Source: Xanthomonas euroxanthea
GTDB taxonomy: Bacteria; Pseudomonadota; Gammaproteobacteria; Xanthomonadales; Xanthomonadaceae
Length of the DNA: 64,000 nucleotides
Assembly: GCF_900476395.1 (NCBI RefSeq)
Contig: NZ_UIHB01000001.1
Location: 959,385-1,023,384 of the forward strand
Direction of reading: 5' to 3'
The first letter of the stretch is position 1, and every line of letters begins with the position of its first letter. Position numbers and translations under genes: made by a program. Shown here one piece after another: positions 1 through 64,000 of this stretch. The notes beneath the pieces are model-generated. The model searched no databases. It had not been told where the DNA came from and worked only from the letters and a program-made list of their open reading frames with translations.

Positions 1-1
1 C

Positions 2-1411
<1,410 letters not shown>

Positions 1412-1414
1412 GTC

Positions 1415-2068
1415 ATGACGATTTCTTCGAAAACCGGTACACCCGCTGCGCTGCCGTTGCGCGACGACGGCGCCCTGCGCGGGGCAGTAATGCTGGCGCT
1501 GTTCATCCTGCTGGGTCTGGGCCTGAGCTATTCGCTGGTCGCCACCGGCATCACCGGCGCGCTGTTCCCGGTGCAGGCGCATGGCTCGCTGCTGCGCGAT
1601 GACGCGCGGGTGGTCGGCTCGGCCCTGGTGGCCCAGCCGTTTGCCGATGCGCGCTATTTCCAGCCACGCCCCTCGGCCGCCAAGTACGACCCGACCGCGG
1701 CGGCCGGCAGCAACCAGGCGCGTTCCAATCCCGACCTGCAGACCCGCATTGCCGCCACGCGCGCCGAGGTGGCGGCACGCGACGGCATCGCGCCGGAGGC
1801 AGTTCCCGGCGAATTGCTGACCCAGTCCGGCAGTGGCCTGGACCCGCACCTGAGCCCGGCCGCGGTGCAGGTGCAACTGCGCCGCGTCGCCACCGCGCGC
1901 GGCTGGCCGGAACGGCGCGTCGCCGCGCTGGTCCAGGCCGCCACCGAACAGCCACAGTTCGGCCTGTTCGGGCAGCCGCGGGTGAATGTGCTGGCGCTGA
2001 ACCTGGCGCTGGATCGCGCCGGGAATGGGGAGTCGGGAATCGGGAATGGGATGAAGCAAAAGCACTAG
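1415..2068 (+). CDS. kdpC: K+-transporting ATPase subunit C
   Basis: Small accessory subunit of KdpFABC, anchored by one N-terminal membrane helix (about residues 27-47) with a periplasmic domain; it assists K+ binding and complex assembly. The conserved PYFQPRPSA-like stretch appears as ARYFQPRPSAAKYD. 217 aa is slightly long for the family because the last 15 residues (GNGESGIGNGMKQKH) are encoded by the G-rich arm of an intergenic heptad repeat that has run over the original gene end. The ATG lies 3 nt after kdpB; a GGGGAACTGAG stretch just upstream may serve as ribosome binding site. Confidence 0.96.
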   Translation: MTISSKTGTPAALPLRDDGALRGAVMLALFILLGLGLSYSLVATGITGALFPVQAHGSLLRDDARVVGSALVAQPFADARYFQPRPSAAKYDPTAAAGSNQARSNPDLQTRIAATRAEVAARDGIAPEAVPGELLTQSGSGLDPHLSPAAVQVQLRRVATARGWPERRVAALVQAATEQPQFGLFGQPRVNVLALNLALDRAGNGESGIGNGMKQKH

Positions 2069-2122
2069 GATCAGCGGGCAGCTGTAGGCTTTGCGATTCC
2101 CCATTCCCTATTCCCCATTCCC
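2021..2122. repeat. GGGAATS heptad hairpin element, copy 1 (kdpC/kdpD)
   Basis: G-rich arm 2021-2050 made of GGGAATG/GGGAGTC/GGGAATC heptads, loop 2051-2094, complementary C-rich arm 2095-2122 of GATTCCC/CATTCCC/TATTCCC heptads. The loop is bordered by GAAGCAAAAGC and GGCTTTGC, an inner inverted repeat. The kdpC stop falls inside the loop and the kdpD ATG follows the C arm directly. Five runs of three or more G with 3-4 nt loops satisfy the simple G-quadruplex rule. Confidence 0.9.
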
Positions 2123-2123
2123 G

Positions 2124-4784
2124 ATGATCGACGCCCGCACCCAACAAGCCGACGCGCTGATCGGCGAACTGCAGCGCGAACACGGCGGGCGTCTGACCGT
2201 TTTTCTGGGCGCCGCGCCGGGCGTGGGCAAGACCTACGCCATGTTGTCGCGCGCGCGCGAGCGCCTGCGCCAGGGCATGGACGTGGTGGCCGGAGTGGTG
2301 GAAACGCACGGCCGCAGCGAGACCGCCGCACTGCTGGATGGCCTGCCGTTGCTGGCGCGTACCCGCATCAGCTACCAGGGCCGGCAGCTGGAAGAGCTCG
2401 ACCTGGATGCCTTGCTCGCGCGCAAGCCGAAGCTGGCCCTGATCGACGAGCTTGCGCATCGCAATATACCGGGCAGCCGGCACGAGCGGCGCTGGCAGGA
2501 CATCGTCGAACTGCTCGATGCCGGCATCGATGTCTACACCACGGTCAACATCCAGCATCTGGAAAGCCTCAACGACATCGTGCTGCGCATCACCGGGGTG
2601 CGCGTGTCCGAGACCGTGCCCGATGCGGTGTTCGATCGCCTGCGCGACATCGTGCTGGTGGATCTGCCGCCACGCGAACTGATCGAACGCCTGCAGCAGG
2701 GCAAGGTGTATCTGCCCGAACAGGCCACGCAGGCCTTGCAGGCATTCTTCTCGCCCTCCAACCTCACCGCCCTGCGCGAGCTGGCGATGCAGACCGCGGC
2801 CGACCGCGTCGACAGCGATCTGCGCGACACCCAGGCCGCGCGCGGCCTGCCCGGCACCGCCGCCTTGCGTCGCCGCGTGGTGGTGGCCATCGATGGGCGT
2901 GGCGGCTCGGATTATCTGGTGCGGGTGGCGCGGCGGCTGTCCGAGCGGCGCGATGCGCCGTGGACGGTGGTCACCGTGCAGACGCGCACCGTGGCCGATG
3001 CCGCCTGGCAGCTGGAGATCGACCGCGCGTTCGCACTGACACGCCGCCTGGGGGGCGATACCGCGCTGCTGCACGGCGCCAACGTCGCGCAGGCATTGCT
3101 GGATTTCGCTGCGCAAAACGGCGTGTCCACGCTGGTGCTGGGGCGTACGCGCGAACGCCCGCTGGCGCGCATGTTCAACCGCACGCTGACCCAGCAACTG
3201 CTGCAGCGTGGCGCGCATTACGAGCTGGTCATCGTCAGCTCCGCCGATGCGCGTGCACGCGCGCGCCAGCGTTGGCGCAATCCGCGCCAGTGGCTGCAGC
3301 GCTACGACCTGGCGTTCGCGGCGATCGCCGCCGCTGCAGCGGTCGCGGTGGCGTGGGTGATCCAGCGCTGGACCGACATCGACGACCTGTCGATGGTGTT
3401 CATCGTCGCAGTGGTGCTGGTGGCCTCGCGCACACGCATGGCCGCGGCGGTGATCGCCGCGCTGCTGAGTTTTGTCGCCTACAACTTCTTCTTCATCGAA
3501 CCACGCTTCACCCTGCACATCAGCGCGCGCCAGGGCGTGGTGACGGTATGCCTGTTCCTGATCGCCGCGCTGGTCGCCGGCCGCCTGGCCTCGCGCCTGC
3601 GCAGCCAGGTGCTGGCCCTGCGCGCCGCCAACGCGCATGCCAATGCACTGCAGGCGCTGGCCCGCGAGCTCAGCACCGCCGCCGACCTGGGGCAGGTGCT
3701 GGAAGCCGGCCGCCGTGCGCTGGCCACTGCACTGGATGCCGAGGCCTGGTTGCGGCTGGAGCAACGCGAGAGCGATGCGCCGGCCAGCTTCGGCGCACTC
3801 GATCGCAGCGCGGCGGAGTGGACCCAGCGCCACGGGCAGCCGGCCGGCCACTTCACCGATACGCTGGCCGGCGCGCAGTGGTGGTGCCTGCCGGTGCGGC
3901 ACGAACGTGGCAGCCTGGGCGTGGCCGCGCTGCGCTTTCGTCAGAGCGTGCAGCGGCCCGGCCTGGAGCAACGTCGGCTGGCCGAAGCGATGGTGGAGGA
4001 CATCGGCCAGGCAGCGCTGCGCACGCGCCTGGTCGCCGATCTGGAGGGCGCGCGCGTCAGTGGCGAAACCGAGCGCCTGCGTTCGGCATTGCTGTCCTCG
4101 GTCTCGCACGATCTGCGCTCGCCGCTGGCCTCGATGATCGGCTCGGCCAGCAGCCTGGCCAGCTACGGCGATGCGATGGACGCGCAGGACCGCCACAGCC
4201 TGCTCGATACCATCCAGCTGGAAGGCGAGCGGCTGGATCGCTACATCCAGAACCTGCTCGACATGACCCGGCTCGGCCATACCGGGCTGACCTTGAAGCG
4301 TGACTGGATCGGCGTGGACGAGTTGATCGGCTCGGCCACGCGGCGGCTGCAGCGCTACCAGCCGGCGGTGCGCCTGCACCTGGAGCTGGCTGTCGACCTG
4401 CCGGCGATCTGGGTGCACCCGGCACTGGTGGAGCAGGCGATCTTCAACGTGCTGGAGAATGCGGCGAAATTCTCGCCAGCCGACGTGGCCGTCACCGTGC
4501 AGGCGCGGCTGCAGGCCGGCGCCCTGCAGATCGATATCGGCGACCAGGGCCCCGGCATTCCCGAGGACGAGCGCGCGCGCATCTTCGACATGTTCTACAG
4601 CGTGGAGCGTGGCGACCGCGGCCGCCATGGCACCGGGCTGGGCCTGACCATCTGCCAGGGCATGATCGGCGCGCATGGCGGCAGCGTGGAGGCGCTGGCC
4701 GGCGCCGATGGTCACGGCACCACGATCCGCATTACGCTGCCGTTGCTCGTTCCCGCCGCGCCACCTCGCCACGATGCCGACTGA
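2124..4784 (+). CDS. kdpD: Osmosensitive K+ channel sensor histidine kinase
   Basis: Membrane sensor kinase that phosphorylates KdpE in response to low K+ or osmotic stress. Domains in order: KdpD sensor domain with Walker A GAAPGVGKT (about residues 29-37) and the DELAHRNIPGSRH stretch; a universal-stress-protein-like domain (~245-370); four membrane helices (~395-495); a GAF-like region; HisKA with SVSHDLRSPL, phosphoacceptor His662; HATPase with NVLENAAKFS and GTGLGLTICQG. 886 aa is the normal size. ATG 2124 starts exactly where family similarity starts; it has no Shine-Dalgarno sequence because the preceding 28 nt are the C arm of a heptad repeat. A TTG at 2091 would add a repeat-encoded RFPIPYSPFP peptide and is judged unlikely. 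Confidence 0.95.
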   Translation: MIDARTQQADALIGELQREHGGRLTVFLGAAPGVGKTYAMLSRARERLRQGMDVVAGVVETHGRSETAALLDGLPLLARTRISYQGRQLEELDLDALLARKPKLALIDELAHRNIPGSRHERRWQDIVELLDAGIDVYTTVNIQHLESLNDIVLRITGVRVSETVPDAVFDRLRDIVLVDLPPRELIERLQQGKVYLPEQATQALQAFFSPSNLTALRELAMQTAADRVDSDLRDTQAARGLPGTAALRRRVVVAIDGRGGSDYLVRVARRLSERRDAPWTVVTVQTRTVADAAWQLEIDRAFALTRRLGGDTALLHGANVAQALLDFAAQNGVSTLVLGRTRERPLARMFNRTLTQQLLQRGAHYELVIVSSADARARARQRWRNPRQWLQRYDLAFAAIAAAAAVAVAWVIQRWTDIDDLSMVFIVAVVLVASRTRMAAAVIAALLSFVAYNFFFIEPRFTLHISARQGVVTVCLFLIAALVAGRLASRLRSQVLALRAANAHANALQALARELSTAADLGQVLEAGRRALATALDAEAWLRLEQRESDAPASFGALDRSAAEWTQRHGQPAGHFTDTLAGAQWWCLPVRHERGSLGVAALRFRQSVQRPGLEQRRLAEAMVEDIGQAALRTRLVADLEGARVSGETERLRSALLSSVSHDLRSPLASMIGSASSLASYGDAMDAQDRHSLLDTIQLEGERLDRYIQNLLDMTRLGHTGLTLKRDWIGVDELIGSATRRLQRYQPAVRLHLELAVDLPAIWVHPALVEQAIFNVLENAAKFSPADVAVTVQARLQAGALQIDIGDQGPGIPEDERARIFDMFYSVERGDRGRHGTGLGLTICQGMIGAHGGSVEALAGADGHGTTIRITLPLLVPAAPPRHDAD

Positions 4785-5490
4785 CCCCACTGCCATCCCG
4801 CCTGCCCGCGTGCTGATCGTCGACGACGAGCCGCAGATCCGCCGCTTTCTCGACATCAGCCTGCGCGCACAGGGGTATCGCGTGCTGCAGGCCGGCACCG
4901 CCGAGGAAGGCCTGGCCATGCTGGCCGGGCAGGGCGCCGAACTGGTGGTGCTGGACATCGGCCTGCCCGATCGCGACGGCCACGAGGTGCTGCGCGAAAT
5001 CCGCCAGTGGTCCAGCGTGCCGGTGATCATGCTCACCGTGCGCGCCGGCGAAACCGAAAAGGTCGCCGCGCTCGATGCCGGCGCCAACGACTACGTCACC
5101 AAGCCGTTCGGCGTGCAGGAACTGATGGCGCGCATCCGCGCGTTGCTGCGCCAGGCCGGCGCCGGCAGCACGGTGGAGGAGAGCGTGTTCGACGACGGCC
5201 GCCTGCACATCCACCTGGGCCTGCGCGAGGTCACCCTCGATGGCGAGGCGGTGCCCTTGAGTCGCAAGGAATACGCCCTGCTCGCGCTGCTGTTCAAGCA
5301 CGCCGGCCGCGTGGTCACCCAGCCGCAGCTGCTGCGCGAGGTGTGGGGCCCCACCCATGAAGACGACACCCATTACCTGCGCATCCTGGTCGGCAAGCTG
5401 CGCCAGAAACTGCACGACGATGCCGCCGCCCCGCATTACATCGTCACCGAACCGGGCGTGGGGCTGCGCTTCATCGGGGTGACGCGCTGA
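4774..5490 (+). CDS. kdpE: Kdp operon response regulator
   Basis: OmpR/PhoB-family response regulator that activates kdp transcription. Receiver domain with acidic pocket DD at residues 17-18, phosphoacceptor Asp61 in VVLDIGLPD, and Lys in YVTKPFG; C-terminal winged helix includes VTQPQLLREVWG and ETHYLRI-like TDHYLRILVGKLR region. 238 aa is typical. The ATG overlaps the end of kdpD by 11 nt, implying translational coupling of sensor and regulator. The gene ends 10 nt from the convergent oxidase gene. Confidence 0.96.
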   Translation: MPTDPTAIPPARVLIVDDEPQIRRFLDISLRAQGYRVLQAGTAEEGLAMLAGQGAELVVLDIGLPDRDGHEVLREIRQWSSVPVIMLTVRAGETEKVAALDAGANDYVTKPFGVQELMARIRALLRQAGAGSTVEESVFDDGRLHIHLGLREVTLDGEAVPLSRKEYALLALLFKHAGRVVTQPQLLREVWGPTHEDDTHYLRILVGKLRQKLHDDAAAPHYIVTEPGVGLRFIGVTR

Positions 5491-5500
5491 GGCGGCAGCG

Positions 5501-6889
5501 TCACTCGAGCGGTGGCAACACCTTGCCCGGATTCAGGATCCCGTCCGGATCCAGCGCGGCCTTGATCGCACGCATCGCCGCCAGCGTCGGTGCGCTGAAG
5601 GCCTGGGCCATGAAATCGCGCTTGGCCACGCCGATGCCGTGCTCGCCGGAGAGCGTGCCTTCCAGCGCCAGCACCAGCGCAAACAGGCGCGGCAATGCGG
5701 CATGGGCGCGTGCGTCTTCGTCGGCATCGGCCGGGTCGTACATGATGTTGACGTGCAGGTTGCCATTGCCGGCATGGCCGAAAGCGACGATGGGCAAGGC
5801 GAATTCGGCCGCAAGCGCTTCCACGCCGGCCACCAGGTCGGGGATGCGCGAGACCGGCACCACCACGTCTTCGTTGATCTTGCCGGGCTTGATCGTGCGC
5901 AGCGCCGGCGACAGTGCGCGGCGTGCCGCCCACAGCTTGTCGCGCGCGCTGCCATCGGCGGCCACGTCCAGGCTCACCACGCCCTCGCCATCGGTTGCAG
6001 CGTGCAAGGCCTGCAGTGCGTAGGGCAGGGTGTCGTGATCGCCATCGGCTTCGATCAGCAGCATCGCGCCGGCCTCGGGGACATCGCTGCCGTTGCGGCG
6101 CAATAGCGCAATCGCACTGGCATCCATGAATTCCAGCATTGTCGGCGTGGTCGGTTGCGCCATGATGCGCGACACCGCTGCCGCGGCGCTGGCCGCGTCG
6201 CGATACAGCGCGCGCAAACCGGCTTGTGCGATCGCACGCGGTGTCAGCTTCAAGGTCGCCTCGACGATGATCGCCAGGGTGCCTTCACTGCCGACCAGCA
6301 GATGCGTCAGGTCGTAGCCGGTGGAATTTTTCGTATATGCACCGCCGCAGCGGATCACCTCGCCGGTGCCGGTCACTGCGACCAGGCCGAGCACGTTGTC
6401 GCGGGTGGCGCCGTATTTCACCGCGCGCGGGCCGCCGGCATTGGTGGCCAGGTTGCCGCCGACGCTGCAGATGTCCGCGCTGGACGGGTCCGGCGGCCAG
6501 AACAGGCCGTGCGGCTGCAGGGCCTGCTGCAGTTCGCCGTTGAGCAGGCCCGGTTGCACCACGGCGCAGCGGTCTTCCGGGCGCAAGGCCACGATGCGAT
6601 TCATGCGCGCCATCGACACCACCACGCCGCCGGCAAACGGCACCGCCGCGCCGGTGGTGCCGGTGCCCGCGCCACGCGCCACGATCGGCACGCCATGGGC
6701 GCGACAGGCCTGCACGATCGCCACCACCTCCTCGGTATCGCGCGGCAGCGCGACGGCGGCGGGCAAGGCCCAGCGGCGCGAATCGTCTTCGCCATGGCGG
6801 CGCCGCGCGTCGGCGCCGGTCAGCCAGCCATCGGGGCCAAGCCGCGCGGCCAGCAAGTCGGCCAGGGCAGTGGGAAGCACATCGGTCAT
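5501..6889 (-). CDS. FAD-binding oxidase / D-2-hydroxyacid dehydrogenase (GlcD-like)
   Basis: Flavoenzyme of the PCMH/vanillyl-alcohol oxidase family, most like D-lactate, glycolate or D-2-hydroxyglutarate dehydrogenases. The N-terminal FAD-binding domain shows RGAGTGTTGAAVPF, the diphosphate loop GGNLATNAGGPRAVKYG and VGSEGTLAI; the C-terminal FAD-oxidase domain shows GHAGNGNLHVN and LSGEHGIGVAKRDF with the metal/substrate histidines. 462 aa matches the family. ATG 6889 was chosen because upstream sequence belongs to the overlapping neighbour; start and the neighbour's stop share ATGA. The exact substrate cannot be told from sequence. Confidence 0.93.
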   Translation of the reverse strand: MTDVLPTALADLLAARLGPDGWLTGADARRRHGEDDSRRWALPAAVALPRDTEEVVAIVQACRAHGVPIVARGAGTGTTGAAVPFAGGVVVSMARMNRIVALRPEDRCAVVQPGLLNGELQQALQPHGLFWPPDPSSADICSVGGNLATNAGGPRAVKYGATRDNVLGLVAVTGTGEVIRCGGAYTKNSTGYDLTHLLVGSEGTLAIIVEATLKLTPRAIAQAGLRALYRDAASAAAAVSRIMAQPTTPTMLEFMDASAIALLRRNGSDVPEAGAMLLIEADGDHDTLPYALQALHAATDGEGVVSLDVAADGSARDKLWAARRALSPALRTIKPGKINEDVVVPVSRIPDLVAGVEALAAEFALPIVAFGHAGNGNLHVNIMYDPADADEDARAHAALPRLFALVLALEGTLSGEHGIGVAKRDFMAQAFSAPTLAAMRAIKAALDPDGILNPGKVLPPLE

Positions 6890-7425
6890 GACAGGTGATC
6901 CTGTGGTGCCGCGCGCTGGATGCATCTCCATCCCAGCGCGGCGGCGGTGAGCGGCAGCCAGACCCAGCGCAGCTCGGAGAGCAGCGTGGCCAGGCCGCGC
7001 GCATTGAAGAAACCATTGACGAAGGGCGACACGCGGATCGGCCGCCACGGTGCGAACCAGCGTGCCTCGCTCCATGGCCAGGCCAGCGCAACGCCCAATC
7101 CGCCGGAGGTCATCGCATCCAGCAGCGGATGCGAGGCGGCACAGACGCACAAGAACGTTGCTGCCTGCAGCGCGTCCGCACGCAACAGGCGATGTGCAAC
7201 ACCGCCCAGCAGCGCGATCAGCCCGGCGAACAGCAACGAGTGGCTGGCGCCGCGATGGCCGAACGCATCGGCGTACGGAACATGCAACGCGAACGCCAGC
7301 ACATCGGCATCCGGCAACATCGCCGCGACGATGCCGGCAGCGAGCAGGCGTGGCGAGAGGCGGCCGCGTTCACTGGCGCACCAGAGCGCCAGCGGCACGG
7401 CGGCGTGGGTGATGATGGTGGGCAT
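6886..7425 (-). CDS. YdjM/LexA-regulated-type inner membrane metal-dependent hydrolase
   Basis: Integral membrane protein of the YdjM/YbcI family (putative metal-dependent hydrolases). The typical signatures are present: N-terminal ITHAAVPLAL, LPDADVLAF, HRGASHSLLFA and SHPLLDAMTSGG, giving a conserved set of His and Asp residues at membrane borders; about four hydrophobic segments. ATG 7425 begins MPTIITHA, the usual family start; an in-frame start 45 nt upstream would overlap yraN. About 179 aa. Its function is not established in the family. Confidence 0.85.
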   Translation of the reverse strand: MPTIITHAAVPLALWCASERGRLSPRLLAAGIVAAMLPDADVLAFALHVPYADAFGHRGASHSLLFAGLIALLGGVAHRLLRADALQAATFLCVCAASHPLLDAMTSGGLGVALAWPWSEARWFAPWRPIRVSPFVNGFFNARGLATLLSELRWVWLPLTAAALGWRCIQRAAPQDHLS

Positions 7426-7441
7426 CGCGCGTGGGTCGTTG

Positions 7442-7810
7442 TCAGCAGTCGTCGGCGCGGAAGGCGTCACGGATCCAGTTCAGCACCGGCGGCTCGCCGC
7501 TGGCTTCCACCACGTCGAAGCGGCACGGCAGTGTCGCCAGTGCCGGGTGATAGGCAAGGAACAGTTGCGCGGCCAGCACCAGCTTGCGGCGCTTGCGCGC
7601 ATCCACCGATGCCGCGCCACCGCCGAAGCGGTTGTCGCGGCGATAACGCACCTCCACGAACACCAGCGCCTGCCCGTCGCGCATCACCAGATCCAGTTCG
7701 CCGCCGCGGTAGCTGGCATTGCCCACCACCAACCGCAGCCCGGCCTGCTCCAGCAGCGCGCGGGCGGCCGCTTCCACCGCCGCACCACGTTGCTGACGCG
7801 CCGCCGGCAT
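7442..7810 (-). CDS. yraN: UPF0102 (YraN) endonuclease-fold protein
   Basis: 122-aa protein with the restriction-endonuclease-like fold of the YraN family: [11 protein letters not shown] supplies the catalytic-type Asp and FVEVRYRR the E-x-R motif. The start MPAARQQRG at 7810 is immediately 3' of the lpoA stop (4 nt), so it is read from the lpoA transcript. lpoA-yraN adjacency is the usual proteobacterial arrangement and supports both calls. No biochemical role is firmly known; association with DNA uptake or repair is only suggested by the fold. Confidence 0.92.
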
Positions 7811-7814
7811 GGTG

Positions 7815-9545
7815 TCAGCGGCCGTCGGCGATCGGCACCGGGCGGCCACCGTTGAAGGTGGACCAGGCCGGGGTGCGCAGCACATTGCCGAAGCCGTCCA
7901 GATGCAGGGTGCCGGTGGCGCCGCGCAGGCCGCCATCGGTGCCGGTGGCGAGCTTTTCCAGGTACGCGCTGATCTTCCAGGCGTCGTAGCCGAACGCGAA
8001 CAGGCGCGCACCCGGTCCGCGTGCGCTGGGCAACGTGCTGGCGACCTGGGTGGAGGCCGGCAGCCCGGACACGCCCAGGGCGGTCCAGGTCTCGCTCGGG
8101 TAGACGATGCCGTCCAGGGCCAGGTCGTCTTCGACCTTGCCGGTGCCGGCCACCAGCTGCGAGGTGCCCACGCGCGACTTGCCGGCGAACCCGCTCAAGG
8201 CCAGTTGCGGCGCCAGCGCGCGCGCGGTGTTGCCACGCACTGCCAGGAACACCGCATCGGCGGTGCCGTAGTTGCGCAGCTGCGCACCGATGTCGCCCGG
8301 CACCTCGGCCACGCTGATGCTGCCGGCGATGGTGCCGCCGCGTTCGCTGAAGCGGTCGCGGAAGGCCTTGATGGTGCGCTTGCCGTTGTCGTCGCTGGTG
8401 CCGACGATCAGCACGTTGCGACGTTCGCGCGAGAGCAGGTATTCGGCGGCCATGATGCCGTCGTCTTCCGGCGCCAGCGAGAAGCCGGCGCTGCCGCTGG
8501 GCGGTGCCTTGTTGTCGGTGGGGCGGTTGAGCGCCAGCACCGGCACCGCCAGCTGGCCGCGTGCGAACACGGCGCTGACTTCGTCGCGCCCCAGCGGGCC
8601 GACCACGTAATCCACCCCGGCGCTCACTGCCTTGTCGTAGGCGGCATTGGCGCCGGCGGCAGTGCCGGCGGTGTCGAAGAAGCGCAGTTCCGGGCGGCGG
8701 CGGGTTTCGGCGTAGTAGCCGGCCAGCAGACCATCGCGCACCGGCGCCGAGGCGGTGGCCAGGTTGCCGCTGAGCGGCAGCAGCACGCCCAGCTTGATCG
8801 GCGGGCGATAGCCATCGCGTTCGGCCGGCGGGCGCTTGCTGGTGTCAAAGCCCCATTGCGCGTCGCGGTCGAACGCGCGCGGCAGCGCCAGGCCGCGGCT
8901 GATCAGGGCGCGGCCGGCGAAGTTGTACAGCGGATCGCCCGCCGGCAGCGCCGCGGTGCGGCCCTTCAGCGTGGCGTCGTCGAGTGCGGCCAGCAGGCGC
9001 ACGATCGCGCGCTGGTTCTCGCTGCGCGGGGTGCCGGTCAGGCTGGCATCGGCGCGTGCGCGGTCGGCGGCGGCGCCGAACAGGTCGCCGGTGCCTTCCA
9101 GTGCGGCGGCGCGTGCCAGCAGCCAGCGGGTCTGCAGCGGCTGGGGCAGGCCTTGCGGGCTGTCGCCCAGGGCCTGCAGCGCCTGCGCGGCCTGCTTGTC
9201 GATCACCGCCAGCTCGCCGGTCAGCAGCGCGAAGCGGGCGCGGTCTTCGCCGCCGAGATGCCGCGCGGTGACCTGCGCCAGCAGCGTGCGCGCACGTGCG
9301 TCATCGCCGGCGTCGTGCCAGCCGAACGCGGACGCGGCCAGCAGGCGGCTGCGCTGCGCACCGCTGGCGCCGGCGGCCTCGGCTTCCAGTTGCTGCGCCG
9401 CCTCGCGCGGCTTGCCCTGGTCCAGCAACGCCAGCGCCGCGCTCTGGGTCGGCGAGGCGGTCTGGGTGACGCTGCTGGTGGCGCAACCGGCGGCCAGCAT
9501 CACCATCAGCGACAGGGCGGAGATCCTTGCAACACGCTTGTTCAT
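7815..9545 (-). CDS. lpoA: Penicillin-binding protein activator LpoA-like lipoprotein
   Basis: Outer-membrane lipoprotein that activates class A penicillin-binding proteins. A lipoprotein signal precedes the lipobox MLAAGC (lipidated Cys at residue 21). Residues ~35-225 are an Ala-rich helical TPR-like domain; from ~250 ([11 protein letters not shown]) to the end is a type-I periplasmic-binding-protein fold. 576 aa is within range. It diverges from rsmI across an 82-bp spacer, as in many Gammaproteobacteria, and leads the lpoA-yraN-ydjM-like-oxidase minus-strand run. Confidence 0.92.
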
Positions 9546-9627
9546 TTCAGATCCATTGGACGGGGCCCGCCGGGGCGGACCGTTAAAAACGCTACGATTC
9601 TACCCTTTGCCCTACGGAATACCGTCG

Positions 9628-10449
9628 ATGACCTCCCCTGGAACCCTGCACGTGGTCGCCACGCCGATCGGCAACCTGGCCGACCTGTCGCCGCGTGCGC
9701 AGGAGGTGCTGCGTGGCGTGGCCGCGATCTGCGCCGAAGACACCCGCCACACCCGCCAGCTGCTCGGCCACTTCGGCATCGACCGCCCGCTGCTGGCCCT
9801 GCACGACCACAACGAAGACGCCATGTCCGAGCGCATCGTCGCGCGCCTGCGCGAGGGCGAGTCGCTGGCCATCGTCAGCGATGCCGGCACCCCGCTGGTC
9901 AGCGATCCTGGCTTCAAGCTGGTGCGCGCCGCCCGCGCCGCCGGGATCCGGGTCAGCCCGGTTCCCGGCGCCTGCGCGGCGATCGCCGCGCTCAGCGTGG
10001 CCGGCCTGCCCAGCGACCGCTTCGGCTTCGAGGGCTTTTTGCCGGCCAAGAGCGCCGCGCGTCGCGAGCGCCTGGCGCACCTGGCCGGCGAAACCCGCAC
10101 CCTGGTGTTTTACGAGTCCTCGCACCGCATCGTCGAATCGCTGGCCGACCTGCGCCTGGCCTTCGGCGACGAGCGCCCGGCGGTGATCGCGCGCGAGCTG
10201 ACCAAGCTGTTCGAAACCGTACTCGACGGCACCCTGGCCGAGCTGCAGGCCAGGGTCGAAGCCGACGACAACCAGCGCAAGGGCGAGTTCGTGGTGATGG
10301 TGCAGGGCGCCGCCGACGCCGCCGAAGGCCAGCTGGCCGAAGGCCGCCGCGTCTACGCCAAGCTGGCCGAACACCTGCCGCCGTCCACCGCCGCCAAGCT
10401 GGCCGCCGAGCTGACCGGTGCGCCGCGCAAGGCCTTGTATGGCGGCTAG
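9628..10449 (+). CDS. rsmI: 16S rRNA (cytidine1402-2'-O)-methyltransferase
   Basis: SAM-dependent tetrapyrrole-methylase-fold enzyme that 2'-O-methylates C1402 of 16S rRNA; RsmH, also in this window, N4-methylates the same nucleotide. Signatures: HVVATPIGNLADLS at the N terminus, CAEDTRHTRQLL, SDAGTPLVSDPG and VSPVPGACAAIAA. 273 aa is normal. ATG 9628 gives the canonical start MTSPGTLHVVATP; the longer open frame upstream runs antisense to lpoA and is not coding. Confidence 0.96.
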   Translation: MTSPGTLHVVATPIGNLADLSPRAQEVLRGVAAICAEDTRHTRQLLGHFGIDRPLLALHDHNEDAMSERIVARLREGESLAIVSDAGTPLVSDPGFKLVRAARAAGIRVSPVPGACAAIAALSVAGLPSDRFGFEGFLPAKSAARRERLAHLAGETRTLVFYESSHRIVESLADLRLAFGDERPAVIARELTKLFETVLDGTLAELQARVEADDNQRKGEFVVMVQGAADAAEGQLAEGRRVYAKLAEHLPPSTAAKLAAELTGAPRKALYGG

Positions 10450-10494
10450 GTGTGTTGTTGCAGGAGCACGTTGACCTGTAGTGGGATTTTTCTC

Positions 10495-10532
10495 GGTAAG
10501 GCCTCTCGCGCCCGGGTGCGCTCCTACGGGCA
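10495..10532. repeat. GTAGGAGCGC-type REP sequence after rsmI
   Basis: The stretch CGCGCCCGGGTGCGCTCCTAC (split at centre) at about 10508-10527 is the same REP-like half element found in both orientations between 51941 and 52280. It contains the palindrome GCGCCCGGGTGCGC. Confidence 0.7.
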
Positions 10533-10609
10533 ATTGCGGGCCTGCCGGCGATGGAGGGGCCGGCTCGCGGCGCCGTTCTGAAAGGTGGCGATAGCGTATA
10601 GTGCGCCCC

Positions 10610-11038
10610 GGCGGAGTCGGCCAGACAGTCGCGTCACTCGCAAGAGTGCCGAGGAAAGTCCGGGCTCCATAGGGCAAGGTGCCAGGTAACGCCTGGGCGG
10701 CGCGAGCCGACGGAAAGTGCAACAGAAAGATACCGCCTACGTCCCTCGTCACCCCTCTGCCGCCACTGAAGCGTGTCGGCGATGCGCAGCATCGCCAAGT
10801 GCGTTTAGAGGCTGCAGAGGGGTGGCGAGGGGCCGGTAAGGGTGAAATGGTGCGGTAAGAGCGCACCGCGAGTCCGGTAACGGACCGGCACGGCAAACCC
10901 CACCTGGAGCAAGACCAAATAGGGATCCATTGGCGTGGCCCGCGCTGGATCCGGGTAGGTTGCTTGAGCGCTGCGGTGACGTAGCGCCTAGACGAATGAC
11001 TGTCCACGACAGAACCCGGCTTACCGGCCGGCTCCGCC
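10610..11038 (+). ncRNA. rnpB: RNase P RNA (bacterial type A)
   Basis: Catalytic RNA that removes tRNA 5' leaders. The universal core is visible: GAGGAAAGTCCGGGCTCC (P4 5' side), GCCAGGTAACGCCTGGGCGG, AGTGCAACAGAAAGATACCGCC, GTGAAATGGTGCGGTAAGAGCG, AAACCCCACCTGGAGCAAG, and the 3' end ATGACTGTCCACGACAGAACCCGGCTTA. Ends were set by the P1 helix: GGCGGAGTCGGCC at 10610 pairs with GGCCGGCTCCGCC ending at 11038. About 429 nt is long for type A because of a stretched P12 stem (10742-10831). A TATAGT at 10597-10602 could be the -10 box. Confidence 0.95.
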
Positions 11039-11040
11039 AC

Positions 11041-11258
11041 CTTCGTTCGGGCGTTCGCCCTTCTCGAAGGTGCCCACGCTTTGTACCGCCGTTGGCGGTA
11101 CAAAACGCGGGCCCCGCTCCGGGCATTCCAAATCCCTGCGGCTGTTCGCTGCCTTCTTCGGGCGTTCGCCCAAAGAAGACACCCACGCTTCGTACCGCCG
11201 GTGGCGGTACGAACCGCGGGCCCCGCTCCGGGCATGCCACACCCCTGCGGCTGTCGCC
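11041..11258. repeat. Two tandem ~107-bp direct repeats with TACCGCC hairpins
   Basis: Unit 1 (about 11041-11148) and unit 2 (about 11152-11258) share GGGCGTTCGCCC, CACCCACGCTT, GGGCCCCGCTCCGGGCAT and CCTGCGGCTG in the same order. Each holds a hairpin: TTGTACCGCC/GGCGGTACAA in unit 1 and TCGTACCGCC/GGCGGTACGA in unit 2, where both sides of the stem have changed together. The first unit begins 3 nt after the RNase P RNA. Confidence 0.85.
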
Positions 11259-11269
11259 GCGCCCCCTTG

Positions 11270-11284
11270 ACTCAAGGGGGCTTG
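11270..11284. repeat. CCCCCTT-AAGGGGG hairpin
   Basis: CCCCCTTGACTCAAGGGGG around 11262-11280 is a perfect short inverted repeat. A sister sequence, CCCCCTTACCAAGGGGG, lies at 35146-35162 after secA, also next to GCGCGC. Probably another dispersed intergenic repeat type. Confidence 0.6.
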
Positions 11285-11410
11285 CACTCGGGTGCACTGC
11301 TGGAGCGTCGGGTCGTCCGCCATCGATGGAACTGCTGTCGATGGAATTGCTTGGTAATGACTGCTGCTTTGTTCTCCCGGCTTACGGAGGGGGGCGGGCG
11401 GGTCCAGACC

Positions 11411-11735
11411 TTTTTTGCCTTCCACCGCTTGCGGGGGAAGGTGCCCGAAGGGCGGATGGGGGCAGCGCGGGAATGCGTGGCGGATCCCACCCTCATCCGG
11501 CGCTGCGCGCCACCTTCTCCCGCGGGCGGGAGAAGGAGAGCGATGCGGTCTGCTTCCTCCCGGCTTGCGGGAAGGGGAAGAGCGGTCCCGGAGATCTTTG
11601 CCTTCCACCGCTTGCGGGGGAAGGTGCCCGAAGGGCGGATGGGGGCGCCGTGGGGACGGGGTACCCATTCCCTCATCCGGCGCTGCGCGCCCCCTTCTCC
11701 CGCAGGCGGGGAGAAGGAGGGCTGGGCGATCTGCA
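11411..11735. repeat. Two tandem 183-bp units of a CTCATCCG/CTTCTCCC dispersed repeat
   Basis: GCCTTCCACCGCTTGCGGGG starts at 11417 and again at 11600, a period of 183 bp. Each unit has GGAAGGTGCCCGAAGGGCGGATGGGGG and, inverted about 60 bp later, CCCTCATCCGGCGCTGCGCG then a hairpin CCTTCTCCCGC/GCGGGAGAAGG. The two halves form a large inverted repeat within each unit. A related copy is at 61053-61192. No coding function is apparent. Confidence 0.8.
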
Positions 11736-11817
11736 TTTGTCCGGCCTACGGGGAGCGATGCGTGGGCCAGACCCTTTGTTTCTCGCCTCATCGTCCCGCC
11801 ACGCAGTACCGGTGTCT

Positions 11818-12573
11818 CTAAATCTCCAGCCGCGTCTCGCCCTGGAAGATGCCGTTCGGGCCGAAGCGCCGTTCGTGGATGAAGCCGTTGCCGTGGTGGT
11901 CCACCGCGACGATGGTGCTGGCGCGGGTGCCGTAGCTGGCGCCGCTGATGAAGGCGGCCGACAGCAGGCGTTCGGTGGGCAGGTCCACGCCGGTGTGGGG
12001 CAGGGCGTGGTCCGGCGCGATGGCGTGGTTGCCCAGGGCGGTCCACAGCGGTTGCAGGTCGTCGCTGCCTGCGGCGCACCAGTCGTGCAAGGCCGCGGTC
12101 AACGCAGCGGTCTTGGGCCAGTGCGCGTCCAGCGGGCCGTTGGACATGCCGTGGATGCCAGGCGCCAGCGTGCGTGCCAGGGGCGGGTGGTTACTGAGGT
12201 GTTCGCAGCGCTCGGCGTCGCACACCACCAGGTTGAACGGCGGGAACTCGTGCGCGGCGGCCGCCAGGTCGCCGGCGTAGACGGCCGCGTCCAGGCTGCC
12301 GGCCAGGTAATCGGCAATCAGGTGACCGCGCGAGCGGCCGGACGCGCTGGCGAGCGGGTCACGCACGTTGGTCACCACCGCGGCGCGGCCGTCACTGCCC
12401 AGGCCCACCCAGCTGCCGCCCGAGCGCAGGTCGCGGCCCGCCAGCACCCCGTCGGCGGGTGCTGGCCAGCGCGCCAGCGCAGCGGTCGGGCGCTCGTGGA
12501 ATTCATCGCGGTTGCCCACCAGCAGCAGGCGCCAGCGCGGGTGGGTTTTCCAGGCAAGAGCGACCAGGCACAT
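11818..12573 (-). CDS. NRDE (TANGO2) family protein
   Basis: Member of the NRDE/TANGO2 family, thought to be Ntn-hydrolase-like; the eukaryotic homologue affects Golgi organisation and haem/lipid handling. The name-giving motif appears as LLVGNRDEFHERPT, followed by AGRDLRSGGSWVGLGSDGR and VTNVRDP. ATG 12573 gives the family start MCLVALAW with Cys2 exposed after Met removal; an ATG 27 nt upstream is in frame but adds residues homologues lack. 251 aa. It is divergent from the dcw cluster and flanked downstream by repeats. Substrate unknown. Confidence 0.9.
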   Translation of the reverse strand: MCLVALAWKTHPRWRLLLVGNRDEFHERPTAALARWPAPADGVLAGRDLRSGGSWVGLGSDGRAAVVTNVRDPLASASGRSRGHLIADYLAGSLDAAVYAGDLAAAAHEFPPFNLVVCDAERCEHLSNHPPLARTLAPGIHGMSNGPLDAHWPKTAALTAALHDWCAAGSDDLQPLWTALGNHAIAPDHALPHTGVDLPTERLLSAAFISGASYGTRASTIVAVDHHGNGFIHERRFGPNGIFQGETRLEI

Positions 12574-12709
12574 GCCGCCGATTGTCGCCTGTTTGCGCAT
12601 TGACCATGTGCAGCTGGCGCAGTGTGAAGTGAGACTGCGGTCGGGTTTACATGGCCTTCACGCCCCTGAATTTTCGTTCAATCTCAAAATCTGAGATGAA
12701 ACAGCAACT

Positions 12710-12718
12710 TGTGGATAA
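12710..12718 (-). promoter_or_regulatory. DnaA-box sequence upstream of mraZ
   Basis: TGTGGATAA is the exact complement of the consensus DnaA box TTATCCACA. It lies 71 bp upstream of the -35 element of the dcw promoter. One perfect 9-mer can occur by chance, so binding is an inference. Confidence 0.45.
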
Positions 12719-12788
12719 CCTTTGAACAAGTCTCTAAAGAGTGCCGCAACTCATTGATGCGACTGGCGATTTGTGGCCCTCAAAGTTG

Positions 12789-12816
12789 TTGACAACCTTT
12801 GACGCGCTGCTAAGGT
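12789..12816 (+). promoter_or_regulatory. Sigma-70-type promoter of the dcw operon
   Basis: A perfect -35 TTGACA at 12789-12794, 16-bp spacer, and -10-like TAAGGT at 12811-12816, about 80 bp before the mraZ start. No other good promoter was seen before lpxC, so much of the 16-kb cluster may depend on it. Confidence 0.6.
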
Positions 12817-12838
12817 GGGCAACGGAGGGAAAACCAGG
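12814..12838 (+). promoter_or_regulatory. Probable MraZ operator (three repeats at 10-bp spacing)
   Basis: TGGGC, AGGGA and AGGTG begin at 12816, 12826 and 12836, one helical turn apart, just after the -10 box. MraZ proteins are known to bind tandem TGGGN repeats spaced by 5 nt in front of their own operon; the third copy here is degenerate. Direct repression of the cluster by MraZ is inferred. Confidence 0.6.
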
Positions 12839-12896
12839 TGTTTTGTGGTTTTTCGTGGTTCAATGATCCCCCAGCGGGTATTCGAGGTTGTATTCG

Positions 12897-13343
12897 GTGT
12901 TTCAGGGCGAGACTGCCATCACGGTGGACGACAAGGGGCGTATGGCGGTGCCAACCGCGTACCGCGACCTGGTCACGCGCGTGAGCGGCAATCGCCTGGT
13001 GCTCACCTACAACCCGTTCGAAGCCGGCTGCCTGTGGCTGTATGCGGAAAAGGAGTGGGAGCGGGTGCGTGACGATGTGATGTCCAAGCCCAACACCCAG
13101 CGCGTGGTCCGCACGCTGCAGCAGAAACTGGTGGGTTCTTCCGCAGTGCTGGAGCTGGACGCCAATGGCCGTCTGAGCATCCCGGCCAGCCACCGCAACG
13201 CGGTCGGCATCGAGAAGAAGGCCGTGCTGTTGGGCATGGGCGACAAATTCGAACTCTGGAGCGAGCAGGCACATCGCGCACTGATCCAGCAGACATTGTC
13301 TGACGGGGATCTGGGCGATGAATTGCTCGATCTCAGGTTGTGA
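12897..13343 (+). CDS. mraZ: Transcriptional regulator MraZ
   Basis: DNA-binding repressor of the division and cell wall cluster, two AbrB-like MraZ domains arranged in a ring. Domain 1 carries [17 protein letters not shown], domain 2 [17 protein letters not shown] (the repeated D-x-x-GR-x-x-(I/V)P motif). GTG 12897 is preferred: it yields [10 protein letters not shown], matching the usual MFRG start, and has GAGG 9 nt upstream; the TTG at 12888 overlaps that ribosome binding site. 148 aa is typical. It ends 4 nt into the longest possible rsmH frame. Confidence 0.94.
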
Positions 13344-13357
13344 GCCGGGGTGCCCGG

Positions 13358-14416
13358 ATGCGCGGTGAAGCGCAGCCCGGTCACCCGGTGTCGCAGCCGC
13401 CGGCGGCCCATGTGCCGGTGCTGTACACGCAGGTTCTGGACGGCCTGCAGGTGATCGAAAACGGAACTTATCTCGATGGCACGTTTGGACGTGGCGGACA
13501 CGCCCGTGGCGTGCTGCAACACCTTGGCCCGGGAGGTCGACTGCTGGTGATGGACAAGGACCCCGACGCGATCGCCGTGGCCGAACAGTCGTTCGGTGGC
13601 GATGCGCGCGTGTCCATCCATCGCGGTAGCTTTGCCGGCCTCGGCCAGGTGGTCGCTGCGGCAACCGTCGACGGCATCCTGCTGGATCTGGGCGTGTCCT
13701 CGCCGCAGCTGGATGTGGCCGGGCGCGGTTTCAGTTTCGGCAAGGACGGCCCGCTGGACATGCGCATGGACCCGGATGCCGGCCAGAGCGCGGCCGAGTG
13801 GCTGGCGCAGGCCAGCGAGCGCGACATCGCCGACGTGCTGTGGACCTATGGCGAAGAGCGCCAGAGCCGCCGCATCGCGCGCGCCATCGTGGCGCGCCGC
13901 GCCGAACAGCCGCTGCTGCGCACTGCGCAACTGGCCGAGCTGATCGCCTCGGTGATGCCGCGCGGCGACAGCAAGACCCATCCGGCCACGCGCAGCTTTC
14001 AGGCGATCCGCATCTATATCAACCGCGAGCTGGACGACCTGGAAGCCGGCCTGGATGCCGCCCTGGGTGCGCTCAAGCCCGGCGGCCGCCTGGCGGTGAT
14101 CAGCTTCCACTCGCTGGAAGACCGCATCGTCAAGCAGTTCATGGCCCGCTACGCCAAGGCGCCGCCGAGCAACCGCCGCCTGCCCGAAGCCCAGCCTTTC
14201 GTGCCGACGCTGCAGCTGATCAGCGGCGCCATCAAGGCCGACGACGCCGAACTGAGCGTCAACCCGCGCGCCCGCAGCGCGGTGTTGCGGGTGGCCGAAA
14301 AGCTGGGAATGGGAAATGGGGAATCGGGAATGGGCAAAGGCAACAGCGGCGCTGCTTCCCGATTCCCGAATCCCGATTCCCGATTCCCGGCGTCTCCGAA
14401 CGGAGACGCCGCATGA
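13358..14416 (+). CDS. rsmH: 16S rRNA (cytosine1402-N4)-methyltransferase
   Basis: Methylates N4 of C1402 in 16S rRNA, partner modification of RsmI. Class-I SAM fold: [16 protein letters not shown] (SAM loop), [21 protein letters not shown], and [30 protein letters not shown] 13358 has a purine-rich GGGG 7 nt upstream; alternatives are GTG 13340, overlapping the mraZ stop, and GTG 13388 ([12 protein letters not shown]). The core ends at VLRVAEKLG; the remaining ~36 residues ([12 protein letters not shown]... [12 protein letters not shown]) are encoded by both arms of a heptad repeat. The stop overlaps the ftsL ATG. Confidence 0.94.
14305..14389. repeat. GGGAATS heptad hairpin element, copy 2 (inside rsmH 3' end)
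   Basis: G arm 14305-14334, short loop 14335-14355 starting CAAAGGC and ending GCTGCTT, C arm 14356-14389. Entirely translated as the C-terminal tail of RsmH. Shortest loop of the seven copies. Confidence 0.88.
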
Positions 14417-14676
14417 GCCGCCTGCTGCTCATCGTGCTGCTGGCCTGCAGCATCGCCTCGGCGATCGGTGTGGTGTACATGCGCCACATGCATCGCAAGC
14501 TGTTCGTGCAGTTGTCCAAGCTCGAACACACGCGCGATGAATTGAATATCGAATTCGGCCGGCTGCAGCTGGAGCAGGCCACCTGGGCGGAAAGCAACCG
14601 CGTGGATCAGGTCGCGCGTGCGCGCATCGGGATGAAGTTCCCGGAGACCAACGACATCGTGGTGGTGCGCCCATGA
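14413..14676 (+). CDS. ftsL: Cell division protein FtsL
   Basis: Small bitopic divisome protein that forms a complex with FtsB and FtsQ and helps activate FtsWI. Residues 4-22 ([19 protein letters not shown]) form the single membrane helix; residues 30-70 are a heptad-patterned coiled coil in the periplasm ([20 protein letters not shown]). 87 aa fits the family, and position between rsmH and ftsI is invariant in related clusters. ATG overlaps the rsmH stop (ATGA). Confidence 0.92.
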
Positions 14677-14755
14677 CGGTGCGGCAGGACAACCGTTTTG
14701 CACGGCGAAGCCGCCCGCAGGGTGGCGCACTGGGTGGCGCACACGGAGGTGCGCC

Positions 14756-16624
14756 ATGAAGGCCGGCCGCAACCGCGCACGCAGCAACTTCAACCTGCGT
14801 GGCCGCCTGACGCTGGTCGGCATCGCGCTGGGCCTGTGCTCGGTGACGCTGATCGGCCGCGCGGCGTTCGTGCAGCTGGTCAACCGTGACTTCTACCAGC
14901 GCCAGGGCGAAGCGCGCTACCTGCGCGAGCTGCCGATCGCCACCTCGCGCGGCATGATCACCGACCGCAACGGCGAGCCGCTGGCGGTGTCCACGCCGGT
15001 GGAATCGATCTGGGTCAATCCGCAGGAGCTGTTGCGCAATCCGGACCGCATTCCCGAGCTGGCCAAGGCGCTCGGCCAGCCGCTGGACGAATTGAACGCC
15101 AAGCTGGCGCAGAAGGCCGGCAAGGAATTCATGTACCTGCAGCGCCGGATCAACCCGGACAAGGCGCATGCGATTGTCGATCTGAAGATTCCCGGCGTGT
15201 TCTCGCAGCGCGAGTTCCGGCGCTTCTATCCGCAAGGCGAGGCGATGGCCCACGTGCTGGGCTTCACCAATATCGACGACCGCGGCCAGGAAGGCCTGGA
15301 GCTGGCCTTCGACGAATGGCTGCGCGGCAAGCCGGGCTCCAAGAAGGTGGTGCGCGATGCGCGCGGCGCGATCGTGGAGAGCGTGGATCTGGTGCGTCCG
15401 GCGCAGCCGGGCAAGGACCTGACGCTGAGCATCGATCGCCGCATCCAGTTCCTGGCCTACAAGGAGCTGCGTAACGCGCTGGTCGAAAACAACGCTGCCG
15501 GCGGTTCGATGGTGGTGATGGATGTGGCCACCGGCGAAGTGCTGGCGATGGTCAACCTGCCGACCTACAACCCCAACGCGGTCACCGGCATCAACCCCTC
15601 GGCGCGCCGCAACCGTGCGGTCACCGATCTGGTCGAGCCGGGCTCGACGATGAAGCCGCTGACCGTGGCCACCGCGCTGACCGCCGGCGTGGTGACCAAG
15701 GACACCGTCATCGACACCAACCCCGGCTACATGTCGGTGGGGCGCTTCACCATCCGCGATGTGCCGCGCAACAACGGCGTGCTCAACGTCACCGGCGTGA
15801 TCACGCGCAGCTCCAACATCGGCGCGGCCAAGATCGCGGCCAAGGTGCCGGACCAGACCTTCTATCAGTCGATCCGCAACTTCGGTTACGGCGCTGCGCC
15901 GCATAGCGGGTTTCCCGGCGAATCGGCCGGTGTGGTGCTGCAGCCGGCGCGCTGGAGCGGCCCGTCCAAGACCACGATGTCCTACGGCTACGGCCTGTCG
16001 GTGACGCCGCTGCAGATCGCGCAGGCGTACGCCACGCTGGGCAATGGCGGCAAGCTGACCCCGCCGACCTTCGTGCGCGGCCAGCACAACGAAACCCGCC
16101 AGGTGGTCACCCCCGAAGTGGCGCGCCAGGTCATCGACATGATGGAAACCGTGGTCACCCAGGGTGGCGCCAAGGGCGCGGCGATCCTGGGCTACCACGT
16201 GGCCGGCAAGACCGGTACCGCGCGCAAGAACGGCGCCAACGGATACGAGCGCGGGCATTACAACGCGCTGTTCGCCGGCCTGGTGCCGGCCACGCGTCCG
16301 CGCTTTGCCACCGTCATCGTGATCAACGATCCGCAGGGCAAGGTGTATTACGGCGGCCTGGTGTCGGCACCGGTGTTCCATCGGGTGATGGAAGGCGCGC
16401 TGCGGCTGATGGACGTGCCGCCGGACGACATCCAGTCGTGGCTGGCCGCGCAGGCTGCCGGCAAGACCGGGCAGCCGGTGGTCAAGCCGCAGCCGGCCGA
16501 CCTGGACCCGGCATTGGTGCCGGATCCGGTGGACGAAGTGTCCGCCGGCATCCCGACCGCGATCGCACCGCCGGCCGCGCCCACCACCGCCCAGCCCGCG
16601 CCGTTGCAGGAGAGCCGCCAGTGA
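14756..16624 (+). CDS. ftsI: Peptidoglycan D,D-transpeptidase FtsI (PBP3)
   Basis: Divisome transpeptidase that cross-links septal peptidoglycan. N-terminal membrane helix (residues ~17-40), PBP dimerisation domain with [17 protein letters not shown], then the transpeptidase domain with SxxK at GSTMK (nucleophile Ser297), SxN at SSN (RSSNIGAA), and KTGTA. The Pro-rich C terminus ([13 protein letters not shown]) is low complexity. 622 aa, slightly longer than E. coli FtsI. A 79-nt spacer separates it from ftsL; the stop overlaps the GTG of murE. Confidence 0.97.
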
Positions 16625-18108
16625 GCCGCGCCATGCCGCTGTCGCAGCTGTTGCCGGACGTGCGGCTTGCGCACGACGTGCAGGTGTCGGGCCTGGTGAT
16701 GGACAGCCGTGTGGTGCGTGCAGGCGATGCCTTCGTGGCGATCGCCGGTTTCGGCGCGCACGGCCTGGGCTTTGTCGACCAGGCGCGCGCCAATGGCGCG
16801 GTGGCGGTGTTGTTCGAGCCGCCGGCGCCGGCCGATCTGCCGGTACCGGTCGATGCGATCGCCGTGCCCGGTCTGCGTGCGCGCCTGGGCGCGATGGCCG
16901 ATCAGTTCCACGGCCAGCCTTCGCAGGCGATGCGCATGGTCGGCGTCACCGGCACCAACGGCAAGACCTCGACGGTGCAATTGCTGGCACAGGCCCTGAC
17001 ACTGCTCGGCACGCCCGCCGGCACGCTCGGTACCCTGGGCGTGGGCCTGTACGGCAGCGCCGTGCCGACCGGGTTCACCACACCGCTGGTGCTGCAGACG
17101 CATGCCTTGCTGGCGCAACTGCGCGACGAGGGCGCGCAGGCCGTGGCGATGGAAGTCAGCTCGCATGCGCTGGACCAGGGCCGCGTGGATGCGGTGCATT
17201 TCGACGTGGCGGTGTTCACCAATCTCACCCGCGACCATCTCGATTACCACGGCGACATGGCGCAGTACGGCGCGGCCAAGGCCAGGCTGTTCGCGCGCGC
17301 CGGATTGAAGGCCGCCGTGGTCAACCTGGACGATGACTTCGGCCGCACGCTGCTGGCCTCGCTCGACCCCGCGCTGCGCGCGATCGGCGTGAGTTCGCGC
17401 GCGCAGGCCCAGGCAAGCGTGCGTGCACAGGCGCTGCAGCTGGATCACAACGGGATCAATTTCGCGCTGCATATCGACGGTCACGTGCATCCGGTGCACT
17501 CGCCGCTGCTGGGCCGTTTCAACGTGGACAACCTGCTGGCCGTGGCCGGCGCGTTGTCTGCGCTGGACATCGCGCCGGCACGGATCGCCGAGGTGCTCGG
17601 TCGGCTGCAGCCGATCCACGGGCGCATGAACCGCCTCGGTGGCGCGCATGGCGCACCGCTGGTGGTCGTCGACTACGCACACACGCCCGATGCGCTGCAA
17701 CAGGCACTGGCCAGCCTGCGCGCGCATGCGCAGGACCGGTTGATCTGCGTGTTCGGTTGCGGTGGCGAGCGCGATACCGGCAAGCGCCCGCAGATGGCGG
17801 CCATTGCCGAGGTCAACGCCGACGTGGCGATCGTCACCGACGACAACCCGCGGGGCGAAGATGGCGATGTGATCGTGGCCGACATCCTGCGCGGCTTCGC
17901 GCGTCCGGATGCGGCGATCGTGCAGCGCGACCGCGCCGCGGCGATCCATCAGGCCATCAGCATGGCCGGTGCCTCCGACATCGTGCTGATCGCCGGCAAG
18001 GGCCACGAGCCATATCAGGAAGTGGCCGGTGTGCGGCATGCCTTCGACGACGCCATCGTGGCGGCGCAGGCCTTGTTGCCGCGGACCGGGCTGGGAGTGC
18101 GCGCATGA
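16621..18108 (+). CDS. murE: UDP-MurNAc-L-Ala-D-Glu:meso-diaminopimelate ligase
   Basis: Cytoplasmic Mur ligase adding meso-DAP to UDP-MurNAc-dipeptide. ATP loop [11 protein letters not shown], substrate-binding [11 protein letters not shown] with the carbamylated-Lys region AAKARLF, and the meso-DAP specificity motif DDNPR ([11 protein letters not shown]) predict a Gram-negative-type DAP peptidoglycan. 495 aa. GTG 16621 overlaps the ftsI stop by 4 nt, giving [14 protein letters not shown]; the internal ATG at residue 5 is possible but breaks coupling. Confidence 0.97.
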
Positions 18109-19587
18109 AGCTCACTCCATTGTCGTTGATCGCCCACTGGGCCGGTGGCGAGCTGCATGGCGAGGACGCCATGATCGACACCGTCGGCAACGACACCCGC
18201 ACGCTGGCCAACGGCAGCCTGTATGTGGCACTGCGCGGCGAGCGTTTCGACGGCCACGACTTTGCCGCAGACGCGGTGGCACATGGCGCCAGCGGCCTGC
18301 TGGTCGATCGGCTGCTGCCGGCGCTGAGCGTGCCGCAGGTGCTGGTGGGCAATACCGAACTGGCGTTGGCGCGTATCGCCGCCGGCATGCAGCGCGACCG
18401 CGCCACGCGGGTGATCGCCTTGACCGGCTCCAACGGCAAGACCAGCGTCAAGGCCCTGCTGCTGGCCATCCTGAGCGAGGCCGGGCGTGTCGACGGCATC
18501 ACCGTGTACGCCACGCCGGGCAACCGCAACAACGAAATCGGCCTGCCGCTGGCGGTGATCGCCGCCCCAGACGATGCGGATCTGGCGATCTATGAAATGG
18601 GCGCCGGCAAGCCGGGTGATATCGCCTATCTCACCGAGATCGCGCAGCCGCACGTGGCCCTGGTCAACAACATCGCACCCGCGCATCTGGAACGCCTGGG
18701 CAGCCTGCTCGGCGTCGCCCGCACAAAGGGCGCCATCTACGCCGCATTGCCGGCCGATGGCGTGGCGGTGATCAATGCCGACGATGCCTTCGGTGCCTGG
18801 TTCGAGCAGCAACTGCAGGCGCAGCCGGTGCAGGGCCGCCGCGTGTTGCGCTACGGCCTGCAGGCCAGTGCCGAGATCACCGCGCATGGCCTGCGGCTGC
18901 AGGCGGGCGGGGCGCAGTTCACGCTGGTGACCCCGCAAGGCCAGGCGCAGATCGCGCTGCCGTTGCCGGGCCGCCACAACGTGCTCAACGCGCTGGCTGC
19001 GGCCGGCCTGGCGTTGGGTGCGGGCATCGCCCTGCCGGTCATCGCCGCCGGTCTGGCGCAGGCGCGCCCGGTGGCCGGTCGTCAGATCACCCACACCCTG
19101 CCCGGCGGCGCTGTGCTGATCGACGACAGCTACAACGCCAATCCCGGTTCGCTGGACGCGGCCATCGACACGCTGGCCGCGGCATCTGGCCAGGGCTGGC
19201 TGGTGCTCGGCGACATGCGTGAACTCGGCCCGGAAGGCGTGGCCTTGCATGCGGCCGCCGGCCGTCGCGCGCGCGCGGCCAAGCTGCAGCGCCTATACGC
19301 GCTGGGCGAGCTCAGTGCCGCCGCCGCGCAGGCGTTCGGCGAGGGCGGCCGCGTGTTCGCCACCCATGCCGCATTGATCGCGGCCTTGCAGGCGGATCTG
19401 GCGCAGCTCGCCGTTTCGCCGACTCAAACGCAGGAATCTTCTTCGATGTACGAACACACCGGTGCGGCGGCGCAAACTGCCGCCACCACGGCGCACACCC
19501 CGCCCACGCTGCTGGTGAAAGGCTCCCGTGGCAGCGCCATGGACCGCATCGTCACCGCGCTGCTGGCCCCGGCGGAGGACGCATCCC

Positions 19588-19598
<11 letters not shown>
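18105..19598 (+). CDS. murF: UDP-MurNAc-tripeptide:D-Ala-D-Ala ligase
   Basis: Last cytoplasmic Mur ligase, attaching D-Ala-D-Ala to the tripeptide. Motifs: [12 protein letters not shown] (P-loop), [42 protein letters not shown], and [11 protein letters not shown]. 497 aa is longer than the E. coli protein owing to an Ala/Thr-rich insertion ([14 protein letters not shown]) just before the conserved C-terminal [14 protein letters not shown] overlaps murE (ATGA); the C terminus overlaps mraY by 11 nt. Confidence 0.97.
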
Positions 19599-20672
<1,074 letters not shown>

Positions 20673-20673
<1 letters not shown>

Positions 20674-22052
20674 TGAACGACATGTCCCGCCAGGCCACGC
20701 GACTGGACGCCATCGGCGGCCGCTACGACCCGTGGCTGCTCGGGGCCGCGGCCACGCTCGCCTCGCTGGGCGTGGTGATGGTGGCGTCCAGCTCGATCGA
20801 GCTGTCCGACAACCCGTTCTATTACCTGACCCGCCACCTGCTGTTCCTGGGCATTGGCGTGGGCCTGGCGTTCTGGGCGATGCGTACCGAGCTCAAGACC
20901 ATCGAGCAGTACAACCAGGTGCTGCTGCTGGCCTGCTTCGGCCTGCTGATGGTGGTGTTCGTGCCCGGCCTGGGCAGCAGCGTCAACGGCGCCAAACGCT
21001 GGATCAACCTGGGCGTGTCGAAGTTCCAGACCGTCGAAGCGGTCAAGGTGCTCTACATCGTGTGGCTGTCCAGCTATCTGGTGCGCTTTCGCGACGAGGT
21101 CAACGCGACCTGGCCGGCGATGCTCAAGCCGCTGGGCGTGGCGATCGCCCTGGTCGGCCTGCTGCTGATGCAGCCGGACTTCGGCTCGTCCACGCTGCTG
21201 CTGGCGATCACCGCCGGCATGCTGGTGCTGGGCGGGGTGAACCTGCCGCGCATGTCGATGCCGATCGTGTTCGGCCTGCCGGTGTTCGCCTTCATCGCGA
21301 TCCTGGAGCCGTACCGGCTGCGCCGCATCACCTCGTTCCTGGACCCGTGGGCCGACCAGCTCGGCTCCGGCTACCAGCTGTCCAACGCCTTGATGGCGGT
21401 GGGCCGCGGCCAGTGGACCGGCGTGGGCCTGGGCGCCTCGGTGCAGAAGCTCAACTACCTGCCCGAAGCGCATACCGACTTCATTTTCTCGGTCATTGCC
21501 GAAGAACTCGGCTTTGTCGGCGTGTGCGGGGTGATCGCGCTGTACGCGCTGCTGGTCGGCCGCGCGTTCTGGCTGGGCATGCGCTGCGTGGAAATGAAGC
21601 GTCACTTCTCCGGCTACATCGCCTTCGGCATCGGCTTGTGGATCAGCCTGCAGAGCTTCGTCTCGGTGGGCGTGAACCTGGGCATCCTGCCGACCAAGGG
21701 CCTGACCCTGCCGCTGATTTCCTCCGGCGGTTCGTCGGTGCTGATGACCTGCGTGGCGATGGGCCTGCTGCTGCGCGTGTCCTACGAGATGGATCGTGCC
21801 GAGCGCCTGCGCAGCAAATTGTCGCCGCAGGGCGCGGGCGCGCCGTCGGCCGAGCCGGCCGAACCGGTGGTCGAATCGGTCGCGCCAGCCTATGCGCCGG
21901 CGCACAAGCCGCAGCGTGACCCGGTTGCCGCCGCACCCGCAGCCGCAGCCGCACCGGTCGCTGCCGCATCGGTGGCACCGGCGTCGGCCATCCTGCGCGG
22001 CACCAGCCGCATGCAGCCGCGTGTGGAACCGACCTTCGGGAGGATTGCATGA
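20673..22052 (+). CDS. ftsW: Peptidoglycan glycosyltransferase / cell division protein FtsW
   Basis: SEDS-family glycan polymerase of the divisome, partner of FtsI. About ten membrane helices; the conserved periplasmic loop has [12 protein letters not shown] and, later, [10 protein letters not shown] near the last helices; QPDFGSS and EELGFVG are further SEDS signatures. The catalytic-type Asp lies in the loop [15 protein letters not shown]. After the last helix a ~70-residue Ala/Pro-rich cytoplasmic tail (EPAEPVVES ... [12 protein letters not shown]) is longer than in E. coli. 459 aa. Confidence 0.96.
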
Positions 22053-23329
22053 GTGCCCATGCGAATCCCTCGCAAACGCCCGCACATCCAGGTGCGGGGG
22101 GTCGACCAGTGATGATTCTGGCTGGCGGCACCGGCGGGCACATCTTCCCGGGTCTGGCCGTGGCCAAGGTGCTGCGCGCGCGTGGCGTGCCGGTGACCTG
22201 GCTGGGCGCCGATGGCGCGATGGAAACCCGGCTGGTGCCGCAGCACGCCATTCCACTGGACACGCTGGCCATCAGCGGCCTGCGCGGTAAGGGGCTGGTG
22301 AAATTGCTCGGTGCACCGGTGCGGGTGATGCGCGCAGTGCGCGCCGCCGGTTTCGTGCTGCGCAAGCGCCAGCCGCGTGCGGTGATCAGTTTCGGCGGCT
22401 TCGCGGCCGGCCCGGGTGGCCTGGCGGCGCGGCTGCTCGGCGTGCCGTTGCTGGTGCACGAACAGAACCGCGCGCCCGGCATGACCAACAAGGTGTTGTC
22501 GCGGTTTGCGCGCCGCGTGCTGACCGGTTTCCCGGGCAGCTTCACTGGCGAGGAAGCGGTGGGCAATCCGGTGCGCGCGGAAATCGCAGCGCTTCCGGCG
22601 CCGGCCACGCGTCTGGTCGGCCGTGGCGGTGCCGTGCGTGTGCTGGTGCTCGGTGGCAGCCAGGGCGCGCGCGCATTGAATCAGGCCGTGCCAGCGGCAC
22701 TGGCCGCGCTCGGCCACCCGGATGTGGACGTGCGCCACCAGTGCGGCGAGAAGCTGCGCGCCGAAGCCGAGGCGGCGTACGCGCAGGCGGGCGTCAACGC
22801 CAGCGTCGAACCGTTCATCGCCGACATGGCCGCCGCTTACGCCTGGGCCGACCTGGTCGTGTGCCGCGCCGGTGCATCGACGCTGGCCGAACTGTGCGCC
22901 GCCGGCATCGGCAGCGTGCTGGTGCCCTTTGCCGCAGCGGTGGACGACCACCAGACCCGCAATGCCGAATACCTGGTCGGGGCCGACGCCGCGGTGCTGC
23001 TCAAGCAGGACGACACCCTGGCCGTGCGCCTGCAGCAGGTCTTGCAGACCCTGCTCGCCGACCCCGCACGCCGCCTGTCGATGGCACAGGCCGCCCGCAC
23101 CCTGGCCAAACCGGATGCAGCCGAACGCATCGCCGACATCATTCTGCAGGAAGCCGGGAGTGGTGAATCGGGAATGGGGAATGGGCAAAGCTCAGAACAA
23201 TTGCAGGAACACACATTGATGCACGCAGACAAGCGCACCGACCAAGTATCCGTCGCTGCAGGCGCTCCGCTCCACACGATTCCCGATTCCCGATTCCCGA
23301 TTCGCACCTCCACAGGAGGTGCCGCGTGA
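22049..23329 (+). CDS. murG: UDP-GlcNAc:lipid I N-acetylglucosaminyltransferase
   Basis: Peripheral membrane GT28 enzyme making lipid II. N-domain G-loops [15 protein letters not shown] and [20 protein letters not shown]-domain [10 protein letters not shown] and [11 protein letters not shown] for UDP-GlcNAc binding. Homology ends near [10 protein letters not shown]; the next ~50 residues ([11 protein letters not shown] ... [16 protein letters not shown]) come from a heptad repeat and its loop, so 426 aa is well above the usual ~355. ATG overlaps ftsW; stop overlaps the GTG of murC. Whether the tail is tolerated passively or plays a role at the membrane is unknown. Confidence 0.96.
23156..23302. 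repeat. GGGAATS heptad hairpin element, copy 3 (murG 3' end)
   Basis: G arm 23156-23184, loop 23185-23277 starting CAAAGC, C arm 23278-23302. Translated in full as the MurG tail. The C arm ends 24 nt before the murC GTG, leaving room for the AGGAGG-like CACAGGAGGTG ribosome binding site at 23311-23321. Confidence 0.86.
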
Positions 23330-24759
23330 TCCGCCGCCTGCAGGACAGTGGCGATCTGGTGCGTGCATTCCCGCGCGTGCATTTCGTCGGTATCGGCGGC
23401 ACCGGCATGAGCGGCATTGCCGAAGTGATGCTGACGCTGGGCTATGAAGTCTCCGGTTCGGACAACTCCGATAACGTGGCGACACGGCGGCTGGCCAAGC
23501 TGGGCGCGCGGGTGATGCGCGGGCATTCGGCGGCCAACGTGCTCGGCACCGATTGCGTGGTGGTGTCCAGTGCGATCCGCGAAGACAACCCCGAGCTGAT
23601 GGAGGCGCGCAGCCAGCGCATTCCGATCATGCCGCGTGCGGCGATGCTGGCCGAGCTGATGCGCTTCCGTCGCGGCATCGCGGTGGCCGGCACGCATGGC
23701 AAGACCACCACCACCAGCCTGGCGGCGGCCGTGCTGAGCGAAGGCGGGCTGGATCCGACCTTCGTCATCGGCGGGCAGTTGCTGGCCGCCGGTGCCAACG
23801 CCAAGCTCGGCGGTGGCCAATGGCTGGTGGCCGAGGCCGACGAGAGCGATGGCAGCTTCCTGCGCCTGAATCCGTTGATGGCGGTGATCACCAACATCGA
23901 TGCCGATCACCTGGAAAACTACGGCAACGATTTCGCACGCATCCAGGCCGCATTCGCCGAGTTCCTGCAGCGCCTGCCGTTCTACGGGCTGGCGTTGCTG
24001 TGCATCGACGACCCGGAAGTGGCCGCGCTGGCCGGCAAGACGCCGCGCCATGTGATGAGCTACGGCATGAGCGAGAACGCCGACGTGCGCGCCGAGGACG
24101 TGGTGCAGGACGGCCCGCGCATGCGCTTCACGCTGCGTCTGCCCGAAGGCACCACCACGCCGGTGACGCTGGCATTGCCGGGCCGTCACAACGTGCTCAA
24201 CGCACTGGCCGCTGCCGCGATCGGCTGGCAGCTGGGCGTGGCACCGGAGACCATTGCGCGTGCGCTGGAAAACTTCGCCGGCATCGGCCGCCGCTTCAAC
24301 GACCTGGGCGAAGTCACCACCAGCACCGGTGCGCGCGTGCGTGTGGTCGACGACTACGGCCACCATCCGCGCGAGCTGGAAGCGGTGTTCGCCGCCGCCC
24401 GCGGTGGCTGGCCGGACAAGCGCCTGGTGGTGGCGTTCCAGCCCCATCGCTACAGCCGTACCCGCGATCAGTTCGACGCCTTTGCCGCGGTGCTGAGCAC
24501 TGTCGATGCGCTGGTGCTGAGCGAGGTCTATCCGGCCGGCGAGGCGCCGATTCCGGGCGCCGATGCGCGCGCGCTGGCGCGTGCGATCCGTGCGCGCGGC
24601 CGCAGCGAACCGGTGGTGGTCGGGCAGATTTCCGGCCTGGCCGAAGTGTTGCCGGACGTGCTGCAGGATGGCGATCTATTGCTGATGATGGGGGCCGGCG
24701 ATATCGGCTATGTCGCACAGCACATCATCAACAACGGCTTCACCGGAGCGACCGCATGA
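23326..24759 (+). CDS. murC: UDP-N-acetylmuramate:L-alanine ligase
   Basis: First Mur ligase of the pathway, adding L-Ala to UDP-MurNAc in the cytoplasm. Rossmann N-domain [20 protein letters not shown] loop [32 protein letters not shown] and [10 protein letters not shown] are all present. 477 aa is typical. GTG 23326 ([10 protein letters not shown]) overlaps the murG stop and has a strong AGGAGG ribosome binding site at 23313-23318. Confidence 0.97.
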
Positions 24760-25712
24760 GCGCGGTGATTCCCAATGCACGCATCAGCGATCCGGCCGCG
24801 TTCGGCCGCGTCGCCGTACTGCTCGGCGGTACCTCGTCCGAGCGCGAGGTGTCGTTTAACTCCGGCAGCAACGTGCTCGAGGCATTGCGTGCGCGCGGCG
24901 TCGATGCGCAGCCGGTCGACGGCATTCAGGCCCTGGCGCAGGCCCTGGTCGAGCAGCGTTTTGATCGCGTCTTCAATGTGCTGCACGGCCATAACGGCGG
25001 CGGCGAAGACGGCATCGTGCAAGGCCTGATGGAAGCCTTCAAGGTGCCGTACACCGGTTCCAACGTGCTGGGCTCGGCGTTGAGCATGGACAAGATCCGT
25101 ACCAAGCAGGTGTGGCTGTCGCTGGGCCTGCCCACGCCGCGCTATGCGCGCCTGGCTGCCGGTGCCCATGCCGATGACATCCATGCCGCCGCGCGGCAGA
25201 TCGGCCTGCCGGTCATCGTCAAGCCGGCCAACGAAGGCTCCAGCGTCGGCATCAGCCGCGTGTTCGACCAGTCCCAGCTCGAAGAGGCGGTGGTGCTGGC
25301 GGCGCGCTACGACGGCGCGCTGCTGATGGAGCAGCTGATCGAAGGCGACGAACTCACCGTGGCCGTGCTCGGCGAGGTCGCGTTGCCGTCGATCCGCATC
25401 GTGCCCAAGGGCCAGTGGTACGACTACGACGCCAAATACGTGGCCGACGACACCCAGTACCTGTGCCCGGGCCTGGACGGCGATGCCGAGACACAGATTC
25501 GCCAGCTCGCGCTCGATGCCTTCCGCGCCGCCGGCGCGCGCGGCTGGGGCCGCGTGGACGTGATGCGCGACCGCGCCAGCGGCCAGTTGTATCTGCTGGA
25601 AGTCAACACGGCCCCGGGCATGACCAGTCACTCGCTGGTGCCCAAGGCCGCGCGCCAGCTCGGCATCGATTTCGAAGAACTGGTCTGGCGCGTGCTGGAG
25701 CAGACGCTGTGA
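24756..25712 (+). CDS. ddl: D-alanine:D-alanine ligase
   Basis: ATP-grasp enzyme supplying D-Ala-D-Ala to MurF. Signatures: [57 protein letters not shown], and the metal-binding end RVDVMRD ... [18 protein letters not shown]. 318 aa, DdlB-like in length and operon position. ATG overlaps murC (ATGA). Followed by a heptad repeat that begins 4 nt after the stop. Confidence 0.96.
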
Positions 25713-25716
25713 GGCC

Positions 25717-25801
25717 GGGAATGGGGAATGGGGAATCTGGAATCGTGAACAGCGGCTGCGCTGTTGCCGTTGCGATTCCCTATTCCCGATTCCCCATTCC
25801 C
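25717..25801. repeat. GGGAATS heptad hairpin element, copy 4 (ddl/ftsQ)
   Basis: G arm 25717-25746 (three near-perfect heptads, then degenerate), loop 25747-25773 ending GTTGC, C arm 25774-25801. This copy is wholly non-coding. It is followed by a GC palindrome GCGCGCGGAGCGCGCGC (25802-25818) that contains the GGAG ribosome binding site of ftsQ. Confidence 0.88.
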
Positions 25802-25818
25802 GCGCGCGGAGCGCGCGC

Positions 25819-26655
25819 ATGAACGCCACCCTGCGCATCCTGGCGTGGTTGCTCGCGGTGGCGCTGGTCGCGTTGCCGGTGGTGGCCGTGCTCAATGGCT
25901 GGGTCGGCGCCGAGCGCTGGCCGTTGGCGCGGCTGCGGGTGTCGGGCGACTTCAAGCGGGTGCCGGCCGAGCAGTTGCGTGCGGTGGTCCTGCCGTATGC
26001 GCGCGCGGGCTTTTTCGCGGTGAAGTTGCAGAACGCGCAGGACGCCATCGCGCGCCTGCCGTGGGTGGAAAGTGCGCAGGTGCGCAAGCGCTGGCCGGAC
26101 GTGCTGGAAGTGCACGTCACCGAGCACAAGCCGTTCGCGCGCTGGGGCACCGACCGCATGTTGTCCGAGCAGGGCCGGTTGTTCCGCACCCCGCCGTTGT
26201 TGAAGGACTTCAAGCTGCCGCAGCTCGGCGGCCCGGACAGCAAGACCCAGGACGTGGTGGCGCTCTACAACGAGTCGCGCGCGCTGTTCGCGCCGACCGG
26301 GCTGGATGTGGAACGTCTGGAAATGGACGCACGCGGCAGCTGGTCGCTGGGCCTGAGCAACGGCGTGCAGATCGTGATCGGCCGCGACGACGCCCGCGCC
26401 CGCCTGCAACGCTTCGCCCGCGTGCTGCCGCAACTGGCCGACCCGCAACGCCCGATCGCCCGCGCCGACCTGCGCTATACCAACGGCTTCACGGTGGAAC
26501 GGCGAATGGAGAATGGGGAGTCGGGAATGGGCAAAAAGCCAAAGCCAGTGTCGCCCGCTGCGCCGCACACGCTTGTCCTGAACTCTCCCCGCATCCGTGC
26601 ACCGCTGTTGACCATTCCCCATTCGCTATTCCCTATTCCCGGCTTTAAGACATGA
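25819..26655 (+). CDS. ftsQ: Cell division protein FtsQ
   Basis: Bitopic divisome scaffold binding FtsB/FtsL. Cytoplasmic N terminus, membrane helix at residues ~6-28, POTRA domain (LARLRVSGDFKRV to VHVTEHKPFARWG) and FtsQ beta domain. Homology stops at DLRYTNGFTVERR; the last ~48 residues ([11 protein letters not shown] ... LLTIPHSLFPIPGFKT) are repeat-encoded. GGAG at 25808-25811 supports ATG 25819, and could be hidden in a GC hairpin. The stop overlaps the ftsA ATG. Confidence 0.95.
   Translation: MNATLRILAWLLAVALVALPVVAVLNGWVGAERWPLARLRVSGDFKRVPAEQLRAVVLPYARAGFFAVKLQNAQDAIARLPWVESAQVRKRWPDVLEVHVTEHKPFARWGTDRMLSEQGRLFRTPPLLKDFKLPQLGGPDSKTQDVVALYNESRALFAPTGLDVERLEMDARGSWSLGLSNGVQIVIGRDDARARLQRFARVLPQLADPQRPIARADLRYTNGFTVERRMENGESGMGKKPKPVSPAAPHTLVLNSPRIRAPLLTIPHSLFPIPGFKT
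26503..26640. repeat. GGGAATS heptad hairpin element, copy 5 (ftsQ 3' end)
   Basis: G arm 26503-26531, loop 26532-26611 starting CAAAAAGCCAAAGCC, C arm 26612-26640. Read through as the FtsQ tail; the ftsA start follows 12 nt after the C arm, so the ftsA ribosome binding region GGCTTTAAGAC is squeezed between repeat and start. Confidence 0.87.
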
Positions 26656-27887
26656 ACCGCAAAGGCGACAAATCCCTCATCGTTGGACTGGACATCGGCA
26701 CCTCCAAGGTCGTCGCGCTGGTCGGCGAGTACTCGCCCGGCAATCCGATCGAAGTGATCGGCATCGGTTCGCATGAATCGCGCGGTCTCAAGCGCGGCGT
26801 GGTGGTGGACATCGAATCCACCGTGCAGTCGATCCAGCGCGCGGTCGAAGAGGCCGAGCTGATGGCCGGCTGCGAGATCCGTTCGGTGTATGCGTCGATT
26901 TCCGGCAACCACGTGCAGTGCAAGAACTCGCCCGGCATCGTGCCGATCCGCGACGGCGAAGTGACCTGGAGCGATCTGGAGCGCGTGCTGGATGCGGCCA
27001 AGGCCGTGGCCATTCCCGCCGACCAGCGCATCCTGCATGCGATCCCGCGCGAATACGTGCTGGACGATTCGCAGGAAGGCATCCGCAATCCGGTCGGCAT
27101 GACCGGCGTGCGCCTGGAGGTGCACGCGCATCTGGTGGTGTGCGCACAGTCGGCCGCGGCCAACATCACCAAGTGCGTGCAGAAGTGCGGCCTGCAGGTG
27201 GACGACCTGGTGCTGTCGTCGCTGGCTTCCAGCGTGGCGGTATTGACCGCCGACGAGCGCGAACTGGGCGTGGTGCTGGTGGATATCGGCGCCGGCACCA
27301 CCGACCTGGCGGTCTACGTGCAGGGCGCGATCTGCCACACCGCCTCGCTGCCGATCGCCGGCGACCACGTCACCAACGACATCGCGCACATGTTGCGCAC
27401 GCCGACCCCGGAAGCCGAGCAGATCAAGGTGCGCTACGCCTGCGCGCTGGCGCAGCTGGCTACCGCCGAGGAAAGCATCCAGGTGCCGTCGGTGGGTGAT
27501 CGCCCGCCGCGCCGCATGCCGCGGCATGCGCTGGCGCAGGCGGTGCAGGGCCGTTACGAGGAAATCTTCGAGATGGTGCAGGCCGAATTGCGCCGCTCCG
27601 GTTTCGAGGAAATGGTGCGCGCCGGCATGGTGCTCACCGGTGGCGCGTCGAAGATGGAAGGCGTGGTCGAACTGGCCGAAGAAATGTTGCAGATGCCGGT
27701 GCGCGTGGGCATTCCCCAGCACGTCACCGGCCTGGGCGAAGTCGTCGGTAACCCGGTGCACGCCTCCGGCGTGGGCCTGTTGCTGATGGGCAGCCAGATC
27801 GAACACCCGCGCCGCCCGTCGATCCCGACCGGACGGGCCGGCAGTTTGTTCAAGAAATTGAAGAATTGGTATCGCGGGGAATTCTGA
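26652..27887 (+). CDS. ftsA: Cell division protein FtsA
   Basis: Actin-like ATPase that tethers FtsZ to the membrane and recruits later divisome proteins. Motifs: VGLDIGTSKVVALVG (phosphate 1), the SHS2/1C domain, VDIGAGTTDLAVY (phosphate 2), MVLTGGASKMEGV (adenosine), and a C-terminal amphipathic membrane-targeting helix LFKKLKNWYRGEF. 411 aa. ATG overlaps the ftsQ stop. Confidence 0.97.
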   Translation: MNRKGDKSLIVGLDIGTSKVVALVGEYSPGNPIEVIGIGSHESRGLKRGVVVDIESTVQSIQRAVEEAELMAGCEIRSVYASISGNHVQCKNSPGIVPIRDGEVTWSDLERVLDAAKAVAIPADQRILHAIPREYVLDDSQEGIRNPVGMTGVRLEVHAHLVVCAQSAAANITKCVQKCGLQVDDLVLSSLASSVAVLTADERELGVVLVDIGAGTTDLAVYVQGAICHTASLPIAGDHVTNDIAHMLRTPTPEAEQIKVRYACALAQLATAEESIQVPSVGDRPPRRMPRHALAQAVQGRYEEIFEMVQAELRRSGFEEMVRAGMVLTGGASKMEGVVELAEEMLQMPVRVGIPQHVTGLGEVVGNPVHASGVGLLLMGSQIEHPRRPSIPTGRAGSLFKKLKNWYRGEF

Positions 27888-28177
27888 AGAATCGGGAATC
27901 GGGATTCGAGAATTGGTTGAAGCAAAGGCAAAGCGGTTGCGGCAGATTTGAGTGGAGAGCGGTGAGAGCGGGCAGGGCGTAAATACTTTTGTGGTTCCGC
28001 TGAGAAAGTGAAGTTGGTGTGGAGATCGCTCGCAGTTGCGATTCCCCATTCCCAACTCCCCATTCCCGGCATTCAAACAACAACATTCGCCGACATGCGG
28101 GTGTTGGGCTGGCGAACGGAGCAATCCGATTCCCCATTCCCGATTCCCCATTCACGGCATCTAAAGAGGACACTGAC
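27888..28177. repeat. ftsA-ftsZ spacer with heptad element copy 6 (one G arm, two C arms)
   Basis: Short degenerate G arm 27889-27907 directly after the ftsA stop, bordered by GAAGCAAAGGCAAAGC; first C arm 28040-28070 preceded by GTTGC; second C arm 28128-28156. No G arm precedes the second C arm, so this copy looks rearranged or partly duplicated. The 290-bp spacer has no convincing gene. AAAGAGGA at 28163-28170 is the ftsZ ribosome binding site. Confidence 0.8.
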
Positions 28178-29422
28178 ATGGCACATTTCGAACTGATTGA
28201 AAAAATGGCTCCCAACGCGGTCATCAAGGTCGTTGGCGTGGGCGGCGGCGGCGGCAACGCGGTCGCGCACATGGTCAACACCAATGTCGATGGCGTGGAG
28301 TTCATCACCGCCAACACCGACTCGCAGGCGATCAAGAACTGCGGCGCCAAGCTGCAGCTGCAGCTCGGCACCAACGTGACCAAGGGCCTGGGCGCCGGCG
28401 CCAATCCGGAAGTCGGCCGCCAGGCTGCGCTGGAAGATCGCGAGCGCATCATGGACGCACTGCAGGGTGCGGACATGGTGTTCATCACCGCCGGCATGGG
28501 CGGCGGCACCGGCACCGGCGCGGCGCCAGTCGTTGCACAGCTGGCCAAGGAAATGGGCATCCTGACCGTGGCCGTGGTCACCAAGCCGTTCCCGTTCGAA
28601 GGCCGTCGCCGCATGCAGGTCGCGCTGAAGGGCATCGAGGAACTGAGCCAGCATTGCGACTCGCTGATCACCATCCCCAATGAAAAGCTGATCACCGTGC
28701 TCGGCCGCAACGCCACCATGATCCAGGCCTTCCGCGCTGCCAACGACGTGCTGCAGGGCGCCGTGCAGGGCATCGCCGACCTGATCGTGCGTCCGGGCCT
28801 GATCAACGTCGACTTCGCCGACGTGCGCACCGTGATGTCGGAAATGGGCCTGGCCATGATGGGTACCGGTTCGGCACGCGGCGACGATCGCGCGCAGGCC
28901 GCTGCCGAAGCCGCCATCCAGAACCCGCTGCTGGACGACGTCAACCTGGCCGGTGCCAACGGCATCCTGGTCAACATCACCGCCGGCCCGGACTTCACCA
29001 TGTCCGAGTTCGACGAGATCGGCCGCACCATCGAAGCGTTCGCCTCGGAAGATGCGACCGTGGTCGTCGGCACCGTGCTTGACCCGGACATGCAGGACGA
29101 AGTGCGCGTCACCGTGGTGGCCACTGGCCTGAACCGTGCGGTTGCCCGCCAGACCCAGCGTCCGGACCAGCGCGCGCCGATCAAGCTGGTACGCAACGCC
29201 ACCACCGGCCAGCCGGAGTTCGGCGATTTCGACACCAGCGGCGGCGATGCGGTGTCCAAGGCCGTCGGCGGCAGCATGGGCCTGGGCCTGCGTCGTCCGA
29301 GCAGCGACTCGGTCGGCAGCGGCAGCGGTAGCAACAACGGTGGCGGCTCCGCTGCGCCGGCTGCAGACCTGCCCAACGACTACCTGGATATCCCGGCGTT
29401 CCTGCGCCGCCAGGCCGACTGA
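28178..29422 (+). CDS. ftsZ: Cell division protein FtsZ
   Basis: Tubulin-like GTPase forming the cytokinetic ring. GTP-binding [13 protein letters not shown], tubulin signature [13 protein letters not shown]7-loop [11 protein letters not shown]. The C-terminal linker is Gly/Ser-rich ([14 protein letters not shown]) and ends in the FtsA/ZipA-binding peptide [14 protein letters not shown]. 414 aa. ATG 28178 has AGAGGA 7 nt upstream. It is separated from ftsA by 290 bp, unlike the tight overlaps elsewhere, so separate transcription is possible. Confidence 0.98.
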
Positions 29423-29502
29423 GGAGCGTCGGCCGCGTCGCTACGGCGGCGCGGTCCGTCCCGCCCCGGGGTTCGCCCCAGGGATGCTGTGCCATGTCCT
29501 TT

Positions 29503-29534
29503 CTGCCGGATCGGCCACGATCCGGCAGCTTTTG
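29503..29534 (+). terminator. Rho-independent terminator after ftsZ
   Basis: Perfect 11-bp stem CTGCCGGATCG/CGATCCGGCAG with a 4-nt loop (29503-29528), followed by CTTTTGC. It closes the dcw transcript 80 nt after ftsZ. Confidence 0.8.
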
Positions 29535-29540
29535 CAGTTG

Positions 29541-29570
29541 CGTGACCCGGGAATTACAGTTCCCGTCACG
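29541..29570. promoter_or_regulatory. Inverted repeat in the lpxC upstream region
   Basis: CGTGACCCGGGAA and TTCCCGTCACG flank TTACAG; an 11-bp stem with a 2-nt bulge. It sits between the ftsZ terminator and the AT-rich TTGTTAAAATTCGGATAATC (29577-29596) that probably contains the lpxC promoter. No T-run, so an operator or leader structure is more likely than a terminator. Confidence 0.5.
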
Positions 29571-29654
29571 CGCGACTTGTTAAAATTCGGATAATCTCTA
29601 CGGATTAGACAGCCGGTTCAGCGTCTGTCTGCATTGTTCATCCAGACTTCGCAT

Positions 29655-30566
29655 ATGACCCAGCAACGCACTCTCAAGAACACCATTCGCGCCACCGGCG
29701 TCGGCCTGCACAGTGGCGACAAGGTGTACATGACGCTGCGACCGGCCCCGGTCGATCATGGCGTGGTGTTCCGGCGTGTGGACCTGGAGCCGATCGTCGA
29801 AGTTCCTGCCGATGCCGAGCTGGTCACCGAGACCACGCTGTGCACCGGCCTGACCTGCAATGGCGCCAAGATCCAGACCGTCGAGCACCTGATGTCGGCG
29901 CTGGCCGGCCTGGGTGTGGACAACGTCATCGTCGAACTGTCCTCGGCCGAGTTGCCGATCATGGACGGTTCGTCCGGCCCGTTCGTGTTCCTGCTGCAAT
30001 CGGCAGGCATCGTCGAGCAAAACAAGGCCAAGCGCTTCATCCGCATCAAGCAGACGGTGGAAGTGCGCGAGGGCGACAAGGTCGCGCGCTTCGAGCCGTA
30101 CGAAGGCTACAAACTCGGCTTCACCATCGAATTCAATCACCCGATGATCCCGGCCAAGCAGTCGCGCCAGGAAATCGAGTTCTCCACCTCGGCCTACGTC
30201 AAGGAAATCTCGCGCGCCCGGACCTTCGGTTTCATGCGTGATCTCGAATATATGCGCGAGCGCAATCTGGGCCTGGGCGGGTCGATGGACAATGCCATCG
30301 TGCTGGACGAGTTCCGCGTGCTCAACGAGGACGGCCTGCGCTACACCAACGAATTCGTGCGGCACAAGATCCTGGACGCGATCGGCGACCTGTATCTGGC
30401 CGGCGGCGCCATCCTGGGCGCCTACGAAGGCTTCAAATCCGGCCACGCACTCAACAACAAGTTGGTGCGCGCGCTGCTGGCGGATCAGGCCGCCTGGGAA
30501 TGGGTCAGCTTCCCCGAGGGCAGCGTGCAGCCACCGGTCACCTACGCCAGCCCCGTCTACGCCTGA
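29655..30566 (+). CDS. lpxC: UDP-3-O-acyl-N-acetylglucosamine deacetylase
   Basis: Zn2+-dependent deacetylase, first committed step of lipid A synthesis, cytoplasmic. Zn ligand His78 in VEHLMSAL; second site [15 protein letters not shown] supplies His and Asp; [15 protein letters not shown] and [10 protein letters not shown] are family signatures. 303 aa as in E. coli. ATG 29655 gives [21 protein letters not shown]; the in-frame ATG 21 nt upstream adds residues homologues lack. Confidence 0.98.
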
Positions 30567-30752
30567 TGTCGGGGAATGCCGTAATCGGCGTTCGAAGTGT
30601 GAACTGCGTCGGATTTACGGCCCGTTCTTAACTTTTATTTAAGACTTCTCTAACTCCTGCGCGGCCCAGGCCCGCTAGGATGCGTCGGGTCGTGCGCGGC
30701 CTTCGCAACTCTTTCACGCCGCGATGGCCGTCGCGTAACAGGCGACACCGAC

Positions 30753-31199
30753 TCACCGTTTGGTGGGTGGAACGTCCTGCAGGGAGGCCAGCGCATCGCG
30801 CAGACCTCGGTGCGTGGCCTCCGACACAGCACGTGGACGCTCGCGATTCTGCTGCGTTGGGGAATGCAGCGGGGTGGTGGTGGTCTTGATGGTCACTGCG
30901 GTGGCCTTCAGTCCGATGGATCGGGCGGCATCCAGTAATTGGGTCTCGGCAAGTCGCAACTTGGCATGCCAGACAGGTGAATCAACCAGAAAAACCAGCT
31001 GTTCGTCTCTGACATTGGCCAGCCGGCAACGGGTGGCCAGATGAGGCGGTAACAGGGGGCGCAACTGCCGGTCCAGCGCATCGAGCCACAAGGCGCGGCG
31101 CAAGGGGTCGCCAGCCTTTTCACCCAACGCGGCCTCGATGGCCGGTTGTGGGACGGAAGGGTTGCGTGCGTTGGACTTGGGCTTGGACATGACACTCAT
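30753..31199 (-). CDS. dciA: DciA/DUF721 family protein (probable DnaB helicase operator)
   Basis: Matches the DUF721 domain (residues ~35-105: LRRALWLDALDRQLRPLLP ... DEQLVFLVDSPVWHAKLRL), now known as DciA, the ancestral loader-like partner of the replicative helicase in bacteria lacking DnaC. The basic N terminus (MSKPKSNARN) and polar C terminus are typical of small gammaproteobacterial DciA. Location between lpxC and secA is conserved in relatives. Start is ATG 31199 or ATG 31190; neither has a clear ribosome binding site. If 31199 is used, it abuts the divergent peptidase gene with no spacer. Confidence 0.85.
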   Translation of the reverse strand: MSVMSKPKSNARNPSVPQPAIEAALGEKAGDPLRRALWLDALDRQLRPLLPPHLATRCRLANVRDEQLVFLVDSPVWHAKLRLAETQLLDAARSIGLKATAVTIKTTTTPLHSPTQQNRERPRAVSEATHRGLRDALASLQDVPPTKR

Positions 31200-32144
31200 A
31201 TGGCGTTGAAGAAAGTTGTAATCAAATCTCGCGAAACCCGGGCGCAACGGTTGGCCCGGCAGTTCCAGGGCTTCGCTGCGGATCGACCGATGGTAGTCCT
31301 CGGTGCCGTGCTTGGGCTGGGCATGTTGATCGGCATCGGTGCCAGCACCGCCACCGGCATGGTGACCAATTCCGCGTTGCAGGCCAAGGTTGCCCGGCAG
31401 CAGGCCGAGCTGGCCCAGGCGCAGCGCGCCTCGCAGGCGCAGGTCAACGCACTGGCCGCGCGCATGGGCGAGCTGCAGGCGCAGGCCACCCGTCTCAATG
31501 CATTGGGCGAGCGGCTGACCGAAATGGGCAAGCTGAAGGACGGCGAGTTCGACTTCGACGCGCCGGTCGGCGTCGGTGGCGGCGATGAGCCGGTCAGCGA
31601 CATGCCGGTCGAATCGCTCAAACAGACGCTAGGGCAGGTCGAACAGCAGTTCTCCGCCTCCGGCCAGCAACTAAACGTGCTGGCCACGCTGATGTTCGAT
31701 CATCAGCTCGAACAGAATTCGGTGCCCTCGCGGATGCCGATCCGCAACACCTACATCACCTCCGGCTTCGGCGGCCGCGCCGATCCGTTCGACGGCGGCT
31801 CGGCCTTCCACAAGGGGGTGGACTTCCACGCCAACGTGGGCGACCCGGTGATGTCGGTCGCCGATGGCGTGGTCAGCTACGCCGGCGTGCGCGGCGGCTA
31901 CGGCAACGTGGTGGAAGTGGACCACGGCAACGGCTACGTGACCCGCTATGCACACAACTCTCGCCTGGTGGTGAAGGTGGGCGATCTGGTCCGCGCCGGC
32001 CAGCAGGTGGCCAGGGCCGGATCCAGCGGCCGCTCCACCGGCGCGCACGTGCATTTCGAAGTGTGGGCGGACGGGCGGGTGGTCAATCCGCGCAAGTTCC
32101 TCGGCGATACCAATACGCCGGTGGGCCGCCGCGGGCGCGGTTGA
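31200..32144 (+). CDS. M23 family metallopeptidase (membrane-anchored, LytM-like)
   Basis: Bitopic periplasmic protein with a LytM/M23 domain. Residues ~27-50 form a membrane helix, ~55-115 a coiled coil rich in Ala and Gln, and ~185-300 the peptidase domain with HKGVDFHA and the HVHFEVW motif, so the Zn ligands (H-x3-D and H-x-H) appear intact. Could cleave peptidoglycan cross-links or regulate amidases, like the EnvC/NlpD group. ATG 31200 is the first Met outside the dciA overlap. 314 aa. Confidence 0.9.
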   Translation: MALKKVVIKSRETRAQRLARQFQGFAADRPMVVLGAVLGLGMLIGIGASTATGMVTNSALQAKVARQQAELAQAQRASQAQVNALAARMGELQAQATRLNALGERLTEMGKLKDGEFDFDAPVGVGGGDEPVSDMPVESLKQTLGQVEQQFSASGQQLNVLATLMFDHQLEQNSVPSRMPIRNTYITSGFGGRADPFDGGSAFHKGVDFHANVGDPVMSVADGVVSYAGVRGGYGNVVEVDHGNGYVTRYAHNSRLVVKVGDLVRAGQQVARAGSSGRSTGAHVHFEVWADGRVVNPRKFLGDTNTPVGRRGRG

Positions 32145-32188
32145 CGACGGCGCGGGTGGTGCTTGATTCGTGAAGGCCCGCCCCAAGC

Positions 32189-32237
32189 TACAATAGGGTG
32201 TTGCCATCGACAGGGCGCAGTGCGCCCTGTTTCGTTT
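32189..32237 (+). promoter_or_regulatory. secA leader: -10-like box and hairpin
   Basis: TACAAT at 32189-32194 resembles a -10 box (weak TTGATT 20 nt further upstream). Twenty nt later ACAGGGCGCA/TGCGCCCTGT makes a perfect 10-bp stem (32210-32230) followed by TTCGTTT. It could act as an attenuator-like leader hairpin or a weak terminator of the preceding peptidase gene. No SecM-like ORF is visible. Confidence 0.5.
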
Positions 32238-32299
32238 ACGGCGGCCGGGTCTTGGGGACCGGCGTCGGTCAAACCGTTCCTTTTCAACCGGTTTCTTCA

Positions 32300-35019
<2,720 letters not shown>

Positions 35020-35038
<19 letters not shown>

Positions 35039-35107
35039 GCTGAGTTGACCGTGGTGCAGCCCGCCTGGCGGGCTGCACACCAGGCATCCGCGTCGCGGAC
35101 GCCTGGT
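35020..35107 (+). terminator. Three abutting hairpins at the secA 3' end
   Basis: Stem 1: CCACGGTCA (35020) with TTGACCGTGG (to 35054), containing the secA stop. Stem 2: GTGCAGCCCG/CGGGCTGCAC (35054-35078). Stem 3: CACCAGGC-TCCGCG/CGGA-GCCTGGTG (35077-35107). They share boundary bases and lack a T-run, so they may protect or terminate the transcript through structure alone. Confidence 0.6.
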
Positions 35108-35509
35108 GCACGGTCCTTGCTTCCGATCCCCGCGCCGTTGGCGCGCCCCCTTACCAAGGGGGCTCTGCTGACGGAGGGATTCGTTGGAGCTGCTGATACT
35201 CAGGCGTGGAATGTGGGCGGCGGGGTGCAATGACCCCACTGAATCTCACGCTTTTTCCAACTCTCCGCCTAGTCCCTGCCAACGGCTTGGCTTGCGTGGT
35301 TGCCAGGCAACGTCTGCAACCCGTGGCATAGACTCCAGAAGCGTTCGACCAGCTTGATGGGCGCTGTCCTGGTGAGCCTGGGCTTGGCGCGGTTCGCCCC
35401 ACGCTTGTCCATCGCGCGCCGGTGGCAACCATGCCTGCTGCACGCAGGCTTTTCCGCCTGCGACACTGCGGGGCGTATGCTCGATCCACGTCCTGCGGGG
35501 GAGTGCGTC
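35108..35509. other. Spacer secA to VOC gene
   Basis: No gene supported. Contains the short hairpin CCCCCTTACCAAGGGGG (35146-35162), sister to the one at 11262-11280. GGGGGAG at 35497-35503 is the ribosome binding site for the following gene. Confidence 0.6.
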
Positions 35510-35986
35510 ATGTCGCAGCTGTCCAGCCAGCAACTGAAGGTGTTCGTGCCTGCGCGCGACTACGCGCTGTCGCAGCGGTTCTATCGCGCGCTGGGCTTCG
35601 TGCAGGAGGACGAGGTGGGCAATGTGACCTGCTTCCGGCATGGCACGCATTGTGCGTTCCTGCTGCAGGATTTCTACCTGCGCGAGCTGGCCGAGAACCT
35701 GATGCTGCACCTGTGGGTGGACGATGCCGACAGCTGGTGGCAGCACGTGCACGATGCCGGCCTGGACGCGCAGTTTGCAGTGACCTGCAGCGTGCCGGAA
35801 GACCGTCCATGGGGCGCACGCGATTTCACCCTGCACGATCCCAGCGGAGTGCTCTGGCATCGGCCATCCACTGTAGACGTGAATCGGGAATCGGGAACGG
35901 GGAATTGCAAAGGCGGGCATGGTGCGTGCTTCAAACGATTCCCGATTCCCGAATCTCCATTCCCCGCCCTCAAGCGATTGCGCTGA
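35510..35986 (+). CDS. VOC (glyoxalase/bleomycin-resistance-like) family protein
   Basis: Small protein with one vicinal-oxygen-chelate fold: KVFVPARDYALSQRFYRALGF at the start, HLWVDDADSWW in the middle, WGARDFTLHDPSGVLWH at the end. The core is ~128 residues; the last ~30 (VNRESGTGNCKGG ... FPIPESPFPALKRLR) are encoded by a heptad repeat. Start 35510 has GGGGGAG six nt upstream. Enzymatic activity or ligand cannot be predicted. Confidence 0.82.
   Translation: MSQLSSQQLKVFVPARDYALSQRFYRALGFVQEDEVGNVTCFRHGTHCAFLLQDFYLRELAENLMLHLWVDDADSWWQHVHDAGLDAQFAVTCSVPEDRPWGARDFTLHDPSGVLWHRPSTVDVNRESGTGNCKGGHGACFKRFPIPESPFPALKRLR
35881..35965. repeat. GGGAATS heptad hairpin element, copy 7 (VOC gene 3' end)
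   Basis: G arm 35881-35907, loop 35908-35936 starting GCAAAGGC and ending TTCAAAC, C arm 35937-35965. Read as the C-terminal tail of the VOC protein. Lies 50 nt before the Nudix-ThiE start. Confidence 0.85.
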
Positions 35987-36014
35987 ACCGCTCACTCGCG
36001 GCACTCTTGTGCCC

Positions 36015-36962
36015 ATGCCCGATTCTCTGAGATCCATCCACGTCGTCGCCGGCGTGATCACCGACGCCCGCGGCCGCATCCTGCTGACCCGCCGCACCGA
36101 GACCCGCGACATGCCCGGCCTGTGGGAATTTCCGGGCGGCAAGCGCGAACCTGGCGAAACCTCCGAACAGGCCCTGGTGCGCGAACTCAACGAAGAGCTC
36201 GGTATCGAGGCGCAGGTCGGCGAGTGGTTGATGGACGTGCCGCAGCTGTACCCGGACAAGCGGCTGCGCCTGGAAGTGCGCCACATCACCGCCTGGAAGG
36301 GCAGCCCGCGCGGCCGCGAAGGCCAGGCAATGACCTGGGTGGCCGCGGACAAGCTGACCCGGTATTCGATGCCGCCGGCCGACGTGCCGGTGGTCGGCGT
36401 GCTGCGCCAGCCCGACCGCTATCTGATCACGCCCGAGCCGGACGATGACGCGCTGTGGCTGGAAGGCCTGGAGCGTGCACTGCAGGACGGCATCACGCGC
36501 ATCCAGCTACGTGCGCGGCAGGCCGAACCGGCACGCTGGCAGGCCTTGCTGCAACAGGTGCTGCGCCTGCGCGGCCGTACGCGCGCGCAGCTGCTGCTCA
36601 ACCGCGACATCGCACTGGCCGGCGAACTCGGCATCGGCGTGCACCTGGGCGCGGAGCAGTTGGCCAGCCTGCAGGAGCGCCCGTTGCCGGCCGAACAGCC
36701 GGTTGCCGCCTCGTGTCATGGGTTGGAGGATCTGCGCCACGCCCAGCGTCTGGGCTGCGATTTCGCGGTGCTGGGGCCGGTGCAGGCGACTGCATCGCAT
36801 CCGGGTGCGACACCCCTGGGATGGGAGGGGTTCGAACGCTTGCGCGAGCAGGTCTCCTTGCCGATCTACGCACTCGGGGGCATGCAGGTCGACGACCTGC
36901 GCGAGGCACGTGCGCATGGCGCGCAGGGCATCGCGGCGATTCGCGCACTGTGGCCGCAGTGA
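36015..36962 (+). CDS. Nudix hydrolase fused to ThiE-like domain (MutT family)
   Basis: Two domains. Residues 1-135: MutT-type Nudix hydrolase with the box GGKREPGETSEQALVRELNEELGI (split: GGKREPGET, RELNEEL), expected to sanitise oxidised dGTP. Residues ~140-315: thiamine-phosphate-synthase-like TIM barrel (GITRIQLRARQAEPARW, LLLNRDIALAGELGIGVHLG, FAVLGPVQATASHPGA, YALGGMQVDDL). The same fusion follows secA in related bacteria. The ThiE half lacks a check on substrate residues, so thiamine synthesis should not be assumed. ATG 36015 chosen; 315 aa. Confidence 0.92.
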   Translation: MPDSLRSIHVVAGVITDARGRILLTRRTETRDMPGLWEFPGGKREPGETSEQALVRELNEELGIEAQVGEWLMDVPQLYPDKRLRLEVRHITAWKGSPRGREGQAMTWVAADKLTRYSMPPADVPVVGVLRQPDRYLITPEPDDDALWLEGLERALQDGITRIQLRARQAEPARWQALLQQVLRLRGRTRAQLLLNRDIALAGELGIGVHLGAEQLASLQERPLPAEQPVAASCHGLEDLRHAQRLGCDFAVLGPVQATASHPGATPLGWEGFERLREQVSLPIYALGGMQVDDLREARAHGAQGIAAIRALWPQ

Positions 36963-37477
36963 CTGCGCCGTCAGCGACCTTGGTGGTGTTCGGCGGATTG
37001 CCCGGCGTCGGCAAGAGTTCCATCGCCCAGGCGCTGCTGACGCACTGCACTGCGTTTTATTTGCGTATCGATACGATCGAGCAGTCACTGCGCGAAAGTG
37101 GTGCACTCGCCAACGACGTCGGACCAGCCGGCTACATGACCGCCTATGCGCTTGCCGCGGCCAATCTGCACCAGGGTCACGTGGTGGTCGCCGATTGCGT
37201 GAACCCACTGCCGGTCACCCGTGAGGCGTGGCGTGATGTGGCGCGCCGCACACGCAGCCGCCTGTTGGAGATCGAAGTAGTGTGCAGCGATCGCAAGATG
37301 CATCGGCAGCGCGTGGAATCGCGGCAGAGCGAGGTGCCCGGATTGCGCATGCCGGATTGGTCCTCCGTGCTCGCGCATGACTACGTGGCGTGGACCGAGC
37401 CGCATTGGATGATCGACAGCGCCGCGCTGGACCCGCAGCAGGCGGCTGGGCAGATCATGGACCGGCTCGCCGCGTAG
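36959..37477 (+). CDS. P-loop AAA-type kinase-like protein
   Basis: 172-aa protein with Walker A FGGLPGVGKSSIAQ near the N terminus, YLRIDTIEQSL as a possible Walker B-like or substrate segment and VVADCVNPLPVTREAWRDVA, resembling zeta-toxin/kinase-type P-loop proteins (gluconate or chloramphenicol kinase relatives). GTG 36959 overlaps the Nudix-ThiE stop by 4 nt (GTGA), so translation is likely coupled. Substrate unknown. Confidence 0.82.
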   Translation: MTAPSATLVVFGGLPGVGKSSIAQALLTHCTAFYLRIDTIEQSLRESGALANDVGPAGYMTAYALAAANLHQGHVVVADCVNPLPVTREAWRDVARRTRSRLLEIEVVCSDRKMHRQRVESRQSEVPGLRMPDWSSVLAHDYVAWTEPHWMIDSAALDPQQAAGQIMDRLAA

Positions 37478-37595
37478 CCTGCAGGCCTCACCACCTGAGG
37501 CACGGGGTCCAACGGACTCTCGGAGCCGATACGCTCCACCGACGCAGATACTTCGCCACTGCGATCCGCCGGCGTCCGTCAAGGCGGGCGCTGCG

Positions 37596-38192
37596 CTAGA
37601 ACGTCACCCAGAAGCAGTTGTACTGCCGACGCAGCCGCAACACGCTGCGCGCGGGCGTGCCGCTGGCGAGATTCTGCTCCAGGCGCAGGCCCCAGGGGCG
37701 TGGGCGGCCCGGGGGTGCCGGGAGTGGGGTGTCGGTCGCACTGCCGTCCAGTGATGGAGCCGCCGCCGACGTGTCTGCATCGGCTTGCCAGGTCGGCGGA
37801 TCGCGTTGCGGGTACATCGGGACGATATCCAGCAACGGGCGTTGCACGATGGCTTCCAGCCGGCTCAGTACCTGGCTGGCGGCCGCGTCGGACTGGCCGC
37901 TCCACAGGTACAGGCTGGAGAGCCGGTTGACGTCGCGGCTGTCCACCGCCAGTTGCAGCAACGACACCAGTTCGCTCAGCCGGCGCGGGCAGCCGTAGCC
38001 AGACAGGCCGGTAGTGCCCTGCGTGCGCGTGGCCGGCGGCGGGCGCGCCGCGGCGCCGACATCTTCGCAGCGGCGGTCGGTGAACATGGTCTGCCCGTCC
38101 GCTGTCACGCATCGGCGGATCTCCTGCGCCTGCCCGCGCATGGCCGGGCAAAGGCAGGACAGCAGCAGCAACGGCAGCAGGAGGCGGGGCAT
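37596..38192 (-). CDS. Secreted DUF4124-like protein
   Basis: 198-aa exported protein: signal peptide MPRLLLPLLLLSCLCPAMRGQAQ, then a DUF4124-like segment EIRRCVTADGQTMFTDRRC with paired Cys, a helical middle (SELVSLLQLAVDSRDVNRLSSLYLWSG) and a Pro-rich stretch before VLRLRRQYNCFWVTF. ATG 38192 puts the signal peptide at the very N terminus; the longer open frame adds 44 basic residues with no export signal. Function unknown; likely periplasmic. Confidence 0.72.
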   Translation of the reverse strand: MPRLLLPLLLLSCLCPAMRGQAQEIRRCVTADGQTMFTDRRCEDVGAAARPPPATRTQGTTGLSGYGCPRRLSELVSLLQLAVDSRDVNRLSSLYLWSGQSDAAASQVLSRLEAIVQRPLLDIVPMYPQRDPPTWQADADTSAAAPSLDGSATDTPLPAPPGRPRPWGLRLEQNLASGTPARSVLRLRRQYNCFWVTF

Positions 38193-38336
38193 CGACGCAG
38201 CGTAACGGGCCGTGCGTGAGCCGGCGCGCAACGCGCCGAGACAGCGGTAGCCTATACGGCGCTTGCGCATCACGCGCGCCTGCCGGTGCCGTGCCCGCAC
38301 AGACAGCCAGCAACGGCATGGCATCGCTGGCGTGGC

Positions 38337-39164
38337 TCAGCGCCCGAGCAGCTGCAGCACCTGCGTGGTCGGCTTGGCCAGGTTGAGCGTGTAGAAGTGC
38401 AGCGCAGGCGCGCCGCCGGCGATCAGGCGCTCGCACACGGTGGCCACCACTTCCGCACCGAAGGCGCGCACCGCATCGGCATCGTCGCCGTAGGACTGCA
38501 TCTTCTTGCTGATCCAGCGCGGAATTTCTGCACCGCATTGCTCGGAAAAGCGCCGCAGCTGCGAGAAATTGGAGATCGGCATGATGCCGGGGATGATCGG
38601 GATCTCCACGCCCATGCGCTGCACCGCGTCTCGGAAATGAAAGTACGCATCGGCGTTGTAGAAATACTGGGTGATTGCGGCATCGGCGCCGGCATCCACC
38701 TTGGCCTTGAAGTAACGCAGATCGCTCAGTGCGTCGGTCGCCTGCGGATGGGTTTCCGGATACGCACCGACCTCGATCCGGAACGCATCGCCATGCTCGG
38801 CGCGGATGAAGGCGATCAGGTCCGAGGCATAGCGCAGGTCGCCCGGATGGCCCATGCCCGAGGGCAGGTCGCCGCGCAGGGCGACGATGCGGGTACAGCC
38901 GATCGCGCGATACAGCTTGAGCAGCTCGCGGATCTCCTGGCGGCTGCCGCCGACGCAGGACAGGTGCGGGGCGGCCTCGAAACCGTGCTTCTGCTTGAGG
39001 TGGCGCACCGTCTCGGAGGTGTAGCTGAGCGTGGAGCCGCCGGCGCCGAAGGTGCACGAGACGTATTCCGGCGCGTAGCCCTTCAACCTGGCCGCCGTGC
39101 GGTCCAGCTGTGCGCGCTGGTCGTCGGTCTTGGGCGGGTAGAACTCGAAACTGAGAGGCGTCAT
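38337..39164 (-). CDS. metF: Methylenetetrahydrofolate reductase
   Basis: FAD enzyme reducing 5,10-methylene-THF to 5-methyl-THF for methionine synthesis. Motifs: SFEFYPPKTDDQ (catalytic Glu), FVSCTFGAGGS-like EYVSCTFGAGGST, HLSCVGG, LALRGD-like IVALRGDLP, and ITQYFYNADAYFHF. 275 aa. ATG 39164 (MTPLSFEFYPPK) preferred over an ATG 30 nt upstream. A 28-bp palindrome lies 32-59 nt upstream of the start (39196-39223), pointing to transcriptional control by a methionine-cycle regulator. Confidence 0.97.
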   Translation of the reverse strand: MTPLSFEFYPPKTDDQRAQLDRTAARLKGYAPEYVSCTFGAGGSTLSYTSETVRHLKQKHGFEAAPHLSCVGGSRQEIRELLKLYRAIGCTRIVALRGDLPSGMGHPGDLRYASDLIAFIRAEHGDAFRIEVGAYPETHPQATDALSDLRYFKAKVDAGADAAITQYFYNADAYFHFRDAVQRMGVEIPIIPGIMPISNFSQLRRFSEQCGAEIPRWISKKMQSYGDDADAVRAFGAEVVATVCERLIAGGAPALHFYTLNLAKPTTQVLQLLGR

Positions 39165-39195
39165 CGCGGCGGGTCCGGCGGATCGTGCCGGCATA

Positions 39196-39223
39196 ATATC
39201 GCTTCATCGCGATGAATGCATAT
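39196..39223. promoter_or_regulatory. 28-bp palindrome upstream of metF
   Basis: Left half ATATCGCTTCATCG and right half CGATGAATGCATAT match as inverted repeats at 11 of 14 positions, with a perfect TTCATCGCGATGAA core. A related but less symmetric sequence lies before metK (63007-63034). Symmetry and distribution suggest a dimeric regulator such as the ArsR-type SahR/SamR proteins; the assignment is inference. Confidence 0.6.
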
Positions 39224-39374
39224 TTGGTTGCGGGTGTCCTGGATGCGGCTGCCTCGGGGAACTCGTGCATGCCTGCGCAATGTGCGACAGGGTTGGGGCC
39301 GCTTCGGGCGCCAGTCTCGGGGTGCGGCGTGCACAGTAAGCTCCAGTCCCCAGGCCACTTGATCGGAGCGCGAC

Positions 39375-39611
39375 ATGCAAGAGCAGGAAATGGATGTCAT
39401 CGCCGAATCGCTGGGCCGCATCTGGGTTGCGTTGGCACGCAGCGTCGGTGATCTGGCGCTTGCCCTGGCCGAGCAACCCGGCGTGGATGGCGACAAGTTG
39501 CTGAGGGACTTCGCCGCCCGCCTGCCGTCGGATCAGGATGACGGCACCTCCAAGGTGTTCGAGGCGATTCGCCAGTACATCGACCAGGACGCCGCGCCCA
39601 GCGCGCAGTGA
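39375..39611 (+). CDS. Small hypothetical protein
   Basis: 78-aa acidic, mostly helical protein (MQEQEMDVIAESLGRIWVALARS ... YIDQDAAPSAQ) with no family I recognise. Support for it being real: GGAG at 39363-39366, 8 nt before the ATG; balanced composition without Arg/Pro excess typical of shadow frames here. No signal peptide or membrane helix. It lies alone between metF (divergent) and the quinone oxidoreductase. Confidence 0.6.
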   Translation: MQEQEMDVIAESLGRIWVALARSVGDLALALAEQPGVDGDKLLRDFAARLPSDQDDGTSKVFEAIRQYIDQDAAPSAQ

Positions 39612-39935
39612 TGCGTTGCCACGTGCGTCTGCAATGCAGGCGCGCGTGCTGATGCGGTGTGGTCTTGCGATGCGCTTGCCGGCAACGGATGACGGCCCGG
39701 CCTGCGGGCCTGCGGGCAGTCGCCGCACAGCGGCGCACCCGGACTGGCATCAGCGGTGGCGTGCGTCCGTTGCAACACCGCTTCAACGCGTGCGCCGGCC
39801 ATCGCGTAGTCGCTCGCCCTGCGTTGGTTGAGAGTGGGGTCGCGCCGCGCGTGGGTGAGGTGTCGCGACCGGGCGTGCGCCATGCCTTGACGCAGGGATC
39901 CCTACACTGGGCGCACTTTCTACGGAGTGCTGCGC
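39612..39935. other. Spacer without recognised content
   Basis: 324 bp; no credible gene, tRNA, repeat family member or terminator seen. GGAG at 39924-39927 belongs to the next gene. Confidence 0.5.
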
Positions 39936-40913
39936 ATGAGCGATACCACGATGACCGCAATCGCCATCCGCGATGGCAAGGGCGATGCGGATGCGCTTTA
40001 CCCCGACGAGCAGCCGCGTCCCCGCCCCGCGCCGGGGCAGGTGCTGATCCGCGTGCATGCGGCCGGCATCAATCGTCCCGATCTGCTCCAGCGTGCCGGC
40101 CACTATCCGCCGCCGCCCGGCGCACCGCAGACGCTCGGGCTGGAAATCGCCGGGGAGATCGTGGAGCCGGCCGGCCGCTGGAAGGTGGGTGATCGGGTAT
40201 GTGCACTGCTGGGCGGTGGCGGTTACGCGCAGTACGCAGCGGTCGATGCGCGGCATGTGCTGCCGATTCCGGCCGGCATGGAGATGGCGCATGCCGCGGC
40301 GCTGCCGGAAACCGTCTTTACCGCGTACGCCAACCTGTTCGAGCATGGCCGGCTCGCCGCCGGGGAATGGCTGCTGCTGCACGGCGCCACCTCCGGGATC
40401 GGGGTGACGGCGATCCAGATGGCCAAGGCCGCCGGTGCGCATGTGCTGGCCACCGCGCGTTCGGCGGGCAAGGCGGCGCAGGCACGCGAGCTGGGCGCCG
40501 ATGTGGCGATCGACTCCACCACCGAATCCTTTGTCACCGTGGCCAAGGCGCACGGCGGGGTGGACGTATCGCTGGACATGGTGGGCGCTGCAGTATTCGC
40601 CGACACCCTGGAAGCGCTCAATCCGCGCGGACGTATCGTCTACATCGCCTCCCAGGCCGGCTCGACCATCGAGGTACCGATTCCGTTGCTGATGCGCAAG
40701 CAGGCCATCCTCACCGGCTCGACGCTGCGCCCGCGCAGTGCCGACGAGAAGGCGCGCCTGGCTGCGGAAGTGGAGCGCGTGGTGTGGCCGTGGATCGCGC
40801 AGGGCAAGCTGCGCGTGCTGCTCGACAAGCGCTTCCCGCTCAGCGAAGCCGCTGCAGCGCACCGCTATCTGGAGCAGGGCAGCCACCTGGGCAAGGTCGT
40901 GCTGGAGATGTGA
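39936..40913 (+). CDS. NAD(P)H quinone oxidoreductase (zinc-independent MDR family)
   Basis: Medium-chain dehydrogenase/reductase of the quinone-oxidoreductase/PIG3 type. N-domain GINRPDLLQRAGHYPPPPGAP and LGLEIAGEIVEPAG; nucleotide-binding LLLHGATSGIGVTAIQMAKAAGAHV; SLDMVGAAVF and GRIVYIASQAG. The structural and catalytic zinc ligands of alcohol dehydrogenases are absent. ATG 39936 has GGAG 8 nt upstream. 325 aa. Likely reduces quinones or enones with NADPH. Confidence 0.93.
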   Translation: MSDTTMTAIAIRDGKGDADALYPDEQPRPRPAPGQVLIRVHAAGINRPDLLQRAGHYPPPPGAPQTLGLEIAGEIVEPAGRWKVGDRVCALLGGGGYAQYAAVDARHVLPIPAGMEMAHAAALPETVFTAYANLFEHGRLAAGEWLLLHGATSGIGVTAIQMAKAAGAHVLATARSAGKAAQARELGADVAIDSTTESFVTVAKAHGGVDVSLDMVGAAVFADTLEALNPRGRIVYIASQAGSTIEVPIPLLMRKQAILTGSTLRPRSADEKARLAAEVERVVWPWIAQGKLRVLLDKRFPLSEAAAAHRYLEQGSHLGKVVLEM

Positions 40914-41040
40914 GTGCATGCGGCGGCCTGCCTGACGCGTGCGTGTCGGGCAGGTGGCGCGGACCGTCGCAGCGTGAGGTTGCCGGCCAGCGCATCGCAT
41001 CCAGGCAGCTGTCTGCAGTCGGCGTGGCTGCCACGGCAGG

Positions 41041-41160
41041 TCATGCAGGCGTGTCGACCACCGCTTCGAGGTGGTGCCCATCGGGATCGATGACGAACGC
41101 GGCGTAGTAATCGTCGCCGTAATCCGGTCGCAGGCCGGGTGCGCCGTTGCAGCTGCGCTT
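41041..41160 (-). pseudogene. 3' remnant of a VOC/glyoxalase gene
   Basis: The last ~36 codons read CNGAPGLRPDYGDD then YYAAFVIDPDGHHLEAVV, the hallmark C terminus of glyoxalase/bleomycin-resistance proteins (NG-x-PGLR ... FV-x-DPDGH-x-(I/L)E). The frame stays open upstream but the sequence (Cys/Arg-rich) has no VOC character, and no start or N-terminal beta strands are visible. Best explained as the surviving end of a deleted or frameshifted gene. Confidence 0.65.
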
Positions 41161-41371
41161 GTTGCCGCAATGGCCGCCCTTGCACGGCCGCCGGGTGCCG
41201 CAGGTATAGCAAAACAAGCAGGAGCGATGTCTCGCAGCGAACCGCGGCCTGACCGTACACTGCGCCGTTGCGTGCGCTTGTGCATCGCGCCGCTGCCGCA
41301 GTGTCCGCGTACAAGCGCCTGAAACGGGCGATCGCGGGTCCCGCCACTTCACCATCAGCCCGAAGGTTTCG
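41161..41371. other. Spacer before Gfo/Idh gene
   Basis: No feature recognised beyond possible decayed upstream portion of the VOC remnant on the minus strand. Confidence 0.4.
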
Positions 41372-42307
41372 ATGAAGCATCCAGACGCATTGCGCATTGC
41401 CCTTGTCGGCATCGGCAAGATCGCCCGCGACCAGCACGTGCCCACCATCGCCGCGCGCGCCGATGTGCAGCTGGTGGCCACCGTGAGCCGGCATGGCACG
41501 GTCGACGGCGTGCCGGCCTATCACACCCTGGAAGAGGCCTTCGCGGCGCATCCGCAGATTGAAGCGGTCGCGCTGTGCACGCCACCGGTGGGGCGGCATA
41601 CGCAGGCACAGGCCGCGCTGGCTGCCGGGCGCCATGTGTTCCTGGAAAAACCCCCGGCCGCCACCCTGGCCGAGATCCACGACCTGCGCGCATTGGCGCA
41701 GCGCGCGCAACGCAGCCTGTTCACCAGCTGGCATTCGCGCTGCGCCGCCGCAGTGGCGCCTGCGCGGGCGTGGCTGGCCGACAAGCAGATCCTGCGCGCG
41801 CATATCACCTGGAAGGAAGACATCCGCCATTGGCATCCGGGCCAGGACTGGATCCTGGAGCCGGGTGGCATGGGCGTGTTCGATCCCGGCATCAACGCGC
41901 TGTCCATCGTCACGCATCTGTTGCCGCGCCCCTTCGCGCTGCGCGAGGCGGAGCTGCACACACCGGAGAACCGTCAGGCACCGCTGTACGCCAGGCTCGG
42001 CTTTGTCGATACCGCGGGTGTGCCGGTGACGGCAGAATTCGACTTCCTGCAGACCGGCCATCAGCGCTGGGATATCGAAGTGGACACCACCGATGGCCTG
42101 CTCATGCTCAGCGAGGGCGGTGCCAGGCTGAGCATCAATGGCCAGCCGCAGCCAGTGGTGGCAGCCGGCGAGTACGACGGTTTGTACCGCCGTTTCGTAC
42201 AGTTGGTGCGTGCCGGCGAGTCGGAGGTGGACGTCACCCCGTTCGTGCATGTGGCCGATGCGTTCATGCTCGGCGCGCGCAAGGTCACCGCGCCATTTGC
42301 CTGGTAA
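41372..42307 (+). CDS. Gfo/Idh/MocA family oxidoreductase (galactose 1-dehydrogenase-like)
   Basis: NAD(P)-dependent sugar dehydrogenase, 311 aa. N-terminal Rossmann domain IALVGIGKIARDQHVP, the EKP motif (FLEKPPAATLAE) typical of the family, and C-terminal GFO_IDH_MocA domain with KEDIRHWHPGQDWI and GGMGVFDPGINALS. The overall pattern is closest to D-galactose 1-dehydrogenases (first step of a non-phosphorylative galactose route), but substrate is inferred. Start is the first ATG with family similarity. Confidence 0.88.
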   Translation: MKHPDALRIALVGIGKIARDQHVPTIAARADVQLVATVSRHGTVDGVPAYHTLEEAFAAHPQIEAVALCTPPVGRHTQAQAALAAGRHVFLEKPPAATLAEIHDLRALAQRAQRSLFTSWHSRCAAAVAPARAWLADKQILRAHITWKEDIRHWHPGQDWILEPGGMGVFDPGINALSIVTHLLPRPFALREAELHTPENRQAPLYARLGFVDTAGVPVTAEFDFLQTGHQRWDIEVDTTDGLLMLSEGGARLSINGQPQPVVAAGEYDGLYRRFVQLVRAGESEVDVTPFVHVADAFMLGARKVTAPFAW

Positions 42308-42445
42308 ATCGGCGCGGTATCGCTCGCGTTCCAGCATGGCGTGGAATGGAAGTGCGCTGTGCGCAACACCCCGACTGAGGTCTCGACGACCCGGGCAATG
42401 ACACGGCACCAGGCGCATGCAGCGATGTGCATGGTGCCTGCGCTC

Positions 42446-44116
42446 CTACCTGCTGTCCAGCGCCACGGTGCCAGCTGCCACGCCGCTCGCATCCAGCGGC
42501 CTGGCGCGCGTCGCAGTGCGCGCAGCGTGCTGGTGCAGCGCGGGAGTGATCTGCGCACGGAAGCGCCGTACCACCCATGTCTCGTCCAGTAGCGCAAAGG
42601 CGAAAAAGCCCAGCAACGTGCCGGCAACCAGCGTGGGTGCATGTGCGAACGTGCCGGGCAGCAACAGGCTCAGCCACAGGAAGATGTTCGGCGAGGTCTG
42701 CAGCAGGTGGATGTCCGAGGCGATCGCCGCGGACACGGCCTTGCCCGTCACGCGCTGGTAGGCGGACAGATACGCTGCGCTGCCCAGGCGGCAGGCCAGC
42801 AGCAGCGCAAACGGCAGCAGCAAGGCGGCCCATGCCTGCCAACCCCCATGCCCCAGGGCGTCTGCCAACGGCCTGCCACCCGCTTGCAGCCCCACCAGCA
42901 AGGCCAGCGGCACCATCGTCAGCGAGCCCGCCCAGCCCCAGTTGGTGGCCAGTTTGCCGGCTGCGATCGGCCGCGCACGTCGCCAGCCCTGTGCCAGCAG
43001 GGATGGCACCGCCAGCGCGATCAGCAACACCACGAAGAAGCGCTCCAGTGCATGCGCACTGCCCAGCACCTCGTGGTGATCCAGGAACAGCAACAGCAAT
43101 GCAGCCGGCAGCACGATCGACAGCACCAGGGTGTAGCGCGCCGCAAAGAAGTAATCGCCGCCGCGCGCAAGCGAGAAGGTGGGCACCGACAGCGCTGGTG
43201 GCACGATCAGCAGCAAGCCGAGGACATGCACCCACTCGTTATGCGACTGCGTGAGCAGCACCATGGCCAGCCCGGCGCGTGCAAGACTGACCACGCTCAA
43301 TGCGAGGTTCTCCGGTCCTCCGGTCAGGCGCAATGCACCCGGTTCGATACGCACCGACAGGAAGAACGCATTCACCGCCAGCAGCGCCACGATGGCGGTG
43401 GAGGTGAGCCCGTGCGGCACTGCGAGGCCCACGCACGACAACGCAAAGCCGGCCACGGCGGCGATCAGCATCCATTGCAGCAAATGGATTTCGGTCTGCT
43501 CGCCCAGGTAGTTCAGACCTGAGGAACTGCGCGCGGTCATGCGCTTGAGCTCCTCCCACGACAACGGGCGCGAATTGGGCAGCCGGAAGTCCATGTACTC
43601 GGCGGGCGGCAGGCCCGAGGCGATCAATGCGAACACTTCGACGATGTACTTGTGCGCCACCACCAGCACCTGCTTGCCCTGGCGGTCCAGCGGTGCCAGC
43701 ACCGTGTCGTAGTAGTGCTTGCAACGCGCGTACATGTCCATCCAGTGCTCGCCGTCAGGCGGTGCGCCATCGGCATCGTGAAAACAGGCATCGAAGAGGC
43801 CATGGCCGATCGACTTCTTGATCAGCGTCTTGTTCTTGCCGGCGAAAATGCCGAAGTCGCGCTCATTCAGCGCATCGCTGTACAGCACCTGCGGTGCGTC
43901 GCGGACGCCTTCCAGGATGATCGCCGCGGTGGCCTGGGCGCGTTCGAGCGTCGAGACATGCACCTGGTCGAAACGCAGCCCGCGTTCTCGAACGAAGTCG
44001 GCTGCCTGCCGGGCCTGTCGGCGGCCCAGTGGCGTCAGCGGCGAATCCTGCGCACCGGCAAAATAGTTCTGCTCGTTGGCGAGCGACTCGCCATGGCGGA
44101 CGAAGTACAGAGGCAT
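42446..44116 (-). CDS. Histidine phosphatase domain fused to polytopic membrane domain
   Basis: 556 aa. Residues 1-~215 form a phosphoglycerate-mutase-like histidine phosphatase: phosphoacceptor His8 in FVRHGES, LTPLGRRQA, acid Glu in LNERDFG, second catalytic His155 in LVVAHKY. Residues ~225-530 hold about ten hydrophobic segments (AAVAGFALSCVGLA ... TLLGFFAFALL) resembling a transporter or exporter-like module. ATG 44116 starts right at the phosphatase. The fusion would place a soluble phosphatase at the inner membrane face. Neither substrate nor cargo is known. Confidence 0.85.
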   Translation of the reverse strand: MPLYFVRHGESLANEQNYFAGAQDSPLTPLGRRQARQAADFVRERGLRFDQVHVSTLERAQATAAIILEGVRDAPQVLYSDALNERDFGIFAGKNKTLIKKSIGHGLFDACFHDADGAPPDGEHWMDMYARCKHYYDTVLAPLDRQGKQVLVVAHKYIVEVFALIASGLPPAEYMDFRLPNSRPLSWEELKRMTARSSSGLNYLGEQTEIHLLQWMLIAAVAGFALSCVGLAVPHGLTSTAIVALLAVNAFFLSVRIEPGALRLTGGPENLALSVVSLARAGLAMVLLTQSHNEWVHVLGLLLIVPPALSVPTFSLARGGDYFFAARYTLVLSIVLPAALLLLFLDHHEVLGSAHALERFFVVLLIALAVPSLLAQGWRRARPIAAGKLATNWGWAGSLTMVPLALLVGLQAGGRPLADALGHGGWQAWAALLLPFALLLACRLGSAAYLSAYQRVTGKAVSAAIASDIHLLQTSPNIFLWLSLLLPGTFAHAPTLVAGTLLGFFAFALLDETWVVRRFRAQITPALHQHAARTATRARPLDASGVAAGTVALDSR

Positions 44117-44532
44117 CGGCTTGCTCCGGTTGCTCGATTGTTCGGCGGTCGAGAACGTTGTCCGATGACCGGGCAACGCCCTTCGCTGCACTCGGCACGC
44201 CTGCCTGCAGACGACAACGGCGTGCATCGGGCTGCCACATAGGTCCGGGACGCAGCAGGATTCGTTGCATCAACAGACTCTCCGTGCCGGTTTGATTCAG
44301 CGCCTGTCCAAGTTTGTGTTGATGGCCACTGGATACAAAGGCGGCAGCCGCGGCACGACTGCCCGCCATGGCCGCATGCGGATGCCTGAAAGCACGCGGC
44401 CTGCGCGCGCATGCTGCGGCGCAGGCCGCGTATCGAGCGGCTGGTGACGCGGTGCTGCACAGGCGTGCGAATGCTTACCTGCCCGGTCAACGGTCACCTG
44501 CGTGCGGCCGATTCAACAACCGTGGCGATCGC
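44117..44532. other. Spacer between amylase and phosphatase-fusion genes
   Basis: 416 bp with no supported gene. Frames on both strands are Arg/Ala-rich shadows. It must contain the promoter of the minus-strand phosphatase fusion; none was clear. Confidence 0.4.
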
Positions 44533-45960
44533 TCAGCGACGCCACATGCGCGCGCCACGCGCCGGCAGCGTAAAGGTGTGGGAGCTGCCGGTGATGCGGA
44601 CCACGTTGCCGGAGCCCAGCGCATCGGTGTAGTCGGCATTCCAGTACAACACGCTGTTGTTCATGCCCACCGTGGTGGTGACCGGATTGCCGCACTTGTT
44701 GATGCCAACGATGCCCAGGCTGCCACGACGGAACAGGATATGGCAGGCGCTGGACGACAGTACCTGCATGTCGGTGCCCTGCATGCCGTTGTGGAAGCCG
44801 ATCATGCGACGCAGATCCTCGCGTCGATAGGCATTGACCCAGCGGTTGTCGCCGCTTTCGTTGTTGTCGGTGTAGATCATCGGCATGCCGCCGTTGCGGC
44901 CGATCAGATACGCGTACGCCAGCGTCTCATCGACCGGGTCGAGGATGGCGTAACGGAAGCCGGCATTGTTGGGGATGTCGTGGGTGACGGCGAAGGTCAC
45001 CGCGCGATTGCCTGGCAAGGCCTGCCCGGTGGATGCCGGATCCACCAGCTGCTGCAGGCTCGCGCCAATGGCGAATGCATTGCGGACCGCGTTGAACAGC
45101 GGGAAGTCGTAGGCCGCATGCGGTGTGGATTGCAGATACGGTGCCAGGAATTGATCGTAATCGCCGTTACCGGTGCCGCCGCCGGTGATGACTTCGCCGA
45201 ACACATACACGCCGGAGCGGATGCCGGCATCGAACACGCGGTTGAGGTGGTCGAAGGACATGTGCTTGGCCGCGTCGACCCGGAAGCCGGTGACGCCCAG
45301 GCCCTTGAGTGCCTGCAGATAGGCGCGCTGCTGTTGCACCACCCACTCATTGCCGACCAGATCCGGCAGGCCCGGATCGCTGCCGCCACCGCAGATACGA
45401 TAGGTGCGCACCTGATAGGTGTCGTTGTAGTTGGTGATGCACTGTGCCGGGCCGAAATCGCTGGCGCTCAGCAAGTTCGATTGCAGGGTGCCGAACAGGC
45501 GCAACGTATCGTAACGGCCCGAATCTGCAGCATATTGCGCGAGCACGGCGCTGCCGGGGTAATCGAGGTCCGAACGTGTCGCCGCCTCGTTGGCCATGTG
45601 GTTGAGCACGACATCGGCATAGGTTTCCACGCCGTTGTTGGCCAATGCCTGCACCATGCGCCTGAAGGCGATGGTGTCGCCGAGCGGGTTGTCGATCAGG
45701 CGGATGTCCTGCGGCTGGTAACGCGCCCACCAGGCGCTGCCTTCGGAGCGGTACGCCGGCGCAACCAGGACCTTGCGATACCCGGCATCGGCAATCTGCC
45801 TGGCGCGCGCTTCCACGGTGGCATACGGCCAGTTGAAGGCATGCAGGATGACATCGGCCTGGACGTTGGCTGTCACCAGCAGCAAGGCCAGCGCGGTGAG
45901 CAATGCGCGGGCGCCGCGCTGCAGGGCCGAGGTTGGAGAGTGGGCAGGTGTGGTGCGCAT
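44533..45960 (-). CDS. Secreted alpha-amylase (GH13)
   Basis: Extracellular starch hydrolase, 475 aa, with an N-terminal signal (RALLTALALLLVTANVQA). The TIM barrel shows DVVLNHMAN (region I), GFRVDAAKH (region II, nucleophile Asp), FGEVITGG (region III, acid Glu) and FAVTHDIPNN (region IV, Asp); a C-terminal all-beta domain ends in HTFTLPARGARMW. ATG 45960 places the signal ~15 residues in; the long upstream extension lacks support. Downstream of a 327-bp spacer. Similar to plant-like bacterial amylases. Confidence 0.93.
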   Translation of the reverse strand: MRTTPAHSPTSALQRGARALLTALALLLVTANVQADVILHAFNWPYATVEARARQIADAGYRKVLVAPAYRSEGSAWWARYQPQDIRLIDNPLGDTIAFRRMVQALANNGVETYADVVLNHMANEAATRSDLDYPGSAVLAQYAADSGRYDTLRLFGTLQSNLLSASDFGPAQCITNYNDTYQVRTYRICGGGSDPGLPDLVGNEWVVQQQRAYLQALKGLGVTGFRVDAAKHMSFDHLNRVFDAGIRSGVYVFGEVITGGGTGNGDYDQFLAPYLQSTPHAAYDFPLFNAVRNAFAIGASLQQLVDPASTGQALPGNRAVTFAVTHDIPNNAGFRYAILDPVDETLAYAYLIGRNGGMPMIYTDNNESGDNRWVNAYRREDLRRMIGFHNGMQGTDMQVLSSSACHILFRRGSLGIVGINKCGNPVTTTVGMNNSVLYWNADYTDALGSGNVVRITGSSHTFTLPARGARMWRR

Positions 45961-46287
45961 CGGGTGGTTCTCCAGTGGTAGGCGCAGGCCGGCGTGTGCA
46001 TCACGCTGCCCGCGGCAAGGCCTCCGGCCCCTGTTCCGGAGAGCGCGCGCACGGCGTGCAGCGCGCGGTGATGCTAAGCGTGCATCGCGACGCAACATCG
46101 GTGTTGTGCATACGTATTCAATGCAATGGACCGCGGAACTGCGCACGGCGTTCGGCGGCAACAGGGTGGCCGGTCGCACAATGCAGCGCAGCGGCGAACG
46201 GCGCCGCGCTTGGTTTCGGCCGGGAGCTCGCGGAAGCCGGGTGCCGGGCGCGCTAAACTAGCGGCCAGTTCATTGCCGATCCTTCCC
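45961..46287. other. Divergent spacer amylase / DUF2058 gene
   Basis: No gene. Contains ATACGTAT at 46108-46115 within TGCATACGTATTCAATGCA, a weak palindrome that might be an operator for the amylase, and TAAACT (46254-46259) as a possible -10 box for the plus-strand gene. Both are low confidence. Confidence 0.35.
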
Positions 46288-46833
46288 ATGCGTAATCCAT
46301 TGCAAGAACAACTGCTCAAGGCCGGGCTGGTCAAGAAGGCCCAGGTGGACAAGGTGGCGCGTGAGCAGGTCAAGCAACGTCATGCCAAGGGCGGGGCGGC
46401 ATTGCCCGCAGATGCCGACAAGGTGGATGCAGCGCGCCTGCAGGCCGAGCGCGCCGAGCGTGATCGCGCACTGGCCGAGGAGCGCAAGGTGCAGCTGCGG
46501 CGGCAGGAACTGCTGGCCCAGGTCCGGCAGATCGTGGAGACCAACAAGGTCAAGCGTGAGGGCGAGATCGACTACCGCTTCAACGACGGCAGCGTCATCC
46601 GCAGCGTGCTGGTCAACACTGCGCTCCGCAGCCAGCTGGCCAGCGGCGCGCTGGTGATCGTGCGGCATGGCGATGGCTTTGAGCTGATTCCGCGCGCCGC
46701 TGCCGACAAGGTCTACAGCCGCGATGCGGACGTTGTGGTGCTGGATCATGGCCGTAGCAGCACGCCATCGGCGCCGGACAGCGACGACGACTATTACAGC
46801 CAGTTCAAGGTACCGGACGATCTGATCTGGTAA
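46288..46833 (+). CDS. DUF2058 (YaiL-like) nucleoprotein/polynucleotide-associated protein
   Basis: 181 aa. N-terminal basic segment NPLQEQLLKAGLVKKAQVDKVAREQVKQR, long charged helix, then the conserved DUF2058 core EIDYRFNDGSVIRSVLVN and LVIVRHGDGFELIPRAAADK, ending in YSQFKVPDDLIW. Start is ATG 46288 where family similarity begins. Expected to be a cytoplasmic RNA/DNA-associated protein; precise role unknown. Confidence 0.88.
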   Translation: MRNPLQEQLLKAGLVKKAQVDKVAREQVKQRHAKGGAALPADADKVDAARLQAERAERDRALAEERKVQLRRQELLAQVRQIVETNKVKREGEIDYRFNDGSVIRSVLVNTALRSQLASGALVIVRHGDGFELIPRAAADKVYSRDADVVVLDHGRSSTPSAPDSDDDYYSQFKVPDDLIW

Positions 46834-46890
46834 GTGGTCGCATGGCAGGGCTGCAGGCTACCCTGGCGTTCTTTGCCACTTACCACCGTC

Positions 46891-47448
46891 ATGTCCATCG
46901 TTCTCACACCGTTTGCCCGCACCCGTCTGTTTCCCCGCGATGGTCGTCGCAACGCCATCCAGGATTGCACGCCCGAGCAGTTCATCCAGCGGCTCAACGA
47001 AGAAACGCCGGTACGCGTGATCGCAGGCTATGCGCCGTTCTGCCAGCTGCATGTGCACCGCAACTGGACCTCGACGCGCTGCCTCACTGTGCCGATCACC
47101 GATGACAACCGCCATCAGTTGCGTTCCGGCTATGAGGCACGCAGCACGCAGGAGTTGCCGGTGCTGGTGCGCTGGTTCGAAGGGGTGGAGCCCCCGGTGG
47201 CGACGTACTTGCTGCCGATCCTCTACAGCCGCGATCAACTGGCCAGGGAAGGCGCGCCGATCGACGCCGATTGGGGCGTGGTCGGTTGCCTCTACACCAC
47301 CGAGCCGGAAGAAATTCCGATGGCGCCCATCACCATGCTGCGCAATGCACTGGGCGTGGACGAGGGCGGCTCCGGTGTGGCACTGGACCGCGACGCGTAC
47401 CGGCGCAGCGTTGCGTTCTGGGAACGCAATGCGAACTGGCGGCCGTAG
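46891..47448 (+). CDS. DUF3228 family protein
   Basis: 185 aa, matching the DUF3228 pattern: IQRLNEETPVRVIAGYAPFCQLHVHRNW, LVRWFEGVEPPVATYLLPILYSRDQLAREG, DWGVVGCLYTTEPEEIPMAPITMLRNALGVDEGGSGV. ATG 46891 begins MSIVLTPFARTRLFPRDG; the further-upstream in-frame ATG 46834 begins inside the DUF2058 gene end and is unlikely. No known activity. Confidence 0.85.
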   Translation: MSIVLTPFARTRLFPRDGRRNAIQDCTPEQFIQRLNEETPVRVIAGYAPFCQLHVHRNWTSTRCLTVPITDDNRHQLRSGYEARSTQELPVLVRWFEGVEPPVATYLLPILYSRDQLAREGAPIDADWGVVGCLYTTEPEEIPMAPITMLRNALGVDEGGSGVALDRDAYRRSVAFWERNANWRP

Positions 47449-47611
47449 CAGGCCGCCAGCTGCAGCGTATTGTGCGACTTTTCGCGCGGCAGGGAAAAGA
47501 GCGCTGCTGCTTAACTCGGGCCTGTCGATGTCGCCGCATGCGGCGAGCGGAGGTCGATCGCCGTGTGGGGCCGCTTCCACGCATGGCCATCACCATCCGG
47601 CATCCTGCAAA

Positions 47612-47637
47612 GAAAACGGGCGCCTTGCGGCGCCCGT
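47612..47637 (-). terminator. Rho-independent terminator of ahcY
   Basis: On the minus strand ACGGGCGCC/GGCGCCCGT is a perfect 9-bp stem with loop GCAA, followed by TTTTCTTTGC. It lies 44 nt beyond the ahcY stop. The remaining spacer 47449-47611 shows no feature. Confidence 0.85.
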
Positions 47638-47680
47638 CCTGTTCAAGCGGTGACATCCGGGCAATCAACCGCCCGGCTGA

Positions 47681-49123
<1,443 letters not shown>

Positions 49124-49158
49124 GCAATAGCTCCGGTAGGCAAACAAATGTCTGCAGT

Positions 49159-49268
49159 TCCGGGCGCCGTTGAACGATGAATGCTGGTCGAGCCTGGCCG
49201 TAGTTTCCTGCACCTGTGGTGCAGTAGGCAGATCAGTCCGCCATACCGGTCGCAGCGCCCCTCGACGA
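49159..49268 (-). ncRNA. SAH riboswitch in the ahcY leader
   Basis: On the minus strand the three conserved blocks of the S-adenosylhomocysteine riboswitch occur in order: GAGGGGCGCTGCGACC (49249-49264), GGCCAGGCTCG (49189-49199) and CAACGGCGCCCGG (49160-49172). CGAG can pair with CTCG (P1) and GGGCGC with GCGCCC (the pseudoknot). The family is known to raise ahcY expression when SAH accumulates. Distance to the ribosome binding site is about 25 nt, consistent with translational or transcriptional ON control. Confidence 0.85.
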
Positions 49269-49392
49269 GAGCATCGATTATATCGGCAGCACCCCCCTCC
49301 GGCATGAATTGGTGTGCACCCAACCAACGGCAGGGGGAGCGGTGCGCGGGCGGCTGCTATGGTCCGGAGTCGATCGACACTGGGGATGGACA

Positions 49393-51921
49393 ATGCAGGC
49401 GATACCCGATGCACGGCACGGCAGGCGGCGGCAGCGATGGGTCCTAGTCGGCGCGCTGGCGCTGAGCGCAACACCACTGGCTGCAGCGGCAGCCGTCGCA
49501 CCGGTCGCCCAGCCCGCTGCCGCGGCAAGCACCGGCTACCAGCTGCCCTCCAAGGCGCTGCAGGCGGTGGTGGATGCCCCGCGCGCACCGCTGCTGCACC
49601 TGTCGCCCAAACGCGACCTGGGCGCGATGGTGCAGTTGCCGGCATTGCCGGACATCGCCGAAGTGGCCCAGCCCGAGCTCAAGCTGGCCGGCCTGCGCAT
49701 CCATCCCAAGACGGTTGCCAGCAGCCGGTTTGCCTTTGCCGACAAGCTGTGGCTGCTGTCGGTGGCCGATGGCAGCGAGCGGCAGATCACCGGTCTGCCG
49801 ACGCCGTTGGCGCTGGCTACGGTGAGCTGGTCGCCGGATCAGCGTTATCTGGCGTTCCGCCGCGAGGACGCGGCCAGCGGGGCCAACGAACTGTGGCTGG
49901 TGGACGTGGCGGCCGGGCAGGCCAGGCGCCTGGTCGCCGGCTTGAACACCAGCGTCGACGACGCCTTGCACTGGTTGCCCGATGGCAGCGGCCTGTTGCT
50001 GCAACAGCAGGTGGCCGGGCAGGGCACGCCACCGGCGCGCGACGCGAACCCGGCCGGCCCGGCGATCCAGCAGACCAGTGCCGCGGCCGGCGTGCGCTCG
50101 CTGCCGACCTACCAGGACCTGCTGCGCAACGAGGCCGACGCACGCGTGTTCGAGTACTACGCTACCGGCCAGCCGATCATCGTCGGCGTGACCGGGCAGG
50201 TGCGCCCGATCGCCACGCCCGGCATCTATCTCAACCTGTCGGTATCGCCGGATGGCCGCTACCTCCTGAGCGAACGCGCCGAGCGGCCGTTTTCATATGT
50301 GGTGCCGGTGGACAACTTCGCCCGCCGCATCGAGGTGCTGGACCTGCAGGGCAAGCTGGTGCGGCAGATCGCCCAGCTGCCGTTGGTCGAAGGCCTGCCG
50401 ACCGGCAACGACGCGGTGCCCACCGGCGTGCGCGACATCGCCTGGCGCGCCGATGCGCCGGCCACGCTGGTCTGGGCCGAGGCGCAGGACGGCGGTGATC
50501 CGGCCCGCGCGAGCACGGTCCGCGATGCGGTGCTGATGCAGGCCGCGCCGTTCGCGCGCGCGCCGGTGACGCTGGCACGGTTGGGTAGCCGGTATGAAGG
50601 CATCCAGTGGGGCCGCGGCGATCTGGCCATCCTCAGCGAAAGCTGGTGGAAGACCCGCCGCACCAAACAGTGGCGCATCGCACCGGACCAGCCACAGCGC
50701 GCACCCGAATTGCTCTGGGACCGCTCCTCGCAGGACCGCTACAACGATCCCGGCACGCCGGCGACCGTGGCCGACGGCAAGGGCCGCACGCTGCTGCAGA
50801 CCGGCGCCGACGGCAACAGCCTGTTCCTGCTCGGCAAGGGCGCTTCGCCGGAAGGTGATCGCCCGTTCGTGGATCGCTTCGATCTGCGCAGCAAGCGTGC
50901 CACGCGTCTGTTCCATTCGCAGGCGCCGAGCTATTCCGCGCCGCTGGCGTTGCTGGACGCGCAGGGCACGCAGTTGCTGCTCAGCCGCGAATCGCCCGAG
51001 GAGCCGGCCAACTACGTCGTGCAGACGTTGGGCGACGCAGCGCCTGCACCGCGGGCGTTGACGCATTTCGCCCACCCGCTGCCGCAGTTGCGCGGCGTGC
51101 AGAAGGAGCAGATCCGCTACAAGCGCGCCGATGGCGTGGACCTCACCGCCACGCTGCTGCTGCCGCCCGGTTACGACCCCAAGCGCGACGGCCCGCGGCC
51201 GCTGCTGATGTGGGCCTACCCGGGCGAGTTCAAGAGTGCCGATACCGCCAGCCAGGTCACCGACTCGCCGTACCGTTTCAACGCGATCAGCTACTGGGGC
51301 CCGCAGGCGTTCCTGGCGATCGGCTATGTGGTGCTCAACAACCCGACCATGCCGATCGTCGGCGAGGGCGATGCCGAGCCCAACGACACCTACGTGCCGC
51401 AGCTGGTCGCCGATGCGCAGGCCGCGGTGGACGAAGTGGTGCGGCGCGGGGTCACCGACCGCGAACACATCGCCATCGGCGGGCATTCCTATGGCGCCTT
51501 CATGACCGCCAACCTGCTTGCGCACACGCGGCTGTTCAAGGCCGGCATCGCGCGCAGCGGCGCCTACAACCGCTCGCTGACGCCGTTCGGCTTCCAGGCC
51601 GAGGAGCGCAACTACTGGCAGGCGCAATCGGTGTACCAGGCGATGTCGCCGTTCAACTACGCCGACAGGATCAAGGACCCGCTGCTGCTGATCCACGGCC
51701 AGGACGACAACAACACCGGCACCTTCCCGATCCAGAGCGAGCGCATGTTCGCCGCGATCAAGGGTCTGGGTGGCACCGCGCGGCTGGTACTGCTGCCCAA
51801 CGAATCGCATGCGTATCGCGCACGGCAGTCGATCCTGCAGATGCTGGCCGAGAGCGAGCAGTGGTTGAAGACCCATCTCGGCGAACCGATGAAGGAGACC
51901 GGCGCGACCCGTACGCGTTGA
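49393..51921 (+). CDS. S9-family serine peptidase (prolyl oligopeptidase/glutamyl endopeptidase type)
   Basis: Exported peptidase, 842 aa. Signal peptide [19 protein letters not shown], beta-propeller region ~60-560 (e.g. [28 protein letters not shown]), then alpha/beta-hydrolase catalytic domain: nucleophile Ser in GGHSYGAFM, Asp in HGQDDNNTG, His in NESHAYR. Related to plant-type glutamyl endopeptidases (S9D). ATG 49393 has GGGGA 6 nt upstream. Divergent from ahcY with the riboswitch leader between. Confidence 0.93.
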
Positions 51922-52394
51922 TCGATGGTGGGCCGGCACCGATAGGAGCGCGCTTGCGCGCGATGCGGGGTTAGCGGTGAAGTGTCGTCGCGCCCGGGTG
52001 CGCTCCTACGTGGATGCGGCCCGCGCGTCCCGGGACGCATCGCCGCGCCGCCCACGCGATTGCCGCGATCACCCGTAGGAGCGCACCCGGGCGCGACGGG
52101 GGCATGACAGGACAGCCCCACTCCGCAGGCGCGGCTTGTCCGCGATGGGCGTTACCCGGACAACCCCACCCCGCAGGAGCGGGCTTGCCCGCGATGGGCA
52201 TGACCAGGCCAGCCCCACCTCGTAGGCGCGGCTTGCCCGACCTGCAAACTCTCGTCGCGCGCCAGCGCGCTCCTACGGAGTCGTCGGTAGGCCCACACGA
52301 TGGTTGATGATGAAACCGTCGTGCCGGTCGCGATCATCTAATCCTTTTGGGTTAGTCTTCGACGACTTTGCGCTTGAGAGGGTGTGCGTTTCCG
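51922..52394. repeat. REP-like GTAGGAGCGC repeat cluster before ppc
   Basis: At least six related half elements: TAGGAGCGC (51941) with GCGCTCCTAC (51999), CGTAGGAGCGCACCCGGGCG (52075), GCAGGCGCGGCTTGTCCGCG (52123), GCAGGAGCGGGCTTGCCCGC (52172), GTAGGCGCGGCTTGCCCGAC (52222), and GCGCGCTCCTACGG (52267). They occur in both orientations and can pair as hairpins. The 3' end holds the ppc promoter region and a small stem CTAATCC/GGTTAG (52339-52355). No gene. Confidence 0.8.
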
Positions 52395-55109
52395 ATGAAC
52401 GAGTACCGCAGCAGTCTTGTGTTCGCTACCCCCGACCTGCCCTTGCGCGACGACGTGCGTCGGCTCGGCGCCCTGGTCGGTGACCTGCTCGCCGAGCAGG
52501 TCTCTGCGGAATTCCTCGAGGAAGTCGAACGCGTTCGCACCACCGCGATTGCTCGGCGCGAGGGCGATGCGCCGCCGTCCACGCTGAGCGCGCAACTGGC
52601 CGGGCGCGAACCGCGCCAGGCCGAGTCGCTGGTGCGTGCCTTCAGCACCTATTTCCAGGTGGTCAACATCGCCGAGCGCGTGCACCGCATCCGCCGCCGC
52701 CGCGAGTACCAGCGCAGCGGCACTGACACGCCGCAGCCCGATGGCCTGCACGACGCATTGCGTCGGCTCAAGGCACAGGGCGTGAGCCTGGACGAACTCA
52801 GCGCGTGGTTGCCGCGCATCGACGTGGAGCCGGTGTTCACCGCCCATCCCACCGAAGCGGTGCGCCGCGCGCTGCTGGAAAAAGAGCAGTTGATGGTCGC
52901 CAGCCTGGTCGACAACCTGGACGGCATGCGCACGCCCAACGAGCGCGCCACCGACGCGGCGCGCTTCCGCATGGCCCTGACCGCCTCCTGGCAGACCGCC
53001 GACTCCTCGCCAGTGCGTCCCACTGTGGAGGACGAGCGCGAGCATGTGGGGTTCTACCTCACCCAGGTGCTCTATCGCGTGGTGCCGGTGATGTACGAAA
53101 CCCTCGAACACGCCATCGAAGAGACCTACGGCAGTGTGCCGACCCTGCCGCGGCTGCTGCGCTTCGGCACCTGGGTCGGCGGCGACATGGACGGCAACCC
53201 CAATGTGGATGCCACCACCATTGCCGGCACGCTGGATGCGCAACGGCGTGCGGTGCTGGACCGGTATCAGAAGGAACTCTGGCAACTGGCCAGCCTGCTC
53301 AGCCAGTCGACCACGCTGGTGGCGGTGAGCCCGGCGTTGAGCGAGCAACTGCAGCGCTACCGCGCGTTGTTGCCGGAGGACGCCACACGCTCGCGTCCGC
53401 GCCATGGCGACATGCCGTACCGGCTGCTCAACGATCTGATGCGCGCTCGCCTGCAGGCCACGCTGGACGATGCCGAGGGCGCCTACACCAGTCCGTCCGA
53501 GCTGGAGCACGATCTGCAATTGATCCTGGACAGCCTGCAGGCCAACAAGGGCCTGCACGCCGGTTGGTTCGCGGTGCGCCGCCTGTTGTGGCGCGTGCGC
53601 AGCTTCGGCTTCCACCTGGCGCGTCTGGACGTGCGCCAGGAATCGAGCGTGCATGCGCGCGCGGTGGCCGACGCATTGGGTCAGGCGGACTGGGACGAAC
53701 AGGACGCCACCCAGCGCGCCGCATTGCTCGGTCCGTATGCATCTGGCGAACAGGCATTGCCGCGCGTGGATGACGAAGGCAATGCGCGGCTGGATGCGGT
53801 GTTCGCCGCGCTCGCCGATGCGCGCAGCCGCCATGGCGCCGATGCGCTGGGCAGCTACATCATCTCGATGGCGCACAACCGCGCTGATGTACTTACCGTG
53901 CTGGCGCTTGCGCGCCGCGGCGGTCTGGTCGACGACGCCGGCACGGTGCCGCTGGATATCGTGCCGCTGTTCGAAACCGTGGACGATCTGCGCGGCGGTA
54001 CCGGCACCGTGCAGGACCTGCTCGCCGACCCGGTCTACCGCCAGCACCTGGCTGCGCGCGGCGATACGCAGATGGTGATGCTGGGGTATTCGGACAGCGG
54101 CAAGGACGGCGGCATCACCGCCTCGCGGTGGGGGCTGCAACGCGCGCAGGTCGAACTGCTGGAGGCTGCCGCCGAACTCGGCGTGCGGCTGACCTTCTTC
54201 CACGGCCGCGGTGGCTCGATCGCGCGTGGCGGCGGCAAGACCAGCCGCGCGCTGGATGCCGCGCCGCGCGGCAGTGTCGATGGCCGGCTGCGCGTGACCG
54301 AGCAGGGCGAGGTGATCCATCGCAAGTACGGCATCCGTGCCCTGGCGCTGCGCTCGCTGGAACAGATGACCGGCGCGGTGCTGCTGTCCAGCCTGCGTCC
54401 GCGTGCGCCGGAGCCACGCGAGGAGCGCTGGCGCCCGGTGATGGATCTGGTCGCCGAGCGCAGCACCGTGGCGTATCGCGCCTTCGTTGGCGCGCCGGAT
54501 TTCATGCAGTACTTCCGCCTGGCCACGCCGATCGATGTGATCGAACGCATGACGCTGGGCTCGCGTCCGTCGCGCCGGCTCGGCCAGGACGCGGCCTTGT
54601 CCAACCTGCGCGCGATTCCGTGGGTGTTCGCCTGGAGCCAGGCGCGTGCGGTGATCCCGGGCTGGTACGGCGTGGGCAGCGGCCTGCAGGCGGCAGTGGA
54701 TGCGGGGCACGAGGAGACCTTGCGCGAGATGGCGCAGGACTGGCCATTCTTCCGCACCTTCCTCGACGACGTGGCGATGGTGCTGTCCAAGGGCGACCTC
54801 ACCATCGCCGAGCTGTTTTCGCGCTTGTCGGGCGACCTGCACGCGCGGTTCTTCCCGGGCATCGGCGCCGAGCTGGCGCTGACCAAGGGCTGGGTGAAGG
54901 CGTTGACCGGCCAGCAGTCGCTGCTGCAGCACGACCCGCGGCTGGCCTTGTCGATCCGCCTGCGCAACCCCTACATCGACCCGATCAGCGTGCTGCAGGT
55001 GGACCTGCTGCAACGCTGGCGCGCCACCGATGGCGAAGACGACGAATTGCTGCGCGCGCTGGTGGCCTGCGTCAACGGTGTCTCGCAGGGCGTGCAGAAC
55101 ACCGGCTGA
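52395..55109 (+). CDS. ppc: Phosphoenolpyruvate carboxylase
   Basis: Anaplerotic carboxylation of PEP to oxaloacetate, replenishing the TCA cycle; cytoplasmic tetramer. Catalytic His in [32 protein letters not shown], active-site Lys in [12 protein letters not shown], and [14 protein letters not shown]. The C-terminal QNTG is the invariant end. 904 aa. ATG 52395 ([10 protein letters not shown]) chosen over an upstream in-frame GTG/ATG in the repeat-flanked leader. Confidence 0.97.
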
Positions 55110-55117
55110 TCCGTTCG

Positions 55118-55164
55118 CTGCTCCGGCCGTCGGAGGCGGCTGCCGGAGCAGACTGCCGGAGCAG
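55118..55164 (+). terminator. Possible structural terminator after ppc
   Basis: CTGCTCCGGC (55118-55127) pairs with GCCGGAGCAG at 55142-55151 or with an identical second copy at 55155-55164, giving two alternative hairpins. No T-run follows. Confidence 0.4.
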
Positions 55165-55213
55165 ACCGTTGGTCGGAGAGGGCGCGGATTGGTGAAGCGG
55201 GCTCTGGTGTTAC

Positions 55214-55229
55214 CGGACAAATCTGTCCG
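55214..55229. promoter_or_regulatory. TetR-type operator in front of the tetR-led operon
   Basis: CGGACA-AATC-TGTCCG is a perfect palindrome 12 nt before the tetR start, extended by TAC/TAA flanks. Form and place fit autoregulation by the TetR protein encoded next; inferred. Confidence 0.65.
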
Positions 55230-55240
55230 ATAATGCCGCG

Positions 55241-55813
55241 ATGACGACTTCCCGCCCTGATGCCGCGCTGCGCCGCCGGCAGATACTCGATGCTGCCGAC
55301 GAAGTGTTCAGCGAACACGGCGTCAACGCCCCGCTGGAACTGGTGGTCGAGCGTGCCGGCCTTGGCCGCGCCACGCTGTACCGCAATTTCCCCGACCGGC
55401 TCGCGCTGATGACGGCGCTGATGACCCGTGGCCTGGATGGCCTGGAACGGCTGGCCGCCGATCTGGCCGAGCGCCCGGACGGGCTGGCCGTGCTGCTGCA
55501 CGATGTGGCCGAGCACATCGCCCAGTCCGCGCCGCTGGTGGATTTCTGGCGTTCGATCGAACGCGCGCACCCGGCCGTGGACGCTGCCGACCGGCGTGTG
55601 GTGCACATCTTCCTGCCGTTCGTGCATCGCGCCCGCGACGCCGGCCTGTGCCGTGCCGATGTCGATGACGAGCAACTGCTGCTGGTGATCGACATGCTGG
55701 GCAGCTGCCTGCGCGGCAACGACGAATCCGAACGCAAACGGCTTGCCCATCGCTCGGCCGACCTGTTGATGCACGCACTGGGCATGCAGGTGCCGGAAGG
55801 CGGCACCCGATGA
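55241..55813 (+). CDS. TetR family transcriptional regulator
   Basis: 190 aa. N-terminal helix-turn-helix RRRQILDAADEVFSEHGVNAPLELVVERAGLGRATLYRNFPDRLAL is classical TetR; C-terminal ligand domain (residues ~70-190) is family-specific, with two Cys. Its stop overlaps the DUF4105 start (ATGA), making it the first gene of a three-gene operon, probably sensing a lipid-like or envelope-related ligand (inference from neighbours). Confidence 0.92.
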   Translation: MTTSRPDAALRRRQILDAADEVFSEHGVNAPLELVVERAGLGRATLYRNFPDRLALMTALMTRGLDGLERLAADLAERPDGLAVLLHDVAEHIAQSAPLVDFWRSIERAHPAVDAADRRVVHIFLPFVHRARDAGLCRADVDDEQLLLVIDMLGSCLRGNDESERKRLAHRSADLLMHALGMQVPEGGTR

Positions 55814-56853
55814 AACCGGCCACGCGTTCGCGCATCGGGCGCTGGGCGCTGCGGGGGGCGCTGGTGCTGGCCGCGCTCTGGGGCGGGCTGGCGATCTACT
55901 TCGCGCTGACCGGCAATGCGTTCGTGCGCGCGGCGTGGGTGGGCTCGTGGTGCGCGATGGCAATCGCGGCGTTGTGGGGGTTGCGGCGTGGCCGCGAGAA
56001 CTGGGCCTTGGTGGGCATCTTCAGTGCCGCCTTCGCGGTGCTGGCGCTGTCGTGGTGGATGATGCAGCCCAGCCAGGAGCGCGACTGGGCCGACGATGTC
56101 GCCCAGCGCCTGCAGCCGGAGGTGCACGGCAACATCGTCACGCTGCACAACGTGCGCAATTTCGACTGGCATGGCGAAACCGACTACCAGCCGCGCTGGG
56201 AAACCCGCCAGTACGACCTGGATCGCCTGGTCAGCGCCGACCTGGCGCTGTCGTACTGGATGGGCCCGGCGATCGCGCACACGTTGGTGTCGTTCGGTTT
56301 CGACGACGGCTCGCACGTGGTGTTCTCGCTGGAAATCCGCAAGGAGCGTGGCGAATCGTTCTCGGCATTGGGCGGGTTCTTCCGCAGTTTCGAAGAAACC
56401 CTGGTGGCCGCCGACGAGCGCGACATCCTGCGCGTGCGCACCAACGTGCGCGGCGAGGACATGTACCTGTACCGGCTGGCGCTTCCCAAGGCCGGGCTGC
56501 GCCGCATGTTCATGGGCTACGTGGGCCTGGCCAACGACCTGAATCGCGCGCCGGCGTTCTACAACACGCTCACCAGCAACTGCACCACGATCGTGTTTGC
56601 GTTGGCGCGGCAGTTGCAGCCCACCTTGCCGCTGGATCATCGCCTGTTGCTGTCCGGCTACGTCGACGAATACGCCTACGATCACGATGGGCTGATGCCC
56701 GGCTACGACTTCGCCACCCTGAAGCAGCGCGGGCATTTCACCGCACGTGCGATCGCCGCCGACAAGGCCGCGGATTTCTCCGAGCGCATCCGTGCCGGCA
56801 TGCCGCAGGCGCCAGCACCAGCACCAGCATCAGCCGGGAGCGCAGTGCGATGA
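55810..56853 (+). CDS. DUF4105 / Lnb N-terminal-domain membrane protein
   Basis: 347 aa. Two or three membrane segments in residues 10-85, then a periplasmic DUF4105 domain: VRNFDWHGETDYQPRWETRQYDLDRL, FGFDDGSHVVFSLEIRKERGESF, LYRLALPKAGLRRMF and FYNTLTSNCTTIVF with a conserved Cys. DUF4105 is the domain of Lnb lipoprotein N-acyltransferases in Bacteroidetes, a papain-like fold; acyltransfer or amidase activity is possible here but unproven. Overlaps tetR and the following lipoprotein gene by 4 nt each. Confidence 0.85.
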   Translation: MKPATRSRIGRWALRGALVLAALWGGLAIYFALTGNAFVRAAWVGSWCAMAIAALWGLRRGRENWALVGIFSAAFAVLALSWWMMQPSQERDWADDVAQRLQPEVHGNIVTLHNVRNFDWHGETDYQPRWETRQYDLDRLVSADLALSYWMGPAIAHTLVSFGFDDGSHVVFSLEIRKERGESFSALGGFFRSFEETLVAADERDILRVRTNVRGEDMYLYRLALPKAGLRRMFMGYVGLANDLNRAPAFYNTLTSNCTTIVFALARQLQPTLPLDHRLLLSGYVDEYAYDHDGLMPGYDFATLKQRGHFTARAIAADKAADFSERIRAGMPQAPAPAPASAGSAVR

Positions 56854-58871
56854 CGCCGCGGCTGCGTGGATGCCGCGCCGCTGCCGTGCTGGCAGGACTG
56901 CTGGCGAGCCTGTGGCTGAGCGGCTGCGCGATGGTCACGGTGCAATCGCACAGCAGCGGCGACTACATCGCGCGCACGCGCGGCGATGTGCTCAGTACCG
57001 GCGCATTGAGCCAGGCCAGCAGCGAGACGGTGCAGGTGGCCGGTCTGCAGCCCAAGGCCTGCCGCAGCGACCCGCTGCCCTGCCTGCAGCAGCTCACCAC
57101 CCTCGCAGGCATCGGCAACGAGCGCCGGCTGGCGACGCAGGCCGAGCTATGGACGGCGCAGGCGATTGCCCTGGGCGGGCGCGACCCGGCAACGATGAGC
57201 GATGCGGCAGTCGACGCCTGGCTGGAAGCGGCGCGGCATGCCTACGCCTACCTGTTCTTCACCGATCGGGCGCCCAGTGCGCGTGCGTTCGAGAATCGCC
57301 AGACGCAGGTACGCGACTACTACAACTATGCCGTGCAGCAGGTGATCGAACGCCTGTTCGCGCGCGCGCAGCAGACCGGCCAGACCGAGCGCGAACCCAC
57401 CACACTGGGTCGCTGGCAGGTCAGGATCGACATGTCTGCGTATCGCTTGCCGGGCGGTGGCAACACGCCGCGCGCGATCTTCGCCGCCTCGGCGTTGCGC
57501 TTCGATGGACTGCGCAGCACGTATCGACGCGACGGCTTCGGGGCCGAACTGGTGGCCGAGGTGGACCCGCAAGTGGTCGGCGACCCCGCCGGGCTGGCCT
57601 TGCAACCAACCGCCGCCGTCGCAGCACCGGAGCGTCCGCTGCCGACCTTCAGCGAGATGCCGTACGCACCGGCAACGCTGCTGCTGCGTTTCGATGGACA
57701 GACGCTGGATGCGGTGCTGCGTGGCCATGCCGCCACCGTGGTGCCCTACGATCCGTATCGCCAGAACGAGGTGGTGCTGCATGGCCAGCGCGTGCCGCTG
57801 GCGGCCAATTTCACCGCCGCCTATGGGCTGTGGCTGGCCAGGTCCGGGTTTGCCGCGCAGTCGCTGCGGTCGATGCTGGGCCGCGCGCGCGGCATCGACC
57901 GCCCGCATCTGTATCTGATGCAGCCCTACGACCCGGACCGGCGCGTGCTGCTGATGCTGCACGGGCTGGCCAGCAGCCCGGAAGCCTGGGTCAATGTCGC
58001 CAACGAAGTGATGGGCGATGAAGCGCTGCGCCAGCGCTACCAGATCTGGCAGGTGTACTACCCCACCAATGCGCCGGTGGCGGTCAACCGCGCCGAAATC
58101 CAGGCCCTGGTGGAGCGCAGCCTGCAGCACTTCGATCCGGCCGGTACGGCGATCGCATCGCAGGACATGGTGTTGATCGGCCACAGCATGGGCGGGGTGA
58201 TCGGCCGCCTGCTGGTGTCCTCGTCCGGCGAGCGCCTGTGGAATTCCCTGCTGGAAAACTACCGCCTGGACGGCGAGCGCGGTGCACGCATCCGCGCGAA
58301 GTTGTCGCCGCTGCTGCATTTTTCGCCAATGCCGCAGATCGACCGTGCCATCTTCATCGCCGCGCCGCATCGCGGCACGCCCCTGGCCGAGGGTGGGCTG
58401 GGGCGTTTCGTCGGCCGCCTGGTGCGTTTGCCGATCGCCTTGCTGGATCGCTTCGGCGATGTGTTTCAGGACCTGGCCAGCAGCGAGCGTGGCGGGCAGG
58501 GCGGCGACCCGCGCCGCAAGCGGCGCCTGCTGCCGCCGACCAGCATCGACAACCTGCGCGATACCGATCCGTTCGTGCGCGCCAGCATGGACCTGCCGAT
58601 TTCCCCGCAGGTGCATTACCACACCATCGTCGGACGCGAAAAACCGCAGGTGCCGCTGGCCGACTCCGACGATGGCCTGGTGCCATATCGCAGCGCGCAC
58701 CTGGACGGTGCCGAGTCCGAACTGGTGGTGACCTCCTGGCACAGCGTGCAGGAAACGCCGCAGGCGATTCTGGAGATCCGCCGCATCCTGCACGAGCAAT
58801 TGCGCTCCGAGGCGGCGGGCGCAACGGATGCGCAGGGCAAGCCAGCGGCCGCAACGCCCGCGACATTCTGA
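56850..58871 (+). CDS. Alpha/beta hydrolase lipoprotein
   Basis: 673 aa. Lipoprotein signal with lipobox LSGC (Cys26). Residues ~30-350 are a family-specific N-terminal region; from LLMLHGLASSPEAWVNVANEVM onward is an alpha/beta-hydrolase (lipase/esterase-like) with nucleophile elbow GHSMGG, an Asp near DSDDGLVPY and His in SWHSVQETP. Expected at the periplasmic face of a membrane. Third gene of the TetR operon; coupling by ATGA to the DUF4105 gene suggests joint function on lipid or lipoprotein substrates. Confidence 0.87.
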   Translation: MTPRLRGCRAAAVLAGLLASLWLSGCAMVTVQSHSSGDYIARTRGDVLSTGALSQASSETVQVAGLQPKACRSDPLPCLQQLTTLAGIGNERRLATQAELWTAQAIALGGRDPATMSDAAVDAWLEAARHAYAYLFFTDRAPSARAFENRQTQVRDYYNYAVQQVIERLFARAQQTGQTEREPTTLGRWQVRIDMSAYRLPGGGNTPRAIFAASALRFDGLRSTYRRDGFGAELVAEVDPQVVGDPAGLALQPTAAVAAPERPLPTFSEMPYAPATLLLRFDGQTLDAVLRGHAATVVPYDPYRQNEVVLHGQRVPLAANFTAAYGLWLARSGFAAQSLRSMLGRARGIDRPHLYLMQPYDPDRRVLLMLHGLASSPEAWVNVANEVMGDEALRQRYQIWQVYYPTNAPVAVNRAEIQALVERSLQHFDPAGTAIASQDMVLIGHSMGGVIGRLLVSSSGERLWNSLLENYRLDGERGARIRAKLSPLLHFSPMPQIDRAIFIAAPHRGTPLAEGGLGRFVGRLVRLPIALLDRFGDVFQDLASSERGGQGGDPRRKRRLLPPTSIDNLRDTDPFVRASMDLPISPQVHYHTIVGREKPQVPLADSDDGLVPYRSAHLDGAESELVVTSWHSVQETPQAILEIRRILHEQLRSEAAGATDAQGKPAAATPATF

Positions 58872-59049
58872 TCGCGCTGCAGCGCACTGCCGAAAGGCGT
58901 GGCTTACAGGGCACGCACTGCGGATGTGGAATTTGCCAGCGGCCGGCAATGCGCGCTGCCATCCGATGCGCGTCCCGCACTAGCGCATTGTTTATCTGGC
59001 CCGTGCTATCAGGCGGTTTCCCGAAGACGCCTGAAGCAGGGAAGAGGCA

Positions 59050-59253
59050 ATGCGCACGATGCGGTCGGCAGTGATCCGGGTGCCCCTGCTATTGGCCGGC
59101 CGCGGCCGCGACGAAGGCCAACGGCAGGCGGCCGGTCCCGCGGGCACCACGCCGCCGCCAGCACAGACCGCAGCGCCTTCATCCGCAGCGCCACCCGTGA
59201 CCGATCAAGCGTTACCCGGATTCCCAGCCGTCCCGTCGATCGTGATTGCATAA
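59050..59253 (+). CDS. Small hypothetical protein (possible decayed lipoprotein)
   Basis: 67 aa, Pro/Ala-rich: MRTMRSAVIRVPLLLAGRGRDEGQ ... TTPPPAQTAAPSSAAPPV. LLLAGRGRDE resembles a lipobox (LLAGC) in which the Cys codon TGC would now be CGC, so it may be a lipoprotein gene damaged by one substitution, or a chance frame. GAGG lies only 3 nt before the ATG. Confidence 0.4.
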   Translation: MRTMRSAVIRVPLLLAGRGRDEGQRQAAGPAGTTPPPAQTAAPSSAAPPVTDQALPGFPAVPSIVIA

Positions 59254-59716
59254 GCACGCAGGACAACGACGATCCCGTGCAGGTGGCGCAGCATGCGCGT
59301 GCTGCGGGCAGATGTGCCGATGCGTTGATGCCGGCCCATCGCAAGTCATCGTGCCGCGGCCCTGTGCAGGGCGTCCTGACGGCCGGTGCGAAGGCTATCC
59401 GCGCAAGGTGGCGCACCATGCGGCGCGGTGCGATTCGTAAGGACGCCTGCCGCGCCCGTTACCGTGGCCGTGCGGCTGATGCGCAGCATATCGGCGCGTG
59501 GTGCTTGCCCGGACATGTTCGCGAAGTTCCGCCGGATGTCGTCTGCCTTGCACATTGGCAACGTAGATTCCGCCATGACCAACGGGATGACCACCAAGCA
59601 TGTGTTCTGGGCACGCGATGACAACGGCGCAGGGTAGTGACCCGACGCCTGCAGGCGATGACGGCAGCGACGCGATTTGGCTTGCGTTGTTGCCATCCTG
59701 CAGAGGCGTCGCGCCG
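59254..59716. other. Spacer before the histidine acid phosphatase
   Basis: No convincing gene. The phosphatase frame stays open back to ATG 59600/59618 but that part is unlike an export signal. AGAGG at 59702-59706 precedes the chosen TTG start. Confidence 0.4.
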
Positions 59717-61006
59717 TTGCGCGCAGGTATCAGGCCGGCATCGACGACAGCGTCTTGGCTGCGATGGCTGGTGCCGGCGCTCAGCTTCGGCGCGCTGTTG
59801 CTGATCGGCTGCACGCCGCGTCCGCCCGGATCGCCCGCAGTCGCAAAGACCGCGCAGGCCGCGCAACTGGAACGCGTGGTGGTTGTCTTTCGGCACGGCG
59901 TGCGCGCACCGCTGCAGGGCGAAGCCGCCGCGGCGCACTACGCCGACGCGCCATGGCCGCAATGGTCCACAGCGGCCAGCCTGCTGACGCCGCGTGGGCG
60001 CATCGGCGTGCAATTGAGCGGCGACTATCTGCGCCAGTGGCTGGTGCAGCAGGGCGTGTTGCCACCGAGCGGGTGCCCGGTACCAGGCAGCGTGTCGGTC
60101 TGGGCCAATACCGACCAGCGCACCATCGACAGCGGCGCCTTGCTGGCCGCGGCGCTGGCACCGGGCTGCGGGATCGTCGCCGGGCATCGCCAGGCCGGCA
60201 GCAACGATCCGTTGTTCCGACCGATCGAAGCCGGCGCAGTGCCGTTCGATGGCGCGGCGGCAGTTGCGGCGATCGAGAGAGAAACCGGTGGCCCAGCCGC
60301 AGTGTTGCGGGAGCACGCGGCCGAGTTGCAGGCGATGCAGCAGATCCTGGGCTGCACGCGCACGCCCTGCGACTTTGCGCAGATGCCGTCCACGCTGAGG
60401 CCGTCGGCCAACGGGCGCGGCCTGGCGCTGGGTGGGCCGATCGATCTGACCTCCGGCACCGGCGAGGTGTTGCTGCTGCAATACGCCGAAGGCCTGCCGC
60501 TGGCGCAGGTCGGCTGGGGCCGTGCCACACCCGAGCGGCTGGCGCAGGTGTCCCGACTGCATGCCTTGTTGTTTGATATCTACGCACGTCCGCATTACAT
60601 GGCCTCACGCTCGGGCGCACCGCTGGCGCGCAACGTGCTGCAGCGCTTCGGCAATATGCAGGCGCCAACGGTCTCTGTTTTCATCGGCAGCGATACGCAT
60701 ATCGCCGCGTTGAGCAGTTTGCTGGGCCTGCACTTCCATCTGCCCGGCTACGGCGCCGACGATCCGCCGCCAGGTGGCGCGCTGGTGCTGGGCCTATGGC
60801 GCGAGCCGAACGGGCAGCAGGTAGTGCGTGCGCAGTATCTGGCGCAATCGCTGGATCAACTGCGGACGCTGGCGCCGTTGGATCTGGCGCACCCGCCGTT
60901 GCAGCAGACGTTGGCGCTTGGCATTTGCACAGCTGGGCAACGCATGGCATGCCCGTTGCCGGAGTTTATACACGCGCTTGAGAAGCAGCTGCAGCTCGAT
61001 CGGTAA
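59717..61006 (+). CDS. Histidine acid phosphatase / phosphoanhydride phosphohydrolase-like lipoprotein
   Basis: Branch-2 histidine phosphatase, likely periplasmic glucose-1-phosphatase/phytase-like. Active site FRHGVRAP with nucleophile His60; six or more Cys for disulphides. The C-terminal HD pair is replaced by SD (GSDTHIA, Ser325-Asp326): the proton-donor Asp is kept. TTG 59717 gives a normal lipoprotein signal (WLRWLVPALSFGALLLIGC, lipobox LIGC) with AGAGG 10 nt upstream; ATG 59618 would place 33 extra residues before it. About 429 aa. Confidence 0.8.
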   Translation: MRAGIRPASTTASWLRWLVPALSFGALLLIGCTPRPPGSPAVAKTAQAAQLERVVVVFRHGVRAPLQGEAAAAHYADAPWPQWSTAASLLTPRGRIGVQLSGDYLRQWLVQQGVLPPSGCPVPGSVSVWANTDQRTIDSGALLAAALAPGCGIVAGHRQAGSNDPLFRPIEAGAVPFDGAAAVAAIERETGGPAAVLREHAAELQAMQQILGCTRTPCDFAQMPSTLRPSANGRGLALGGPIDLTSGTGEVLLLQYAEGLPLAQVGWGRATPERLAQVSRLHALLFDIYARPHYMASRSGAPLARNVLQRFGNMQAPTVSVFIGSDTHIAALSSLLGLHFHLPGYGADDPPPGGALVLGLWREPNGQQVVRAQYLAQSLDQLRTLAPLDLAHPPLQQTLALGICTAGQRMACPLPEFIHALEKQLQLDR

Positions 61007-61052
61007 CCGTGCAGCAGCAATCCTGATCTGGAAAAGGCGACCACCTGTTGTT

Positions 61053-61135
61053 CCTTCTCCCACTGGGAGAAGGTGCCCCGCAGAAGCGGATGAGGGTACG
61101 CGCGACGCCTGGTGTCATCGAATATGCAAAGAGGC
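61053..61135. repeat. CTTCTCCC/GGATGAGGG dispersed repeat
   Basis: CCTTCTCCCACTGGGAGAAGG (61053-61073) followed by GGTGCCCCGCAGAAGCGGATGAGGGT is the reverse form of the units at 11411-11735. Together with the next hairpin it forms an inverted pair around 61076-61150. Confidence 0.75.
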
Positions 61136-61156
61136 TACGCCCCGTACCCTCACCCC

Positions 61157-61192
61157 AACCCCTCTCCCGCAGGAGAGGGGCTTTTCTTTTTT
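61157..61192 (+). terminator. Rho-independent terminator after the phosphatase gene
   Basis: CCCCTCTCC/GGAGAGGGG stem (61159-61180, loop CGCA) followed by CTTTTCTTTTTT. The stem is also part of the CTCACCCC/CTCTCCC repeat family, so a repeat appears to have supplied the terminator. Confidence 0.85.
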
Positions 61193-61716
61193 CAGCCGCC
61201 GACGATGATCGGCGGTGCTTGCGCGCGTGCCGGTGTGGGGCCTTGAGCGGCATGGATGCCGCGCCAGAGCCTACAAGGACGTACTTGCGGCGTGTCCCAC
61301 GCCGGTACGCGCGCAAGCACCCGCAGCAGACCGAAGCTTCTACAGAGCACCAGCAGATCTCATGCGCAGGGGTGGTCGGTGTGCGGAGTTGGTCGGCAGC
61401 GCGGCGCCGCATCCAGTGTCGGGACATGCCGTGAATCCGTCCCTGGAGGCTCGGTGGCGGCATCCATGCCGCCACACGGTCCCGCCCCTGGACGCGGCAC
61501 CGCGCTCTCAGCGTTGCCACTGCTGATCGGCAGGCGATTACGCTTGCAAGCGCCTTCAGTGGCCGAAGCCTTCAGTCACAGAGCGTCAGTGACTGGAGCA
61601 TTCGCACAAACCCACTAGATGTCCAACGCGCAGCTTCGTCAGTAAGCGGTGGCCGCATCAAAAATCGGACCGCAGTGAATCCAGCCGTGGGGTTCGGTTG
61701 GAAGCATCCATTCCAC
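61193..61716. other. Spacer without recognised content
   Basis: About 520 bp; no gene or RNA recognised. Overlapping frames on both strands have no family resemblance. Confidence 0.45.
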
Positions 61717-61751
61717 CAAAACGCACATGGGCCGCATCAGCGGCCCATGTG
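61717..61751 (-). terminator. Rho-independent terminator of metK
   Basis: Perfect 12-bp stem CACATGGGCCGC/GCGGCCCATGTG (61724-61751), loop of 4; on the minus strand it is followed by CGTTTTGG. It lies 37 nt downstream of the metK stop. Confidence 0.8.
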
Positions 61752-61787
61752 CAATTCACTGCATCCGCTCCCGCAGGAGCAGTCTGC

Positions 61788-62999
<1,212 letters not shown>

Positions 63000-63006
63000 C
63001 AGGCTT

Positions 63007-63034
63007 ATATCCCTTGATTCGGATGAAAAGATGG
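63007..63034. promoter_or_regulatory. metF-like sequence upstream of metK
   Basis: ATATCCCTTGATTC then GGATGAAAAGATGG: aligned without gaps to the metF palindrome it keeps ATATC, CTT, AT and GATGAA at the same places (about 17 of 28), though its own dyad symmetry is only 8 of 14. It covers the metK ribosome binding region, where a bound protein could block transcription or translation. Confidence 0.45.
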
Positions 63035-63444
63035 GTGCGGATGATACACCGTCCGACAACCCTGTGCATTGTGCGCCTGAACAGCCCGGTGTGGCGTTAA
63101 ACCCGTGTCGTGGCACGGGTTTGCACGGTCATCGGGGTGTCGTCAGCTTGCCATGCAGTGGTCGTATCGAGCGGTCAGCATGCGCGCGTACCTGGCGCCT
63201 TGGCTGCTTGCGGCCGGGGCGCCGCAGGGGAATAAGCGATGCCGTTGGACAGCGTGCCGGGGCGAGGGCGCATGGCTGCCATGGCGCCCACGACCCGCGA
63301 TGCGGTGTCCGAGGCAGCGCGTCGCGGCTTGCGGCGAGGCGCGCATCTGCGTGAGTGCGCTGCCGGCGCCTGCGGGCGGCGCACGCACCCTGCCTGCGCC
63401 GCGCCCGATCGCAGCGCCGAGATTCCTGCCCCGGAGACGCCCGC
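63035..63444. other. Divergent spacer metK / LpxH-like gene
   Basis: Contains a perfect 9-bp inverted repeat AAACCCGTG/CACGGGTTT with a 6-nt loop (63099-63122) in the far upstream region of metK. Otherwise no gene, repeat or terminator recognised. Confidence 0.5.
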
Positions 63445-64000
63445 ATGCACTTGTCCACGTTGCATCCACCGGTCCGTGCCTTGTTCCTGTCCGACCTGCA
63501 CCTGGGCTCGCGGCATTGCCATGCCGCCGAGATCGCCGCCTTCATTGGCCGCCAGCGGTGCCAGAGGCTGTATCTGGTGGGCGACATCATCGACCTGTGG
63601 TGGATTTCGCAGCGGCGCGCGGTCTGGGATGCGGCGCATCAGCAGGTGATCGCGGCCCTGCATGCGCAGGCCCGGCGCGGCACCGAGATCATCTACGTGC
63701 CCGGCAACCACGACCGTGCCATCCGCCGCTTCTGCGGCCTGGTGATGCCGGCCATGCAGGTGCGCCGACGCAGCGTCCACACCTTGCTGGACGGGCGCCG
63801 GCTGCTGGTCACCCATGGCGACGACTACGAGGCGCAGACCCATTTCGGCGGCCTGCAGGAACGATTCGGCGACTGGCTTTACTACCGCATCCTCACCGGT
63901 AATCAGCTGACCAATCGTCTGCGGCGTCGGCTGGGCATGCGCTACTGGTCGCTGGCCGAGTTTCTCAAGCGACGCAGCGATGCAGCCGAGCGTTACATCG
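63445..64000 (+). CDS. UDP-2,3-diacylglucosamine diphosphatase-like metallophosphoesterase, 3' truncated
   Basis: Calcineurin-like phosphoesterase with LFLSDLHLGSRHCHA, LVGDIIDLWW, VPGNHDRAIRR and VTHGDDYEAQT, i.e. the full set of metal-binding D-x-H, GD, GNHD and H motifs seen in LpxH-like enzymes. The frame is open to the last base; 185 codons are present. It belongs to the longer LpxH-related group (SRHC after DLHLG) rather than classical LpxH, so a role in lipid A or another UDP-sugar lipid is inferred. ATG 63445 starts just upstream of the first motif; GGAG at 63432-63435. Confidence 0.88.
   Translation, partial: MHLSTLHPPVRALFLSDLHLGSRHCHAAEIAAFIGRQRCQRLYLVGDIIDLWWISQRRAVWDAAHQQVIAALHAQARRGTEIIYVPGNHDRAIRRFCGLVMPAMQVRRRSVHTLLDGRRLLVTHGDDYEAQTHFGGLQERFGDWLYYRILTGNQLTNRLRRRLGMRYWSLAEFLKRRSDAAERYI

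What the first reader, a model, noticed from the sequence alone, without database searches (positions are those of the whole stretch)
2021..35965. A heptad-repeat hairpin element found seven times at gene ends, with built-in G-quadruplex potential
Seven copies (2021, 14305, 23156, 25717, 26503, 27889, 35881) share one plan: several GGGAATS heptads, an inner GCAAAGC-like border, a loop of 21-135 nt, a GCTTTGC/GTTGC-like border, and several GATTCCC-like heptads. The G arm always comes first; since the element is its own reverse complement, both strands carry a 5' G-rich and 3' C-rich arm. Each arm has 4-5 runs of G3+ with 3-4 nt loops, so a hairpin and a G-quadruplex compete. All copies hug a stop codon, and five lie in the dcw operon region. 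Possible roles: transcript processing, polarity control inside the operon, or protein (nucleoid) binding. I know of no functional description.
Basis: partly seen in the sequence, partly recalled or inferred. Interest (0 to 1): 0.75.

Follow-up and report, generated by a model that had tools for sequence, protein, structure and literature searches.

The report
Swappable heptad-hairpin cassettes between genes
Short hairpins built from repeated 7-letter units sit between neighbouring genes in Xanthomonas; the repeats themselves were published in 2015, but here they turn out to behave like interchangeable cassettes that differ even between very similar strains while the genes beside them stay the same.

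Summary
The seven copies are real and far beyond chance. The basic observation is not new: Rehm et al. 2015 (PMC4692102) described these GGGAATC repeats in Xanthomonas, with inverted pairs, stop-codon proximity and CD evidence for G-quadruplexes. Comparing relatives adds four things not seen in the text I read. (1) At orthologous junctions the arms occur in 'dialects' (GGGAATS, GGGATTS, GGGACCC, GGGGACC, GGGACTC, GTGATTC); both arms agree in 71 of 76 rows with two callable arms. (2) Arms and loop are replaced together: two X. arboricola-like strains (flanks 91-99%, mostly 96-98%) differ in dialect at 11 of 14 paired loci in 680 kb, and in five of seven genomes examined, cassettes resemble other species while flanking genes stay native. 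(3) A genome tends to carry one dialect at distant loci. (4) Where the upstream ORF runs through the cassette, reading frame is kept (rsmH-ftsL 30/30, murG-murC 29/29, ftsQ-ftsA 28/28); not at ftsA-ftsZ or hslV-hslU. Not every allele can form a G-quadruplex. Best reading: transcribed, partly translated hairpin cassettes exchanged as discrete alleles; function and exchange mechanism are inferred.

The parts
2021..2122 (.). heptad hairpin, kdpC-kdpD junction (KdpC frame ends in the loop; kdpD starts at 2124)
   Evidence: KdpD by Pfam; RNA z -5.2
14305..14388 (.). heptad hairpin, rsmH-ftsL junction; RsmH ORF (13340-14416) runs through it to a stop overlapping the next start
   Evidence: MraW methylase by Pfam
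23156..23305 (.). heptad hairpin, murG-murC junction; MurG ORF (22049-23329) runs through it
23306..23325 (+). small hairpin holding the murC Shine-Dalgarno-like GGAGGT paired to ACCTCC
25717..25801 (.). heptad hairpin, ddlB-ftsQ junction; a mini-ORF from GTG overlapping the ddlB stop runs through it to ATGA of ftsQ
25802..25818 (+). small hairpin GCGCGCGGAGCGCGCGC around the ftsQ ribosome-binding site
26502..26640 (.). heptad hairpin inside the FtsQ C-terminal tail (FtsQ ORF 25819-26655), before ftsA
27894..28067 (.). heptad hairpin, ftsA-ftsZ spacer (no frame constraint)
   Evidence: C10:987512-987539
35879..35964 (.). heptad hairpin upstream of a NUDIX-like gene starting at 36015

Best explanation
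Each copy is a junction cassette: about four tandem heptads, a GNAANAGC-like border, a spacer, the inverse border, about four inverse heptads, filling the space between one gene's end and the next gene's start. It would be transcribed as a stable hairpin, and at several overlapping stop/start junctions of the dcw operon it can also be translated, because the upstream ORF reads through it. SHOWN here: at the junctions compared, the cassette exists as a few discrete alleles that differ in heptad dialect in both arms and in the loop; alleles are shared between species and replaced as units while the flanking genes stay native; reading frame is kept where the upstream ORF ends on the next start codon. 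INFERRED: replacement happens by short-tract allelic exchange with breakpoints at or near the arms; what is conserved is a hairpin at the cistron junction (melted by ribosomes where it is translated, otherwise shaping processing, stability or polarity of the transcript), not a particular sequence and not the G-quadruplex.
For: Arm concordance 71 of 76 rows, related genomes included. Window against its sister L138 (= G017): flanks 95-99%, cassettes 47%, 48%, 68%; three other gaps nearby 0.97, 0.97, 1.00, one of which carries heptads in 7 of 25 genomes. Mosaic of L138: all seven gene segments nearest to X. arboricola-type genomes, all four cassettes nearest to other species (0.80-0.94, against 0.50-0.74 to the window); L143 and L139 likewise for all four cassettes, L141 and L130 for three of four (seven genomes looked at, most picked because their dialect differed from kin; the window itself is not such a mosaic and L123 is mixed). 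L139, L123 and L141 share a murG-murC cassette at 93-94% though their flanks are 84-93%. Genome scale: of 31 loci 14 switched dialect fully, 9 same, 5 partial, 1 absent, 2 unmapped; of 14 paired loci 11 switched. Frame: 29/29, 28/28 and 28/29 at the first three junctions, then 30/30 at rsmH-ftsL, of which two genomes had been seen before; one genome there differs by exactly 21 nt = three heptads. RNA z below -3 in 24/29 and 27/29 cassettes at murG-murC and ddlB-ftsQ, 0/16 and 0/4 in relatives without them.
Against: Unit-by-unit complementarity between arms is no better than between shuffled arms, and 35 of the 87 arrays in C10 have no partner, so a perfect hairpin is not what is selected. At hslV-hslU a predicted frame rule failed (lengths mod 3 19/5/4; mini-ORF open in 11 of 28). 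The ftsQ-ftsA frame is also kept in relatives outside the set, most of them without cassette (51 of 52), so it belongs to the junction rather than to the cassette. Over all intergenic gaps the effect is moderate: identity median 0.72 (n=16) against 0.86 (n=150), P 0.003; only 0.878 against 0.904 over ungapped columns; 27 of 150 gaps without heptads are below 0.70 too. At ftsQ-ftsA only 11 of 28 and at ftsA-ftsZ 13 of 29 have z below -3, and nine ftsQ-ftsA rows have only a callable C arm. No expression data were examined.
Confidence: 0.55

Rival explanations
1. G-quadruplex element: the G arm folds into a quadruplex in DNA or RNA and regulates transcription or its end; the hairpin is secondary.
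For: CD spectra in K+ and more transcript starts/stops at G4-capable copies in Rehm et al. 2015; G arm always first (0 of 26 in the other order).
Against: A GTGATTC allele keeps both arms with one G3 run among four units; dialects change freely except for a GGGA-like start; four of seven window G arms have fewer than four G3 runs.
Confidence: 0.15
2. REPIN-like mobile element moved by a RAYT (Y1 transposase), the GNAANAGC border being a relic of the GTAGGAGC REP head.
For: Inverted doublets plus singletons in one fixed orientation; border resembles the Xanthomonas REP head GTAGGAGCG (Nunvar et al. 2010); one array abuts GGTAGGAGCGGCC.
Against: At least 11 genomes with 20 or more heptad-pair hits have no PF01797 match, e.g. 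G020 with 399 (tally by hand, a few of these assemblies incomplete); the own RAYT is flanked by other REPs without heptads in the 2 kb read; alleles are locus-specific rather than scattered copies.
Confidence: 0.12
3. Plain simple-sequence repeats: slippage makes the arrays, hairpin-templated copying keeps the arms alike; no function.
For: Array length varies up to 24 units and 7-bp loci are used as VNTR markers; concordant arms.
Against: No unit-level match between arms; loops change together with the arms and are shared across species, which slippage does not do.
Confidence: 0.15
4. Ordinary homologous recombination or old polymorphism: alternative junction alleles persist and flanking genes were homogenised by recombination up to the point of heterology.
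For: Alleles are trans-specific; neighbouring cassettes sometimes switch together (L130, L143); the shared cassette of L139, L123 and L141 includes about 20 nt of the murG end.
Against: Genes between the switched junctions of L138 remain native, which needs many breakpoints near cassette edges; distant loci agree in dialect.
Confidence: 0.4

Closest known systems
GGGAATC heptameric G-rich repeats of Xanthomonas (Rehm et al. 2015, PMC4692102; main text parts 1-6 of 8 read, supplements not)
   Same: Same unit, about four units, inverted pairs, intergenic, near stop codons, between aligned genes; 83% of Xcc repeats also present at the same place in Xac, with length and sequence variation noted.
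   Different: The text read does not mention the inner border, other dialects switching in both arms, cassette replacement between strains, or the frame rule; it stresses stability of the neighbourhood.
REP/BIME/REPIN elements with RAYT (Nunvar et al. 2010, PMC2817692; passages read; the term REPIN is recalled)
   Same: Intergenic inverted doublets in many copies, similar head sequence.
   Different: Heptad arrays outside the head; no dependence on a RAYT seen; locus-specific alleles.
7-bp VNTR loci used for Xanthomonas typing (PMC8002079; passages read)
   Same: Heptad units such as GGGATTT/GGGATTC/GGGAATC, variable copy number.
   Different: Single arrays used as markers; no inverted cassettes in the passages read.
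TAACTGA heptad repeats of Beggiatoaceae (PMC4679880; listing and start of abstract only)
   Same: Abundant intergenic tandem heptads with a supposed post-transcriptional role.
   Different: Other sequence, direct repeats, other bacteria.

Membership tests
GGGAATC repeats of Rehm et al. 2015 | at least two tandem units with at least one GGGAATC, or heterogeneous GGGANTN | tested here: met
GGGAATC repeats of Rehm et al. 2015 | mostly intergenic, close to the 5' neighbour's stop, co-directional genes, rare between divergent genes | tested here: met
   with a rough gene finder: of 26 pairs 18 co-directional, 4 convergent, 2 divergent, 2 inside ORFs; the ddlB-ftsQ (inside) and ftsQ-ftsA (divergent) calls are gene-finder errors
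GGGAATC repeats of Rehm et al. 2015 | G-quadruplex formation in K+ | not testable with these tools
   shown in vitro in that paper for GGGAATC oligonucleotides
REP/REPIN (RAYT-dependent) | cognate RAYT gene in the genome | tested here: not met
   the own genome has two PF01797 genes, but at least 11 heptad-rich genomes have no match (some assemblies incomplete)
REP/REPIN (RAYT-dependent) | GTAG/GTGG head before the palindrome | tested here: inconclusive
   border consensus G-N-A-A/G..AGC, exact GTAGGAGC in few copies
REP/REPIN (RAYT-dependent) | RAYT flanked by the same element | tested here: not met
   2 kb around each of the two own genes read
classical MITE | target-site duplication at an empty site | tested here: inconclusive
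   element-free relatives exist but are too diverged; no duplication seen by eye

The most novel reading that the evidence does not exclude
The heptad dialect is a genome-wide setting: a strain carries matching cassettes at many distant junctions, and closely related strains can carry another set, because a trans-acting factor reads (or writes) one dialect and cassettes are exchanged by a process that is aimed at them and spares the flanking genes. Such a system of interchangeable, dialect-matched RNA/DNA hairpins at cistron junctions has no described counterpart that I know of.
Probability: 0.15. Interest if true: 0.9.

Novelty: new variant of a known kind. Interest (0 to 1): 0.62.

Why it matters
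A repeat class known since 2015 without a function turns out to be a fast-changing part of one of the most conserved operons of bacteria, replaced as whole modules between species while the essential genes around it stay put, and still obeying the reading frame where it is translated. That makes two open questions testable: what a dispersed heptad repeat does at gene junctions, and how bacteria can swap 100-300 bp modules with sharp edges. It also warns that tandem heptads in Xanthomonas typing schemes may switch by allele replacement and not only by slippage.

Tried and rejected
RAYT mobilisation: searched PF01797 in the own genome and in 297 family genomes and read the two own loci; no support as a requirement. 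Fine-scale compensation between arms: none. 'Heptads chosen because they are stop-free in six frames': 74% of heptads with 4-6 G/C are, so this says little. A general translated mini-ORF: true at ddlB-ftsQ (28 of 29), failed at hslV-hslU (11 of 28). Lengths of own and G017 agree mod 3 at 10 of 11 co-directional paired cassettes and at about 5 of 18 other loci (my reckoning), but an ORF runs through to the next start in both strains at only 6 of the 11, so this is not used as evidence. Phage origin: three units in a row hit only 12 stretches of the viral collection, once each; not opened. Rfam at gathering threshold: none of its three window hits covers the elements. Local hypermutation of loops: rejected because window and L125 share a murG-murC cassette at 98.9% although their flanks are 95-96%. 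Dialect against species tree: 12 changes for six labels, shuffled mean 13.4, on a small tree of three genes from the same region. In one search nine of 30 rows were printed on the wrong strand; no count rests on it.

Full report
What is there. Reading the window confirms seven inverted heptad elements. A script over 1.6 Mb of the own contig (stretches) finds 39 G-rich and 48 C-rich arrays: 26 pairs in G..C order, 0 in C..G order within 350 bp, 35 unpaired arrays; the reversed control gives 1 and 0. The pattern GGGAATSGGGAATS occurs 324 times in the genome with 0 control hits. Paired arrays of periods 5, 6 and 8-11 are absent in this contig, though periods 4-6 give some in the fetched loci at a laxer threshold. 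Inside the array a border G.AR..AGC recurs in 36 of 94 arrays, against 3 of 94 on the outer side, also in unpaired arrays. Pfam finds MraW methylase (RsmH), both glycosyltransferase-28 domains (MurG), Mur ligase, D-Ala-D-Ala ligase, FtsQ, FtsA, FtsZ, KdpD, NUDIX and, for the gene read as hslU, AAA domains; hslV, hslU, ftsL, kdpC and other gene names are my reading of the translations.

What was already known. Rehm et al. 2015 (PMC4692102; parts 1-6 of 8 of the main text; supplements not available) report 186 and 183 such repeats in two Xanthomonas genomes, 70 and 75 cases of convergent pairs, a preference for four units, location near stop codons and between aligned genes, transcription, G4 formation of oligonucleotides in K+, possible competition of stem-loop and G4, 83% of Xcc repeats at the same place in Xac, and variation in length and sequence. 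The strings GCAAAGC, GCTTTGC, transposase and spacer do not occur in it. Further searches listed no paper whose title or abstract start concerns dialects or cassette exchange; only open-licence papers are searchable and only the listed rows were seen.

Dialects. One scan of named genomes with FtsA brought 80 loci of up to 21 kb (the best 80 of 538). At murG-murC, ddlB-ftsQ and ftsQ-ftsA the arms are built of GGGAATS, GGGATTS, GGGACCC, GGGGACC, GGGACTC or GTGATTC. Of 108 gap rows of at least 90 nt, 76 have both arms callable and in 71 both arms have the same dialect (24 of 27, 25 of 27, 22 of 22); 32 rows have one or no callable arm, among them nine ftsQ-ftsA rows with only a C arm. Many rows are related, so 71 is not 71 events; six dialects at murG-murC each occur with both arms. 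RNA duplex energies for one allele per dialect average -68.1 within and -48.2 across alleles. Yet unit-by-unit complementarity within own elements does not exceed that of shuffled arms (P 0.72-0.82; 22 of 26 elements usable). The arms share a dialect because they belong to one allele, not because single changes are compensated.

Cassette replacement. The window's nearest relative in a small tree is L138, X. arboricola NL_P126, 98% identical over MurC, FtsA and FtsZ; it is genome G017. Flanks are 95-99% identical, but the murG-murC and ddlB-ftsQ gaps are 47% and 48%, ftsQ-ftsA 68%. Three other gaps of the same stretch are 0.97, 0.97 and 1.00; one of these carries heptads in 7 of 25 genomes. Segment by segment, the seven gene pieces of L138 are nearest to X. 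arboricola-type genomes and the four cassettes to other species. L143 and L139 show the same for all four cassettes, L141 and L130 for three of four; L123 is mixed and the window's own cassettes look native. These seven were chosen, mostly because their dialect differed from kin. Over 680 kb of collinear sequence 31 own loci give 14 complete dialect switches, 9 unchanged, 5 partly overlapping, 1 absent, 2 unmapped; among 14 paired loci 11 switched (in one of them, ftsQ-ftsA, G017 has a callable C arm only), with flanks 91-99%, mostly 96-98%. Alignments show the change beginning at or inside the outer arms in this pair; in the allele shared by L139, L123 and L141 the shared block includes about 20 nt of the murG end. 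The control over all mapped intergenic gaps is less dramatic: median identity 0.719 for 16 gaps with heptads against 0.860 for 150 without (P 0.003), below 0.70 in 6 of 16 and 27 of 150, and 0.878 against 0.904 over ungapped columns. Sister genomes are clearly less similar than some other genome in 9 of 24 comparisons at two heptad gaps against 5 of 44 at others (Fisher P 0.025; comparisons not independent).

Coherence. GGGAATS:GGGATTS counts per genome range from 436:42 to 31:223 among 35 genomes of the genus; GGGGACC occurs in 12 of 35, mainly in four. Between murG-murC and hslV-hslU, about 165 kb apart in the own genome, 17 of 20 genomes agree (shuffled mean 9.9, P 0.0005); all ten pairs of five loci give P of 0.005 or less. 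These shuffles ignore relatedness; on the tree the murG-murC dialect is barely clustered (12 changes, shuffled mean 13.4, as low in 33 of 200), but the tree is small and regional.

Reading frame. In 29 Xanthomonas-type genomes the murG-murC gap is 2 mod 3 in 29 of 29 (ten lengths), and ftsQ-ftsA in 28 of 28 gaps over 90 nt (five lengths; two of them, L121 and L122, have no arms), because MurG and FtsQ read through to a stop overlapping the next start; at ddlB-ftsQ a mini-ORF gives 28 of 29; the ftsA-ftsZ spacer gives 11/9/9. The ftsQ-ftsA overlap also holds in 51 of 52 relatives outside this set, most without arms, so there the rule belongs to the junction and the cassette obeys it. Two tests followed. 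rsmH-ftsL, same coupling, two of its genomes already seen: 30 of 30 are 2 mod 3 in six lengths, the RsmH stop overlaps the ftsL start in 30 of 30, and one genome differs from its 113-nt kin by exactly 21 nt, three heptads (loci of 30 of 35 genomes). hslV-hslU, mini-ORF type: failed, 19/5/4 and open in 11 of 28 (two of 30 loci not parsed). So the rule holds where the upstream protein itself continues through the cassette. In L189 the only GGG unit among GTG units of the G arm stands where a GTG unit would create a TGA in the MurG frame (read by hand), an anecdote that fits.

How it probably works. Shown: predicted stable hairpins (z below -3 in 24 of 29 and 27 of 29 at murG-murC and ddlB-ftsQ, 11 of 28 and 13 of 29 at ftsQ-ftsA and ftsA-ftsZ; relatives without elements 0 of 16, 0 of 4, 1 of 18, 1 of 18; 40 shuffles each), a second small hairpin around the ribosome-binding site after the C arm with varying stems that are mostly, not always, paired, translation-compatible frames, replacement as units. 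Inferred: that ribosomes finishing the upstream gene open both hairpins and so couple the next gene, that untranslated cassettes act on transcript ends or stability, and that the palindromic arms make the cassette a preferred site of short allelic exchange. Nothing here measures expression.

Judgement. The element is a known class seen in a new light. The replacement of whole cassettes with native genes in between, repeated at several loci and in several species pairs, is the surprising part; ordinary recombination plus old polymorphism is the main rival and is not excluded.

Noticed in passing
window 23306-23325, 25802-25818; rsmH-ftsL gaps of L277-L306: Between C arm and start codon lies a short hairpin around the ribosome-binding site (ACCTCCNNNGGAGGT, GCGCGCGGAGCGCGCGC, CGTCTCCGAACGGAGACG) whose stem letters vary between species but mostly stay paired.
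   Followed up: partly
L122, L131, L133, L139, L141, murC-ddlB junction: A GGGACCC-type cassette sits inside the 5' coding part of ddlB, right after its first three or so codons; L123 and L127 have short remnants and most other genomes nothing.
   Followed up: partly
L247-L276, hslV-hslU junction: Two cassette alleles recur across the genus (by eye 18 GGGAATS with one loop, 9 GGGATTS with another, 1 other), each loop well conserved within its class.
   Followed up: partly
L278, rsmH-ftsL: The C arm is exactly 21 nt (three heptads) shorter than in its relatives, the smallest change of whole units that keeps the frame.
   Followed up: no
37 of 54 genera of the family, 135 of 297 genomes: GGGAATSGGGAATS is patchy inside genera (e.g. 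0 to 394 in g7, 0 to 468 in g16) and not limited to Xanthomonas.
   Followed up: partly
L146, L148, L149, ddlB-ftsQ: Three Stenotrophomonas-like genomes have a different hairpin there, one GGGATAC unit facing one GTATCCC unit.
   Followed up: no
L010 (own C10:1316518): RAYT-like gene surrounded by GTAGGAGCGCACCCGGGCGCGAC repeats in inverted pairs, the known Xanthomonas REP class.
   Followed up: partly
own C10, e.g. 1471908-1472133, 114090-114390, 1296156-1296468: A second family of long inverted repeats with ends GCGGCATGGATGCCGC and GCGGCGTGTCCC, arms of about 50 bp, many copies.
   Followed up: no
window 29409-29727, 10613-11039, 49155-49269: Rfam hits: Xoo8 sRNA near the ftsZ end, RNase P RNA, SAH riboswitch.
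   Followed up: no
L159: A genome labelled Stenotrophomonas sp. MMGLT7 carries Xanthomonas-type cassettes at murG-murC, ddlB-ftsQ and ftsA-ftsZ.
   Followed up: partly
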